The notes beneath the pieces were generated by a model. That model ran no database searches, had not been told where the DNA came from, and saw nothing but the letters and a program-made list of their open reading frames with translations. DNA of 45,835 nucleotides from Methanolacinia paynteri (GTDB lineage Archaea; Halobacteriota; Methanomicrobia; Methanomicrobiales; Methanomicrobiaceae). Where the stretch lies: assembly GCF_000784355.1 (NCBI RefSeq), contig NZ_AXDV01000005.1, forward strand, positions 1 to 45,835, read 5' to 3'. The position numbers were made by a program, and so were the translations under genes. Below, piece by piece: positions 1 through 45,835 of the stretch (the stretch's first letter is position 1; each line of letters starts with the position of its first letter).

Positions 1-2
1 CC

Positions 3-311
3 GCCGCCGATGCTCATGGAACAGCGGATGTTCCCCCGCACGGAGGCGGACCTAAGGCGATCACTCCTGTCGACCGGCAGACTTTTGCCGGTATTAACAG
101 GAGACTGATTGTTACAAAAGGAGAAGACTTCATACTGACCGGCTGTGCATCATGCAGTGCCGCATGTTATGCCGGCCAGCTCTCAGACTGTTCACCGTTC
201 TGGACGATCAACGGAATTCCCGTATGCAGGGACGGAGATATCTCACTTGACGGAGAGCATGTTTTTTCAGGAATTATCGCATCGCACCAGAATTTTGTAA
301 ATACTAATTAA
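3..311 (+). CDS. PAAR-like tail spike tip protein, 3' part only
   Basis: The reading frame is open from the window edge and ends at TAA 309-311, leaving about 102 residues of a gene that starts outside. The visible part has a glycine/histidine-rich stretch (HGTADVPPHGGGPKAI), then a cysteine-containing segment (GCASCSAACYAGQLSDC) and a C-terminal NGIPVCRDGD ... GEHVFSG segment. Short NGxP..RxGD turns of this kind occur in PAAR-type proteins that cap the membrane-piercing spike of contractile tails. The gp25, J and I genes follow, the order seen after the spike gene in P2-like tails. The PAAR call is an inference from this order and from weak sequence resemblance; another small baseplate protein is possible. 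Confidence 0.5.
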   Translation, partial: AADAHGTADVPPHGGGPKAITPVDRQTFAGINRRLIVTKGEDFILTGCASCSAACYAGQLSDCSPFWTINGIPVCRDGDISLDGEHVFSGIIASHQNFVNTN

Positions 312-446
312 TTCCTGAATTTTTTTCCCTGCGAATAATTAAGGATCTGAAATCAATTCTGGCGTGACCATGCCGCCGGGTCCGGTCCCGTGAGTTCCCT
401 GCTCCGACTTTTCTTTATATTCTTCTCTGCACGAGAATTCATCCAG

Positions 447-797
447 ATGAGCAAAGCAGTTAAAATTGATGAAAACGGCGACACCCTGATTGATACGGCA
501 GGGAGGATCAAGTCGGTATCCGGGCATGAAAAAATCATCCAGGATCTGACAGTCCTGCTCCGGTCGGTAAAGGGTTCCCTTCCTTTCGATACCACGTTCG
601 GGATAGAGGATTTCCCGGAGATGAATAATCCCAGCTCCAAAATTATGGGAAATGCAGTCTATGCAGCTATTCTCCAACATCCCGAAGTCAGTGATATCAG
701 GGACCTTCAGGTCTCGAAAGAAGGCAGAATGATGTATGTTTCGCTTACCGTTCTCCTGAATGACGGAGCGGATGTAGATATGGAGATGTTAGTATGA
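447..797 (+). CDS. GPW/gp25-family baseplate wedge protein
   Basis: This 116-aa protein matches the gp25/gpW lysozyme-like baseplate family in size and pattern: an early Q-x-L-x-x-L-L segment (IIQDLTVLLRSVKGSLPFD), then FGIEDF and a final beta-rich stretch. In contractile tails this protein joins the baseplate wedge to the sheath. I chose ATG 447 (MSKAVKID) because the family domain begins there. A GTG at 390 in the same frame would add a hydrophobic 19-residue extension with no ribosome site. The stop overlaps the next start by 4 bases (ATGA), so it is co-translated with the baseplate J gene. Confidence 0.85.
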   Translation: MSKAVKIDENGDTLIDTAGRIKSVSGHEKIIQDLTVLLRSVKGSLPFDTTFGIEDFPEMNNPSSKIMGNAVYAAILQHPEVSDIRDLQVSKEGRMMYVSLTVLLNDGADVDMEMLV

Positions 798-1891
798 CTG
801 ATTATGGTGTAATTTCCACGGGATTCAGGACGAAAACATATGATGAAGTCCTTGAAACGATGATTGAGAATGCCGGACAGATCTTCGGCTATGACATGGA
901 CCTGTCCAATAATACGATTCTCGGCCAGAAACTCAGGTCGACGGCCGTGGAGATCGCGACCCTCTGGCAGGAGCTGGAAGGTGCATATTATTCCGCTTTC
1001 ATATCCCAGGCGGAGGGCCAGAGCCTCGACCGCATTGTGGCCCTTGTCGGGATTAAGAGGAACACGGCGTTAAAAGCGTCAGGGATTGTAACTTTCTCGG
1101 TCAATGAAGCCATTGAAACGGATGTCAAAATCCCGTCGAGAACGATTGTCGGAACGGCGGATGAATCGATCCTTTTCGAGACCCAGGAGGACGTAATTCT
1201 TTATGCAGGCGAGACATCGGTTGATGTTCCGGTCGTTGCACGGGAGGCGGGATCTGACGGGAACGTGTCGGGCGGAACCATAAAGAAGCTTGTTACTTCG
1301 ATGTCGGAGATCGATTCGATCACGAATTCATCAGCAATTACCGGCGGCGGAGATGCCGAGACGGACGCGAAGCTGAGGATCAGGGCGATGACCATGAAAC
1401 CGGCTGCAAAGGGAACTGTCGCGGCACTGGAATCCGCCCTTCTCGCCCTCGACGGTGTCATGGATGTTAATGTCGTCGAGGATACGAATTCGCACTCGGT
1501 CGATATCGCCATCGCGGGGGGAGATTCGGGGGAGATCTCGTCTGTCATCGAAGAGACACGGCCTTGCGGTATCCCGGTGACATGGGATTACGCGACAGGA
1601 ATTTCAATCGACGTAACCGTGACGGTAGTCAGGATAAGCAGTGCGACGGAGGCCGCCGTCCAGGCACAGGTTGCGGATGCGGTCTCGAACTGGCTCTATG
1701 AAAAAGAGATCGGAGAGGACCTCTCGTACTACAAACTCCTCCTGGCAATCTCCGGGTGCAGCTATGTATCGAATATCTCCTCGTTGTCGATCACCGACGG
1801 TACAAATATCGCCGATACGGTAGGAGAGATTCTCCCGGTTGAAGAGGATAAGAGAGTCGGTGAGGGTATAATCACGGTGAATGTCGTATGA
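794..1891 (+). CDS. Baseplate J-family protein
   Basis: At 365 aa this has the features of phage baseplate assembly protein J. The N-terminus is helical, with AVEIATLWQELEGAYYSAF followed by GQSLDRIVALVGIKR. The centre is a beta-rich domain with EAGSDGNVSGGTI (about residues 150-163), and GGGDAETDAKLRIRAM (about 184-199) is the usual J signature. The C-terminal part resembles the ring-forming domain, with a DVTVTVVRISSATEAAVQAQV segment. J proteins build the outer baseplate wedge of contractile tails and pair with gp25 and protein I, which flank it here with ATGA overlaps on both sides. Identification is firm; whether the particle is a virus tail or an injection system cannot be told from this gene. 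Confidence 0.9.
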   Translation: MTDYGVISTGFRTKTYDEVLETMIENAGQIFGYDMDLSNNTILGQKLRSTAVEIATLWQELEGAYYSAFISQAEGQSLDRIVALVGIKRNTALKASGIVTFSVNEAIETDVKIPSRTIVGTADESILFETQEDVILYAGETSVDVPVVAREAGSDGNVSGGTIKKLVTSMSEIDSITNSSAITGGGDAETDAKLRIRAMTMKPAAKGTVAALESALLALDGVMDVNVVEDTNSHSVDIAIAGGDSGEISSVIEETRPCGIPVTWDYATGISIDVTVTVVRISSATEAAVQAQVADAVSNWLYEKEIGEDLSYYKLLLAISGCSYVSNISSLSITDGTNIADTVGEILPVEEDKRVGEGIITVNVV

Positions 1892-2532
1892 CCGGCAGGG
1901 CGTTTTCAGTTTTACGGAGATTGTCCTCGGCTTTCCGGCAGGATACCGAAAGCAACAACTACAAACTCGTAAAGATCAATGCAGACGAGCTGGACGAGAT
2001 CGATGCGGTTATCGACGACATTATCCAGGCCCACAACCTGGAGCATTCGTCCGGGCAGAGCCTTGATTTTCTGGCCGAACTTCTCGAACTTGAACGGAAC
2101 GAACGATCGGATGACGATTTCAGGGCATTGATCGCAGCAACGGCGGTGTTCAGGAAATCCAACGGAACGATAGCCGATATCAAAAACGTGATCTCCCTGA
2201 TAACCGGTGTTCCGGCCGGTGATATCATCGTGCATGAGGTCGGAGACAACTCGTTTTCGATTGAGCTGAAGAGTATCAACCGGAATGCCTTCAGCCTGAC
2301 GATCTTCAATGAAAATGTCGATAAAACCAGGGCTGCAGGAGTGAAGTATCTCGCTGAAGATCTCGTGATGATCCTAAATGACCTTTGGGAAGTTCACAGG
2401 ACCAGGGAAGGCGGGCTGATCTATATCCGCACATCTTCTTTCCAGTACGGCCTTTCGACATTTGGTGAAGCTCTCTATGGTGATCCGTGCGAGAACCATC
2501 TCGTCTCTCCGGGGACTGTGACATTATTCTAA
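1888..2532 (+). CDS. Tail protein I-like baseplate protein
   Basis: This is a 214-aa protein directly after baseplate J with a 4-base overlap. The pattern LVKINADELDEIDAVIDDI ... SGQSLDFLAELLELERNERSDDDFRALI resembles the early part of P2 tail protein I and related wedge proteins, in which the particle-proximal half carries a conserved LD.LA...G..R....D..+R.LI motif. The later part (TGVPAGDIIVHEVGDNSFSI) is beta-rich and ends in an aromatic segment (SFQYGLSTFGEALYG). Protein I links the baseplate to the tail fibre, which fits the fibre gene two genes downstream. Position and motif agree; residue identity to known members could not be measured. Confidence 0.75.
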   Translation: MTGRAFSVLRRLSSAFRQDTESNNYKLVKINADELDEIDAVIDDIIQAHNLEHSSGQSLDFLAELLELERNERSDDDFRALIAATAVFRKSNGTIADIKNVISLITGVPAGDIIVHEVGDNSFSIELKSINRNAFSLTIFNENVDKTRAAGVKYLAEDLVMILNDLWEVHRTREGGLIYIRTSSFQYGLSTFGEALYGDPCENHLVSPGTVTLF

Positions 2533-2561
2533 TCAACGCTATAATCCGGGAGATCACAGAA

Positions 2562-2591
2562 TGCTATTTAAAATTCGGGATTTATACCCGA
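2562..2591 (+). promoter_or_regulatory. Possible internal promoter and small inverted repeat
   Basis: The 108-base gap after the tail I gene contains a TATA-like ATTTAAAATT at 2565-2574, followed at once by an inverted repeat TCGGG (2575-2579), ATTTATA loop, CCCGA (2587-2591). It could start a separate transcript for the 123-aa protein, fibre and small genes. Assignment is by eye only. Confidence 0.3.
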
Positions 2592-2640
2592 CTTTCCTTT
2601 TTCAGGTGTACGGAAAACAAGTTAACGGAGTGAATAAAAA

Positions 2641-3012
2641 ATGACAGCAGAATGGAATACAGCGGCGGGATTAGAGAATAACGCCGAGATGATCAAGACC
2701 TTTTATACGCACATGGTTTTTGATATTGGAGATATCGCAGAAGAAGATGCAGCCCCGGCAAATGAAGTGTTCCGGGTCGCAGTGTCAGCGGTGAGAAACG
2801 GACAGGATATCGAGTGGTCAGCAACGGTAAACTATGGGGTTTGTACAGAGGACACCGTAGTAAGGGCCCTGTGGATGGTCGGAAAGGATGCAGGAAATAA
2901 CGACGTTTTCCTTGCCTGCAACCTGATAAATCCTGTAACGCTGAACCCGAGCACAGGAATGACCTTCAGGTTCCCTTATTCCGTGAGCGGGTACTCGAAC
3001 TCGGAGGCGTGA
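2641..3012 (+). CDS. Tail-locus protein of unknown function (123 aa)
   Basis: I do not recognise this family. The ATG at 2641 is preceded by GGAG at 2628-2631, a good ribosome site. The protein is acidic to neutral with no membrane segment or signal peptide. It opens with a short helical part (AAGLENNAEMIKTFYTHMVFDIGDIAEED) and continues into a beta-rich part with short GxD turns (VGKDAGNNDVFLACNLINPV). It lies between tail protein I and the fibre gene, with one base between its stop and the fibre start. That position suggests a fibre-associated or structural component, but the sequence alone does not prove it. Confidence 0.7.
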   Translation: MTAEWNTAAGLENNAEMIKTFYTHMVFDIGDIAEEDAAPANEVFRVAVSAVRNGQDIEWSATVNYGVCTEDTVVRALWMVGKDAGNNDVFLACNLINPVTLNPSTGMTFRFPYSVSGYSNSEA

Positions 3013-3013
3013 A

Positions 3014-3928
3014 ATGCCTGACACGTACACACCGAATCTCGGCCTGATCAAGCCATGTACACGGAAGAACTGGGCCGAGGCGGTCAACGAGAATTTTGAA
3101 AAGCTCGGGGTTTTGCATTACTACCATACAGACGGATGGATGTTTATATGCAAAAACGCCATCTGCAACAACGGCGTATGGACGCAACCGGATACAAGCC
3201 TTCAGTCGTCTGTAATTGCATTGGGAAATGATGGTTCGTTCACACTTCAGACATGTCCCGCCGGCCATTCAACTATCCCATCATGGACGCAGGTAGCCTC
3301 ATTTGGAAATGACGGATCGCTCACTCTCGCCGGAGGTCTAGCAATCTCAAGTGGGGGGGCATCGATTTCCGGAAATCTCTCAGTCTCAGGAACGATAACT
3401 GGTAATATCAGTACATATCTCATGCTCTCATTAATCTCAATTAATGCCGATAAAAATTGGAATACTAAAAATATCTCAAATATTGGAGGTTTGAATGTCT
3501 TAAGGGTTGTGGCAAGTTCTGGGACAGGAGTTACAAAATACAGTGCATTATCGAGTGAGGTTGGATATGAAGGTTCAGGCACTTTATTTTTACAATTTAA
3601 TGTTCCTGAAGGTTACTGTCCTTTTACAGACAATGTATTTAAGGTCTCAGTAGATGAGAAGGTCGTGTGGTCAGACAGGCCAGGAGGTCACCAACTGTAT
3701 GTAAACGGAGGGCTTGTATGGTCTACTGCCGATAGTGTAAGTTCAACAAATTACGTGACATATACCCAAGACCTGACTCTCAAATCTGGTGACGTTGTTC
3801 AAATGTATGTACATAACTATCATTTATACGGACAGACTTATTTTAAGGATTTCAAGATTCAATGTGATGAGGAATCCAAAGAAGTTACTATTGGTTCTCT
3901 GGGGCATGTAGCGCCGACATGGACCTAA
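3014..3928 (+). CDS. Tail fibre / receptor-binding-type protein
   Basis: The 304-aa product begins with YTPNLGLIKPCTRKNWAEAVNENF, a pattern common at the attachment end of tail fibres. It continues with short repeats typical of trimeric fibre shafts (ALGNDGSFTL, SFGNDGSLTLAGGLAISSGGASISGNLSVSGTITGN, about residues 72-134). The C-terminal 165 residues are beta-rich and aromatic (VYVNGGLVWSTADSV-like stretches, MYVHNYHLYGQTYF) and would be the host-contact head. From about base 3400 the DNA becomes distinctly richer in A and T than the upstream tail genes and the fibre's own first third. That is what head-domain exchange between tails would leave. Start at ATG 3014. Confidence 0.75.
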   Translation: MPDTYTPNLGLIKPCTRKNWAEAVNENFEKLGVLHYYHTDGWMFICKNAICNNGVWTQPDTSLQSSVIALGNDGSFTLQTCPAGHSTIPSWTQVASFGNDGSLTLAGGLAISSGGASISGNLSVSGTITGNISTYLMLSLISINADKNWNTKNISNIGGLNVLRVVASSGTGVTKYSALSSEVGYEGSGTLFLQFNVPEGYCPFTDNVFKVSVDEKVVWSDRPGGHQLYVNGGLVWSTADSVSSTNYVTYTQDLTLKSGDVVQMYVHNYHLYGQTYFKDFKIQCDEESKEVTIGSLGHVAPTWT

Positions 3929-3974
3929 CCCGACTTCCCTTTAATACCTCTTTTCCTCAATCTCTAAACCGACC

Positions 3975-4292
3975 ATGACTTATGAAATCGTAGCTGCAAG
4001 TATATGCACTGCACTTGTAACGGTTGCAGGAATGGCGATCATAGCATGGATCAACGGAGCACCGGCGAGAGCCGAGCAGAAAAGAATCACGGAAAATGAC
4101 CGGGCCTTTACAAGATATCTTGAAAGGGGCCAGAAAATCGCAAAAAGCGACAACGATCTGAATCGCCAGTACGGCATAAACGTCCCCGCACATTCAGGAC
4201 CCGGCATCGCACAGGTGCTCGAAGAGATCCGGCAGGCAAAGACGGATTTCCAATCAGTCAAAAATGCCTGGACCGATAAAAAACAGGAGTGA
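3975..4292 (+). CDS. Small membrane-anchored protein with QKRIxExDRAFTRY module
   Basis: Family not recognised. The 105-aa protein begins with one hydrophobic helix (about residues 5-25, VAASICTALVTVAGMAIIAWI), so it is probably anchored with a cytoplasmic or lumenal tail. Residues about 33-67 carry a charged module, EQKRITENDRAFTRYLERGQ ... KSDNDLNRQ, that is repeated in the next gene with 25 of 35 positions identical by eye. The tail end is helical (IAQVLEEIRQAKTDFQSVKNAW). A short membrane protein after the fibre gene could be a holin-like or anchor component, but no holin family was recognised. Confidence 0.65.
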   Translation: MTYEIVAASICTALVTVAGMAIIAWINGAPARAEQKRITENDRAFTRYLERGQKIAKSDNDLNRQYGINVPAHSGPGIAQVLEEIRQAKTDFQSVKNAWTDKKQE

Positions 4293-4300
4293 AAGAAAAA

Positions 4301-4501
4301 ATGTTTGGATTTTTCGGAAACGAACAGAAAAGAATTACCGAAGACGATCGTGCATTCACACGATACATTGAGCGTGCACAGAGGATCGGAAAATCAGACT
4401 GCGACCTCGCTCGTCAGGCCGACACGACAAAGGACATCATAGCAGGAAGAGAATCCTCATCCTGGAATGAAGAAGCCCAAAAACTTCAGCCTGTAAACTA
4501 A
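4301..4501 (+). CDS. Small soluble paralogue of the preceding protein
   Basis: This 66-aa protein (MFGFFGNEQKRITEDDRAF...) repeats the charged module of the upstream gene, EQKRITEDDRAFTRYIERAQ ... KSDCDLARQ, but lacks the membrane helix and ends in a short polar tail. I chose ATG 4301, which has GGAG at 4286-4289. A GTG at 4289 in the same frame would overlap the upstream stop and have no ribosome site. The two genes probably arose by duplication and may interact through the shared helix. Function unknown. Confidence 0.6.
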   Translation: MFGFFGNEQKRITEDDRAFTRYIERAQRIGKSDCDLARQADTTKDIIAGRESSSWNEEAQKLQPVN

Positions 4502-4560
4502 ACCCTTTTTTCTGCATATTATTCCACCAGGGATAATTTTTTTTGATTTTGATTTCTCTT
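4502..4560 (+). terminator. T-rich terminator region of the tail operon
   Basis: Right after the last tail-locus stop are T runs (CCCTTTTTTCTG at 4503-4514 and TTTTTTTTGATTTTGATTT from about 4537). Archaeal transcription commonly ends at such oligo-T tracts without a required hairpin. Confidence 0.5.
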
Positions 4561-4612
4561 CCACCCAGCTATTATGACTTACAATTCATGTAGATCGTTT
4601 TGTGATAGGCTT

Positions 4613-4636
4613 GCGGGGATGGACAAGCATCCCCGC
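4613..4636. repeat. Hairpin related to the dispersed repeat core
   Basis: A perfect 9-bp stem, GCGGGGATG (4613-4621) and CATCCCCGC (4628-4636), encloses GACAAG. The sequence GGGATGGACAAGCATCCC is also the core of the repeats at 22610-22651, 31499-31541 and 45543-45835. It lies between two convergent genes, where it could act as a bidirectional terminator. Confidence 0.6.
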
Positions 4637-4698
4637 TGGCGCCATTTTCAATATTTTTTCAGCCCTAGGAACTGTAATCATATAATACAGAGTTCTGT

Positions 4699-5811
4699 CT
4701 ATCGCATATACTTCCTTGCGAAGATCGTGATGAAAGCGGCCCACATAAATGTTCCAAAGAACGCCTCGACCAGTGCCAGCCCCTGCCATGCCGGAGAAAT
4801 CTTGTACCCGCCGAACCCTGGTGTCATTGCCGTAGTCGTGCTGAAATAAAAATATTCGATAAATTCCGATCCCGGATCAAGCGTTTGATAGCTGAAGTAT
4901 ATTATCGCAAAAGTGAAGATGAATAAAAACCAGATACAAAAAGTTCGCAAAGGCTTCACGCCGTATCCGAATATCAATTGGGCAAGGACATATTCCGGCC
5001 ACCTGAAAATTTCAAGTTTTTGCTTTCGCTTTCCCTCCATTTCTCGATAAAAATAGTTGTCGGCCTCGTGATTATCACCGAATTTAATACATTGGTTTTT
5101 TGCTAATCGACAGGCATTTTCCTGAGCTTTAGGAGACGAAAATTTGGCATCTCTGAAATCTACGATTCCTTTTACATGGGTAAGAATATAGTCTGCATCG
5201 CCGGATAAAGAAGCACCCCTGAATAGAGCACTACCGTCTATTTTCGACTTATGAAAAGAGAGCTCTCCGCCGATTTCTGCCTTGTAAAACGAGGCATCTT
5301 CATTAATTTTAGCATATGGAACCAAGACGTCTCCATCGACTTTTGCATATGTAAAAAAGACACTCCCGCCAATTTTTGCATCTGCAAAAAAGGCATCTTT
5401 GCCGACATTCGCATATGTAAAATCAATATTTCTACCGATTTCCGCACTTTCAAACCAGGCAAATCCTCCAATTTTTGCATTGGTAAACAAGGCATTTCCG
5501 TCAATTTTTGCTTTTTTAAACCAAACGCCCTCAATGACCTTTATTTTATTGAAATTAATATCTCCGTCTGTCTGAATGATGTCTTCATCTTTCGGAAGAG
5601 GTGATCCAAAAGAATACAGTATCGCACCCTCGAAATTGAAATCGTCAGAGTTCACCTTTTCCTTCGTTTTTTCCTCTTTCATTTCCTTAAGACGCTGATA
5701 CTCCGGGTCTCCATTATCCTCCGGAAAAGGAGTATGCAGCACACAAAAAGAAGACCCTCCTATCGGAGGCTCCAGACATTTTTTTCCGTTTCGAAAAGTA
5801 TATTCACACAA
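4699..5811 (-). CDS. Eleven-residue-repeat (pentapeptide-like) protein with C-terminal ion channel
   Basis: This is a 370-aa fusion. Residues 1-30 hold a cysteine/histidine cluster (C2, C12, C23 and H26 in FCVLH) that may bind a metal. About residues 90-215 consist of at least eleven tandem 11-residue units of the form I-x-G-x-A-x-F-x-x-A-K (for example IDGNALFTNAK, VGKDAFFADAK), as in proteins usually annotated as pentapeptide repeats, and should form a beta solenoid. Two hydrophobic helices near the C-terminus flank FSTTTAMTPGFGGY, which contains T-P-G-F-G like the potassium-channel filter T-x-G-[YF]-G. The likely product is a two-helix channel with a solenoid sensor or scaffold. Ion selectivity and gating are unknown. 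It is convergent with the tail locus. Confidence 0.75.
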   Translation of the reverse strand: MCEYTFRNGKKCLEPPIGGSSFCVLHTPFPEDNGDPEYQRLKEMKEEKTKEKVNSDDFNFEGAILYSFGSPLPKDEDIIQTDGDINFNKIKVIEGVWFKKAKIDGNALFTNAKIGGFAWFESAEIGRNIDFTYANVGKDAFFADAKIGGSVFFTYAKVDGDVLVPYAKINEDASFYKAEIGGELSFHKSKIDGSALFRGASLSGDADYILTHVKGIVDFRDAKFSSPKAQENACRLAKNQCIKFGDNHEADNYFYREMEGKRKQKLEIFRWPEYVLAQLIFGYGVKPLRTFCIWFLFIFTFAIIYFSYQTLDPGSEFIEYFYFSTTTAMTPGFGGYKISPAWQGLALVEAFFGTFMWAAFITIFARKYMR

Positions 5812-6131
5812 AAATTATCACCACATTTTCACGTAGATATCGGGATACAAATGCATGATATTGGGATTGCCATGAGGCACCATAAATGTGAGGACACACC
5901 ACCTGAGAAAAATATAAGCCATATAAAAATTACTATTACCCCAATTAAGGCAGGGAAGATCCAACACGAGATCGGGAGGCCCCTGCAACAGGAATTAAAA
6001 TTCCAGGGATTCTCCAGGTAAACAATCGATCAGTACCCAAAATATGCAGCAGATTGGCGGACCGGAGAACACATCAACAAATCGATTTTTTTTCTCAAAA
6101 ACAAAATTGAAAATTTTTAAGGAGGAAAAAA
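5812..6131. other. Divergent intergenic region, 320 bases
   Basis: This AT-rich stretch lies between the divergently read channel fusion and the 807-aa protein. TATA-like sequences occur around 5910-5935 (AAAAATATAAG, CATATAAAAATTA). At its right end is a strong ribosome site AAGGAGG at 6119-6125. An open frame over part of it lacks coding character and was not kept. No RNA gene was seen. Confidence 0.4.
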
Positions 6132-8555
6132 ATGTCTCTTAAAATCGGTTCGAAGGGGGAACCCGTCCGCGAACTGCAAAGCAAGTTAAAGGAACTCGGA
6201 TACGACCCCGGAGAAGTAGACGGAGATTACGGGAAATTAACCCGAAAGGCAGTCTCCAAATTCCAGGAAAAGCAAGGACTGGCAATCGACGGCGTCATCG
6301 GCCCGGAAAGCGTCAATGCACTCGGAATCAAAACCGTCCTGGAAGAACCGGAACCAGAACGCCTGAAATTCCGCGAATTGCTCCTCTCAAATCCCAATTA
6401 CTTCGGAAACATCAAAGCGTCCAAGTACAAGGCCGCCAAAAGCAAAAAACAGGACACATCCTTCGAGGAGCTCAAATGTCTCGGATATAACCCGGAATTA
6501 TCCCAGCTCGAAGCCGTAATCCACATAAAAAAGGACTACGGTTACGGCGGGGACATCTGCTCCTCTGGCACCCCCGAGTATGTACGGTTCTATATCGACT
6601 GGAACAACGACGGAAACTGGAAGGACCTGGGATTAGTAAACTTCACCGCACACGACATCCCCGGGGAAAAACCGCTGGAATATGCCGTCACGCTCGACAT
6701 TATCCCGAAAAAGAAGTTGTGCCGAATCGAAAATCTCCCGAAAGTCAGAGCGATCCTTTCATGGAATCACCCACCGGAGCCTGATGATCCGAATGCAATT
6801 CCCGTATGGGGCAACACCATCGACGCAAGAATCCAGATGGACAAATTGAAATTCCTGCTCCTGAACGATTACTCCGACCTGTTCGATAAATATCCCAATA
6901 CCATTCTCGAACAACTCGACCTGACAAAACCGTTCCCGGTGAAAGAACCCCAAAAATATACGATCGCCGAACTGGCAGAGATCTATAAAGGCACCGCCGT
7001 CCCCGCAAACAGGTTCGCCTTCACCCACATCAACAAACTCCTGGCCAAACCCGCAATCCCCGCACCATTAACACTCGAACTCAGCGACTACCTCTCCAAA
7101 TTCGACATCAAAATCCCGGAAATCATCAAGGAACTGGCAAATTTCGACGGCAACACCAATTACGAAGAACTCAGGTGCGTCGGTTACGACTCCTCCCGGA
7201 GGCTGCTGACAGGCGTCCTGACGATCAAACTTCCGGGCGGGTATTCCGGCGGCCTCTGCACCAAAGGCAGCACTGAGTATGTCGCATTCTGGGAGTACGA
7301 CGAGATCGAAGCCGTCTGGTTATATCTCGGCACCGAATCCGTCAATGTCCACGATATCAGCAGCATACCGAAAGAAGATCTCCAGTATGCCGTATCCCTC
7401 AACGTCGACCTAAGCCATCACCGCCGCCCGTGCACTTCCGGACCAAGCGAAGTAAAGATCCGGGCCATACTCTCATGGGAAGTTCCGCCGCCGCCCGCCA
7501 ATCCCAACTGGGTCCCGAAATACGGAAACCGTGAAGAAACCCGCATCCTTATCAAACCCGGCCCAGTTCCAACAGGAGAGCACACGCCATACATCGAAAC
7601 CGTAGGCAACATGGCCGTCTGCGACATCAGCCAGGCAACCGGGCTTGCAACCGGAAACGGAATAATCTCCGCCTTCTATGCAGACAGCAGTCCGTTCGGC
7701 GGAACGGTAACCATTACCGGTTTTATCGACAATCCGCCCGGGGGCGTCCTCGACGGCGTAGCTACACCGGTGAAGTACAAAATCTCGGTCCGGCCGTATA
7801 ACCCTGCAGACCCGCAGCCGTGGCAGGACCTCAACGACGGCTTCAATGTAAAAGTCCGCATCAAGGACAACGACACCCATGTCCAGGAAGATTATCCGCA
7901 GAAGATCGATCCTGCCGACGGATTTTACACCTATCTCGAAGATCCAGGAATAGTCCTGCCCGGTTCGGGGGCGACACGCGAACGCTACTACGTCCTGCCC
8001 GTCCTCGCCTACTGGCAGACCGGTTCGAAAACTGGAATCTGGGAGATCCTCATCGTCGCAAAAGACGTCGACAACCCGGAAATTCCGCCGGGAGTACTTC
8101 ATTGCGGAGCGGACGGAACAACCCGCTGCATAATAAGAATCTGCCTGGACAACGAATATCCCGTACCCCAGATCGGTCTTACAGGGTACCAGCGTGGCGC
8201 CGACCCGACAGTCCACCCGATCGGCACAGGTATTCCCGAAAAATGCGGACGTTTCAAGAAAGGCGATATCCTGCACGGAACCTACAGCGTCAGCGACGAA
8301 CATTTCGGACAGCTGACCCTGGCCGTTTTCCCGGGCGTACCTGCAGGCGGCGCCACCGTGAATCCGCCTGTAAGAAGTTTCGATATCGTGCCCACGGAAG
8401 GAGAATCCGGGACATGGACCCTCGATACAAAATCGATGGACCCATGCGGGTACATCATAAGGCTGTGGGTCCGTGATCGCACGATAGTAAACAGCGGAAC
8501 CATGGGATTCAGGAGAAGCGACGATGTCGGCTTCTGCCTTGAGAAGACAGACTGA
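6132..8555 (+). CDS. Large repeat protein with N-terminal peptidoglycan-binding-type domain
   Basis: The 807-aa product starts at ATG 6132 behind a strong AAGGAGG. Residues about 3-66 match the PG_binding_1 fold (GSKGEPVRELQSKLKELGY, DGDYGKLTRKAVSKFQ, GLAIDGVIGPESVNAL). Two homologous segments follow, about 110-240 and 340-475. Each runs from [ED]ELxCxGY through GGYxGGxC or GYGGDICSSG and VHDI/AHDI to RAILSWE/N-xPP-P, with matched cysteines. The last 320 residues are beta-rich and unrecognised (CDISQATGL, LCVxD-type turns). There is no signal peptide or membrane helix. Methanogens lack murein, so the first domain may bind another polymer or act on a bacterium. Proximity to tail genes allows an effector hypothesis only. 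Confidence 0.7.
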   Translation: MSLKIGSKGEPVRELQSKLKELGYDPGEVDGDYGKLTRKAVSKFQEKQGLAIDGVIGPESVNALGIKTVLEEPEPERLKFRELLLSNPNYFGNIKASKYKAAKSKKQDTSFEELKCLGYNPELSQLEAVIHIKKDYGYGGDICSSGTPEYVRFYIDWNNDGNWKDLGLVNFTAHDIPGEKPLEYAVTLDIIPKKKLCRIENLPKVRAILSWNHPPEPDDPNAIPVWGNTIDARIQMDKLKFLLLNDYSDLFDKYPNTILEQLDLTKPFPVKEPQKYTIAELAEIYKGTAVPANRFAFTHINKLLAKPAIPAPLTLELSDYLSKFDIKIPEIIKELANFDGNTNYEELRCVGYDSSRRLLTGVLTIKLPGGYSGGLCTKGSTEYVAFWEYDEIEAVWLYLGTESVNVHDISSIPKEDLQYAVSLNVDLSHHRRPCTSGPSEVKIRAILSWEVPPPPANPNWVPKYGNREETRILIKPGPVPTGEHTPYIETVGNMAVCDISQATGLATGNGIISAFYADSSPFGGTVTITGFIDNPPGGVLDGVATPVKYKISVRPYNPADPQPWQDLNDGFNVKVRIKDNDTHVQEDYPQKIDPADGFYTYLEDPGIVLPGSGATRERYYVLPVLAYWQTGSKTGIWEILIVAKDVDNPEIPPGVLHCGADGTTRCIIRICLDNEYPVPQIGLTGYQRGADPTVHPIGTGIPEKCGRFKKGDILHGTYSVSDEHFGQLTLAVFPGVPAGGATVNPPVRSFDIVPTEGESGTWTLDTKSMDPCGYIIRLWVRDRTIVNSGTMGFRRSDDVGFCLEKTD

Positions 8556-8936
8556 AAATAATTTCAAACCACCTTTTTTTTGATATTAAGACAGAAAATC
8601 ACCTGATTACAGCCTTTTGACCAGTCCACAATTCATATATAACATCCGAAAGATAGGTGTATAAAGCCCCCCCGGCCAACGGAAATCCGGGAATAAAATG
8701 GTAAAATAATGCTTAATAAAACGGAAATGGATCTTCTGAGATCCCTCAATACAAAAACCACAAAAAAACACATCGGCCCGAGACTGGCAAAGCTTTCAGT
8801 CTTTTATAAAAAGACAATAACCTAGAAAACACCCTTTTTTCCTGAAAACCTTACAAGGATTAGAAAAGTGAAACGGCCGCCGGACTGAGGTCCGTAAGCC
8901 TCACAGCGACAATATTGATTCAATTCAACGATAAAT
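8556..8936. other. Intergenic region upstream of ablA, 381 bases
   Basis: A T8 run at about 8573-8580 probably ends transcription of the 807-aa gene. Two TATA-like boxes follow, TTCATATATAACAT at about 8629-8642 and CTTTTATAAAAAG at about 8802-8814. The second lies about 130 bases before ablA and is the better candidate for its promoter. A 38-codon open frame lies between them and is listed separately. Confidence 0.45.
8709..8825 (+). CDS. Possible 38-aa basic micro-protein
   Basis: A short frame runs from ATG 8709 to TAG 8823-8825 and encodes MLNKTEMDLLRSLNTKTT and then KKHIGPRLAKLSVFYKKTIT. The product is basic and predicted helical. A TATA-like box lies about 75 bases upstream. There is no clear ribosome site and the family is unknown, so it may be chance. 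Confidence 0.2.
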   Translation: MLNKTEMDLLRSLNTKTTKKHIGPRLAKLSVFYKKTIT

Positions 8937-10250
8937 ATGATAAATTATTCAGAGACCCAGAAAGAGATCACATTAAAGATAGATTCGGAAGGAACCCTTT
9001 CGAAATGGAGAGACTGGAGATGGCAGCTCAGCCATACGATAAGAGACCTCGATACGTTCGAAAAGATCACGGGGATCTCGTTTCCGGACGAAAAATACGA
9101 CGAACTTAAAGAGACGCTGGAAAAATTTCCGCTGGCGATAACACCTTATTACCTTTCGCTGATCGAGACGGAGGACTATGAAAACGATCCGATATTCATG
9201 CAGTCCTTCCCTTCGGTGCATGAACTAGACGTAATCGGGGAAGACCTTGCCGACCCCCTCGACGAGGATCGCGACAGCCCGGTTGAAGGGATTACGCACA
9301 GGTACCCCGACAGGGTGCTCTTCCTCGTCAGCAACAAATGCGCAATGTACTGCCGGCACTGCACACGAAAGAGAAAAGTCGGAGACATAGAGTACATCCC
9401 TGATAAGGACCAGATCAGCAAAGGGATCGATTACATCAGCAACAACCCGCAGGTGAGGGATGTTCTCCTGTCCGGCGGAGACCCTCTCCTTCTCGACGAC
9501 TCGTACCTCGAATGGATACTATCGGAGCTTACGGAAATCCCCCACGTGGAGATCGTCCGTATCGGCAGCCGCCTGCCCGCCGTTCTCCCGTACAGGATCG
9601 ACGAAAACCTCGTCGAGATGCTCAAACAGTACCATCCCATATGGATCAACACGCAGTTCAACCACCCGAGAGAGATCACGAGCTCGTCCACCGAAGCGTT
9701 AAGAAAGCTCGCAGACGGCGGAGTCCCGCTTGGAAACCAGTCCGTCCTCCTCGCGGGCGTAAACGACTGCCCGAGGATCATGAAGACGCTCGTGCAGAAA
9801 CTCGTCATGAACAGGGTTCGGCCCTACTACATGTACCAGTGCGACCTCTCCGAAGGGCTCTCGCATTTCAGGACGCCCGTCGGCAAAGGCATAGAGATCA
9901 TCGAAAGCCTGAGAGGGCATACATCCGGACTCGCCGTTCCGACCTATGTAATCGATGCCCCCGGAGGGGGAGGAAAGATCCCGCTTATGCCCAACTACCT
10001 CATCTCGTGGTCCACGAACAAGGTCGTTCTCAGGAACTACGAAGGAGTGATCTGCACCTACAAAGAGCCCGACAACTACGAGTCCGTCTTCTGCAACAGG
10101 AAGTGCGATGACTGCACCCTCCAGCTGAAACTCGACAATGCCGACGAGTCGAAGTCCATCGGGATCGAAAAACTCTTGTGCGACTATGACGATACGATCG
10201 CCCTGTATCCCGAGAACAACGAGAGGATGGAGAGAAGAGATGAAAAATGA
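8937..10250 (+). CDS. ablA: L-lysine 2,3-aminomutase
   Basis: This 437-aa radical-SAM, PLP-dependent enzyme converts L-alpha-lysine to L-beta-lysine, the first step to the osmolyte N-epsilon-acetyl-beta-lysine. The cluster motif C135-x3-C139-x2-C142 (CAMYCRHC) is intact. SGGDPL (about 179-184) is the SAM-binding segment, and K347 in APGGGGKIP matches the PLP lysine of the clostridial enzyme. C278 together with C386, C390 and C393 (CNRKCDDC) fits the family's structural zinc site. No strong ribosome site precedes ATG 8937, but the conserved N-terminal helices ([12 protein letters not shown]) support this start. It overlaps ablB by 11 bases. Cytosolic; expected to be salt-induced by analogy with other methanogens. 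Confidence 0.95.
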
Positions 10251-11088
10251 CGTTGTTTGCACTATCGGGAATTCGGTAATCCAGCACGGGAAATTAAACG
10301 ACAGGGTATATCTCATGAAACTCTCACCCGATGATATCCCGGTGATAGTTGCGGAGATGATAGACGGCATTGCGGAAAAATACGGATACTCGAAGTCGTT
10401 TGCAAAAGTTCACGGGGATGCCGCAGATATATTCGCAGAAAACGGCTATAAGACCGAAGCCGTCGTCCCGGGATTTTTCAGCGGCAAAAGCGACGGGTAC
10501 TTCATCTCGAAATATTACCGTCCCGAAAGAGGAGAGATCGAGGAATCCTGCAAAGATGAGATCGAAAGAATACTCGGGGATACGGAAAAGATCCGTGACA
10601 CGGGAACCCCGGATAAAGACAGAAAAGATCCCGGAATAAGAATAGCCGGGGAAGAGGATGCAGATGCACTCGCCGAATTATACGGCCGGGTCTTCGAGAG
10701 CTATCCTTTCCCGATCCATGATCCGGGCTACATCCGGGAGACGATGAACGAGAACATCAGCTATTTCGGCATATGGGAGGACGATATGCTTCTTGCGGCC
10801 TCATCGTGCGAGACCGACATCTCCGGCCAAAACGTAGAGATGACGGACTTCGCGGTTTCCCCTGAATGCCGGGGCAAAGGATATGCGGGTCTTCTTCTCG
10901 ATGCGATGGAGAATGAGATGAAAAAAGACGGGTTCATCACATCCTATACAATTGCAAGAGCGGCACACGAACCGGTGAACCGTCTCTTCGCCCGATCCGG
11001 CTACAGCTACTGCGGGACTCTGAAGAACAATACCAATATCTGCGGATCGTTCGAATCGATGAACGTCTGGTACAAAAAAATAGATTGA
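10240..11088 (+). CDS. ablB: Beta-lysine N6-acetyltransferase
   Basis: This 282-aa protein acetylates beta-lysine with acetyl-CoA to make the compatible solute N-epsilon-acetyl-beta-lysine. The C-terminal half is a GNAT domain with [19 protein letters not shown], containing the acetyl-CoA loop R-G-K-G-Y-A, and the closing ANxLFARSGY-like segment ([18 protein letters not shown]). The N-terminal 130 residues are the family's extra domain. I chose ATG 10240, which lies in the last codons of ablA; the 11-base overlap implies coupled translation. The ablA-ablB pairing is the canonical arrangement in methanogens, so the identification rests on both motif and context. Confidence 0.93.
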
Positions 11089-11090
11089 TT

Positions 11091-12008
11091 TCAGGATGAG
11101 CCTGTCTCATCTCTCCAGTAGGGATTTACGAGCGAGAGAAGAACGGTTTTGTCGTTATCATTGTTCCTGAATTCCCGGGAGACACCTTTCGGGATCAGTA
11201 CTGCCTGTCCCTTTCTCACCGTATATTTATTGTCCCCGGACGAGACCTCTATCTCTCCTTCAAGGACGTAATCGAGTTCGTCCGATCCTGTAAGGACTTC
11301 GGGCGGAATCGATGCACCCGGTGAGAATTCGGCGATGGCGATACTGTATTCGGTTGAAACCGCATCGGCAGGCAGTGTCATTACTCCGCGGTTCACGACC
11401 GCATGAATATTGACTCCGTCAGACGGGTTCCATTCCTCGTTCTCCTCCGGGTTCGAGATGAAGATCTCCGGGTGGCTCTTATACGATATGTTCCCGGCAT
11501 CTCCGTCGACCGGGATGTCGTTTTCGTACTTATAATACGGTTGAACAATAGTCAGGTAAACGAGATTGGTGTCGCCCGCGTTCATAAACGACTGGACCGA
11601 TCCTGCGGGTATCAGGACCGCCCGGCCGGACGAGAGTTCACACTCCTGGCCGTCGATTGTAATCACGCCCCCACCCGAGATAACGTAAATTACCTCATCC
11701 GAACCGAGAAGATAATGGAGTGGAGTACCGTTCCCCGGGGGGATAACGACATAGCCGATACTGATATCGGTCTCCTCCGGAATGTTCATCTTTTCAAGAA
11801 CCGCGGGGGAGAAAAACTCAACCAGGCTTCCTTCGCCGCCGAAGAGAGAAATTCCTTCGAGATCGTTCTGGTCGATTATGTATAGGGTTCCGTTCTGCCC
11901 GGAGCCTGCCGGGGTTCCGCCGGAATCCCCTGTCCCCGTGCATCCCGCAATTATGAAAGAAAAACAGGCAATCGCAACTACTGCAAAAATTACCGGATAC
12001 GAATTCAT
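11091..12008 (-). CDS. Bicupin lipoprotein
   Basis: The 305-aa product begins with a lipoprotein signal, with IIAGC at residues 19-23 (C23 lipid-modified), then a Gly/Ser-rich linker. Two cupin barrels follow. The first, about 95-165, has TPLHYLLGSDEVIYVISGG and GRAVLIPAGSVQSF. The second, about 225-300, has GSDELDYVLEGEIEV and GQAVLIPKGVSREF. The first keeps a histidine in the usual metal position; the second has PPEVL there, so it may not bind metal. Its ligand or reaction is unknown. It is convergent with ablB (two bases between stops) and divergent from the first PepSY-like lipoprotein. No clear ribosome site precedes the start, so the transcript may be leaderless. Confidence 0.75.
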   Translation of the reverse strand: MNSYPVIFAVVAIACFSFIIAGCTGTGDSGGTPAGSGQNGTLYIIDQNDLEGISLFGGEGSLVEFFSPAVLEKMNIPEETDISIGYVVIPPGNGTPLHYLLGSDEVIYVISGGGVITIDGQECELSSGRAVLIPAGSVQSFMNAGDTNLVYLTIVQPYYKYENDIPVDGDAGNISYKSHPEIFISNPEENEEWNPSDGVNIHAVVNRGVMTLPADAVSTEYSIAIAEFSPGASIPPEVLTGSDELDYVLEGEIEVSSGDNKYTVRKGQAVLIPKGVSREFRNNDNDKTVLLSLVNPYWRDETGSS

Positions 12009-12095
12009 CAGGAGTAATTATCTCTTTTTTTTGATTTTATTGATGTCGATGTGAAGAGTGCAGGATCTCTCCGTTTTTTATATTGTCTTTCAAAC

Positions 12096-12132
12096 GTGTA
12101 GACGATTGTCAGACAAAACTTATAATATATCG
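12096..12132 (+). promoter_or_regulatory. Island promoter element, copy A, with TATA box
   Basis: Positions 12096-12132 align without gaps to the copy at 15292-15328. They start GTGTAGACGATTGTCAGAC and end in the TATA box TATAATATATCG (12121-12132). The central ACGATCGT palindrome has one change here (ACGATTGT). It precedes the first lipoprotein gene. Confidence 0.65.
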
Positions 12133-12177
12133 GGTTAATTTTCTTTTCGTGGGCTATATAAAAAACAATCTTAAAGT

Positions 12178-12206
12178 GCCGGGTGCAGGCGCCGGGACTC
12201 CCCCGG
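12178..12206 (+). promoter_or_regulatory. GC-rich leader hairpin upstream of lipoprotein 1
   Basis: The leader contains CCGGG (12192-12196), loop ACTCC and CCCGG (12202-12206) in otherwise AT-rich DNA, 42 bases before the start codon. The same sequence recurs unchanged before lipoprotein 2, at 13485-13499. It could shape the leader RNA; no riboswitch class was recognised. Confidence 0.4.
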
Positions 12207-12247
12207 AATAAACAATTTTGCTCGTAATATGGAAAGGAGTTCTTGAA

Positions 12248-13402
12248 ATGGATAATAAAAATAAAAAACATTTTGTGTTGATTTTGCTGGTCGCACTTCT
12301 TCTGTCCGCCACCATTGCAGCGGGATGTACCGGGAATTCAGGGAATGATCCGGGACCGTCCCATACTGCCGGAACGACAACGAACCAGCAACAGGAAGAG
12401 ACACCGGACAATCAGGTACCTGAAAGTGTCACTACAGCACCCGGTCAAAAATTTTCGGACCCTGTCAAACTCCCGGGTCCAACAACGAGAAGCAATGCAA
12501 TAAGGCCGAAATATGATTCCGAAACCGAAGAAAAAATTATCGATGAAGCAAAATCCGAGATCCTGCGGGTTTTTCCCGGAGCTGTTTCAGCATCGCTAAA
12601 TAATTATCACTGGGATTCGAATCGCGTCGGTACATTATTTTTACCTGTAATCGTCTTCGATGGTGTGATTGTAGATAAAGATCAGGCCGGCGACATAAGT
12701 GAGATCACCTATGATCCTGAAAACAAGCGGATTGTTTATTGGGGATATGACAATGACGCGCCTGTCCGGGATACAAGCGGAGGCGAAATTATACGGCATG
12801 AGGATATCGATATCGAAGAGGACATAATCCCGTTATTTAAAAGAATCATCGGGGAAGAAGAGTATGAAAAAAACAAAGACAATTACTTCATATATACAGC
12901 TGACAGCCCGAATGATTACCTGACTACAATTGCATATATCTCTGAATCCTATAAAGGGATTCAATCGTACATGGGCAGGGCCCAGATCTTTTTGAACAGG
13001 GCAAACGGGGAGATATATATGTATGGAGACGATTTTAACGATAAGGATTTCTATAACGAAGCAGTGACATTATCTACTGTTCCCGGAATATCTCTTGACG
13101 AGGCAAAATCAATTTTAGAAACGAAACTGGATGAAGCTTACCCGGACGACCCCCAGGAAGTGCAGTATAAAGAGGCTGAAAATACAAACTGCTTGAAATG
13201 GCTCGATGCGGAAGCTTATATGGACATCGAAAACGGCTATCTGTTAAGCCCAATACCGCTTGCATGGTGGATTTCGTATACTTCTAAAGGATCACGAGCT
13301 GAAACGGACAGATATTTGGGGGCGGCTGTCGATGCAAACACCGGTGAAATACTGTCCATGAGTGATCCCAGATTTGTTATTCATGGCAAAAATTACGGCT
13401 GA
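12248..13402 (+). CDS. PepSY-like lipoprotein, subfamily I, copy 1
   Basis: This 384-aa surface lipoprotein has TIAAGC with C27 as the lipid site, then a Thr/Gln-rich linker. The body opens with KYDSETEEKIIDEAKSEILR and then LNNYHWDSNRVGTLF. Later segments ISLDEAKSILETKLDEAYPDD and AAVDANTGEILSM look like PepSY units, whose hallmark is a closing D-x-x-T-G-E-[IV]. PepSY domains are extracytoplasmic and often inhibitory or chaperone-like. ATG 12248 follows AAAGGAG at ideal spacing. Its upstream region and first 80 codons are nearly identical to copy 2. No enzyme motif is visible. It belongs to a set of four with 13541, 16248 and 30166. Confidence 0.75.
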   Translation: MDNKNKKHFVLILLVALLLSATIAAGCTGNSGNDPGPSHTAGTTTNQQQEETPDNQVPESVTTAPGQKFSDPVKLPGPTTRSNAIRPKYDSETEEKIIDEAKSEILRVFPGAVSASLNNYHWDSNRVGTLFLPVIVFDGVIVDKDQAGDISEITYDPENKRIVYWGYDNDAPVRDTSGGEIIRHEDIDIEEDIIPLFKRIIGEEEYEKNKDNYFIYTADSPNDYLTTIAYISESYKGIQSYMGRAQIFLNRANGEIYMYGDDFNDKDFYNEAVTLSTVPGISLDEAKSILETKLDEAYPDDPQEVQYKEAENTNCLKWLDAEAYMDIENGYLLSPIPLAWWISYTSKGSRAETDRYLGAAVDANTGEILSMSDPRFVIHGKNYG

Positions 13403-13410
13403 TACTGAAG

Positions 13411-13425
13411 ACGTATAATATATCG
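13411..13425 (+). promoter_or_regulatory. Island promoter, truncated copy B
   Basis: ACGTATAATATATCG at 13411-13425 matches the TATA end of copies A and C, but the palindromic ACGATCGT part is missing because the lipoprotein 1 stop lies only 9 bases upstream. The sequence from here to the next gene is colinear with 12118-12247 at a constant offset of 1293 bases. Confidence 0.55.
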
Positions 13426-13540
13426 AACCAAATTTCTTTTCGTGGGCTATATGAAAAATCACCTTAAAGTGCCGGGTGCAGGCGCCGGGACTCCCCCGGA
13501 ATAAACAATTTTGCTCGTAATATGGAAAGGAGTTCTTGAA

Positions 13541-14725
13541 ATGGATAATAAAAAACATTTTGTGTTAATTATGGTGATCGCACTTCTTCTGTCCGCCACC
13601 ATTGCAGCGGGGTGTACCGGGAATTCAGGGAATGATCCGGGACAGTCCCCTACTGCCGGAGCGACAACGAACCAGCAACAGGAAGAAACACCGGACAATC
13701 AGGTGCCTGAAAGTGTCACTACAGCACCCGGTCAAAAATTTTCGGACCCTGTCAAACTGCCGGGATCAATAACAGAAAGCACTGCAATAAGGCCGAAATA
13801 TGATTCCGAAACCGAGGAAAAAATTATCGATGAAGCAAAATCCGAGATATTACGAGTTTTTCCCGGAGCTGATCCCTCGTCACTCAACAGATATGGCTGG
13901 GACACTAAACTGGCGGGGTCATTCTTCGTCCCTGTAATCACCTTTGTAAATGTGATCCCGGATACGAAAGAGCCTGAAAATATTCTCGGAGAAGTTGCCT
14001 ATGACCCGGACAAAGGGAGAATTGTTACCTGGTATTACACTTATGATTCACCTATAAACAATAAAAACGGGGATGAAATAATCTCTCATGAATCCGTCGA
14101 TATAGAAAGAGACATCGTCCCTGTCTTCAGGAAGATGATCGGCGATGAGGAATACGGGAAAAACAGGGATAATTATTCCATCTACCTGGTAGACTCTGTT
14201 AATTTTCCCCTGACGACATGTGCATATATACATGAATCTTATAATGGCGTCAGGTCGGACATGGGTTATACCCAGATCTATTTTAACAGGGCAAACGGAG
14301 AGATTACGACATATGGGGACGTTTTTAACAAGAAAGAATTCCTAAACGAATCTACGACATCATCGCCGGTCCCGGAAATATCTCTTGAGGAGGCAGAATC
14401 GATCCTCGAAGCAAAAATTAACGAACTATATTCGGACGATCCGCAGGAGATAGAGTACTGCGAATATCATAGCGGTGCTGCGGCAGTAGGGTTAACAAAC
14501 GGTTTGTTCTGGCTTGACCGGAGTATATACATGGATATAGAAGACGATCAATTATTGAGTCCGATATCCCTGGGATGGAGGATCACATTCAAAACGAAAG
14601 AATCACGAAGTATGGGGGGCCCTCTCAATGGTGCCCGATATACATATATCGATGCTCACACAGGAGAAATCGTGTACCTGCGTAATGATCGTATCGATAT
14701 AATCAGAAATGATAACCAATACTGA
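13541..14725 (+). CDS. PepSY-like lipoprotein, subfamily I, copy 2
   Basis: A 394-aa tandem duplicate of the preceding gene. The lipobox cysteine is C25. The first 80 or so residues are nearly the same as copy 1 (QEETPDNQVPESVTTAPGQK), but the rest has diverged, with an added stretch near the C-terminus (CEYHSGAAAVGLTNGLFWLD). The PepSY-like closing motif is DAHTGEIVYL. The contrast between a nearly identical 5' end and a divergent 3' part suggests an older duplication whose front has been homogenised by recombination. Start ATG 13541 follows the same AAAGGAG. Function unknown; probably an accessory or sensor protein on the outside of the membrane. Confidence 0.75.
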   Translation: MDNKKHFVLIMVIALLLSATIAAGCTGNSGNDPGQSPTAGATTNQQQEETPDNQVPESVTTAPGQKFSDPVKLPGSITESTAIRPKYDSETEEKIIDEAKSEILRVFPGADPSSLNRYGWDTKLAGSFFVPVITFVNVIPDTKEPENILGEVAYDPDKGRIVTWYYTYDSPINNKNGDEIISHESVDIERDIVPVFRKMIGDEEYGKNRDNYSIYLVDSVNFPLTTCAYIHESYNGVRSDMGYTQIYFNRANGEITTYGDVFNKKEFLNESTTSSPVPEISLEEAESILEAKINELYSDDPQEIEYCEYHSGAAAVGLTNGLFWLDRSIYMDIEDDQLLSPISLGWRITFKTKESRSMGGPLNGARYTYIDAHTGEIVYLRNDRIDIIRNDNQY

Positions 14726-14759
14726 AAGGAAAAAAAGTTCGTATGCGAATAAAAAAAAG

Positions 14760-14861
14760 GTGCTTGCTTCCATGTGGGGTTATATTCTCTTCCTGGTTGC
14801 ATACCCTATTGTCTTTTTCGGGATAGCATACGTGAAGTTCATGAGGATGGATCTCCGGTGA
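14760..14861 (+). pseudogene. 3' remnant of an ABC-2 permease gene
   Basis: These 34 codons (VLASMWGYILFLVAYPIV ... RMDLR, stop) are the last membrane helix and C-terminus of an ABC-2 permease with nothing in front of it. They match bases 20562-20663 at 99 of 102 positions, and the similarity runs on for a few bases past the stop (CTGCGATATGAA). A recent duplication or deletion junction must lie just before 14760. The fragment cannot be functional alone. Confidence 0.85.
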
Positions 14862-14960
14862 CTGCGATATGAAAATCAAAACCGAAGAGAAAACACGAGC
14901 CGTTCACAGAAAAGGAGAATCCACCTGGACTCCCCTTAATCTGTTGCTAATCCTGCAGAA

Positions 14961-15004
14961 AACCGCAACTGAAACAGTCGTTCCAGGCACTGTTTCATGA
15001 AAAC
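14961..15004 (+). repeat. Direct repeat with hairpin, copy 1
   Basis: AACCGCAACTGAAACAGTCG and the following bases form a perfect 9-bp stem, TGAAACAGT (14970-14978) and ACTGTTTCA (14989-14997), with a 10-base loop. The unit recurs about 520 bases downstream. Confidence 0.6.
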
Positions 15005-15291
15005 CCCTGAAAGGGACATGTGCAGCCTGCAAAATCATCCGGATTTACCTGGCCCAAAACTGAACAAGGCTAAAATATTTCTGGGCTTCAAAAGGTATAA
15101 TATTTCCGATCGATACCTAATCATATTTTTTTGAAGGTCTGCAATACGCACGAGGCAGATCTTCGGGTCGTCTTTTCCCTTTCGCCGTCACTTGATCTTT
15201 TTCAGGCATTTTTTTCATATGTTCTGCGTGTAGCAACAATGAAGGTAGATCCGGGTATTTTTCATTTCACTAAAAGGGATTTTTCTCAAAC

Positions 15292-15328
15292 GTGTAGACG
15301 ATCGTTCAACAAGACGTATAATATATCG
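15292..15328 (+). promoter_or_regulatory. Island promoter element, copy C, with TATA box
   Basis: This copy has the full element: TGTAGACGATCGTTCAA at 15293-15309, AAGACG at 15311-15316, then TATAATATATCG at 15317-15328. ACGATCGT (15298-15305) is a perfect palindrome. It lies about 450 bases before the secreted-protein start, so transcription from it would give a long leader of roughly 430 bases. Confidence 0.65.
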
Positions 15329-15481
15329 AACTAAATTTTCTTTCGTGGGCAGTGGGGGGTACGATATTCCTTCACTGGGGACAGAAAAAATCACTGCCGG
15401 ACACAGGTTCACTGTTGTTCTGGAGTAAACTGCCCTGCCTTAACAGGCCCCTCTGGAAGGGGTTAACACAACCCTGTAAGA

Positions 15482-15525
15482 AACCGCAAATGAAACAGTC
15501 GTTCCAGGCACTTTTTCATGAAAAA
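15482..15525 (+). repeat. Direct repeat with hairpin, copy 2
   Basis: Same unit as 14961-15004: AACCGCAAATGAAACAGTCG then TTCCAGGCACTTTTTCATGA. One stem base is changed (ACTTTTTCA at 15510-15518 opposite TGAAACAGT at 15491-15499). It lies inside the predicted long leader of the secreted-protein gene. Confidence 0.55.
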
Positions 15526-15774
15526 TCCAATCGCGATTTCAAAAGACCGGGTTCTCCAAAAATTGCCCGTGATAACTGCATCAGTCATTCGGATTGACCA
15601 GACAGGAACCCCTTCAAAAAAAGCGTGAACAAACGGGATGTTTCATCTCCAGACAGTCGGCAGCAAACTATTGGCTCAGCAAAAGAGGAAGCAAACATCC
15701 ACAAACTCACGCTTAACAGGGAAATCAGAGACGATTTTCCTCTCCAAAAAACTGAAACAAAGGTGAAATTAGAA

Positions 15775-16194
15775 ATGAAAACATTCAATTTCAGAAAACT
15801 CGGCATCATCTCCGTGATGATGCTTGTCGGTGCAATGGTCCTAGTTGGATCTGCGAGCGCTTCTACTGGCGATTGGAGTTACGCGACTGGCACTGGCTAT
15901 AAGGTAGGAGCTTACGGTGAGTACTCAAACTCTATTTATGGATTTATCTATGGAGGTTCAGCTGAAAGCACAGCAGGCTCTAAAGAACTAAAGGTAAATG
16001 CTAAAGTGTATAATACAGATGCTTCATCTAACCCGACATTGACAGATAGTGGATTCGGTACAATAATATCGACTACTGTGGCTTACTATAGCCATGATAA
16101 GACAGTTGATCTTCACGATTATAATCCATACACAGTGAATTATGGTAAGGTGGGTTCCGGCTATCATTCTGTAACTGATCATCCAGACCCATAA
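15775..16194 (+). CDS. Small secreted protein of unknown function (139 aa)
   Basis: The ATG at 15775 has AGGTGA at 15761-15766. The product starts with a classic signal peptide (MKTFNFRKLGIISVMMLVGA ... SASA), with cleavage probably after A29. The mature 110 residues are rich in Gly, Ser, Tyr and Thr and contain no cysteine, for example GDWSYATGTGYKVGAYGEY, IYGGSAESTAGSK and a histidine-rich tail (YYSHDKTVDLHDYNP, HSVTDHPDP). The Trp-Ser-Tyr-Gly pattern loosely recalls lactococcin-972-type bacteriocins, but that resemblance is weak. Set among ABC-2 transporters and surface lipoproteins, it could be an exported effector or a surface protein. An in-frame start at 15625 lacks a ribosome site. 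Confidence 0.65.
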   Translation: MKTFNFRKLGIISVMMLVGAMVLVGSASASTGDWSYATGTGYKVGAYGEYSNSIYGFIYGGSAESTAGSKELKVNAKVYNTDASSNPTLTDSGFGTIISTTVAYYSHDKTVDLHDYNPYTVNYGKVGSGYHSVTDHPDP

Positions 16195-16247
16195 TTGGAT
16201 TATCCGAATGGATAAACCAATTTTTTGTGATAAGCGGAGTATAAAAG

Positions 16248-17387
16248 ATGGATTCTAAAAAAAAGGTCATTGCGACAATTATTATAGGTATAACACTTGC
16301 AGCAATCATATTTTCAGGATGTACAGATAAAACAGCCGGTATAGAAGGAACAGACATCGTGACAAAACAGCCTGAAGAAACCGCCGTAAATCATGAAACT
16401 GAAAATACAACCATAACATCCGGTGAAAAATTATCCGAACCTGTTCAACTGCCGGGAACTTCAATAACAGAAAGAACACCGGTAACACCAAAGTATGATT
16501 CTGAAACAAAAGAACAACTCGTAAAAGAAGCCAAAAATGAAATCCTTCAGATTTTTCCCAATGCATATTCCTCGTCGCTCAATAATTATCACTGGGACTC
16601 GAGCCGTTCAGGATCATTCACCGTATCAGTAATCACCTTTGAAGGTGTGATTACAGATACAGACGAGCCTAGTAATATTTGTGAAATAGACTATGATCCT
16701 GAAAAAGGGCGTATTGTCTATTGGGAATATGATCATGAAGCTCCAATCCGGGATACAAGCGGAGACGAAATAATAAGTCACGAAGATGTCGACATAGAAG
16801 AGGATATAATTCCGATCTTTAAAAGAATGGTAGGGGAAGAAGAATACGAGAAAAACAATGGCAGTTACTATATATACACGGCGGACAGCAGTAACGATCC
16901 AATAACAACAATTGCAATCATACGTGAATCCTTCAAAGGGATTAGATCGTACATGGGCAAGGCACAGATCTACATTAACAGAGCAAACGGTGAGGGGTAT
17001 GTATATGGAGAAAATTTCAATGATGAAGAGTTCTTTGAAAAGTCTGTGACATTATCATCGATTCCTGAAATATCACTTGATGAGGCAAAATCAATTCTCG
17101 AAGCAAAACTGGACGAAGTATACTCCGATAATCCGCAGGAAGTTCAGTATGATCCGGACGAAGAGAATACAAACTGTCTGTTATGGCTTGATGCTAGTGC
17201 TTATATGAACATCGAAGACGGCTACCTGTTAAGCCCCATACCGCTTGCATGGGGGATCTCATATTCTACAAAAGAATCACGGGCTGAAAGTGATCATTAT
17301 GCGTTTGCAGCTATTGATGCAAACACCGGTGAAATACTCTCCATGCATAATAGCAAAATTGATATTCACGGTAAAAATTACGATTGA
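16248..17387 (+). CDS. PepSY-like lipoprotein, subfamily I, copy 3
   Basis: A 379-aa lipoprotein (lipobox IFSGC, C25) colinear with copies 1 and 2. It has KYDSETKEQLVKEAKNEILQ, SLNNYHWDSSRSGSF, ISLDEAKSILEAKLDEVYSD and the closing DANTGEILSM. It resembles copy 1 more than copy 2 in its second half (NTNCLLWLDASAYMNIEDGY versus NTNCLKWLDAEAYMDIENGY). The start follows CGGAG with about 9 bases between. It lies 53 bases after the secreted-protein gene, so the two may share a transcript. Confidence 0.75.
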   Translation: MDSKKKVIATIIIGITLAAIIFSGCTDKTAGIEGTDIVTKQPEETAVNHETENTTITSGEKLSEPVQLPGTSITERTPVTPKYDSETKEQLVKEAKNEILQIFPNAYSSSLNNYHWDSSRSGSFTVSVITFEGVITDTDEPSNICEIDYDPEKGRIVYWEYDHEAPIRDTSGDEIISHEDVDIEEDIIPIFKRMVGEEEYEKNNGSYYIYTADSSNDPITTIAIIRESFKGIRSYMGKAQIYINRANGEGYVYGENFNDEEFFEKSVTLSSIPEISLDEAKSILEAKLDEVYSDNPQEVQYDPDEENTNCLLWLDASAYMNIEDGYLLSPIPLAWGISYSTKESRAESDHYAFAAIDANTGEILSMHNSKIDIHGKNYD

Positions 17388-17486
17388 AATAAAAAACGCC
17401 AATATGGAAAAAAACCTTCACAAATAAAAGAGAGAGATTTCTATACTTCCAAGGATTCTATCTCTTTTTTGCAGGATTGAAATAAT

Positions 17487-17512
17487 GTGTAGAAGATCGT
17501 TCAATAAGACGT
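17487..17512 (+). promoter_or_regulatory. Island element, copy D
   Basis: GTGTAGAAGATCGTTCAA (17487-17504) followed by TAAGACGT. One change (A for C) breaks the left half of the palindrome. It is followed by TTTAAAGAATCAT, which is conserved in other copies. It is upstream of ABC module 1. Confidence 0.65.
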
Positions 17513-17622
17513 TTAAAGAATCATCTGTAATTTTTACTAGTAATCATATGAAAAAACATCCTTCAATGAAGGGATATTTCAGATAACCGGAATCCGGGCA
17601 AATTAATAAAATCAACCTTTGC

Positions 17623-17632
17623 CACATAAATC
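17623..17632 (+). promoter_or_regulatory. Shared CACATAAATC box before ABC ATPase 1
   Basis: The same ten bases occur at 23200, 24527 and 27172, each 60-95 bases before a start codon and usually followed by CTTATT-like sequence. Position and composition fit a TATA-type promoter box. Confidence 0.45.
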
Positions 17633-17715
17633 ACTTATTGAATAGTTCAGAAAATGTTAGCTCACCACACAAGAGAACCCTAAACGATCAAATTAAATCG
17701 TAAATGGGGGTAAAA

Positions 17716-18639
17716 ATGATATTTACAAAAAACCTCACCAAAGAATACAACGGAAAAAACGCGGTCGACAACCTCAACCTCGAAGTCGGAGACGGAGAAG
17801 TCTTCGGGTTCCTCGGCCCCAACGGGGCAGGAAAAAGCACGACCATCCTGATGCTCACCGGGATGATCGAACCTACATCCGGGACATGCACAATCGAAGG
17901 AGTAAACGTCGCACTAAATCCGCTCAAGGGAAAAGAGATCCTCGGGTACCTCCCGGAGGATGTCGGGTTCTACAGGAATCTCACCGGGTACGAGAACCTC
18001 GACTACCTCGGAAAATTCTACCCCATAGAAAAAAGCGAGAGGGAAGATCGGATCGAGAGACTCTTAAAAAGCGTCAGGCTCAACAGCGTCACACAGAAAG
18101 TCGGCGAGTACTCGAGGGGAATGAACCAGAGACTCGGGCTCGCCCTTGCACTTTTAAACGACCCGAAGGTCGTGATCCTTGACGAACCGACCGCAAACCT
18201 GGACCCGGAAGGAGTACTCAGGTACAGGGAGATCATAAAAGAGCTTGAAAAAGAAGGCAAAACAGTCCTCATATGCTCCCATATCCTCTCCGAAGTCCGG
18301 GCGGTCTGCACGACACTCGGCATAATATCCCAGGGAAGACTCGTTGCAAAAGGGTCCGTCGAAGAGGTCGAAGACGAACTCATCAGGCAGAGCGGAACGA
18401 GGCAGAAGATCGTTGTCAAATCCATAAACCCGGAACTTTACGAAGAGATCGAATCGATCAAAAACCCCGACATCCTTGAAATAGAAAGGACAAAGGACGG
18501 GATCGAGATCTCCGTCGAAAGTGACATCAGGCCACTTCTTGCAGAAAAACTGAAAGATCACTGCTCCGGTATAACCGAGATGTACCTCGACCGCCCCGGA
18601 CTTGAAGATTTATTCCTCAAGGTTTACAGGAGGGAATAG
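17716..18639 (+). CDS. ABC transporter ATP-binding protein, module 1
   Basis: This 307-aa ATPase energises an ABC-2 type transporter. Walker A is GPNGAGKSTT (about residues 34-43), the signature YSRGMNQR and Walker B VVILDEPTANLDP are intact, and the H-loop is in ICSHILSEV. The C-terminal 80 residues (IRQSGTRQKIV ... FLKVYRRE) are the extension typical of the NatA/CcmA-like group. I chose ATG 17716, which puts GGGGG at ideal distance and matches the second copy; an ATG at 17704 includes the ribosome site itself. By eye it differs from the module 2 ATPase at only 12 of 307 residues. Three bases separate it from the first permease. Confidence 0.92.
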   Translation: MIFTKNLTKEYNGKNAVDNLNLEVGDGEVFGFLGPNGAGKSTTILMLTGMIEPTSGTCTIEGVNVALNPLKGKEILGYLPEDVGFYRNLTGYENLDYLGKFYPIEKSEREDRIERLLKSVRLNSVTQKVGEYSRGMNQRLGLALALLNDPKVVILDEPTANLDPEGVLRYREIIKELEKEGKTVLICSHILSEVRAVCTTLGIISQGRLVAKGSVEEVEDELIRQSGTRQKIVVKSINPELYEEIESIKNPDILEIERTKDGIEISVESDIRPLLAEKLKDHCSGITEMYLDRPGLEDLFLKVYRRE

Positions 18640-18642
18640 AGA

Positions 18643-19647
18643 TTGGATCTTGCAAGACTTGCAATAATTTCGCAAAAAGAATTCTCCGATCATATCAGGA
18701 GCAGAAGGCTCATATTCATCCTGATAATATTCTGCCTTATCCTGGGCATTAAAGCGGCAAACGGTGTAGCAGATTACAACGAATCGCTTGAAGCATATAA
18801 GTCAGGAACAGGCTCTCTGGTGATCTTCCTTCCTTCAGCAGTGGAGGTCTTTTCTGAGATCGTAAATGCGATTGGCTCAGAAGGATTTGGTTTAATAGTG
18901 GGCCTGGCACTTGGCTTCGATCTTCTATCAGGGGAAAAGGAAGGCAGAACATTAAAGACCATACTATCCCGGCCAATTTATCGTGACGAACTCATAAACG
19001 GGAAGGCCATCGGCGGAATTGCAGCTCTTATTTTAATCTCGGCCACAGGATTTTTTATAGTCCTCGCGGTTATGCTCGTGCTTGGAATTGTGCCGGATTT
19101 TGATGAATTGTTTGGGATAGGGATTCTCTGGATTCTGACGCTCCTGTTTATGATAACGGCATTTTCACTTGCACTGATGACCTCGGTCATCACAAAAACC
19201 AGCAGTAATTCCCTGATCCTTTCGCTTGCCATCATCTTCCTGATATTATTCGTCCTGCCTTTGGGAGTGAACAATATTGCAACAGAATTATTAATCGGCC
19301 AACCACCGTTGCCTTCATCTGATTCATTTAGCTCTGGCATGTATGAATATCAGGAAAAACAGAAAGAATACTACGATGAAAAAAATGCCATTATCGACCT
19401 GTCTACATCAATATCCATAAAAGAGGTATACGAAGATATTACACTCCCTATTGTTGCACCGTCCTCTTATCAGATAAGTATGAATTTGAGAAATTCAAAC
19501 GATCCCTTCAGCTCTGCCACGTCTGAAAAACCAGGCGTGTGGTCACTTGTCAGCGATCAATTTGGAAAACTCATCATATTCATAATGTGGCCTGTTATCT
19601 TCTTCGGAATTGCCTATGTCAGGTTCATGAGGTTGGATCTGAGATAA
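18643..19647 (+). CDS. ABC-2 type permease 1, module 1
   Basis: This 334-aa membrane protein has about six helices: one near the N-terminus, the rest from residue 85 on. It carries the motif GFDLLSGEKEGRTLKTILSR followed by YRDELINGKAIGG, typical of NosY-like ABC-2 permeases, and ends in FFGIAYVRFMRLDLR. A large outside loop (about residues 220-300) separates the last two helices. The start is TTG 18643, supported by GGAGGG just upstream and by the same TTG start in the module 2 homologue. It pairs with permease 2 to form the channel. Substrate unknown. Confidence 0.88.
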   Translation: MDLARLAIISQKEFSDHIRSRRLIFILIIFCLILGIKAANGVADYNESLEAYKSGTGSLVIFLPSAVEVFSEIVNAIGSEGFGLIVGLALGFDLLSGEKEGRTLKTILSRPIYRDELINGKAIGGIAALILISATGFFIVLAVMLVLGIVPDFDELFGIGILWILTLLFMITAFSLALMTSVITKTSSNSLILSLAIIFLILFVLPLGVNNIATELLIGQPPLPSSDSFSSGMYEYQEKQKEYYDEKNAIIDLSTSISIKEVYEDITLPIVAPSSYQISMNLRNSNDPFSSATSEKPGVWSLVSDQFGKLIIFIMWPVIFFGIAYVRFMRLDLR

Positions 19648-19667
19648 CGCAGGGGGGAATTATCAAA

Positions 19668-20663
19668 ATGGATTTTAGCAGAATTAAACTGATTGCAATA
19701 AAAGAAGCACAGGATCATATCACGAGTCTTCGTTTTCTCGGGCTGTTGTTCCTCCTGATTGCATTATGTACAATTCAGGTTTTATCGGAAATAGAGAATT
19801 ATTATTACTTAATTGAATATTATAGCAATGCACCTTTTCTTGCCGCAGATCGAATATATGTTCTTTCAGATCTGCCTTATTCGATCAATATCTTTACAGG
19901 GATAAGCAATTCCATAGATATCGGGGTGTACGGACCAATTATTGCGATTGCACTAGGCTTCGATCTTATAACAAAAGAAAGGGAAGCAGGCACATTAAAA
20001 ACTATGCTGTCGGTTCCCGTATACAGGGACGAGGTCATAAACGGAAAAGTGCTCGGGGGTATTATCGTAATAATAATCGCTGTAACTGTTCTTTTTGCTC
20101 TTGAATTTGCACTCCTTTTATTAAGCTCGATTGTCCCCGGAATAAGTGAGTTGGGTTATTTTTTTGCATTCTGGGTGATTACAATCCTGTATTTGTCCGG
20201 GATTTTCATAATGTCCGTAATGATCTCGACTGTTTCAAAGTCAAGCGGAATGTCGCTTATTTTTTCAGTTCTCACATTTCTGGTCCTGATAAACCTGATA
20301 TTTACGATCGGGAACTTTACTTCAGATTACGTCCTTTCCGATCCTATTGGCGAATATAAAAATCCTGATGAGAATGATCACGACTTATATGAAATGTCGG
20401 TGGTTTACAATGAAAACAAGGAGACTATCCACCGTATTGCTTCTTATCTCTCCTTCAGGATGAATTATTATGAGATATCAAGTGTTTTATTAAGACCGCA
20501 AGAGCTGTTGGAATTTGAGGATGTGGAAAGTTACGACAGAACTCTGCCCCCTGTGGGAGAAGTGCTTGCTTCCATGTGGGGTTATATTCTCTTCCTGGTT
20601 GCATACCCTATTGTCTTTTTCGGAATAGCATACGTGAAATTCATGAGGATGGATCTCAGGTGA
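19668..20663 (+). CDS. ABC-2 type permease 2, module 1
   Basis: This 331-aa permease shares the layout of the preceding one: an N-terminal helix, GFDLITKEREAGTLKTMLS, YRDEVINGKVLGG, a large loop, and the C-terminal FFGIAYVKFMRMDLR. It begins at ATG 19668 behind AGGGGGG. An earlier in-frame start would overlap permease 1 and has no ribosome site. Its last 102 bases are 99/102 identical to the remnant at 14760-14861. Two permeases plus one ATPase suggest a heterodimeric pore. Whether it exports a peptide, a lipid or an ion cannot be told. Confidence 0.88.
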   Translation: MDFSRIKLIAIKEAQDHITSLRFLGLLFLLIALCTIQVLSEIENYYYLIEYYSNAPFLAADRIYVLSDLPYSINIFTGISNSIDIGVYGPIIAIALGFDLITKEREAGTLKTMLSVPVYRDEVINGKVLGGIIVIIIAVTVLFALEFALLLLSSIVPGISELGYFFAFWVITILYLSGIFIMSVMISTVSKSSGMSLIFSVLTFLVLINLIFTIGNFTSDYVLSDPIGEYKNPDENDHDLYEMSVVYNENKETIHRIASYLSFRMNYYEISSVLLRPQELLEFEDVESYDRTLPPVGEVLASMWGYILFLVAYPIVFFGIAYVKFMRMDLR

Positions 20664-20719
20664 CTGCGATATGAAGAATCAAATTCAAAATGCAACAGAG
20701 TAGCCATTCACAGAAAAAA

Positions 20720-20757
20720 TGAATCACCCGGGAGTGATTCACCTCAGCCTTTTTTTA
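20720..20757 (+). terminator. Hairpin terminator of ABC module 1
   Basis: A perfect 8-bp stem, TGAATCAC (20720-20727) and GTGATTCA (20734-20741), with loop CCGGGA, is followed by a T run near 20750-20757. Confidence 0.65.
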
Positions 20758-20891
20758 AAGTTTGCAATACGCACAAGTTAGATCTGCAGATCGTTTTTCC
20801 GCCCGCCCGGTCCGTCAACGAAGAAATATTCGTATCGGCTTATCGGGGAGAATTCACAGTCGATAAGAAAACGAAATGATAAAACCTGCAC

Positions 20892-20975
20892 ATGTAACAA
20901 ATAGTTACATAGAATCCGCCGGCATGTAACAGATCGTAACAGTTATTGATTCTCCCCGCTACAATATGTAACATG
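20892..20975 (+). promoter_or_regulatory. TGTAAC operator cluster at the RHH-like gene
   Basis: ATGTAAC (20892-20898), AAATA and GTTACAT (20904-20910) form a perfect 7-bp inverted repeat. Further ATGTAAC copies lie at 20924-20930 and 20966-20972, with GTAAC at 20936-20940. The last full copy abuts the start codon. Such spaced half-sites are what an autoregulating RHH repressor would bind; that the neighbouring gene binds here is inference. Confidence 0.6.
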
Positions 20976-21155
20976 TCGAAGGTAATCCGGATAGACGAGG
21001 ATTCGATAGAGATTGCGATGAAATACGGAAAGTCGATAAGCGAGGGGATCAGGACGATGGACAAGATGATTCACAACAGCAGCAGGAATACGATCGACGC
21101 CGAGGACATCAGGAGAGTAGTAAGGGAAGAGCTTGAATCCTTCGGGAGATACTGA
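20973..21155 (+). CDS. Ribbon-helix-helix-like small DNA-binding protein
   Basis: The 60-aa product MSKVIRIDEDSIEIAMKYGK ... fits the RHH fold: a short N-terminal strand (KVIRID), helix A (DSIEIAMKYG), a turn, then helix B (SISEGIRTMDKMI), with a helical tail (DAEDIRRVVREEL). RHH dimers bind DNA through the N-terminal strand, and many are antitoxins that repress their own operon. The ATG at 20973 directly follows an ATGTAAC half-site, in line with autoregulation. An upstream TTG at 20946 would add nine residues before the strand and was rejected. The downstream gene starts 2 bases after its stop. Confidence 0.65.
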   Translation: MSKVIRIDEDSIEIAMKYGKSISEGIRTMDKMIHNSSRNTIDAEDIRRVVREELESFGRY

Positions 21156-21157
21156 GT

Positions 21158-22435
21158 TTGAGCCACGAATTAAAAATCTCGATCGGTCCCTCCCACTTCC
21201 GCTACAGAATCTGCGAGCGGATGAAAGAGATCGGAAACTCCGTATACTATCACGAGATCCTCGGGAACCCGGAAATCGTCCTGTTCCATATAAAATATAA
21301 AGGCAAAAATCCCGAAAGAAGGATCATGGAGATCATAAAAGAGGCTTCCCCGGGATTTTTCTATCTCCCGTACGTGATAAACGGTTACGTGAAACAAACA
21401 CCGGATAAAAGATACGGACTATCGCTTCAGGTGCAGGCGTCCGGGGAGATCTGCGAACTGTGCACGGAACTGGAAAGACTTCTCATTTCGGAAAAATTCG
21501 AATTCAGGAGTATGATGACCGGCAGCAACATACTCTATATCCCGGTGATCGAATACTCCGGCATAATAGATGCCGAAATTATCCACAGGCATGCATCGCA
21601 AAAAAACAACGGCATCGTCACCCGGCTCCTGTCACGGGCAGGGAAAACCCCGCAGTACAGGATCAGGGACTTCATCCTGCCTGCGGAGAGCATTCACATC
21701 GAACTCTCGGACGAAAACGGTCTCCGGAAGACCTACGATCTCGTCAGGAAAAGATGGTCCGACAAAAATCCGACGGGCAGCAGGTCGGGAGACGGCTTCG
21801 AAGGATTCCGGAGACTGAGAAATTACGAATCCGGCGAGACGGCATTTTCAGAAAAAGACGAGATCTATCTTCTCTCAGATCTCCACCTGGGCCACAGCGA
21901 CATAATCTGGGGCGCCGCACGCCCATATCCGCCCGGCGATTGGAAACGAATGGACAAAGTGCTCATCAATAACTGGAACAACATCATCAAACCTTCCGAT
22001 ACGGTATATTATCTCGGCGACCTCACCTACAATCTCGACCGCAGAACCTGCGATTACTACCTCTCCAAACTCAACGGGAATATCGAATTTATAAAGGGAA
22101 ACCATGACGGATCTATGGAAGGTCTGCCGGAGCAGATGACGATAAGTTATTCCGGGCGGGATTTTCTGCTTGTCCACGACCCCAAGTCCAGGCCCGAAGG
22201 TTATCACGGGTGGACGATCCACGGGCATGTCCACAACAGCAGGATTTCGGATTATCCTTTCATCGATTTTACGAACAAAACCATAAATGTCTGCTGCGAA
22301 CTGACCGGTTATCACCCGATTAAACTCGGGGAGATTAGTGGTTTGATTGATTTGTATGAAAAAGGGGAGATCAGTGCAGAAAGTTTTTTGCTGTACGAGG
22401 ATTTTTTGAAAATTTGTAAGGGCATTAGCCCCTGA
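21158..22435 (+). CDS. 2H-like domain fused to a metallophosphoesterase
   Basis: A 425-aa protein starts at TTG 21158, with GGGAGA upstream and 2 bases after the RHH-like gene. About residues 240-400 form a calcineurin-type phosphoesterase with every metal motif: DLHLGH, GDLTYN, GNHDG, VHDP and GHVH. About residues 25-205 look like the 2H phosphoesterase (LigT) fold: VLFHIKYKG sits where the first H-x-T motif would be, but the second is replaced (NILYIPVIEYSG) and the last strand reads SIHIELSDENG. The first domain may therefore bind RNA or nucleotides without cutting. The last codons (KGISP, stop) lie inside a dispersed repeat, so the original C-terminus may differ. A role in RNA or nucleotide processing is inferred. 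Confidence 0.75.
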   Translation: MSHELKISIGPSHFRYRICERMKEIGNSVYYHEILGNPEIVLFHIKYKGKNPERRIMEIIKEASPGFFYLPYVINGYVKQTPDKRYGLSLQVQASGEICELCTELERLLISEKFEFRSMMTGSNILYIPVIEYSGIIDAEIIHRHASQKNNGIVTRLLSRAGKTPQYRIRDFILPAESIHIELSDENGLRKTYDLVRKRWSDKNPTGSRSGDGFEGFRRLRNYESGETAFSEKDEIYLLSDLHLGHSDIIWGAARPYPPGDWKRMDKVLINNWNNIIKPSDTVYYLGDLTYNLDRRTCDYYLSKLNGNIEFIKGNHDGSMEGLPEQMTISYSGRDFLLVHDPKSRPEGYHGWTIHGHVHNSRISDYPFIDFTNKTINVCCELTGYHPIKLGEISGLIDLYEKGEISAESFLLYEDFLKICKGISP

Positions 22436-22651
22436 CGGGGCAGCCCTATGCTCAGTTCGCTACGCGAACTTTCGCAATCGTGATAACCCGGCCTGGACGC
22501 TACCCAGCCGGGTAGCCTCGGCCGGGAGAGAGATCTGTCGTAAACGTAAAGTAAGTTAAAAAAACATCAGGAGATCATCCGAGATTATCAGATAATAAAG
22601 ATTTCGCGGAGCGGGAGGGATGCTCGTCCATCCCGACTGCGACTTATCGCC
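22421..22651 (+). repeat. Dispersed repeat, copy 1
   Basis: This copy starts GGGCATTAGCCCCTGACGGG, continues through CTCAGTTCGCTACGCGAAC and AGCCGGGTAGCC, and ends with GGAGCGGGAGGGATGCTCG ... ATCGCC (22609-22651). It is colinear with 31359-31541, apart from about 45 extra bases here before the last segment. Its first bases form the last codons and stop of the phosphoesterase gene. It contains several small palindromes, for example GTTCGCTACGCGAAC. Confidence 0.75.
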
Positions 22652-22666
22652 ATGAAGGGGAGGGTC

Positions 22667-22696
22667 ACAGGGAGGGGGAATCTTCCCCCTCCCTGT
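22667..22696 (+). terminator. Fourteen-bp inverted repeat, terminator-like
   Basis: ACAGGGAGGGGGAA (22667-22680) and TTCCCCCTCCCTGT (22683-22696) pair perfectly around 2 bases. Similar hairpins accompany the repeats at 45543 and 45723. It is followed by AT-rich DNA with a T7 run near 22720. Confidence 0.6.
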
Positions 22697-22801
22697 ATTA
22701 TTTAGATTTAGAAATCCTTTTTTTGGAAATTTATAGAGGCAAAACCCCCCAAATTAAAAAAACGCTGTATATAAATTAATTAAAAAAAACTGTTGTGTGT
22801 A

Positions 22802-23050
22802 TCATATTAAACCAGCCTCCTTCATGTCTTTAGATACCTCAACCAACTTCTCCAACTTCCTGTTCGCATCGGATAACTCAGGTATTGCCTTGCTCAAAGG
22901 CCATCTAAGCAACTTAAAAGTGTTTTCCTCAAAATCAGATTCGTGCTTTACAATATCATCATTAACTTCCAGGATCTGCTCCATAGCCCTTTTAAATTTT
23001 GCCGCCGTTTTTTCAATATCCAGTTTTTCAGTGCTAATATCCAGTCCCAT
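22802..23050 (-). CDS. Small helical protein of unknown function (82 aa)
   Basis: Not recognised. The product (MGLDISTEKLDIEKTAAKFK ...) is charged, contains no cysteine, and is predicted almost wholly helical with heptad-like spacing (FKRAMEQILEVNDDI, DANRKLEKLVEVSKDMKE), so it may form a coiled coil. No strong ribosome site is visible. A competing plus-strand frame over the same bases is serine/phenylalanine-rich, as expected for the complement of a helical gene. That favours the minus strand. Confidence 0.5.
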   Translation of the reverse strand: MGLDISTEKLDIEKTAAKFKRAMEQILEVNDDIVKHESDFEENTFKLLRWPLSKAIPELSDANRKLEKLVEVSKDMKEAGLI

Positions 23051-23199
23051 TGTCCATCAATCCATTCAGTTATTTTTCTAATTGTCCGGGATACTCCATA
23101 AATATTGGCGACTTTGATCCGGGAAATCCTTCAACCTGAAAATTTCATAAAATGAACCGGTTACCAAATTTCGTTTTGGGAATAAAAAACGACATTCAT

Positions 23200-23209
23200 C
23201 ACATAAATC
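23200..23209 (+). promoter_or_regulatory. Shared CACATAAATC box before lipoprotein 4
   Basis: It lies 58 bases before the start codon within a segment (about 23181-23266) repeated almost exactly at 24508-24593, including GAATAAAAAACGACATTCAT. Confidence 0.45.
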
Positions 23210-23266
23210 CCTTATTAAGAAATTTGAAAATCATTAATTCATCCAATATTCCGGACAGGTGATTTA

Positions 23267-24379
23267 ATGAAAAAGCATTATCAGAAGATTCCGCTTTGTA
23301 TACTGGCTGCATGTATGATTTTCGTGATTCTGACAGCAGGATGTACATATAACGGCCCAAACCCACTGGAGAGCACCCCGGCCACACCGACGAATTCCGT
23401 AACAGCAGAAACTACGCAGTCAGTTCAGTCAGGAAGCACACAACCCGCAGTCTCGTGGAAGGACTTCTATCCCGATCATACCGAACAGGAAAAATCTCAA
23501 TTAATCGAAGAAGCGAAAGGCGAGGTCATGAGTACTTTCCCGGACCTGGACAAATCAACGCTGAACGGGAACTGGGTTGAGCACTCAAGAATTACCGACG
23601 ACGGTCTGGAAGAGATCGGCCGACCGTATATTAAATTCGAAGGTATCAAATCCACCTCTGATGACGAAAAATATGCAGTTTTCGTCGACCCGGAATCAAT
23701 GAAGATAATATATTATACTCCGTATAGCGGCAGCCACACCGAACCTGTAATCTCTTTCAATGAGGCAAAGGAAAAAGCGATCGATTTCATAAGAGAGACA
23801 CAGGGTGACGACTCAATAGCTGATGATCCCGACACGTACATATATACTGTAAACTGCTACGAAAGAGATGAATTCGGCCTGCCTGTTGCTCTTGTTAATA
23901 TCTATAAAAAAAGTAATGGAATAACATATACAGACAATTACGTCATGGCCGAATATGATATGAATAAAGACAATATTGAAAGATACCACGACAATTTAGC
24001 AAATTCAGAACTTCTTTCAGGACTTACAACACTTTCGGCACAACCCGAGATCAGCTTTGACGAAGCAGTGAATCTGGTAGAGGATAAAATCGCTGAAAAA
24101 TATAACCTTGATGAGATAGGTGTAGAATACTCCGAAGTTACTCCATATGACAGCTATCTGTTATGGTGGGATGACGACAATATCGTTTACGCTGACGATC
24201 CCGACCCGGTTCCACTGGTATGGTATGCGGGAATTAGTGATGAGAACAGTCGCGAAGAGTCCCAGGAAACCGGTTTGCCTGCCAGATGTGGTGCATTTAT
24301 AGTCGATGCACATACCGGGGAGATCTACAGGCTCGTATACGGAGATATAAAAATCAAAACTTACGGTTATATGGGGTAA
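23267..24379 (+). CDS. PepSY-like lipoprotein, subfamily II, copy 1
   Basis: This 370-aa lipoprotein (lipobox ILTAGC, C26) has a Thr/Pro/Ser-rich linker. It is marked by VSWKDFYPDHTEQEKSQLIE, STLNGNWVEH, a first DPESMKIIYYTPY segment, then ISFDEAVNLVEDKIAEKYNL and the closing DAHTGEIYRLVYG. The layout matches subfamily I (signal, linker, EAKxEI helix, two PepSY-like units), but the sequence is clearly separate. Both subfamilies share the EEAKxEIxRxFP ... LN motif. It is expected on the outer membrane face. Start ATG 23267 follows AGGTGA. Confidence 0.75.
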   Translation: MKKHYQKIPLCILAACMIFVILTAGCTYNGPNPLESTPATPTNSVTAETTQSVQSGSTQPAVSWKDFYPDHTEQEKSQLIEEAKGEVMSTFPDLDKSTLNGNWVEHSRITDDGLEEIGRPYIKFEGIKSTSDDEKYAVFVDPESMKIIYYTPYSGSHTEPVISFNEAKEKAIDFIRETQGDDSIADDPDTYIYTVNCYERDEFGLPVALVNIYKKSNGITYTDNYVMAEYDMNKDNIERYHDNLANSELLSGLTTLSAQPEISFDEAVNLVEDKIAEKYNLDEIGVEYSEVTPYDSYLLWWDDDNIVYADDPDPVPLVWYAGISDENSREESQETGLPARCGAFIVDAHTGEIYRLVYGDIKIKTYGYMG

Positions 24380-24405
24380 AAATCCTCCTCTGTCTCCATT
24401 TTAAC

Positions 24406-24431
24406 GTGCGGGAGATAGATCAACAGGACGT
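24406..24431 (+). promoter_or_regulatory. Island element, degenerate copy G
   Basis: The 26 bases from GTGCGGGAGATAGATCAAC to GGACGT align end to end with copies D-F but have lost the ACGATCGT core. The conserved flank AATCATC...GTAATTTT follows. It is followed at 24487 by a fragment of the dispersed repeat. Confidence 0.4.
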
Positions 24432-24486
24432 TAGAATAATCATCCGTAATTTTCAGATAACAAAGGAATTCACGGAGTGGTGAAGA

Positions 24487-24507
24487 GGGCATAAGCCCCT
24501 GCCGGGG
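24487..24507 (+). repeat. Dispersed repeat, fragment
   Basis: GGGCATAAGCCCCTGCCGGG matches the first 20 bases of the repeats at 22421 and 31359; the rest is missing and the shared lipoprotein upstream segment begins directly after it. Confidence 0.6.
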
Positions 24508-24593
24508 AATAAAAAACGACATTCATCACATAAATCCCTTATTAAGAAATTTGAAAATCATTAGTTCATCCCACATTCCGGACAGGTGATTTA

Positions 24594-25697
24594 ATGAAAA
24601 AGCATTATCAGAAGATTCCGTTTTGTATACTGGCTGCATGTATGTTTTTCGTTATTCTGACATCAGGATGTACATATAACGGTCCAAACCCACTGGAGAA
24701 CACCCCGGCCACACCGACGAATTCCGTAACAGCAGAAACTACGCAGTCAGTTCAGTCAGGAAGCACACAACCGACAGTATCATGGAAAGACTTCTATCCC
24801 GATCATACCGAACAGGAAAAATCTCAATTGATCGAAAAGGCAAAAGACGAGATTCTGAGAGTCTTCCCTACGGTGGATAGATCAACGCTCAACGGAGAGT
24901 GGGTTGAGCATGCAAGAACCAACGGCGCAGGTACAGAAATGATAGGTAGTCCGTATATCGATTTTGAAAATTTGGAATTTTCATCAGGAGAAAACAGGGA
25001 ATTTGTAATAGAAGTAGATCCCGAATCAATGAAGGTAATATATTACTCTCCGTATAAAGGCACTTATTCTTCGGCTAAAATTACCTATGGTGAGGGAAAA
25101 GAAAAGGCAGTCGAGTTCATAAAAAAAGCACAGGGAGGAGATTCGATTGCTGATGATCCTGATGCCTACACTGTTATGAAGAATGAATATGCATCAGGTG
25201 GGAGACCTATGGCATCTGTTTCATATTATAAAAAATTTAATGGAGTTCCATATGAATCTAACAGAGTTTCGGCAGAATATGATCTGAGCCGTGACAAGGT
25301 AGAGAGATATTTCGATTATACAGCAAATCCAGGACTCCTATCAGGATTAACTACGTTATCACCCGAACCTGATATTACTCTTGAAGAAGCAAAACAGATC
25401 TTTGAAAATAAAATTTCTGGAAAATATGATCTTGATGAGTTAGAATTAGAATACTCTGAAACTAGTTCGTTTGACACCTATCTCTTATGGTGGGATGACG
25501 ACAATATTGTTTATGCCGACGATCCCAACCCGATACCTCTGGTATGGTTTATTACATGTAGCGATAAGGATAGTCGCGAAGAATATGAAGAAACAGGTGT
25601 TTCCCCAGAATCTGGGGCATTTATAATCGATGCACATACCGGAGAGATCTACTGGCTTAAATATGGAGAAATATCTATCAAAAAATATTTATCCTAA
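24594..25697 (+). CDS. PepSY-like lipoprotein, subfamily II, copy 2
   Basis: A 367-aa tandem duplicate of the previous gene at an offset of 1327 bases, with the same lipobox (C26). The first 75 codons are almost the same (NSVTAETTQSVQSGSTQP). Divergence rises afterwards, but LLWWDDDNIVYADDPNPIPL and DAHTGEIYWLKYGE keep the pattern. The upstream 86 bases are duplicated too, so each copy has its own CACATAAATC box and AGGTGA ribosome site. Confidence 0.75.
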   Translation: MKKHYQKIPFCILAACMFFVILTSGCTYNGPNPLENTPATPTNSVTAETTQSVQSGSTQPTVSWKDFYPDHTEQEKSQLIEKAKDEILRVFPTVDRSTLNGEWVEHARTNGAGTEMIGSPYIDFENLEFSSGENREFVIEVDPESMKVIYYSPYKGTYSSAKITYGEGKEKAVEFIKKAQGGDSIADDPDAYTVMKNEYASGGRPMASVSYYKKFNGVPYESNRVSAEYDLSRDKVERYFDYTANPGLLSGLTTLSPEPDITLEEAKQIFENKISGKYDLDELELEYSETSSFDTYLLWWDDDNIVYADDPNPIPLVWFITCSDKDSREEYEETGVSPESGAFIIDAHTGEIYWLKYGEISIKKYLS

Positions 25698-25742
25698 ATT
25701 ATGGTTATACAAGTTAAGAATCCTCCTCATTCCTTTTTTAAT

Positions 25743-25768
25743 ATGTAGACGATCGTTCAATAAGACGT
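25743..25768 (+). promoter_or_regulatory. Island element, copy E
   Basis: ATGTAGACGATCGTTCAA (25743-25760) then TAAGACGT, with a perfect ACGATCGT palindrome at 25749-25756. It lies 72 bases before the next lipoprotein start. Confidence 0.65.
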
Positions 25769-25839
25769 TTTTAGGATCAGTCGGAAATCTTTCATGATAA
25801 ATTAAATCGATCAGGTTCAAATTCCAAAATGGTGGTTTT

Positions 25840-26979
25840 ATGAAAAAAATACTAAATGAATTTTCAATTATTTTGGTCGCTGTGGTTATAGTGTTCACAA
25901 TTTTCGCTTCGGGTTGCACAGTTAATAATTCAAACCAGCATGAAGTTACTCCTTCTCCAGGCATTACTTCTTCAGCAACTGAAATTCCGCAAACGGCACA
26001 ATCAGGGATCACTAAACCTTCGGCCAACTGGAAGGATTTCTATCCAGAATATAACGAGTACGACGGCCAGACCAGACAGGAATTGATCGAAGAGGCAAAA
26101 GACGAGATTATGAGACTGTTCCCAAACGTTGACAGGTCAACTCTGAACGGTCAATGGCAGGAACACGTTTACACATACACGAGTATTGCATACGGTTACC
26201 CGGTCATCGTTTTTGAAAATGCAGACTTCACATCTGATAATTTCATGGCTTTACAGGAGGAGATGTCAAACGGAGATTCATCAAGGATTCAGAGAAATCT
26301 GGTGAGAATTGTTTATGATCCCAAATCAGAAAAAGTTCTTGATTTCGGCTCTTATGGCTATAGTACGCCTCCGGCAAGCGCAGAGAGACGAGTAACTTCT
26401 GAAGAGGCAAAAGAGAAATGTTTAAACTTAATCAAAAAAGTAAAAGGAGAAGATTTTGTTAACAACGAAATGAACGATTATTCAATTATCTTTACAGATC
26501 TAGAAGCAGAAGATAATCAAGGAGAAGTAATCGTTGAGTTAGAAGGTTATCCATATGAAAATGTCCCGTATCTCAACGGTGGAATATTCGTTGATTATAA
26601 TTTAGTCCTTGATGAAGTTCTTGGTTATTCAGATTGCACCTATGATCCGGAACTTCTGGCAGCGCTGACTACACTATCCCCAGACCCGGAAATTAAAACG
26701 CTTGAAGAGGCAAAGGGAATATTCGAAGCGAAAGTCGCGGAGAGGTACCCGGGAGAGGTAGATATTGATTACAGAACAGATGAAGGTTTTACAACAAACG
26801 CACTCGTATGGGATAATATTCCAAAGAATATTTTTTCAGACAATCCCGAGCCTTTCAAACTGGTATGGTATCTTGTATTTAATTCAGGTAATGCCAGAAG
26901 GGAGGCGGTAATCGATGCTCACACGGGAGAGATCACATACCTCAGGTACAAGGATATCGATATCGATACCTATGACTGA
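25840..26979 (+). CDS. PepSY-like lipoprotein, subfamily II, copy 3
   Basis: This 379-aa lipoprotein (lipobox IFASGC, C26) shares NWKDFYPEYNEYDGQTRQE, RSTLNGQWQEH, LEEAKGIFEAKVAERYPGE and the closing DAHTGEITYLRYKD with the two preceding genes, but is much more divergent, including in its signal peptide and linker. It has its own upstream element (copy E). Start ATG 25840 follows GGTGG. It ends 283 bases before ABC module 2. Confidence 0.75.
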   Translation: MKKILNEFSIILVAVVIVFTIFASGCTVNNSNQHEVTPSPGITSSATEIPQTAQSGITKPSANWKDFYPEYNEYDGQTRQELIEEAKDEIMRLFPNVDRSTLNGQWQEHVYTYTSIAYGYPVIVFENADFTSDNFMALQEEMSNGDSSRIQRNLVRIVYDPKSEKVLDFGSYGYSTPPASAERRVTSEEAKEKCLNLIKKVKGEDFVNNEMNDYSIIFTDLEAEDNQGEVIVELEGYPYENVPYLNGGIFVDYNLVLDEVLGYSDCTYDPELLAALTTLSPDPEIKTLEEAKGIFEAKVAERYPGEVDIDYRTDEGFTTNALVWDNIPKNIFSDNPEPFKLVWYLVFNSGNARREAVIDAHTGEITYLRYKDIDIDTYD

Positions 26980-27035
26980 AAATCAAAATTGATTCTCACT
27001 TTTTTTAATAATCTAAATTTTTTCCAGGCAGTGAT

Positions 27036-27061
27036 ATGTAGACGATCGTTCAATAAGACGT
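27036..27061 (+). promoter_or_regulatory. Island element, copy F
   Basis: ATGTAGACGATCGTTCAA (27036-27053) then TAAGACGT, identical to copy E over all 26 bases, followed by TTAAATAATTAT. It lies upstream of ABC module 2 in a region alignable with 17487-17715. Confidence 0.65.
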
Positions 27062-27171
27062 TTAAATAATTATATGCAATTTTTCACCGGGATAAGAAGT
27101 AATAATCTTTTTTCAATGGAGTGATGTCTCAGATAAAATGAATTCAGGCAAAATGAAAGTTCAACATTTCC

Positions 27172-27181
27172 CACATAAATC
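27172..27181 (+). promoter_or_regulatory. Shared CACATAAATC box before ABC ATPase 2
   Basis: Same ten bases as at 17623, 82 bases before the start codon and followed by GCATATAAATG. Confidence 0.45.
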
Positions 27182-27262
27182 GCATATAAATGAAGTCAAA
27201 GATTGTTTGATCACATAAAGCAACCCTTTACAATAAAATCCGATTGCATACGGGGGTAAAAA

Positions 27263-28186
27263 ATGATAAAAACCGAAAACCTCACCAAGGAATATAACGG
27301 AAAAAACGCGGTCGACAACCTCAACCTCGAAGTTGGAGACGGAGAAGTCTTCGGGTTCCTCGGCCCGAACGGAGCTGGGAAGAGTACGACCATCCTGATG
27401 CTCACGGGAATGATCGAGCCCACATCCGGCACATGCACGATAGAAGGAGTAAACGTCGCAATAAACCCGCTCAAGGGAAAAGAGATCCTCGGCTACCTCC
27501 CGGAGGATGTCGGGTTTTACAGGAATCTCACCGGTTATGAAAACCTCGACTACCTCGGGAAGTTCTACCCGATAGAAAAAAGGGAGAGGGAAGATCGGAT
27601 CGAGAGACTCTTAAAAAGCGTCAGGCTCAATGGGGTCACACAGAAAGTAGGCGAATATTCGAGGGGAATGAACCAGAGGCTCGGGCTCGCACTTGCACTT
27701 TTGAACGACCCGAAGGTCGTGATCCTCGACGAACCAACCGCAAACCTGGACCCGGAAGGAGTACTCAGGTACAGGGAGATCATAAAAGAGCTTGAAAAAG
27801 AAGGAAAGACAGTTCTCATCTGCTCCCATATTCTCTCCGAAGTCCGGGCGGTCTGCACGACACTCGGCATAATATCCCAGGGAAAACTCGTTGCGAAAGG
27901 ATCTGTCGAAAAGGTCGAAGACGAACTCATCAGGCAGAGCGGAACGAGGCAGAAGATCGTCATCAAATCCATAAACCCGGAACTTTACGAAGAGATCGAA
28001 TCGATCAAAAATCCCGACATCCTTGGGGTGGAAAGGACGAAGGACGGAATCGAGATCTCAGTCCAAACAGACATCCGGCCCCTTCTCGCAGAAAAACTGA
28101 AAGACCACTGCTCCGGTATAACCGAGATGTATCTCGACCGCCCCGGACTTGAAGACTTATTCCTGAAGGTGTACAGGAGGGAGTAG
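27263..28186 (+). CDS. ABC transporter ATP-binding protein, module 2
   Basis: A 307-aa ATPase with intact Walker A (GPNGAGKSTT), signature (YSRGMNQR), Walker B (VVILDEPTANLDP) and H-loop. It differs from the module 1 ATPase at 12 residues by eye, clustered at the first five positions and in the C-terminal extension (GVERTKDGIEISVQT). Several third-codon positions differ, so the copies are not brand new. Purifying selection, gene conversion or both have kept the proteins alike. Start ATG 27263 follows GGGGG; three bases separate it from the permease. Confidence 0.92.
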   Translation: MIKTENLTKEYNGKNAVDNLNLEVGDGEVFGFLGPNGAGKSTTILMLTGMIEPTSGTCTIEGVNVAINPLKGKEILGYLPEDVGFYRNLTGYENLDYLGKFYPIEKREREDRIERLLKSVRLNGVTQKVGEYSRGMNQRLGLALALLNDPKVVILDEPTANLDPEGVLRYREIIKELEKEGKTVLICSHILSEVRAVCTTLGIISQGKLVAKGSVEKVEDELIRQSGTRQKIVIKSINPELYEEIESIKNPDILGVERTKDGIEISVQTDIRPLLAEKLKDHCSGITEMYLDRPGLEDLFLKVYRRE

Positions 28187-28189
28187 AGA

Positions 28190-29164
28190 TTGGATCTTAC
28201 AAGACTTGCGATTATCTCTCAAAAGGAGTTATCCGACCATGTAACAAGCAGGCGATTCCTCCTGATACTAACAATAACATGCCTTGTACTTGGGGTTGCG
28301 GCTGCAAACGGTGTCACGGATTACAACAATGCCCTTGAGAGGTATAAAGTCGGAGAAGAGGGTGATCCTTTCATGCCGTCAATCCTCTACGCGTTTGGAA
28401 AAATTACAGATTCGGTTGGTTTGGAAGGACTGGGGGCGATCATAGGAATTGCAATAGGTTTTGATCTCATTGCAGGAGAGCGGGAGGGAAGATCCTTAAA
28501 GACCATACTCTCACAGCCGCTATACAGGGACGAACTTATAAACGGGAAGGCCATCGGCGGAATAACCACACTCGCAATTATAACACTTGCAGGATTTTTA
28601 ACCATTCTCGCCATATTCCTGGTTATAAGCATTGTTCCTTCTTTTGAAGAGGTCTTTTTAATCGGGGTGATTTGGTTTATAACTCTGCTATATATGATTT
28701 CATACTTTTCAATGGCGCTGATGTCTTCTGTTCTCGCAAAGACCAGTAGCGGAGCCATGATAATCTCACTGATCATCCTGTTCATAATGACGTATATAAT
28801 TCCAGTCGGCGGAGGAGAACTCGGGACCTGTCTTCTCGGACCGGAACCTGAAGACATAGGGTATGACCATGATTCGCAACTACAGGCAAACTATGAAAGA
28901 GCGGTTTTGGATATATATGATTTTTTCAATCTCTTTTCGGCACAAAGGGTCTATAGCAGTATAACCTCCCCAATAACGGATCCATCTTATTATGCAATCT
29001 ATCAGCTTGGGTTTGATAATTTAGACGAAACGGGGAATATTGAAAAACCGTCTTTATTGGGAATTATAGGTGACAAATGGATAAATATCATAGTTTTCAT
29101 TATGTGGCCTGTTCTCTTCTTCGGGATAGCCTATGTGAAATTCATGCGTACGGACCTGAGGTGA
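28190..29164 (+). CDS. ABC-2 type permease 1, module 2
   Basis: This 324-aa homologue of the module 1 first permease has the same TTG start after GGAGGG. GFDLIAGEREGRSLKTILSQ, YRDELINGKAIGG and FFGIAYVKFMRTDLR are conserved, while the long loop before the last helix (about residues 210-290) is largely unrelated. Overall similarity to its module 1 partner is roughly half of the positions, far below that of the ATPases. The loop difference may reflect different substrates or partner lipoproteins. Confidence 0.88.
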   Translation: MDLTRLAIISQKELSDHVTSRRFLLILTITCLVLGVAAANGVTDYNNALERYKVGEEGDPFMPSILYAFGKITDSVGLEGLGAIIGIAIGFDLIAGEREGRSLKTILSQPLYRDELINGKAIGGITTLAIITLAGFLTILAIFLVISIVPSFEEVFLIGVIWFITLLYMISYFSMALMSSVLAKTSSGAMIISLIILFIMTYIIPVGGGELGTCLLGPEPEDIGYDHDSQLQANYERAVLDIYDFFNLFSAQRVYSSITSPITDPSYYAIYQLGFDNLDETGNIEKPSLLGIIGDKWINIIVFIMWPVLFFGIAYVKFMRTDLR

Positions 29165-29173
29165 CGAAGAATT

Positions 29174-30160
29174 ATGGATTTTAAACGAATCACCTTGATA
29201 GGTTACAAGGAATTCCAGGATCATATCACAAGCAGACGGTTCCTCGCCCTCTTGTTTTTGATGCTGACGATAACCGGGATCTTTGTATTCAAGGAGATAG
29301 GCAGTTATATTGAGGATTTGGAGGAATACAGCACACTCTATAGTTACTCCTTTTTTGGCCTTCCAAAACCTGTGAACATCTTCGAAGGTATAAAGTCCGG
29401 AATTGCAGGCAGCTCCATATTCGGGTCGATAATTGCTATTACACTGGGATTTGATCTTATAACGAAAGAGAGAGAGACCGGATCGATCAAGGCGATACTC
29501 TCGGTTCCTGTCTACAGGGACGAAGTCATAAACGGCAAGGCACTTGGAGGTATATTGGCAATAGCACTTGCGGTAACGATCGTCTTCGTGCTGACTCTTG
29601 GAATTATGTTGATATATAGCATTGTTCCGGATCTTAATGAACTGGGCTTCTTATTCGTTTTCTGGTTAATAACGATCCTCTATCTGTCCGGGATCTTTAT
29701 AATGTCATTAATGGTCTCGTCTTTTTCGAAGACAAGCGGAATATCATTTATATACTCATTAATGCTCCTTCTCATCCTGACAAGCGTCATATATTCGACA
29801 GGAGATTTTGCAGTTGACACGATAATGGGGCAGGAGCCTTCGATAAATACGAACAATATGGGTTTATCGGATCCCAAACATTACCAGGAGGAATCCAATG
29901 CCTATTATCAAAGAAGAATAGAGCTTACAAATCTTGTATTTTACATCTCTCTCGATACAAACTACCGTAAAACTTCAATAGCCCTGACCAAGCCTAAATT
30001 GTATCTAAGAACGCAATCCGAATACAATTCTGAGAGTCCAGATCCAACACTTTCCGACATGCTGGGAAAAATCTGGGGCTACGTCCTCTTCCTTATTGCA
30101 TATCCCATAGCCTTCTTCGGGATAGCCTATGTGAAATTCATGAGGATGGATTTAAGGTGA
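29174..30160 (+). CDS. ABC-2 type permease 2, module 2
   Basis: This 328-aa homologue of the module 1 second permease has GFDLITKERETGSIKAILS, YRDEVINGKALGG, six or so helices and the C-terminal FFGIAYVKFMRMDLR. The start is ATG 29174, ten bases after GAGGTGA. Its stop overlaps the ribosome site of the following lipoprotein gene, which ties that lipoprotein to the transporter. Confidence 0.88.
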   Translation: MDFKRITLIGYKEFQDHITSRRFLALLFLMLTITGIFVFKEIGSYIEDLEEYSTLYSYSFFGLPKPVNIFEGIKSGIAGSSIFGSIIAITLGFDLITKERETGSIKAILSVPVYRDEVINGKALGGILAIALAVTIVFVLTLGIMLIYSIVPDLNELGFLFVFWLITILYLSGIFIMSLMVSSFSKTSGISFIYSLMLLLILTSVIYSTGDFAVDTIMGQEPSINTNNMGLSDPKHYQEESNAYYQRRIELTNLVFYISLDTNYRKTSIALTKPKLYLRTQSEYNSESPDPTLSDMLGKIWGYVLFLIAYPIAFFGIAYVKFMRMDLR

Positions 30161-30165
30161 TTACT

Positions 30166-31335
30166 ATGAAAAATAAAAACAGATCAATTCACTACTTGCT
30201 GGCAATCGCAGTCATAATGCTGATTGTATCTTCGCTGCTGGTATCCGGGTGTACCGTAAACAACAGTCCGGCAGTAGCTGCCGGGCCGGATACGACCGTC
30301 CCCGAACAGACCGATCAGCAGCCCGAACAAGTCACAGACAATTATATCGGAGCCGGTGAAAGACTGGCCGAACCTGTAAAAGTCCCCGGAACCTGGATCG
30401 GGACAGATAAATCAAAAGCGATACCGGATTACGATGACGAAACCAAAGAGAAATATCTTGCCGAAGCAAAAGCTGAAATTCTCCGGGTCTTCCCTGAAAC
30501 GGATGTTTCCACACTGAACAGGTATTACTGGGATGCGGAACTTGCAGGCTCGTTTTTCATTCCGGCTCTCGTTTTCAGTGACGTAATCGTGGACAAAACA
30601 GAACCTGAAAATGCCTGCGATCAAATCTATTACAGCCCGGATAAAAAACGAATTACCTGGTGGTATTATGACACAAATTCCCCGGCCAGGGGCACCAGCG
30701 GAAGCGAGATAATACGGCAGGAGGACGTCGATATGGAAAGGGATGTTCTGCCGGTCTTCAAAAATATTATCGGGAACGAGGAGTTTGAAAGAAACAGGGA
30801 CAATTACTCCACATATCTTTTGGACGACGGAAATATCCACCAGACAACCGCCGCGTACATCTGTGAAGGCGGCAGCGGTGTCAAATGCTATATGGGCAAT
30901 ACGAGAGTCTCCTTCAGCAGGACGACCGGAAGAGTTGTGGCATACAGGGAGAATTTCAACGAGGAAGAGTTCTACAGCCAGGCGGTAAAATTGCCCACCG
31001 TCCCGAAAATATCTCTTGAGGAAGCCAAATCGATCCTCGAAGCAAAACTCGACGAACTATACCCTGACGACCCGCAGAATATTCAATATCCCGAAGGGGG
31101 CTCAGCCGATCTTTCAGGCGGCCTGTTCTGGCTCGATTCCTGTGTATACATGGATATAGAAGACGATTACCTGTTAAGCCCCGTACCATTGGCATGGGGA
31201 ATCATATACATAACCAAAGAATCACAAGGCTGGGGCGGATCAGGAGAAATCTGGGCGGCAGTCGATGCAAACACCGGCGAAATAGTGAGTATGTATAACG
31301 ACCGGATAAGGATCTCGGGAAAAACTTACGATTGA
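30166..31335 (+). CDS. PepSY-like lipoprotein, subfamily I, copy 4, linked to ABC module 2
   Basis: A 389-aa lipoprotein (lipobox LLVSGC, C29) of the same subfamily as 12248, 13541 and 16248. It has DYDDETKEKYLAEAKAEILR, STLNRYYWDAELAGSFF, ISLEEAKSILEAKLDELYPDD and the closing DANTGEIVSM. I chose ATG 30166, five bases after the permease stop and with GGTGATT as ribosome site; a GTG at 30157 would overlap the permease. This is the one lipoprotein plainly in an operon with a transporter, which is the main argument that the family serves these ABC modules. Confidence 0.78.
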   Translation: MKNKNRSIHYLLAIAVIMLIVSSLLVSGCTVNNSPAVAAGPDTTVPEQTDQQPEQVTDNYIGAGERLAEPVKVPGTWIGTDKSKAIPDYDDETKEKYLAEAKAEILRVFPETDVSTLNRYYWDAELAGSFFIPALVFSDVIVDKTEPENACDQIYYSPDKKRITWWYYDTNSPARGTSGSEIIRQEDVDMERDVLPVFKNIIGNEEFERNRDNYSTYLLDDGNIHQTTAAYICEGGSGVKCYMGNTRVSFSRTTGRVVAYRENFNEEEFYSQAVKLPTVPKISLEEAKSILEAKLDELYPDDPQNIQYPEGGSADLSGGLFWLDSCVYMDIEDDYLLSPVPLAWGIIYITKESQGWGGSGEIWAAVDANTGEIVSMYNDRIRISGKTYD

Positions 31336-31358
31336 GGACGATTAAACTTTAAAACCGG

Positions 31359-31541
31359 GCATAAGCCCCTAACGGGGCAACCCTATGCTCAGTTCGCTAC
31401 GCGAACCTTCGCAATTGCGATAACCCGACCTGGGCGCTACCCATCCGGGTAGCCCCGGCCGGGAGAGAGACCTGTTATAAAACGTAAAATAAGTTAATGG
31501 AGCGGGAGGGATGCTCGTCCATCCCGACCGCGACTTATCGC
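31359..31541 (+). repeat. Dispersed repeat, copy 2
   Basis: Colinear with 22421-22651: GGGCATAAGCCCCTAACGGG at the start, CTCAGTTCGCTACGCGAAC and CCATCCGGGTAGCC in the middle, and GAGCGGGAGGGATGCTCG ... ATCGCC (31499-31541) at the end. The roughly 45 bases before the last segment in copy 1 are missing here. Confidence 0.75.
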
Positions 31542-31549
31542 CACAGAGA

Positions 31550-31595
31550 GGCCCCGAGGTCGGGGCCGATCCGCGGGCTGCCCGGCGGCCCGCGG
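31550..31595 (+). terminator. Two GC-rich hairpins after the repeat
   Basis: GGCCCCGA/TCGGGGCC (31550-31567, 2-base centre) is followed by CCGCGGGC/GCCCGCGG (31571-31578 and 31588-31595). They lie between convergent genes and are far richer in G and C than the surroundings. Terminator is one reading; a structured RNA or mobile-element end is another. Confidence 0.45.
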
Positions 31596-31748
31596 CGAGG
31601 GGTTGTCAACGATGCACCGGTTACATATGGATTACATATCCAAAAAGCCGGGAAATCCTATATTTCCGTAGAAAAAATCCGATCTACAGTTTCAAAAAAA
31701 TATTGTTGTTGAGGAAAACCCTTCAATTACATATCATGATATTATTTT
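31596..31748. other. Intergenic tail of the island
   Basis: About 150 AT-rich bases run to the convergent regulator gene. No gene or RNA was seen; overlapping short frames run through the hairpins and repeat and were rejected. Confidence 0.4.
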
Positions 31749-32756
31749 TTATCCCTGTTTCCCCGTCACATAATTGATAACATTCTCGCAGATATCCGCC
31801 GAATAATCGCCGACCCTTCTCATACTGTCAGAAATAGAAACGATGGAAATCGCTATATGTGCCTGGTAATTAATCGCCAGCTTATTGATCCCGCTGCATT
31901 TATCTTCAAAAATAAGCGAATCGTTGATAATATCGTTTGCCTCTTTGAGGTCGTGATCGAAGAACGACTTGATGCTGCTCTTGAAGATCACGATCGATTC
32001 TTCGTTCACCCTCCCGATCATATCCAGGATCTCTTCAGGCGGTTCGCATTCCCCGAGTTTGACCACGTTATGAGCAATCCTACTCGCATGATCCCCCACA
32101 CGCTCGATGATCCTGCTCACGAGGAAGTAGTTCATGATCCCGTCGAGAGGCACATTCATCTTCCTTGCAAGATTGATATCGCCCAAAATAAGATTCGTCT
32201 GGCGGCCGATAAGCCAGTGAAGACGATCCACATCGTTGTCTCTCGATATAACACTCTGGGCAAGTTCGAGATCCCTGTTCTTTAAGGCCCGGACCGCATC
32301 CTCGTGCATCTTCTGCACTATAACAGACATCCTGGATATCGTGTTTTCGAGCGGCATCTCCGCCGGATTCAGGAGATCTTTAATGACGATCTCGGTCTCG
32401 GTCTCGTCCACGACCTCCTGGCCGATCGCCATATTCGTAAATTCACGGATCTTCTCCGAGGCAAAAGCAGGAAGCCTTCCGTGCGCCCAGATCCGCATCG
32501 TCGTATATCCCGCGAAATAGGCGCCGATAAGACTCCGGAGAAACAACGTCTGGTCCGTTATGGCGCTTACCTCGTAATTCCAGACCTTCTGGATCTGCTC
32601 GCCCGTCGTATTCGGCGTAATAAGAATAGTCCCGTCGTCCTGCTCGATAAGGCCGACAGGATCGTTTTTCGCGATTTTATTCCTGGTAATCCATTTCTTA
32701 GGCAAAGATACGATATACGAGGACCCACCGCTCATCTGGATCTTTCTGATATCCAT
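31749..32756 (-). CDS. Phosphate uptake regulator, AbrB-type domain plus PhoU
   Basis: This 335-aa protein combines an N-terminal swapped-hairpin DNA-binding domain (RKIQMSGGSSYIVSLPKKWI, about residues 3-50) with PhoU-like helical repeats (about 110-330, with VSRIIERVGDHASRIAHNV and SISDSMRRVGDYSADI). That architecture is the common archaeal phosphate regulator. The helical part is expected to sense PstB activity or bound metal and the first domain to bind DNA. It is divergent from pstS across 129 bases. A TATA box read leftward (32773-32786) sits about 25 bases before the ATG, so the mRNA is probably leaderless. It likely represses pstS and perhaps itself. Confidence 0.88.
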   Translation of the reverse strand: MDIRKIQMSGGSSYIVSLPKKWITRNKIAKNDPVGLIEQDDGTILITPNTTGEQIQKVWNYEVSAITDQTLFLRSLIGAYFAGYTTMRIWAHGRLPAFASEKIREFTNMAIGQEVVDETETEIVIKDLLNPAEMPLENTISRMSVIVQKMHEDAVRALKNRDLELAQSVISRDNDVDRLHWLIGRQTNLILGDINLARKMNVPLDGIMNYFLVSRIIERVGDHASRIAHNVVKLGECEPPEEILDMIGRVNEESIVIFKSSIKSFFDHDLKEANDIINDSLIFEDKCSGINKLAINYQAHIAISIVSISDSMRRVGDYSADICENVINYVTGKQG

Positions 32757-32885
32757 GTCAGTATTTTTACTCCAAAATATATATAAGAATATTGAAACGA
32801 TATCCGACTATCTTGATAAATACAAAATATGATCTCTTTCGGGTAAAGTTTATATTTCAAATACCGATTTGATATCGGTGACCTA
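32757..32885. promoter_or_regulatory. Divergent phoU-like/pstS promoter with operator
   Basis: Leftward TATA AAAATATATATAAG lies at about 32772-32785. Rightward TATA GTTTATATTTC at about 32848-32858 would start transcription only a few bases before the pstS ATG. Between that box and the start is an inverted repeat ACCGAT (32863-32868), TTGAT, ATCGGT (32874-32879), placed to block initiation. A related ACGATATCCG lies at about 32797. Confidence 0.6.
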
Positions 32886-33773
32886 ATGAAGGACAGCCAT
32901 AAAAAATCAGGTCTGGTATTAGTCGCACTTGCAATTGTTGTCTTTTCTGCAATCTTTGTATGTGGATGTACCGGAAACAGCGGAGTTGATAATCCTTCCT
33001 CTACAACGGAAGCGACCACAGCAACAGTTCAGACTCTAACAGTAACAGGGTCAACAACTGTTCTGCCCATCGCCCAGGCAGCTGCCGAAGCATATATGGA
33101 AACCAACAAGTACGCAGATATTCAGGTTTCCGGAGGAGGTTCGGGAGTTGGTGTCCAGGCAGTAGGAACAGGCACTGCCGATATCGGAATGGCATCAAGA
33201 GATCTGAAATCATCGGAATCCGAAGAATATCCGAATCTTGTCCAGCATGTCATCGCAGGTGACGGAATAGCTCTTGTAGTCTACAAAGACAATCCTGTAG
33301 ACAGCCTCACACTCGCACAGATCAAATCGATATACAAAGGTGAGATCACAAACTGGAACCAGGTAGGCGGCAATGATATGGAGATCGTAGTCGTAGGCCG
33401 GGACTCATCATCAGGAACCAGAGAATTCTTCTACGAATCCGTCATGGATGAAGAAGACTTTGTCGCAACACAGCTCGAGAAGAACTCGAACGGTGCCGTA
33501 GCACAAACCGTAAGTCAGACACCGGGAGCGATAGGCTACCTCAGTATGGGATACCTTGACGATTCGCTTAAAGCTCTCGACATCAATGTCGACGGAACAC
33601 TCATCGAAGCAACAGTCGACAACGTTCTTTCAGGAAAATACCCGGTTGCAAGAAACCTCAACATGTTCACCAACGGCGAAGCATCAGGACTTGCAGCAGA
33701 CTTCTTAGCCTACATCCTCGGCAGTGACGGACAGGCAATCGTAGTCGAAGAGGGTTACGTCCCTGTAGCGTAA
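32886..33773 (+). CDS. pstS: Phosphate-binding protein of the Pst transporter
   Basis: This 295-aa lipoprotein (lipid site C28 in FVCGC) captures phosphate outside the membrane for PstCAB. Family landmarks are VTGSTTVLPIAQAAAEAY (about 52-69), SGGGSGVGVQAV, GMASRDLKSSE, GRDSSSGTREFFY and the C-terminal GYVPV. The Ser/Thr/Arg/Asp phosphate ligands expected in the GST, SGGGS and SSSGT loops are present. It is the first gene of a closely spaced run extending to ppx at 43542. Confidence 0.95.
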   Translation: MKDSHKKSGLVLVALAIVVFSAIFVCGCTGNSGVDNPSSTTEATTATVQTLTVTGSTTVLPIAQAAAEAYMETNKYADIQVSGGGSGVGVQAVGTGTADIGMASRDLKSSESEEYPNLVQHVIAGDGIALVVYKDNPVDSLTLAQIKSIYKGEITNWNQVGGNDMEIVVVGRDSSSGTREFFYESVMDEEDFVATQLEKNSNGAVAQTVSQTPGAIGYLSMGYLDDSLKALDINVDGTLIEATVDNVLSGKYPVARNLNMFTNGEASGLAADFLAYILGSDGQAIVVEEGYVPVA

Positions 33774-33819
33774 ACGAAAAACAACATTCGGGAGACAATT
33801 CTCCCATTAATTTTTTATT

Positions 33820-35796
33820 ATGACATACGGTACAGATTTAAAAAAAAAGACTGTAAAGGATGAAAAATCTCCTTATAGTTCCAGTAATCTTTCGGATCAA
33901 ATCGTCCGGGGGATACTTTTCGCCGCAGCCGCTTTTGGCGTTCTCACCGTTTTTTTCATACTACTTTTTCTCCTGAAAGACGGTATTCCCGCTTTTGCCT
34001 CCATCGGACTGTACGATTTTTTGTTTGGCAGCGTCTGGAATCCCGGGGGAGCTAATCCTACATACGGTACACTCCCGCTGTGGGTCGACACCCTTCTCGT
34101 AACACTGGGTGCGATGATCATCGCAGCACCTCTCGGGATAGGCAGTGCAATATATATCTCCGAGATCGCGTCGTCCAGGATCAGATCGGTAATCAAACCC
34201 GCGGTCGAACTCCTTGCAGGAATCCCTTCGGTCGTCTACGGTTTCTTCGGTCTCGTAATACTGACCGACTGGCTGAGGATAACGTTCGATCTTGCCACAG
34301 GAGAATGCTGGCTTGCCGGCTCTATCCTTCTCGGCATAATGGCTCTTCCGACGATAATCAGCGTATCGGAAGATGCAATCAATGCGGTCCCCGATAATTT
34401 CAGGCGGGGTTCGCTCGGACTCGGCGCCACCTACTGGCAGACGATAAGCAAGGTAATCGTCCCCGCAGCTCTCTCCGGGATAACTGCGGCCATCATTCTC
34501 GGAATGGGCCGGGCGATAGGAGAGACGATGGCAGTGATGATGGTTACGGGTAATTCCGCCATAATACCGGACCCGATATACAACATATTCTCGCCGGTAC
34601 GAACACTCACCGGAACACTGGGAATTGAGATGGGCGAGGTTGCGGTAGGAAGCGAACACTATCATGCATTATTCGGCGTCGCCCTGCTCCTCCTTGTGAT
34701 AACTCTCGTTGTGAACCTGTCCGCCCAGCACATCATCAACAGGATCAGGCTCAAAGGAACGGGTTCCAACCACAAGGGCAGATCGAAATTATCGCTCCCG
34801 AACCCGGAGGCATTCAAATTATCCGAAAGATCGAAAGAGCGGCTGAAATATGCAGCGATAGTGGTTTTCATTCTATGCCTGCTTTATATCAATATATTCC
34901 TGTGCGCCGCCGCGGTCGTCCTGATACTTTTATGGAAGTTCTATCTACAGTCCCTCGACCCGAAAAAGATGCAGAAGCTCGCGTACGTGCTCCTGTATAT
35001 GTCGATAGGAATCGTGCTGGTAGTGCTCGGCATAATCCTCTACGACATCATATCGAAGGGTCTTCCGGCAATGTCCTGGGAATTTTTGACAGGATACCCC
35101 AAGGATCTCGGAAGAGAGGGAGGAATATTCCCGGCTATAGTGGGCACGCTCTATCTTGTCGGCGGAGCGATTCTGTTCGCACTTCCGATCGGCGTCTGCG
35201 CCGCGATATATCTTGTCGAATATACTAAAGAGAGCAGGATCACCTCGATAATAAGATCGGGAGTCGATCTCCTGAACGGCACTCCTTCAATCGTCTTCGG
35301 TCTCTTCGGGTTTGCGTTCCTGGTATTGTTCCTCGACTTCGGGGTCTGCCTTCTCGCCGGAATGATAACGCTCGGCCTGATGGTCCTCCCGACGATAATC
35401 AGGACCACTGAAGAGGCATTGAAGAGCGTTCCCGATTCGTTGAGGCACGGAAGTCTTGCACTCGGAGCAACAAAATGGCAGACGATACGAAAAGTCGTCC
35501 TCTCCCCCGCGGCACCGGGAATCATAACCGGAACGATCCTCTCCATAGGAAGAGCGGCAGGCGAGACGGCCCCGATCATGTTTACGGCCGTCGTGTTCAC
35601 GACCCGTTTCCTGCCTTCGTCGGTATTCGATCCCGTCATGGCACTGCCGTATCACCTCTTCATCCTCTCGACGAATGTGCCCGGGGCATCGACCAACCAG
35701 TACGGGACGGCCCTCGTGCTCCTGCTCCTCGTAATGGCTGTATATTGTATTGCAATCCTTGTAAGGAACCATTACCAGAAATCCCTAAGGTGGTAA
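33820..35796 (+). CDS. Fused PstC-PstA phosphate permease
   Basis: One 658-aa frame contains both permease subunits. The first half (about 25-310) is PstC-like, with the ATPase-contact loop [18 protein letters not shown]. The second half (about 385-655) is PstA-like, with [19 protein letters not shown]. Two extra hydrophobic stretches around 343-376 bridge them, as needed to bring the second half back to the right side. No stop or ribosome site interrupts the join, so this is a real fusion. It forms the membrane channel for phosphate with PstB; the two EAA-like loops allow it to act as a pseudo-dimer. Confidence 0.9.
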
Positions 35797-35801
35797 TTCA
35801 G

Positions 35802-36566
35802 ATGTCAGATAAAGAAACAATACTTGAAACGAAGAAGCTCAACCTCTTCTACGGCGAAAAACAGGCCCTGACGGAGGTTGACGTTCAGGTTTACAAAAAC
35901 CATGTAACCGCACTCATCGGCCCTTCGGGATGTGGAAAATCCACTCTTCTCAGGTGCTTCAACAGGATGAACGATCTTGTGGCCAGCTGCAGGATCGACG
36001 GCGAGATCATATACCACGACCGGAATATCTATTCGCCGGGCACCGACGTCGTCCACATGAGGAAGAAGATCGGGATGGTATTCCAGCAGCCCAACCCGTT
36101 CCCGAAATCGATCTATGACAATATCGCATACGGGCCGAGGATTCACGGGACAAAAGACAGGAAGAAACTCGACGAGATCGTTGAAAAGAGCCTGAAGCAG
36201 GCCGCATTATGGGATGAAGTCCACGACAGGCTGGACGAACCGGCGATGGGGCTCTCCGGGGGACAGCAGCAGAGGCTCTGCATCGCAAGAACTCTTGCAG
36301 TCGAGCCTGAGGTAATCCTGATGGACGAACCGTGCTCGGCTCTCGATCCGATAGCAACCTCGAAGATCGAGTCGCTGATCGACGATCTCAAGAAGACCTA
36401 CACGGTCATCATCGTTACGCACAGCATGTCGCAGGCTTCGAGGGTCTCAGATTATACGGGATTCATGTACCTCGGGAAGATGATCGAGTTCGGCGATACG
36501 GAGAAGATATTCACGAGCCCGGACGAAGAGCTGACGAACAACTACATCACCGGAAGGTTCGGATAA
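35802..36566 (+). CDS. pstB: Phosphate ABC transporter ATPase
   Basis: This 254-aa ATPase has all marks of PstB: Walker [10 protein letters not shown] (residues 40-48), CFNRMNDL, the Q-loop [17 protein letters not shown], signature LSGGQQQR (151-158), Walker [14 protein letters not shown] and the H-loop in VTHSMSQA. I chose ATG 35802, five bases after the permease stop; a longer frame upstream would run inside pstC-pstA. It powers phosphate import and, through PhoU, probably signals transport status. Confidence 0.96.
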
Positions 36567-36579
36567 GGTGGGAAATTAA

Positions 36580-37230
36580 ATGAGCGATAAATTTCAGTCT
36601 GAATTGAAAAAATTAAAGGAGTACACCATAGAGATGGGTGAATTCTCCATCACCATGTTCAGGGATTCACTCAAAGCGTTGAACGACATGGACGAAAAGC
36701 TTGCAAACGATGTGATCGGGCGAAAGAGGAAGCTTGCCGAGTACAACAACAACATCGACGAGGAAACCCTGAGAGTTCTCACCCTCTACCAGCCGGTCGC
36801 AAGCGATATCAGGTTCCTATCGTGCATCTCGCAGATGAACACCTCGCTGTACAGGCTCGGGCGGAACGGGAAGGATATTGCCAAACTTATCACCATTCTC
36901 CCCAATACCCCGCACCTGAACGTGTTCAAAAATATCTGCCACATGGGCGATTATGTCGCCATTATGATAGCTGACGTCCTCGAGGCGTTCAGGACCGGCG
37001 ACATCTCCAAGATCCTCGATCTCGGGAAGAGGGACAACTACGTCGACAATCTCCAGGAGACGATCTTCCGGGAGAGCTTCACGTACATGATGGAGGACAG
37101 CAGCAATATCTCCCGCTGCATCGAGTACGTCATGGTCTCGAGATATCTCGAGAGGATGGGGGACCATGCATGCCTTATGGGAGAAAAGGTATACTTTATG
37201 ATAGAAGGAAAGAAAATAGAGTTCCATTAA
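36580..37230 (+). CDS. phoU: PhoU phosphate regulator
   Basis: This 216-aa all-helical protein has two PhoU repeats (about 5-100 and 115-210). The metal-binding style segments LYRLGRNGKDIAKLI and VSRYLERMGDHACLMGEKV are present. Unlike the regulator at 31749 it has no DNA-binding domain, so it should act through PstB or protein partners. ATG 36580 follows AAGGTGG with 13 bases after pstB. Two PhoU-type proteins around one transporter suggest a division between transcriptional and transport control. Confidence 0.92.
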   Translation: MSDKFQSELKKLKEYTIEMGEFSITMFRDSLKALNDMDEKLANDVIGRKRKLAEYNNNIDEETLRVLTLYQPVASDIRFLSCISQMNTSLYRLGRNGKDIAKLITILPNTPHLNVFKNICHMGDYVAIMIADVLEAFRTGDISKILDLGKRDNYVDNLQETIFRESFTYMMEDSSNISRCIEYVMVSRYLERMGDHACLMGEKVYFMIEGKKIEFH

Positions 37231-37243
37231 ACGGTCGTTTTAA

Positions 37244-39355
37244 ATGTCAAAAATAAGCCTGAATAATCCCGGTATTTTTATCAACCGCGAACTTTCATGG
37301 ATAGAATTCAACAGGATGGTACTGGAGGAAGCGCAGGACCAGAGACATCCTCTTCTCGAGAGAGTGAAATTTCTCTCCATCTTCTCGAGCAACCTCGACG
37401 AATTCATGATGATCCGCGTTTCGGGACTGAGGAGGCAGAAGAAAGCAGGAGCTTTGGAATCCCCTCCCGACGGACTGACACCGACCCAGCAGCTCTCGGC
37501 CATCCGCTCGGAGGTGAAGAAGCAGATCCTCGAGTCCGATATGATCTGGCGCGACAATCTTCTGCCCGCCCTGAATAAAGAGGGAATATTCATCCACCGC
37601 TTCAGGGAGCTGAATAAAAAACAGAAGAACTTCCTGAGAAAGTATTTCGAGAAGGAGATCTTTCCGGCCCTGACCCCGATGGCGTTCGACCCGGGCCGCC
37701 CGTTTCCGTTCATATCGAACCTGAGCCTGAACCTCGCCGTAATCATCGACGATCCGCAGGAGGGAAATATATTTTCGAGGCTCAAGATCCCGAGGGAGAC
37801 ATTCCCGAGGCTGATCAGGATACCGCCGGAATGCATCAAACTTTCCGAAGAATGCCAGGATCTTGTAGATGAGTATCATTTTGTCTTCATAGAAGATCTC
37901 GCTGCGGCAAATGCCGATCTCCTCTTCCCCGAGGAAAAGATCGTCAACTGTTATCCGTTCGTCGTATCGAGAGATGCCGACCTCGAGATCGAGGAGGATG
38001 AAGCAGCCGATCTCCTTACTGCGATCGAAGAGAGTGTCGAACTGAGACGGATCGGGTCTCCCGTAAGGCTCGAAGTCGACCGTTCCATGCCGAAATGGGT
38101 GCGGAATATTCTTGCAAAAAAATTCGAGCTCGGGTCCGGGGACGTGTACACGGTAGACGAGCACCTGAGAAAGTCGGACCTTATGCAACTGATGGATGTC
38201 GACCGGCCCGATCTTAAGGACAAGCCGTTTCTTCCCTCCTACCCCTGCGGGTTCGAGGATGAAGACAAAAGCATCTTTCCTGAGATCAAAAAGGGCGATA
38301 TCCTCTTCTACCACCCCTACGACAGCTTCACCCCGATCGTGAATTTCATACGGCAGGCGGCCGAGGATCCGGACGTAATCGCGATTAAGCAGACGCTCTA
38401 CAGGACCGGCCCGAAGTCCCCGATCGTCCAGGCGCTTATGAAAGCGAGGATGAACGGCAAGCAGGTCTCGGTGATGGTGGAGCTCAAGGCGAGATTCGAC
38501 GAGCAGAACAATATCACCTGGGCGAAGGCGCTTGAGAGAACCGGCGTCCATGTCGTATACGGGCTGATGGGAATCAAGGTCCATTCAAAGATGACGATGG
38601 TCGTCAGGAGAGAGAAGGAGGGGCTTGAGACCTACATCCATATCGGGACAGGAAACTACAACCCGGTTACCGCGAGGATCTATACGGATATCGGCATCAT
38701 GACATGCGACAGATCGATCGCATCCGATGTCACCGATCTCTTCAATGCCTTAACAGGCCATTCGGGAAAACGCGAGTTCAACGATCTCATCGTCTCCTAC
38801 GGCAAGACGGGCATGATGAAGGAGAAGATCCTCGGCCTGATCGAACAGGAGATCGAGGTCCAAAAGCAGGGCAAAGAGGGTTATATCGCGTTCAAACTGA
38901 ATCAGCTCGTGGACCCGGATATCATTATCGCGCTCTATAAGGCTTCGAAAGCAGGTGTCAAAATCGTCCTCCAGGTGAGGGGCATCTGCTGTCTCAGGCC
39001 GGGAATGAAGGATATCAGTGAAAATATCGAATGCACGTCCATAGTAGGGAGATTCCTCGAACATTCGAGGATATTGTACTTCAGAAACGACGGCAACGAT
39101 ATTCTTCTCACCGGAAGCGCGGACATGATGCAGAGGAATCTCAACCGGAGAGTCGAGATCCTGATGGAGATAAAAGACGAGAATATCAAATCAGAAATAA
39201 AGAAGATCCTCGACGTCCACCTGAACGACAATGTAAATTCGAGAGAACTTCGCCCTGACGGCAGCTACGTCAAGAAAGAAGCGTCAGGGGAGAGATGCGA
39301 CGCACAGCAGTGGATGATAGATCACAGGGGTGTCTGGAATGAAGGGCACCTCTGA
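37244..39355 (+). CDS. ppk: Polyphosphate kinase 1
   Basis: This 703-aa enzyme polymerises the terminal phosphate of ATP into polyphosphate. It begins with the usual INRELSWIEFNRMVLEEAQ (about 13-31). The autophosphorylated histidine is H447 with K449 in KVHSKMTMVVR, followed by HIGTGNYNPVTARIYTDIG. The second conserved histidine is H607 in FLEHSRILYF. The length matches bacterial Ppk1. It is less usual in archaea than in bacteria, so lateral acquisition at some point is plausible, but codon use looks like the neighbours. It is coupled to phosphate import by position, 13 bases after phoU. Confidence 0.95.
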   Translation: MSKISLNNPGIFINRELSWIEFNRMVLEEAQDQRHPLLERVKFLSIFSSNLDEFMMIRVSGLRRQKKAGALESPPDGLTPTQQLSAIRSEVKKQILESDMIWRDNLLPALNKEGIFIHRFRELNKKQKNFLRKYFEKEIFPALTPMAFDPGRPFPFISNLSLNLAVIIDDPQEGNIFSRLKIPRETFPRLIRIPPECIKLSEECQDLVDEYHFVFIEDLAAANADLLFPEEKIVNCYPFVVSRDADLEIEEDEAADLLTAIEESVELRRIGSPVRLEVDRSMPKWVRNILAKKFELGSGDVYTVDEHLRKSDLMQLMDVDRPDLKDKPFLPSYPCGFEDEDKSIFPEIKKGDILFYHPYDSFTPIVNFIRQAAEDPDVIAIKQTLYRTGPKSPIVQALMKARMNGKQVSVMVELKARFDEQNNITWAKALERTGVHVVYGLMGIKVHSKMTMVVRREKEGLETYIHIGTGNYNPVTARIYTDIGIMTCDRSIASDVTDLFNALTGHSGKREFNDLIVSYGKTGMMKEKILGLIEQEIEVQKQGKEGYIAFKLNQLVDPDIIIALYKASKAGVKIVLQVRGICCLRPGMKDISENIECTSIVGRFLEHSRILYFRNDGNDILLTGSADMMQRNLNRRVEILMEIKDENIKSEIKKILDVHLNDNVNSRELRPDGSYVKKEASGERCDAQQWMIDHRGVWNEGHL

Positions 39356-39408
39356 TAATAAACGCTTTTCTCCTTCAAGTACCGATTATAAATTACGGAG
39401 CAGTGAAG

Positions 39409-41400
39409 ATGTCAGGGAAATATAGCTGTCCTGACAAAGGGTATTGCCTTTATGCCGCAGAATATATGACCTCTCTTCTCTCGGCGCTTGCTGCAGAGAC
39501 GGAGGGTGTGAAATATTCGGATGATATCGAATACGTCCACCGCTGCAGGGTTGCGACGAGAAGACTTCGGGCGGCGATGTCGGTATTCGAGGAATGTTTC
39601 CCCAAAAAAGAGTTCGGGGAATGGCTGAAACAGATCAAAGGGATCACCGGCTCGCTCGGCGAGGCAAGGGACCTGGACGTCCAGGTAGATTTCCTCAAAA
39701 AGTTTCTTTCGCCTGAAGAGCGGCAGGGAACGAAGGTTTTCTTTATCGCCGGGGATGTTGCGGGAAAGACAAATCAGACAAACGTTTCCGAGACTGCGAT
39801 AATTCCCGTGTATCCCGCTGAAGACGACGACGCCCGGGCAGGGAAATCAGTCGTTTCCAGGATCGTGAACTTCTTCAGGCATATCTTTTCGCCGGGGAGA
39901 GATGAAACCGAACCTGAACCCGAAGGACAGACAGGTGATCTCACACCATCATCAGGATATAATTTCAGGGCGTCGGATCCGTATACGGCGGGAATCGAAT
40001 GCCTGATTACAAGACTCGAACAGAGAAGAAAGAGCATCCAGCCGGCCGTTATAAAGTCCATCGAATCTTTCGAGAAGTCGAAGACGGCCGAAAAGATGGG
40101 GACATACCTGAGGGCGATGATCGTCGAGGCGGACCTGAACCAGACCGACATCCACTCACCTTACTCCTTCGAGAAGGCGTTTTACAATATTACGCTTGCA
40201 GAGGAGGGCCTGTACTGGTATGAGAGATTCTTAAAAGATCCGTCGCTGGTGAAAAGGCATCACGAGATGAGGATCTCGGCGAAGAAGTTCCGGTATACGA
40301 TCGAGACATATTCCGGGCTGTACGAAGGGGAGCTGAAAGACCAGATCAAGGTCATGAAAAAGCTCCAGGACTATCTCGGCGATATCCACGACTGCGATGT
40401 CTGGGCGGCCTTCCTCGATGACTTCATCGTCGAGGAGAGGAAGAGGAACATCGAATTCTTCGGAAACGACCGGTTCTTCATGTTCGTTCTCCCGGGCCTC
40501 AACTTTCTCAAAGAGAACAGGATCTCGAAGAGGACGGAGCTGTATACAGAACTTCTCGAGTACTGGGACGGGATGAAGAAGGAGCATTTCCGCGAGGAGC
40601 TGGGATCGGTGATCTCTCTTCCGCTCCAGTCTTCGTTGAACCGCATCATCGACAGTTCGCCGGACGATTCACCCCTGCATATCGCACTGATCGGGGACGT
40701 TCACGCGAACCTTCCCGCACTGGAGGCCGTGCTCGCGGACGCGAAAGAACGCGGGGCATCAGCGATCATCAACACCGGGGATTTTATCGGGTACGGTGCT
40801 TTTCCCGACCAGACGGTATCGAAGATCAGGGCCGAGCATATCGTCAGCGTCATCGGGAATTACGATCTTTCTGTACTTAAGTCCAGGACGAAGAAGAAGA
40901 GCCTCCCGAAGAACAGGCAGAAACGTTTCGCGATGGAATGGGCGTATAAGGAGCTTTCCGATGAGAACAGGAGATACCTGAAGCTGCTTCCGAAAAATCT
41001 CAGCCTTATGGTGAAGGGAAAGTCCCTGTATGTCACGCACGGATCGCCTGATTCGATAAAGGATTACATAAACGAGACCACGCCCGACGATCTTCTCAGG
41101 TCGTATATCAGCGGTACGGGAGCGGATTTCATCATCACCGGTCATACCCATACGCAGTACGCAAAAAAGATCGACGAGACGTGGTTTATCAATACCGGTA
41201 GCGTGGGAAGACCGGACGACGGAGATCCCAGGGCATGCTACGCCATGCTGAGCCTGAATCCTTTCTCCCTGTATCATGTCAGGGTGCCGTACGACGTGGA
41301 GAGGGCTGTCGAGGAGATCTATAAGAAGAACCTTCCCGAATCGTTTGCAAGGATATTCCGGGAAGGAAAACCGCTGGATATAATCATGCATTCGGATTGA
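39409..41400 (+). CDS. CHAD domain fused to a metallophosphoesterase
   Basis: A 663-aa fusion. About residues 10-100 and 240-345 form a CHAD domain (YVHRCRVATRRLRAAMSVF, ARDLDVQVDFLKK, EMRISAKKFRYTIETYSG, LQDYLGDIHDCDVW), whose basic histidine-rich surface binds polyphosphate. An acidic, proline-rich linker interrupts it near 165-185. About residues 424-650 form a YfcE-like phosphoesterase with LIGDVHAN, NTGDF, GNYD (where GNHD is usual), VTHGSPD and GHTHTQ. Between ppk and ppx it may cleave polyphosphate held by CHAD. I chose ATG 39409, eight bases after GGAG, rather than GTG 39403. Confidence 0.85.
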   Translation: MSGKYSCPDKGYCLYAAEYMTSLLSALAAETEGVKYSDDIEYVHRCRVATRRLRAAMSVFEECFPKKEFGEWLKQIKGITGSLGEARDLDVQVDFLKKFLSPEERQGTKVFFIAGDVAGKTNQTNVSETAIIPVYPAEDDDARAGKSVVSRIVNFFRHIFSPGRDETEPEPEGQTGDLTPSSGYNFRASDPYTAGIECLITRLEQRRKSIQPAVIKSIESFEKSKTAEKMGTYLRAMIVEADLNQTDIHSPYSFEKAFYNITLAEEGLYWYERFLKDPSLVKRHHEMRISAKKFRYTIETYSGLYEGELKDQIKVMKKLQDYLGDIHDCDVWAAFLDDFIVEERKRNIEFFGNDRFFMFVLPGLNFLKENRISKRTELYTELLEYWDGMKKEHFREELGSVISLPLQSSLNRIIDSSPDDSPLHIALIGDVHANLPALEAVLADAKERGASAIINTGDFIGYGAFPDQTVSKIRAEHIVSVIGNYDLSVLKSRTKKKSLPKNRQKRFAMEWAYKELSDENRRYLKLLPKNLSLMVKGKSLYVTHGSPDSIKDYINETTPDDLLRSYISGTGADFIITGHTHTQYAKKIDETWFINTGSVGRPDDGDPRACYAMLSLNPFSLYHVRVPYDVERAVEEIYKKNLPESFARIFREGKPLDIIMHSD

Positions 41401-41401
41401 T

Positions 41402-42010
41402 ATGAACTTTGAAGACTCTGCAGAGATCCAAAACTGCCTCGGAATCCTGGGGGCATACGGTGTCGATACCGTTCACCCGGCGCATGTGACAAAAAATGCG
41501 GGTGTACTCTTCGACTGCCTCAAAGAGCTCCACCACCTTGGCAAACCTGAAAGGAGGCTTCTTATCTTCGGGTCTCTTCTTCACGATATCGGCTGGAGCA
41601 TATCCGAAAAGAAGCACCACAGGCATTCGATGGATATCATACTGGGAGACAAGTCCCTGAATTTAAACGACCGGGAGAGGACGATCGTCGCAAATATCGC
41701 GAGATACCACAGGAAAGCGCTTCCCTCGGACGAGCACGAAAACTTCTCGGGTTTAAGTCCTGAAGAAAAAAACATCATTCTCGTGAATGCCTCGATCCTC
41801 AGGATCGCCGACGCCCTGGACAGGATGCACATGTCGAGGATCGAAGTTGCCGGGTGCACGGTGAACGGGGATTCGGTAATAATAAAATGCAGGACCTCTG
41901 GAATTTCAGGATATGAAATTGCAGCGGTCGAAAAGAAGAGCGACCTGTTCGAAAAAATTTTTAACAAGAATGTGAGGCCGGTATGCCTGATAGAACAGAA
42001 GAAAAAATAA
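41402..42010 (+). CDS. Stand-alone HD-domain protein, paralogue of the Ppx C-terminus
   Basis: This 202-aa protein keeps the HD pattern: HVTKNAGVLFDCLKEL, LLHDIGW (the HD pair), KKHHRHS and IARYHRKALP, then LVNASILRIADALDRMH. Each block has a counterpart in the C-terminal part of the next gene (HVTKLARDLFESAKE, FLHDIGQF, GHQNHS, IANFHRKKVP, LSLFLRIAEHLERSH). So it is a duplicated, detached HD domain. HD enzymes hydrolyse phosphate esters or nucleotides; here (p)ppGpp- or polyphosphate-linked roles are possible. One base separates it from the CHAD gene and it overlaps ppx by 28 bases. Confidence 0.82.
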   Translation: MNFEDSAEIQNCLGILGAYGVDTVHPAHVTKNAGVLFDCLKELHHLGKPERRLLIFGSLLHDIGWSISEKKHHRHSMDIILGDKSLNLNDRERTIVANIARYHRKALPSDEHENFSGLSPEEKNIILVNASILRIADALDRMHMSRIEVAGCTVNGDSVIIKCRTSGISGYEIAAVEKKSDLFEKIFNKNVRPVCLIEQKKK

Positions 42011-43542
42011 TATCATTTATCGATCTCGGAACGAATTCTGCAAGACTGCTTATCGCAAGGATATATTCCAATCATTCTTACTCCGTCCTGCGGCGGCAGA
42101 AAGAGATCATAAGGCTTGGCGAGGGCAGTTTTGCGCAGGGAGTTATATCCGAATATGCAATTGTAAAGGCAATCGATCTCTGCAGGAAATATGTTGAGAT
42201 TTCCCAGAACTTTAACGTGGACGAGATCCACGCGGTCGCGACATCGGCGGCGAGGGATGCGGTCAACGGCCAGGACCTCATACACAGGATCAGGCAGGAG
42301 ACGGGCCTCGACATAAAGATAATATCGGGAGAGGAGGAGGCGAGACTGATCTATCTCGGTGTCTCGAACAATCTCGGTATGGATGACAGGTTGTGTCTCT
42401 TTATAGATATCGGCGGAGGAAGCACCGAGATAATCGTCGGCAGCCGCTTCGATTATGTCTACATAAAGAGCCTGAAACTCGGCGCCCTGAGGACGCATTT
42501 CCGGTTCCTTGACAACTCGGGTACCGGGGTAATAGACCCGGACAAGAGGGAGAAGATCCGGAAATTCGTCGAGAGCAAGATTTCGTATACGAAGACCGAG
42601 GTGCTCAGCCACCCGATAGAGAAGGTATACGGAAGCTCGGGAACGATAAAGGCACTGATATCGCTTGCTGAAAAGTACAGGAATAAGAACTCCTCGTCAA
42701 ATGATGAAAATTCTGCCGATATCGCAGAGATCGAGAACGTTATGCTCAGGCTGTGCGGCATGAGCCTTGAAGAGAGACAGAATATTCCCGGACTGAATCC
42801 CGCCCGTTCGGATATCATTGCAACGGGTGCGATAATCCTTCATACCCTGATGAAGGAGATGAAGATCGCGAGGATCTATTCGACCGACAGCAGTCTCCGG
42901 GACGGACTGCTGTTCGATTATATGCTGAAGCAGCCGGGATTCAAGTCGGCCGTCGATATCCCGGTAAAGGAGAAGAGCGTCAGGCATCTCGGAAGATCGT
43001 GCAGGATCGACGAGGCCCATGCAGAACATGTCACGAAACTCGCAAGGGATCTCTTCGAGAGTGCAAAGGAATGCGGGCTGCATAATTACGGTCCCGAAGA
43101 ACTGGAGATGCTGGAATATGCCGCATTTCTTCACGATATCGGGCAGTTCGTAGCGTTTTCAGGCCACCAGAACCATTCGTGCTACATGATCATGAATAAA
43201 TCGCTTCTGGGGTTCAACCAGGAGGAGCTGAGAATTATCGGCCTTATCGCAAATTTCCATAGGAAGAAGGTACCCAAATTAAAGGATGAGATATTCGGCG
43301 GCCTTGAAGAGGAGACCGTGAAATCCATTATTGTTCTCTCTCTTTTCCTGAGAATCGCCGAGCATCTTGAAAGAAGCCACGACGGAAGGGTGAAGAGAGC
43401 GTGGTTTTCAAAAACCGACAAAAAGCTGACGATAAATATCGAATCCGAAAGGGACTGCACGATCGAACTGCGGGCGATGGAGGACGATCTCGCCGTTTTG
43501 GAGAATACGTTCGGCCTGAAGGCGGAGATAAAAGAGATTTAA
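41983..43542 (+). CDS. ppx: Exopolyphosphatase of the Ppx/GppA family with HD domain
   Basis: The 519-aa enzyme has the ASKHA phosphate loops FIDLGTNSARLLIARI (about 12-27) and LFIDIGGGSTEIIVGS, plus ATSAARDAVNGQ and ISGEEEARLIYLG between them. A C-terminal HD-type helical domain begins about residue 335 (EAHAEHVTKLARDLFE, FLHDIGQF). It releases phosphate stepwise from polyphosphate, or acts on pppGpp, as members of this family can do either. The start at 41983 lies inside the upstream gene, indicating coupled translation. It closes the phosphate/polyphosphate run. Confidence 0.92.
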   Translation: MPDRTEEKIISFIDLGTNSARLLIARIYSNHSYSVLRRQKEIIRLGEGSFAQGVISEYAIVKAIDLCRKYVEISQNFNVDEIHAVATSAARDAVNGQDLIHRIRQETGLDIKIISGEEEARLIYLGVSNNLGMDDRLCLFIDIGGGSTEIIVGSRFDYVYIKSLKLGALRTHFRFLDNSGTGVIDPDKREKIRKFVESKISYTKTEVLSHPIEKVYGSSGTIKALISLAEKYRNKNSSSNDENSADIAEIENVMLRLCGMSLEERQNIPGLNPARSDIIATGAIILHTLMKEMKIARIYSTDSSLRDGLLFDYMLKQPGFKSAVDIPVKEKSVRHLGRSCRIDEAHAEHVTKLARDLFESAKECGLHNYGPEELEMLEYAAFLHDIGQFVAFSGHQNHSCYMIMNKSLLGFNQEELRIIGLIANFHRKKVPKLKDEIFGGLEEETVKSIIVLSLFLRIAEHLERSHDGRVKRAWFSKTDKKLTINIESERDCTIELRAMEDDLAVLENTFGLKAEIKEI

Positions 43543-43557
43543 TGAATACGGATTCTT

Positions 43558-45441
43558 TCAGAACTTATCCGGGGTAAACCTGAAGCTGCCTGTCGGCACG
43601 GTTATTTCGAAGTTTACCCCTTTGCCTTCTTTTCCGGTTTCAGCAATCATGATGCCGGTTATCGAGAGAATTTCACGCGAAAGGAACAACCCGAGCCCCG
43701 TGTGTTTTCCGAAACCTCTCTGGAAGAGTTTTTCCCTGTCCTTATCGGCGATCCCGACACCGTTGTCCCTGTAAGAGATAACAAGCTTCTCATCTTCATC
43801 TGAATATGAAAGAGATATTTCGGTTACACGTTCTCCGTGTCGAAAAGAGTTTTCCATCAGGTTGTAGAACACTTTCTCGACAAGTGGGTCGCAGAATATT
43901 TCAAGCCCTTTCAGTTTATTTTCAAATTTGATCCCTCCCATATCCAGCATTCCGGCGCACTGGTCGGCTATGATGCCGACATTCTGCCATTTCGGTTCGT
44001 TAATCCCGATATCCTGGTATTGCCGGGTGAACTCGATCTGGCGCTGGATTAAATTGACGGCCTCAGTCTCTTTATCGATAAATTTCTGAAGCTCGGGATC
44101 TTCTGCAATATCCTTTGAGATTTCAAGATACCCGGTGACGGCCATAATTGAATTCAGGATATCGTGCCTTGTAATCGAGGAGAGCATATTGAGTTTTTTG
44201 TTGGCTAAAAATAGGGCATCTTCTGCCTTTTTGCGATCGGTGAAATCCGTTATGATGAAGTTGTATCCCTCTAATCTTCCTTCATTAATGGCAGGAGTCC
44301 GGGTCACTCTTATATGCCTGACCGATCCGTCCCTTGAAAAGACCCTGAATATATTGTCGCCGGACTTTTCATCATCTTTTTTCTGAAGGATTTCCCTGGC
44401 GTCCAGGAGGTCTTCGGGATGTGCATAGGTCAGGATATTCATACCGATTACTTCCTCCGGGTTGTAACCGTAGGTCTTTTCTATAATATTATTTACAAAC
44501 AGGATCGTTCCGTCCAGGTCGGTCGTGAGTATTACATCGCTTATATTTTCAACAAGATTCCTGTATTTTTTTTCGCTCTCCACAAGAGCTTCTTCGGCTT
44601 TTTTGATTTCTGTTGCATCTTCATATATTGCGACAATCTCACCCGAAGGAAGGCGATAGACAAAATTCTCTCTCCAGCTTTCGATTCGCTTGTCTTTATA
44701 CTGCGAGACCGGATGGCTCTGTGGTGTTCCGGTATTCCAGACCGTGCGAAAAACCTGTAACAGTCCGAAATCGCGAACAGCAGGAAAAACTTCTGTAACA
44801 ACCTTTCCTATTACATCTTTTTTAGTAAGGTTCTCGATTATTTCTGCACCGTGGTTAAAATCGACAAATTCGAAATCTTTCCCGTCGTCAACGGCTTTGT
44901 AAACTGCAACGCCGCTTTTCATCGAGTTGAAAAGCTCCCTGAAACGGTCTTCGCTCTCTTTCAGCTCCTCCTCAGCTGTTTTTCTTTCGGTTATGTCTTC
45001 GAGTGTCTCAACCGCACCGATTATCGAGCCGCTCTTATCTTTTATTAGCGAGGCGGTGAAATAGAGCCATTTCCCCGTTTTATTCATATGAGGAAAGAAA
45101 TCGACTGCTTCATAAGCTCCTTCAATAAATTGCGATTTATCATATTTTCCTTCATACAATTCCGGGATGCGGTCTTCTTCTCCGTCGATGAGCAGATCAG
45201 GCAGGGTGGGCCTTTTTTTAGGGTAGAATGCCTTCCAGTGACGATTCGTTCCCATAACCTCGTTTGATTTTATGCCGCTGTATTTCTCGAGGGCTTCGCT
45301 CCAGAAGAGAACCTTGTGGTCCCTGTCTACGACAAATTGCGGGATTGGGGAGCCGCCGACTATGGCTTCAATCCATGTTTCGCAGGGGGCGTATTTTTCA
45401 ATCTCCCTTTTGGGGGTCTTAACCGTATTTTTAGGACACAT
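43558..45441 (-). CDS. Cytosolic PAS-domain sensor histidine kinase
   Basis: A 627-aa kinase with no membrane helix. Three PAS domains occupy about residues 20-155, 160-285 and 285-410, each closing with a DITERKTAEE-, DATEIKKAEE- or DFTDRKKAED-type segment. The phosphorylated histidine is in SSITRHDILNSIMAVTGYL (about 423-441). The ATPase domain has ENSFRHGE, RDNGVGIADKDREKLF and GLGLFLSREI. It probably senses a small ligand, redox state or energy. No response regulator lies in the window, so its partner is elsewhere. It is convergent with ppx, with 15 bases between stops. Confidence 0.92.
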   Translation of the reverse strand: MCPKNTVKTPKREIEKYAPCETWIEAIVGGSPIPQFVVDRDHKVLFWSEALEKYSGIKSNEVMGTNRHWKAFYPKKRPTLPDLLIDGEEDRIPELYEGKYDKSQFIEGAYEAVDFFPHMNKTGKWLYFTASLIKDKSGSIIGAVETLEDITERKTAEEELKESEDRFRELFNSMKSGVAVYKAVDDGKDFEFVDFNHGAEIIENLTKKDVIGKVVTEVFPAVRDFGLLQVFRTVWNTGTPQSHPVSQYKDKRIESWRENFVYRLPSGEIVAIYEDATEIKKAEEALVESEKKYRNLVENISDVILTTDLDGTILFVNNIIEKTYGYNPEEVIGMNILTYAHPEDLLDAREILQKKDDEKSGDNIFRVFSRDGSVRHIRVTRTPAINEGRLEGYNFIITDFTDRKKAEDALFLANKKLNMLSSITRHDILNSIMAVTGYLEISKDIAEDPELQKFIDKETEAVNLIQRQIEFTRQYQDIGINEPKWQNVGIIADQCAGMLDMGGIKFENKLKGLEIFCDPLVEKVFYNLMENSFRHGERVTEISLSYSDEDEKLVISYRDNGVGIADKDREKLFQRGFGKHTGLGLFLSREILSITGIMIAETGKEGKGVNFEITVPTGSFRFTPDKF

Positions 45442-45542
45442 CTTCGCGATTCCGACAGGTGATAATAATTAAAATATAATATATAAACTTATGTTCGATC
45501 GGATTCTATCCCGATCCTGAAAAAAATATTTTTCCAGTTAGC
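45442..45542. other. Upstream region of the histidine kinase
   Basis: About 100 AT-rich bases, with AAAATATAATATATAAAC at about 45471-45488. Read leftward this offers a TATA box 25-45 bases before the kinase start. No gene seen. Confidence 0.45.
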
Positions 45543-45655
45543 AAGGGAGGGGGACGATTCCTCCTCCCTATTACTCTCCCCCACGTGGCGATAGGTCGCG
45601 GTCGGGACGGGCAAGCGTCCCTCCTGCTCCGGAAAACTTCATTTTTGTTTTCCCC
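45543..45655 (-). repeat. Hairpin repeat, right-end copy a
   Basis: A 113-base unit with a G5/C-rich hairpin, a GCGATAGGTCGCGGTCGGG segment, GGGACGGGCAAGCGTCCC and a GGAAAACTTCATTTTTG tail. Its middle is the reverse complement of the 3' ends of the repeats at 22421 and 31359. It differs from copy b at about 10 positions. Confidence 0.75.
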
Positions 45656-45722
45656 CCGGCTGAGGCCACCGAAGGGCTTTGCCCTTTCAATACCTCTAAA
45701 AAAAATATTAAATTAAATCTTA
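45656..45722. other. Spacer between right-end repeats
   Basis: 67 bases containing a hairpin GAAGGGC, TTT, GCCCTTC (about 45674-45690) and an AT-rich run. Nothing coding. Confidence 0.35.
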
Positions 45723-45835
45723 AAGGGAGGGGGACGTTTCCCCCTCCCTATTACCCTCCCCCACGTCGCGATAAGTCGCAGTCGGGATGGACAAGCATCC
45801 CTCCCGCTCCGGAAAACTTCATTTTTGTTTTCCCC
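45723..45835 (-). repeat. Hairpin repeat, right-end copy b
   Basis: A second 113-base unit, 180 bases after the first, running to the window edge. It has GGGAGGGGGA/TCCCCCTCCC at the left and the core GGGATGGACAAGCATCCC, which also occurs at 4616-4633. It may continue beyond the window. Confidence 0.7.

What the first reader, a model, noticed from the sequence alone, without database searches (positions are those of the whole stretch)
12096..31335. Candidate undescribed surface system: PepSY-like lipoproteins with duplicated ABC-2 transporters
Seven lipoproteins in two subfamilies (12248, 13541, 16248, 30166; and 23267, 24594, 25840) share one layout: lipobox, low-complexity linker, an EAKxEI helix followed by an LN motif, and PepSY-like units closing in D-A-[NH]-T-G-E-I. 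They are interleaved with two ATPase-permease-permease modules, a permease remnant and a small secreted protein. One lipoprotein (30166) directly follows a permease, 5 bases after its stop, and shared upstream elements link most of the others. PepSY proteins are generally extracytoplasmic modulators. The inference is a surface sensing, immunity or export system enlarged by repeated duplication; the substrate is unknown.
Basis: partly seen in the sequence, partly recalled or inferred. Interest (0 to 1): 0.82.

Follow-up and report, generated by a model that had tools for sequence, protein, structure and literature searches.

The report
Swappable secreted-protein and lipoprotein export cassettes
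A group of methane-producing archaea carries repeated gene cassettes that pair a fast-changing small secreted protein with its own membrane-anchored PepSY lipoprotein and an ABC-2 exporter; at one locus the pair has been replaced as a unit between sister species, which looks like a secreted weapon with self-protection, although that function is untested.

Summary
In detail: seven homologous lipoproteins in two subfamilies, two ATPase-permease-permease modules, a permease remnant, shared upstream elements, a small secreted protein. The PepSY guess is right in fold: the model matches YpeB (Foldseek 3.5e-8, Z 14.2) and six of six distant relatives pass Pfam PepSY. The repeated unit is small secreted protein, lipoprotein(s), ATPase, permease, permease. 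Among 232 genomes of the order, strong small-protein and strong lipoprotein hits fall in the same 7. In five genomes all 15 small genes lie directly upstream of a lipoprotein; 27 of 42 lipoproteins follow none. The mature domain diverges with its adjacent lipoprotein even after controlling for the permeases, not the reverse. At one locus two sister species share leader and flanks, but mature domain plus lipoprotein(s) are replaced, the break falling at the signal-peptide end. The window's 8.8-kb cassette is missing from the sister species at a clean site. Best reading: secreted effector with cognate PepSY lipoprotein and a LanFEG-like exporter for self-protection (0.45). Toxicity, binding and transport are inferred.

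The parts
12051..20880 (.). 8.8-kb cassette absent from the sister species G001 at a clean site (two A-type lipoproteins, permease remnant, small protein, A-type lipoprotein, ATPase, two permeases)
   Evidence: BLASTN: window 9627-12050 = L066 4-2427 (88.8%), window 20881-22440 = L066 2434-3995 (82.4%)
12097..12121 (+). degenerate copy of the element upstream of A1
   Evidence: 6 mismatches; D10, D17
12248..13402 (+). PepSY-fold lipoprotein A1
13541..14725 (+). PepSY-fold lipoprotein A2; its 5' part is a near copy of A1
   Evidence: 94% DNA identity over 300 nt
14760..14861 (+). 3' remnant of an ABC-2 permease
   Evidence: 111 of 114 bases of 14760-14873 equal to 20562-20675
15293..15317 (+). 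shared promoter-like element upstream of the small gene
15318..15774 (+). long conserved region between element and small gene, no Rfam match
15775..16194 (+). small secreted protein: conserved ~29-aa signal peptide (end judged by eye), ~110-aa variable mature part from 15862
16248..17387 (+). PepSY-fold lipoprotein A3, taken as partner of the small protein
17488..17512 (+). shared element upstream of the first ATPase
17704..18639 (+). ABC ATPase, module 1
   Evidence: drrA 247 bits (cut-off 312), galliderm_ABC 199 bits (cut-off 310)
18643..19647 (+). ABC-2 permease a, module 1 (TTG start)
   Evidence: PF12679 138 bits
19668..20663 (+). ABC-2 permease b, module 1
   Evidence: PF12679 133 bits
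23267..24379 (+). PepSY-fold lipoprotein B1
24407..24431 (+). degenerate copy of the element upstream of B2
   Evidence: 7 mismatches; D10, 75% over 51 nt
24594..25697 (+). PepSY-fold lipoprotein B2, the one modelled
25744..25768 (+). shared element upstream of B3
25840..26979 (+). PepSY-fold lipoprotein B3
27037..27061 (+). shared element upstream of the second ATPase
27263..28186 (+). ABC ATPase, module 2
   Evidence: 90% DNA identity to the module 1 ATPase over 300 nt (D5)
28190..29164 (+). ABC-2 permease a, module 2 (TTG start)
   Evidence: 51% identical to the 18643 permease
29174..30160 (+). ABC-2 permease b, module 2
30166..31335 (+). PepSY-fold lipoprotein A4; in G001 a B-type lipoprotein stands at this place

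Best explanation
The region holds copies of an exchangeable cassette: a Sec-secreted small protein with conserved signal peptide and variable mature domain, one or more membrane-anchored three-unit PepSY lipoproteins, and an ABC-2 exporter (one ATPase, two permeases), under shared promoter elements. Mechanism proposed: the small protein leaves by its signal peptide; its mature domain acts outside, most likely as a narrow-range antagonist of related archaea or neighbours; the lipoprotein made with it binds the mature domain at the producer's surface, and the ABC-2 pump removes it from the membrane. Extra lipoproteins without a small gene would be stockpiled immunity against rivals' variants. 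Winged-helix proteins with a hydrophobic N-terminus next to some copies would sense the protein or envelope damage and drive the promoters. Shown: gene order, PepSY fold (predicted model), co-occurrence, co-divergence, cassette presence or absence, replacement of the mature-domain-plus-lipoprotein unit at one locus. Inferred: binding, toxicity, transport substrate, sensing.
For: Co-occurrence: strong small hits (E<1e-30) and strong lipoprotein hits (E<1e-50) fall in the same 7 of 232 genomes; all 17 strong small hits lie beside a lipoprotein. All 15 small genes in G000, G001, G003, G009, G017 are directly upstream of a same-strand lipoprotein; 42 intact family members there, so 27 follow no small gene. 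Co-divergence over 13 modules: partial Mantel small-lipoprotein given permease a 0.57, given permease b 0.49 (p 5e-5, 5e-4); small-permease given lipoprotein -0.20 and -0.05. Swap: L060 versus L067 alignable by BLASTN to 6661, the last base of the presumed signal peptide, not over mature domain and lipoprotein, again from 8535 at the ATPase start. Leader identity 0.56 versus mature 0.20 over 16 proteins. A leader-only remnant stands before an intact lipoprotein in G003. Missing 8.8-kb cassette. In eight other loci the PepSY protein directly follows a secreted protein, C25-peptidase-like in one of six scanned, as expected of a cognate partner.
Against: No killing domain was recognised: small proteins match nothing over cut-off in Pfam (window copy and 4 others scanned), NCBIfam or PDB sequences, and the model failed (pLDDT 38.5). 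Ascertainment: the small-protein profile was built from proteins found beside lipoproteins, and six of the seven genomes gave rows to it; only G123 was independent. Five weak small hits (34-62 bits) are leader-type matches or were not examined (G104). The pump's protective role is not shown; ATPase and permeases do not reach lantibiotic-immunity cut-offs. Co-divergence also fits receptor-ligand or chaperone-client pairs. Module distances are not independent and many small-protein distances are near saturation, so p-values are optimistic. Small-type genes of G003 share long, nearly identical upstream regions, which also fits surface-antigen variation. The clear swap is one locus.
Confidence: 0.45

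Rival explanations
1. Signalling: the small protein is a self-made signal; the lipoprotein is its receptor or co-receptor, the ABC-2 complex transduces or clears it, and the winged-helix proteins carry the response.
For: Winged-helix proteins lie between element and small gene in L061 and L068, before the small gene in L063 and near others; 6 of the 6 such proteins scanned pass the HTH_24 and HTH_HVO_0163_N cut-offs; shared element over the set in G000 and G001; co-divergence.
Against: No such regulator was recognised by eye among the ORF translations of window 10000-33500 (not searched by profile); a ~110-residue variable domain is large for a signal; the excess of lipoproteins over small genes is not specifically predicted.
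Confidence: 0.17
2. Surface variation: the small protein is a variable coat or adhesion protein, the PepSY lipoprotein its chaperone or anchor, and swapping evades viruses or changes partners.
For: Conserved upstream region and leader with variable payload; the PepSY fold is that of protease propeptides.
Against: Does not by itself explain the ABC-2 pump or why 27 of 42 family members stand without a small gene.
Confidence: 0.2
3. General resistance exporter: lipoprotein and ABC-2 pump protect against outside antibiotics or lipids, the small protein being a passenger. Makarova et al. 2014 (PMC4158269, section 9 read) proposed this for variable archaeal ATPase-permease-binding-protein cassettes.
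For: drrA is the best NCBIfam match of the ATPase, below cut-off; many lipoprotein-ABC units lack a small gene.
Against: 17 of 17 strong small hits lie beside a lipoprotein; the small protein tracks the lipoprotein specifically; the replaced stretch includes its mature part.
Confidence: 0.18

Closest known systems
Nisin-type self-protection, NisI lipoprotein plus NisFEG ABC transporter (abstract and outline of PMC4828448 seen)
   Same: Membrane lipoprotein plus ABC transporter (ATPase and two permeases, recalled) belonging to a secreted ribosomal product; the abstract says NisI binds nisin.
   Different: Archaeal; the secreted product is a Sec-type ~110-residue protein; the lipoprotein has a PepSY/YpeB fold; the ATPase scores 199 bits against a 310-bit cut-off for the lantibiotic protection ATPase.
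YpeB and PepSY/FTP propeptides (PDB 5boi, 3nqz, 4k90)
   Same: Fold and tandem arrangement.
   Different: Lipid-anchored by lipobox, next to ABC-2 modules; no peptidase gene was noticed beside it in the window.
Variable ABC cassettes of archaeal dark-matter islands, arCOG00194 (PMC4158269 section 9 read)
   Same: ABC ATPase with permease and a highly diverged putative binding protein.
   Different: That passage names no PepSY protein or secreted partner for these cassettes; the figure is not held, so identity of the loci was not checked.
Polymorphic toxin and immunity loci (recalled; RHS-type ones in Methanococcus maripaludis in passages of PMC11452385)
   Same: Constant N-terminal part, exchangeable payload moving with the next gene, extra partner genes without toxin.
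   Different: Constant part here is only a signal peptide; no known toxin domain; partner is a surface lipoprotein with a pump.

Membership tests
PepSY / YpeB superfamily | Pfam PF03413 curated score | tested here: not met
   Seven window proteins score 14.4-18.3 bits, cut-off 24; six of six distant relatives found with the family profile score 27.5-53.7
PepSY / YpeB superfamily | Fold: tandem helix plus beta-sheet units | tested here: met
   Model pLDDT 72.6, pTM 0.70; Foldseek 5boi 3.5e-8; VIA-align Z 14.2 over 220 residues, next row 10.3
ABC-2 transporter (PF12679) | Pfam curated score of permeases | tested here: met
   138.1 and 133 bits, cut-off 27.2, for the two permeases of module 1; module 2 permeases were only compared with module 1
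Lantibiotic immunity LanI-LanFEG | Gene set: lipoprotein, ATPase, two ABC-2 permeases | tested here: met
Lantibiotic immunity LanI-LanFEG | ATPase over curated LanF-type cut-off (TIGR03740) | tested here: not met
   198.6 bits against 309.75
Lantibiotic immunity LanI-LanFEG | Lanthionine precursor and modification enzymes | not tested
   No search for Lan enzymes was run
Lactococcin 972 bacteriocins | TIGR01653 curated match of the small proteins | tested here: not met
   1 of 16 members, E 0.086
Polymorphic toxin-immunity systems | Constant leader with exchangeable C-terminal payload and linked partner gene | tested here: met
   for one locus in two species
Polymorphic toxin-immunity systems | Recognisable toxin domain | tested here: not met
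   No match over cut-off for small proteins
Polymorphic toxin-immunity systems | Payload toxic, partner protects | not testable with these tools
   Needs growth assays

The most novel reading that the evidence does not exclude
Methanogens of this family wage antagonism with Sec-secreted proteins whose mature domain is swapped together with a PepSY-fold surface lipoprotein that gives immunity with an ABC-2 pump: a class of archaeal bacteriocin-like systems with PepSY immunity proteins.
Probability: 0.4. Interest if true: 0.86.

Novelty: new variant of a known kind. Interest (0 to 1): 0.7.

Why it matters
Few antagonism systems are worked out in archaea. The listings and passages seen here name archaeal lanthipeptides (PMC10105419, no mention of methanogens by the terms searched), peptidoglycan hydrolases and contractile injection (listings), and RHS-type toxins in Methanococcus maripaludis (PMC11452385 passages); none of the listings showed a PepSY-lipoprotein and ABC-2 system with a secreted partner, though the 2019 mBio survey could not be read. 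If the reading is right, methanogens gain a testable, typed secreted-effector and immunity system, PepSY domains gain a role as cognate surface partners, and the genes become markers of strain-level competition. Even if the small protein is not toxic, replacement of payload plus lipoprotein at the signal-peptide end is a clear case of modular protein-pair evolution.

Tried and rejected
Pfam PepSY search of the own genome found nothing at E<=0.001; resolved by intermediates. Many hits were only signal-peptide plus linker (model positions about 1-100) and were dropped; later searches used the mature domain (A2) or stricter E-values. A first genome-contig scan gave no relative, the second gave 12 loci. 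PDB sequence searches with both small-protein profiles gave nothing below E 0.2. Profile comparison of near and distant small families gave 92% probability, E 6e-7, but much of the match is the leader, so homology of the distant mature parts is not claimed. Rfam: nothing over gathering score in 11900-31600. The element, with up to 7 mismatches, was found among the loci scanned (L060-L078, L094, L095, window) only in G000 and G001; in G003 four upstream regions share their own 5' half but the same AAGACGTTTAAATA core; G017 gave no shared 14-mer and G009 only short ones. Of the eight loci, L117-L120 show neither a C25-like neighbour nor the cassette; L119 has two PepSY proteins followed by a weak permease match (19 bits) and an ATPase. 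The C25-like group matches no PDB sequence. HVO_0163 literature: one paper listed, not opened. Makarova et al. 2019 (mBio, recalled) is not held, so overlap with its candidate list could not be checked. PMC6393860 and PMC8416519 were seen in passages only. Permeases as alternative partner of the small protein were rejected by partial correlation. Transposon origin of the cassette: no obvious boundary features in the two junction alignments, not searched further.

Caveats on counts: alignment A3 row 1 starts at 15778, one codon late; one search kept eight leader residues in L071, corrected; the leader of the window and L060 copies was cut two residues early. Draft genomes G021 and G123 were left out of the lipoprotein-to-small count; one broken member in G009 and a fragment in G001 were left out of the 42, and two of the 42 lack the lipobox Cys. 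In one search the 30 nt after the leader are a gap in one sequence, then identity is 0.33-0.57.
Full report
1. What is there. ORF listing and alignment confirm the seven lipoproteins, two ABC modules, remnant and small protein at the given places. The lipoproteins form one family with two subfamilies (A-B identity 24-29%, BLASTP E 8e-15 to 1e-28). The small ORF most likely starts at ATG 15775; its signal peptide ends near residue 29 (by eye) and the mature part is about 110 residues.

2. The PepSY question. None of the seven reaches the Pfam PepSY cut-off (14.4-18.3 bits against 24). Distant relatives found with the family profile do: six of six tested (27.5 to 53.7 bits), and all six also pass DUF4901, the YcdB/YcdC repeat. 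AlphaFold with the seven window proteins gave pLDDT 72.6 and pTM 0.70 with three helix-plus-strands units. Foldseek's best PDB match is the YpeB C-terminal domain (3.5e-8), then vibriolysin propeptides (2e-4); VIA-align gives Z 14.2 over 220 residues for YpeB, the next row 10.3. The fold is PepSY/YpeB.

3. The repeated unit. In the own genome the family has 14 members: seven in the window, others on C30 (2), C43 (3), C1 (1) and C10 (1). Fetched neighbourhoods show the same order again and again: small secreted protein, lipoprotein(s), ATPase, permease, permease. Among the exceptions: C1 has small plus lipoprotein without ABC; L070 and L076 have a lone lipoprotein; L066 has lipoproteins and ABC without a small gene. 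Permeases over 350 bits in the own genome number 10 of 13 hits, all 10 in these loci; the other three score 219-300 bits elsewhere.

4. Co-occurrence. A search of 232 genomes of the order with the lipoprotein profile gave 54 with E<=1e-8, of which 7 have strong hits (best E from 1e-119 to 1e-54): G000, G001, G003, G009, G017, G021, G123. The small-protein profile gave 8 of 232 at E<=1e-6; the 7 with E<1e-30 are the same 7, the eighth is G104 at 5e-8. Of its 22 rows 17 are over 100 bits and all 17 lie beside a lipoprotein; the five weak ones are a leader-only remnant, three proteins matching mainly by the leader, and one not examined (G104). The profile was built from copies beside lipoproteins in six of these genomes, so only G123 is an independent hit; the absence elsewhere is the informative part. 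The same-genus draft G002 (84% complete) lacks both. A sample of 392 genomes of the phylum gave 34 with the lipoprotein profile at E<=1e-10; the strong ones are G000, G001, G003 and G009, all from the same family.

5. Numbers. In G000, G001, G003, G009, G017 I count 42 intact members (14, 10, 5, 10, 3) and 15 small genes (5, 2, 3, 4, 1); one more member in G009 is broken. Each of the 15 small genes lies directly upstream of a lipoprotein-family gene on the same strand; 27 members follow none. G003 also has a small-type gene reduced to its leader before an intact lipoprotein, and a 255-aa protein with the same leader (L070).

6. Co-divergence. For 15 small-lipoprotein pairs the Mantel correlation is 0.70 (p 5e-5). 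With 13 complete modules, partial correlation small-lipoprotein is 0.57 given permease a, 0.49 given permease b and 0.77 given ATPase, while small-permease given lipoprotein is -0.20 and -0.05. Module types recur across genera or genomes: window with L071, L060 with L069c, L061 with L068 and L072a, L062 with L069a, L072b with L075 (the last pair is within one genome). The ATPases are far more uniform (0.01-0.28 to the nearest). Modules are not independent and distances saturate, so I read the contrast, not the p-values.

7. Replacement. C30 of the own genome (L060) and the matching locus of sister species G001 (L067) align over both flanks (88% and 84-92%) and again from the ATPase start (72.6%), but BLASTN finds nothing over 6662-8534 at E 1e-10; a short shared element before the ATPase remains. 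The left break is at 6661, the last base of the presumed signal-peptide codons: the three 30-nt windows of the leader are 0.83-0.97 identical, the next falls in a gap, the rest are 0.33-0.57. So mature domain and lipoprotein(s) are replaced together. Over 16 small proteins leader identity is 0.56 and mature 0.20; within genomes (20 pairs) 0.60 and 0.19. Four upstream regions in G003 are 92% identical by column mean, the fourth being that of the leader-only remnant.

8. Presence and absence. Window 12051-20880, the whole A-type cassette, is missing in G001, where the flanks lie 6 bases apart by BLASTN. Further right, window 26029-30183 matches G001 at 92.7%, but the lipoprotein that follows the permease is A-type here and B-type there. 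Gain in one or loss in the other cannot be told.

9. Regulation. The element occurs 11 times in the genome with up to 3 mismatches, 0 in the control; in G001 it marks the same kinds of places. It is an imperfect dyad around CGATCG followed by a TATA-like stretch (seen in the sequence). Proteins with a hydrophobic N-terminus (by eye) and tandem winged-helix domains lie between element and small gene in L061 and L068, before the small gene in L063, and near others. That they bind the element is a guess.

10. Wider family. In 12 of 14 fetched loci of genera g11 and g12 (Methanofollis and Methanoculleus by matched records) a PepSY protein sits directly before an ABC-2 permease, mostly 5-21 nt, often with another small secreted protein upstream (L079, L085, L087, L088, L100, L104; picked by a crude signal-peptide filter). 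In eight distinct loci (L081, L083, L105, L106, L108, L122, L123, L124; L102 and L121 repeat two of them) it follows a secreted protein with H-G and G-x-C motifs (recalled as clan CD-like) and no adjacent permease; by record title these include Methanofollis, a Methanophagales and a Methanosarcinaceae genome. One of six such proteins matches Peptidase_C25 at 1.4e-7; none matches a PDB sequence. So the theme is a secreted protein followed by a PepSY partner. Relatives in L089, L092, L093, L096, L097 and L117-L120 show neither arrangement.

11. Mechanism and verdict. Co-occurrence, specific co-divergence, joint replacement and the one-sided excess of lipoproteins fit a secreted effector with a cognate protective lipoprotein and pump, in the manner of NisI with NisFEG (abstract of PMC4828448). 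They do not prove it; signalling and coat variation remain. It is not a LanFEG member by score and no toxin domain was found. The closest printed relative seen is the variable ABC cassette of Makarova et al. 2014 (PMC4158269, section 9), read there as resistance transport. I rate the architecture and its evolution as well supported and the antagonism reading at 0.45.

Noticed in passing
L081, L083, L105, L106, L108, L122, L123, L124: Secreted protein with H-G and G-x-C motifs directly upstream of a PepSY protein without an adjacent permease; one of six scanned matches Peptidase_C25 at 1.4e-7. A possible protease with inhibitor in trans.
   Followed up: partly
L061:13530-14195, L063:4886-5695, L060:4213-5019, L070:5228-5989, L071:16056-16838, L098:2738-3604: Proteins with an N-terminal hydrophobic segment and tandem winged-helix domains (HTH_24, HTH_HVO_0163_N) beside the cassettes.
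   Followed up: partly
L060:2700-5534, L067:11244-14025, L070:2199-5018, L072:16809-19502: A three-gene neighbour cluster (156-aa secreted, ~270-aa protein, ~484-aa protein; the L060 copies scanned are winged-helix and NEW3-domain) recurs beside cassettes in four genomes.
   Followed up: partly
window 15318-15774; L069 upstream regions: Long conserved region (350-480 nt) between promoter element and small gene, 92% identical among four copies in G003; no Rfam match in the window.
   Followed up: partly
L061:6964-8049 and L068:5944-7035: Two family members have Tyr where the lipobox Cys should be, so they may not be lipid-anchored.
   Followed up: no
G000:C43:18839-18863 and G000:C45:16778-16802: Two near-matches of the promoter element (3 mismatches) with no lipoprotein of the family found in the fetched surroundings.
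   Followed up: partly
window 22420-22652 and 31357-31543: Two repeats (125 nt at 90%, 45 nt at 98%) flank the second half of the region, outside the lipoproteins.
   Followed up: no
window 14949-15003 and 15470-15524: A 55-nt repeat: part of the small gene's upstream region also lies next to the permease remnant, suggesting an eroded second cassette.
   Followed up: partly
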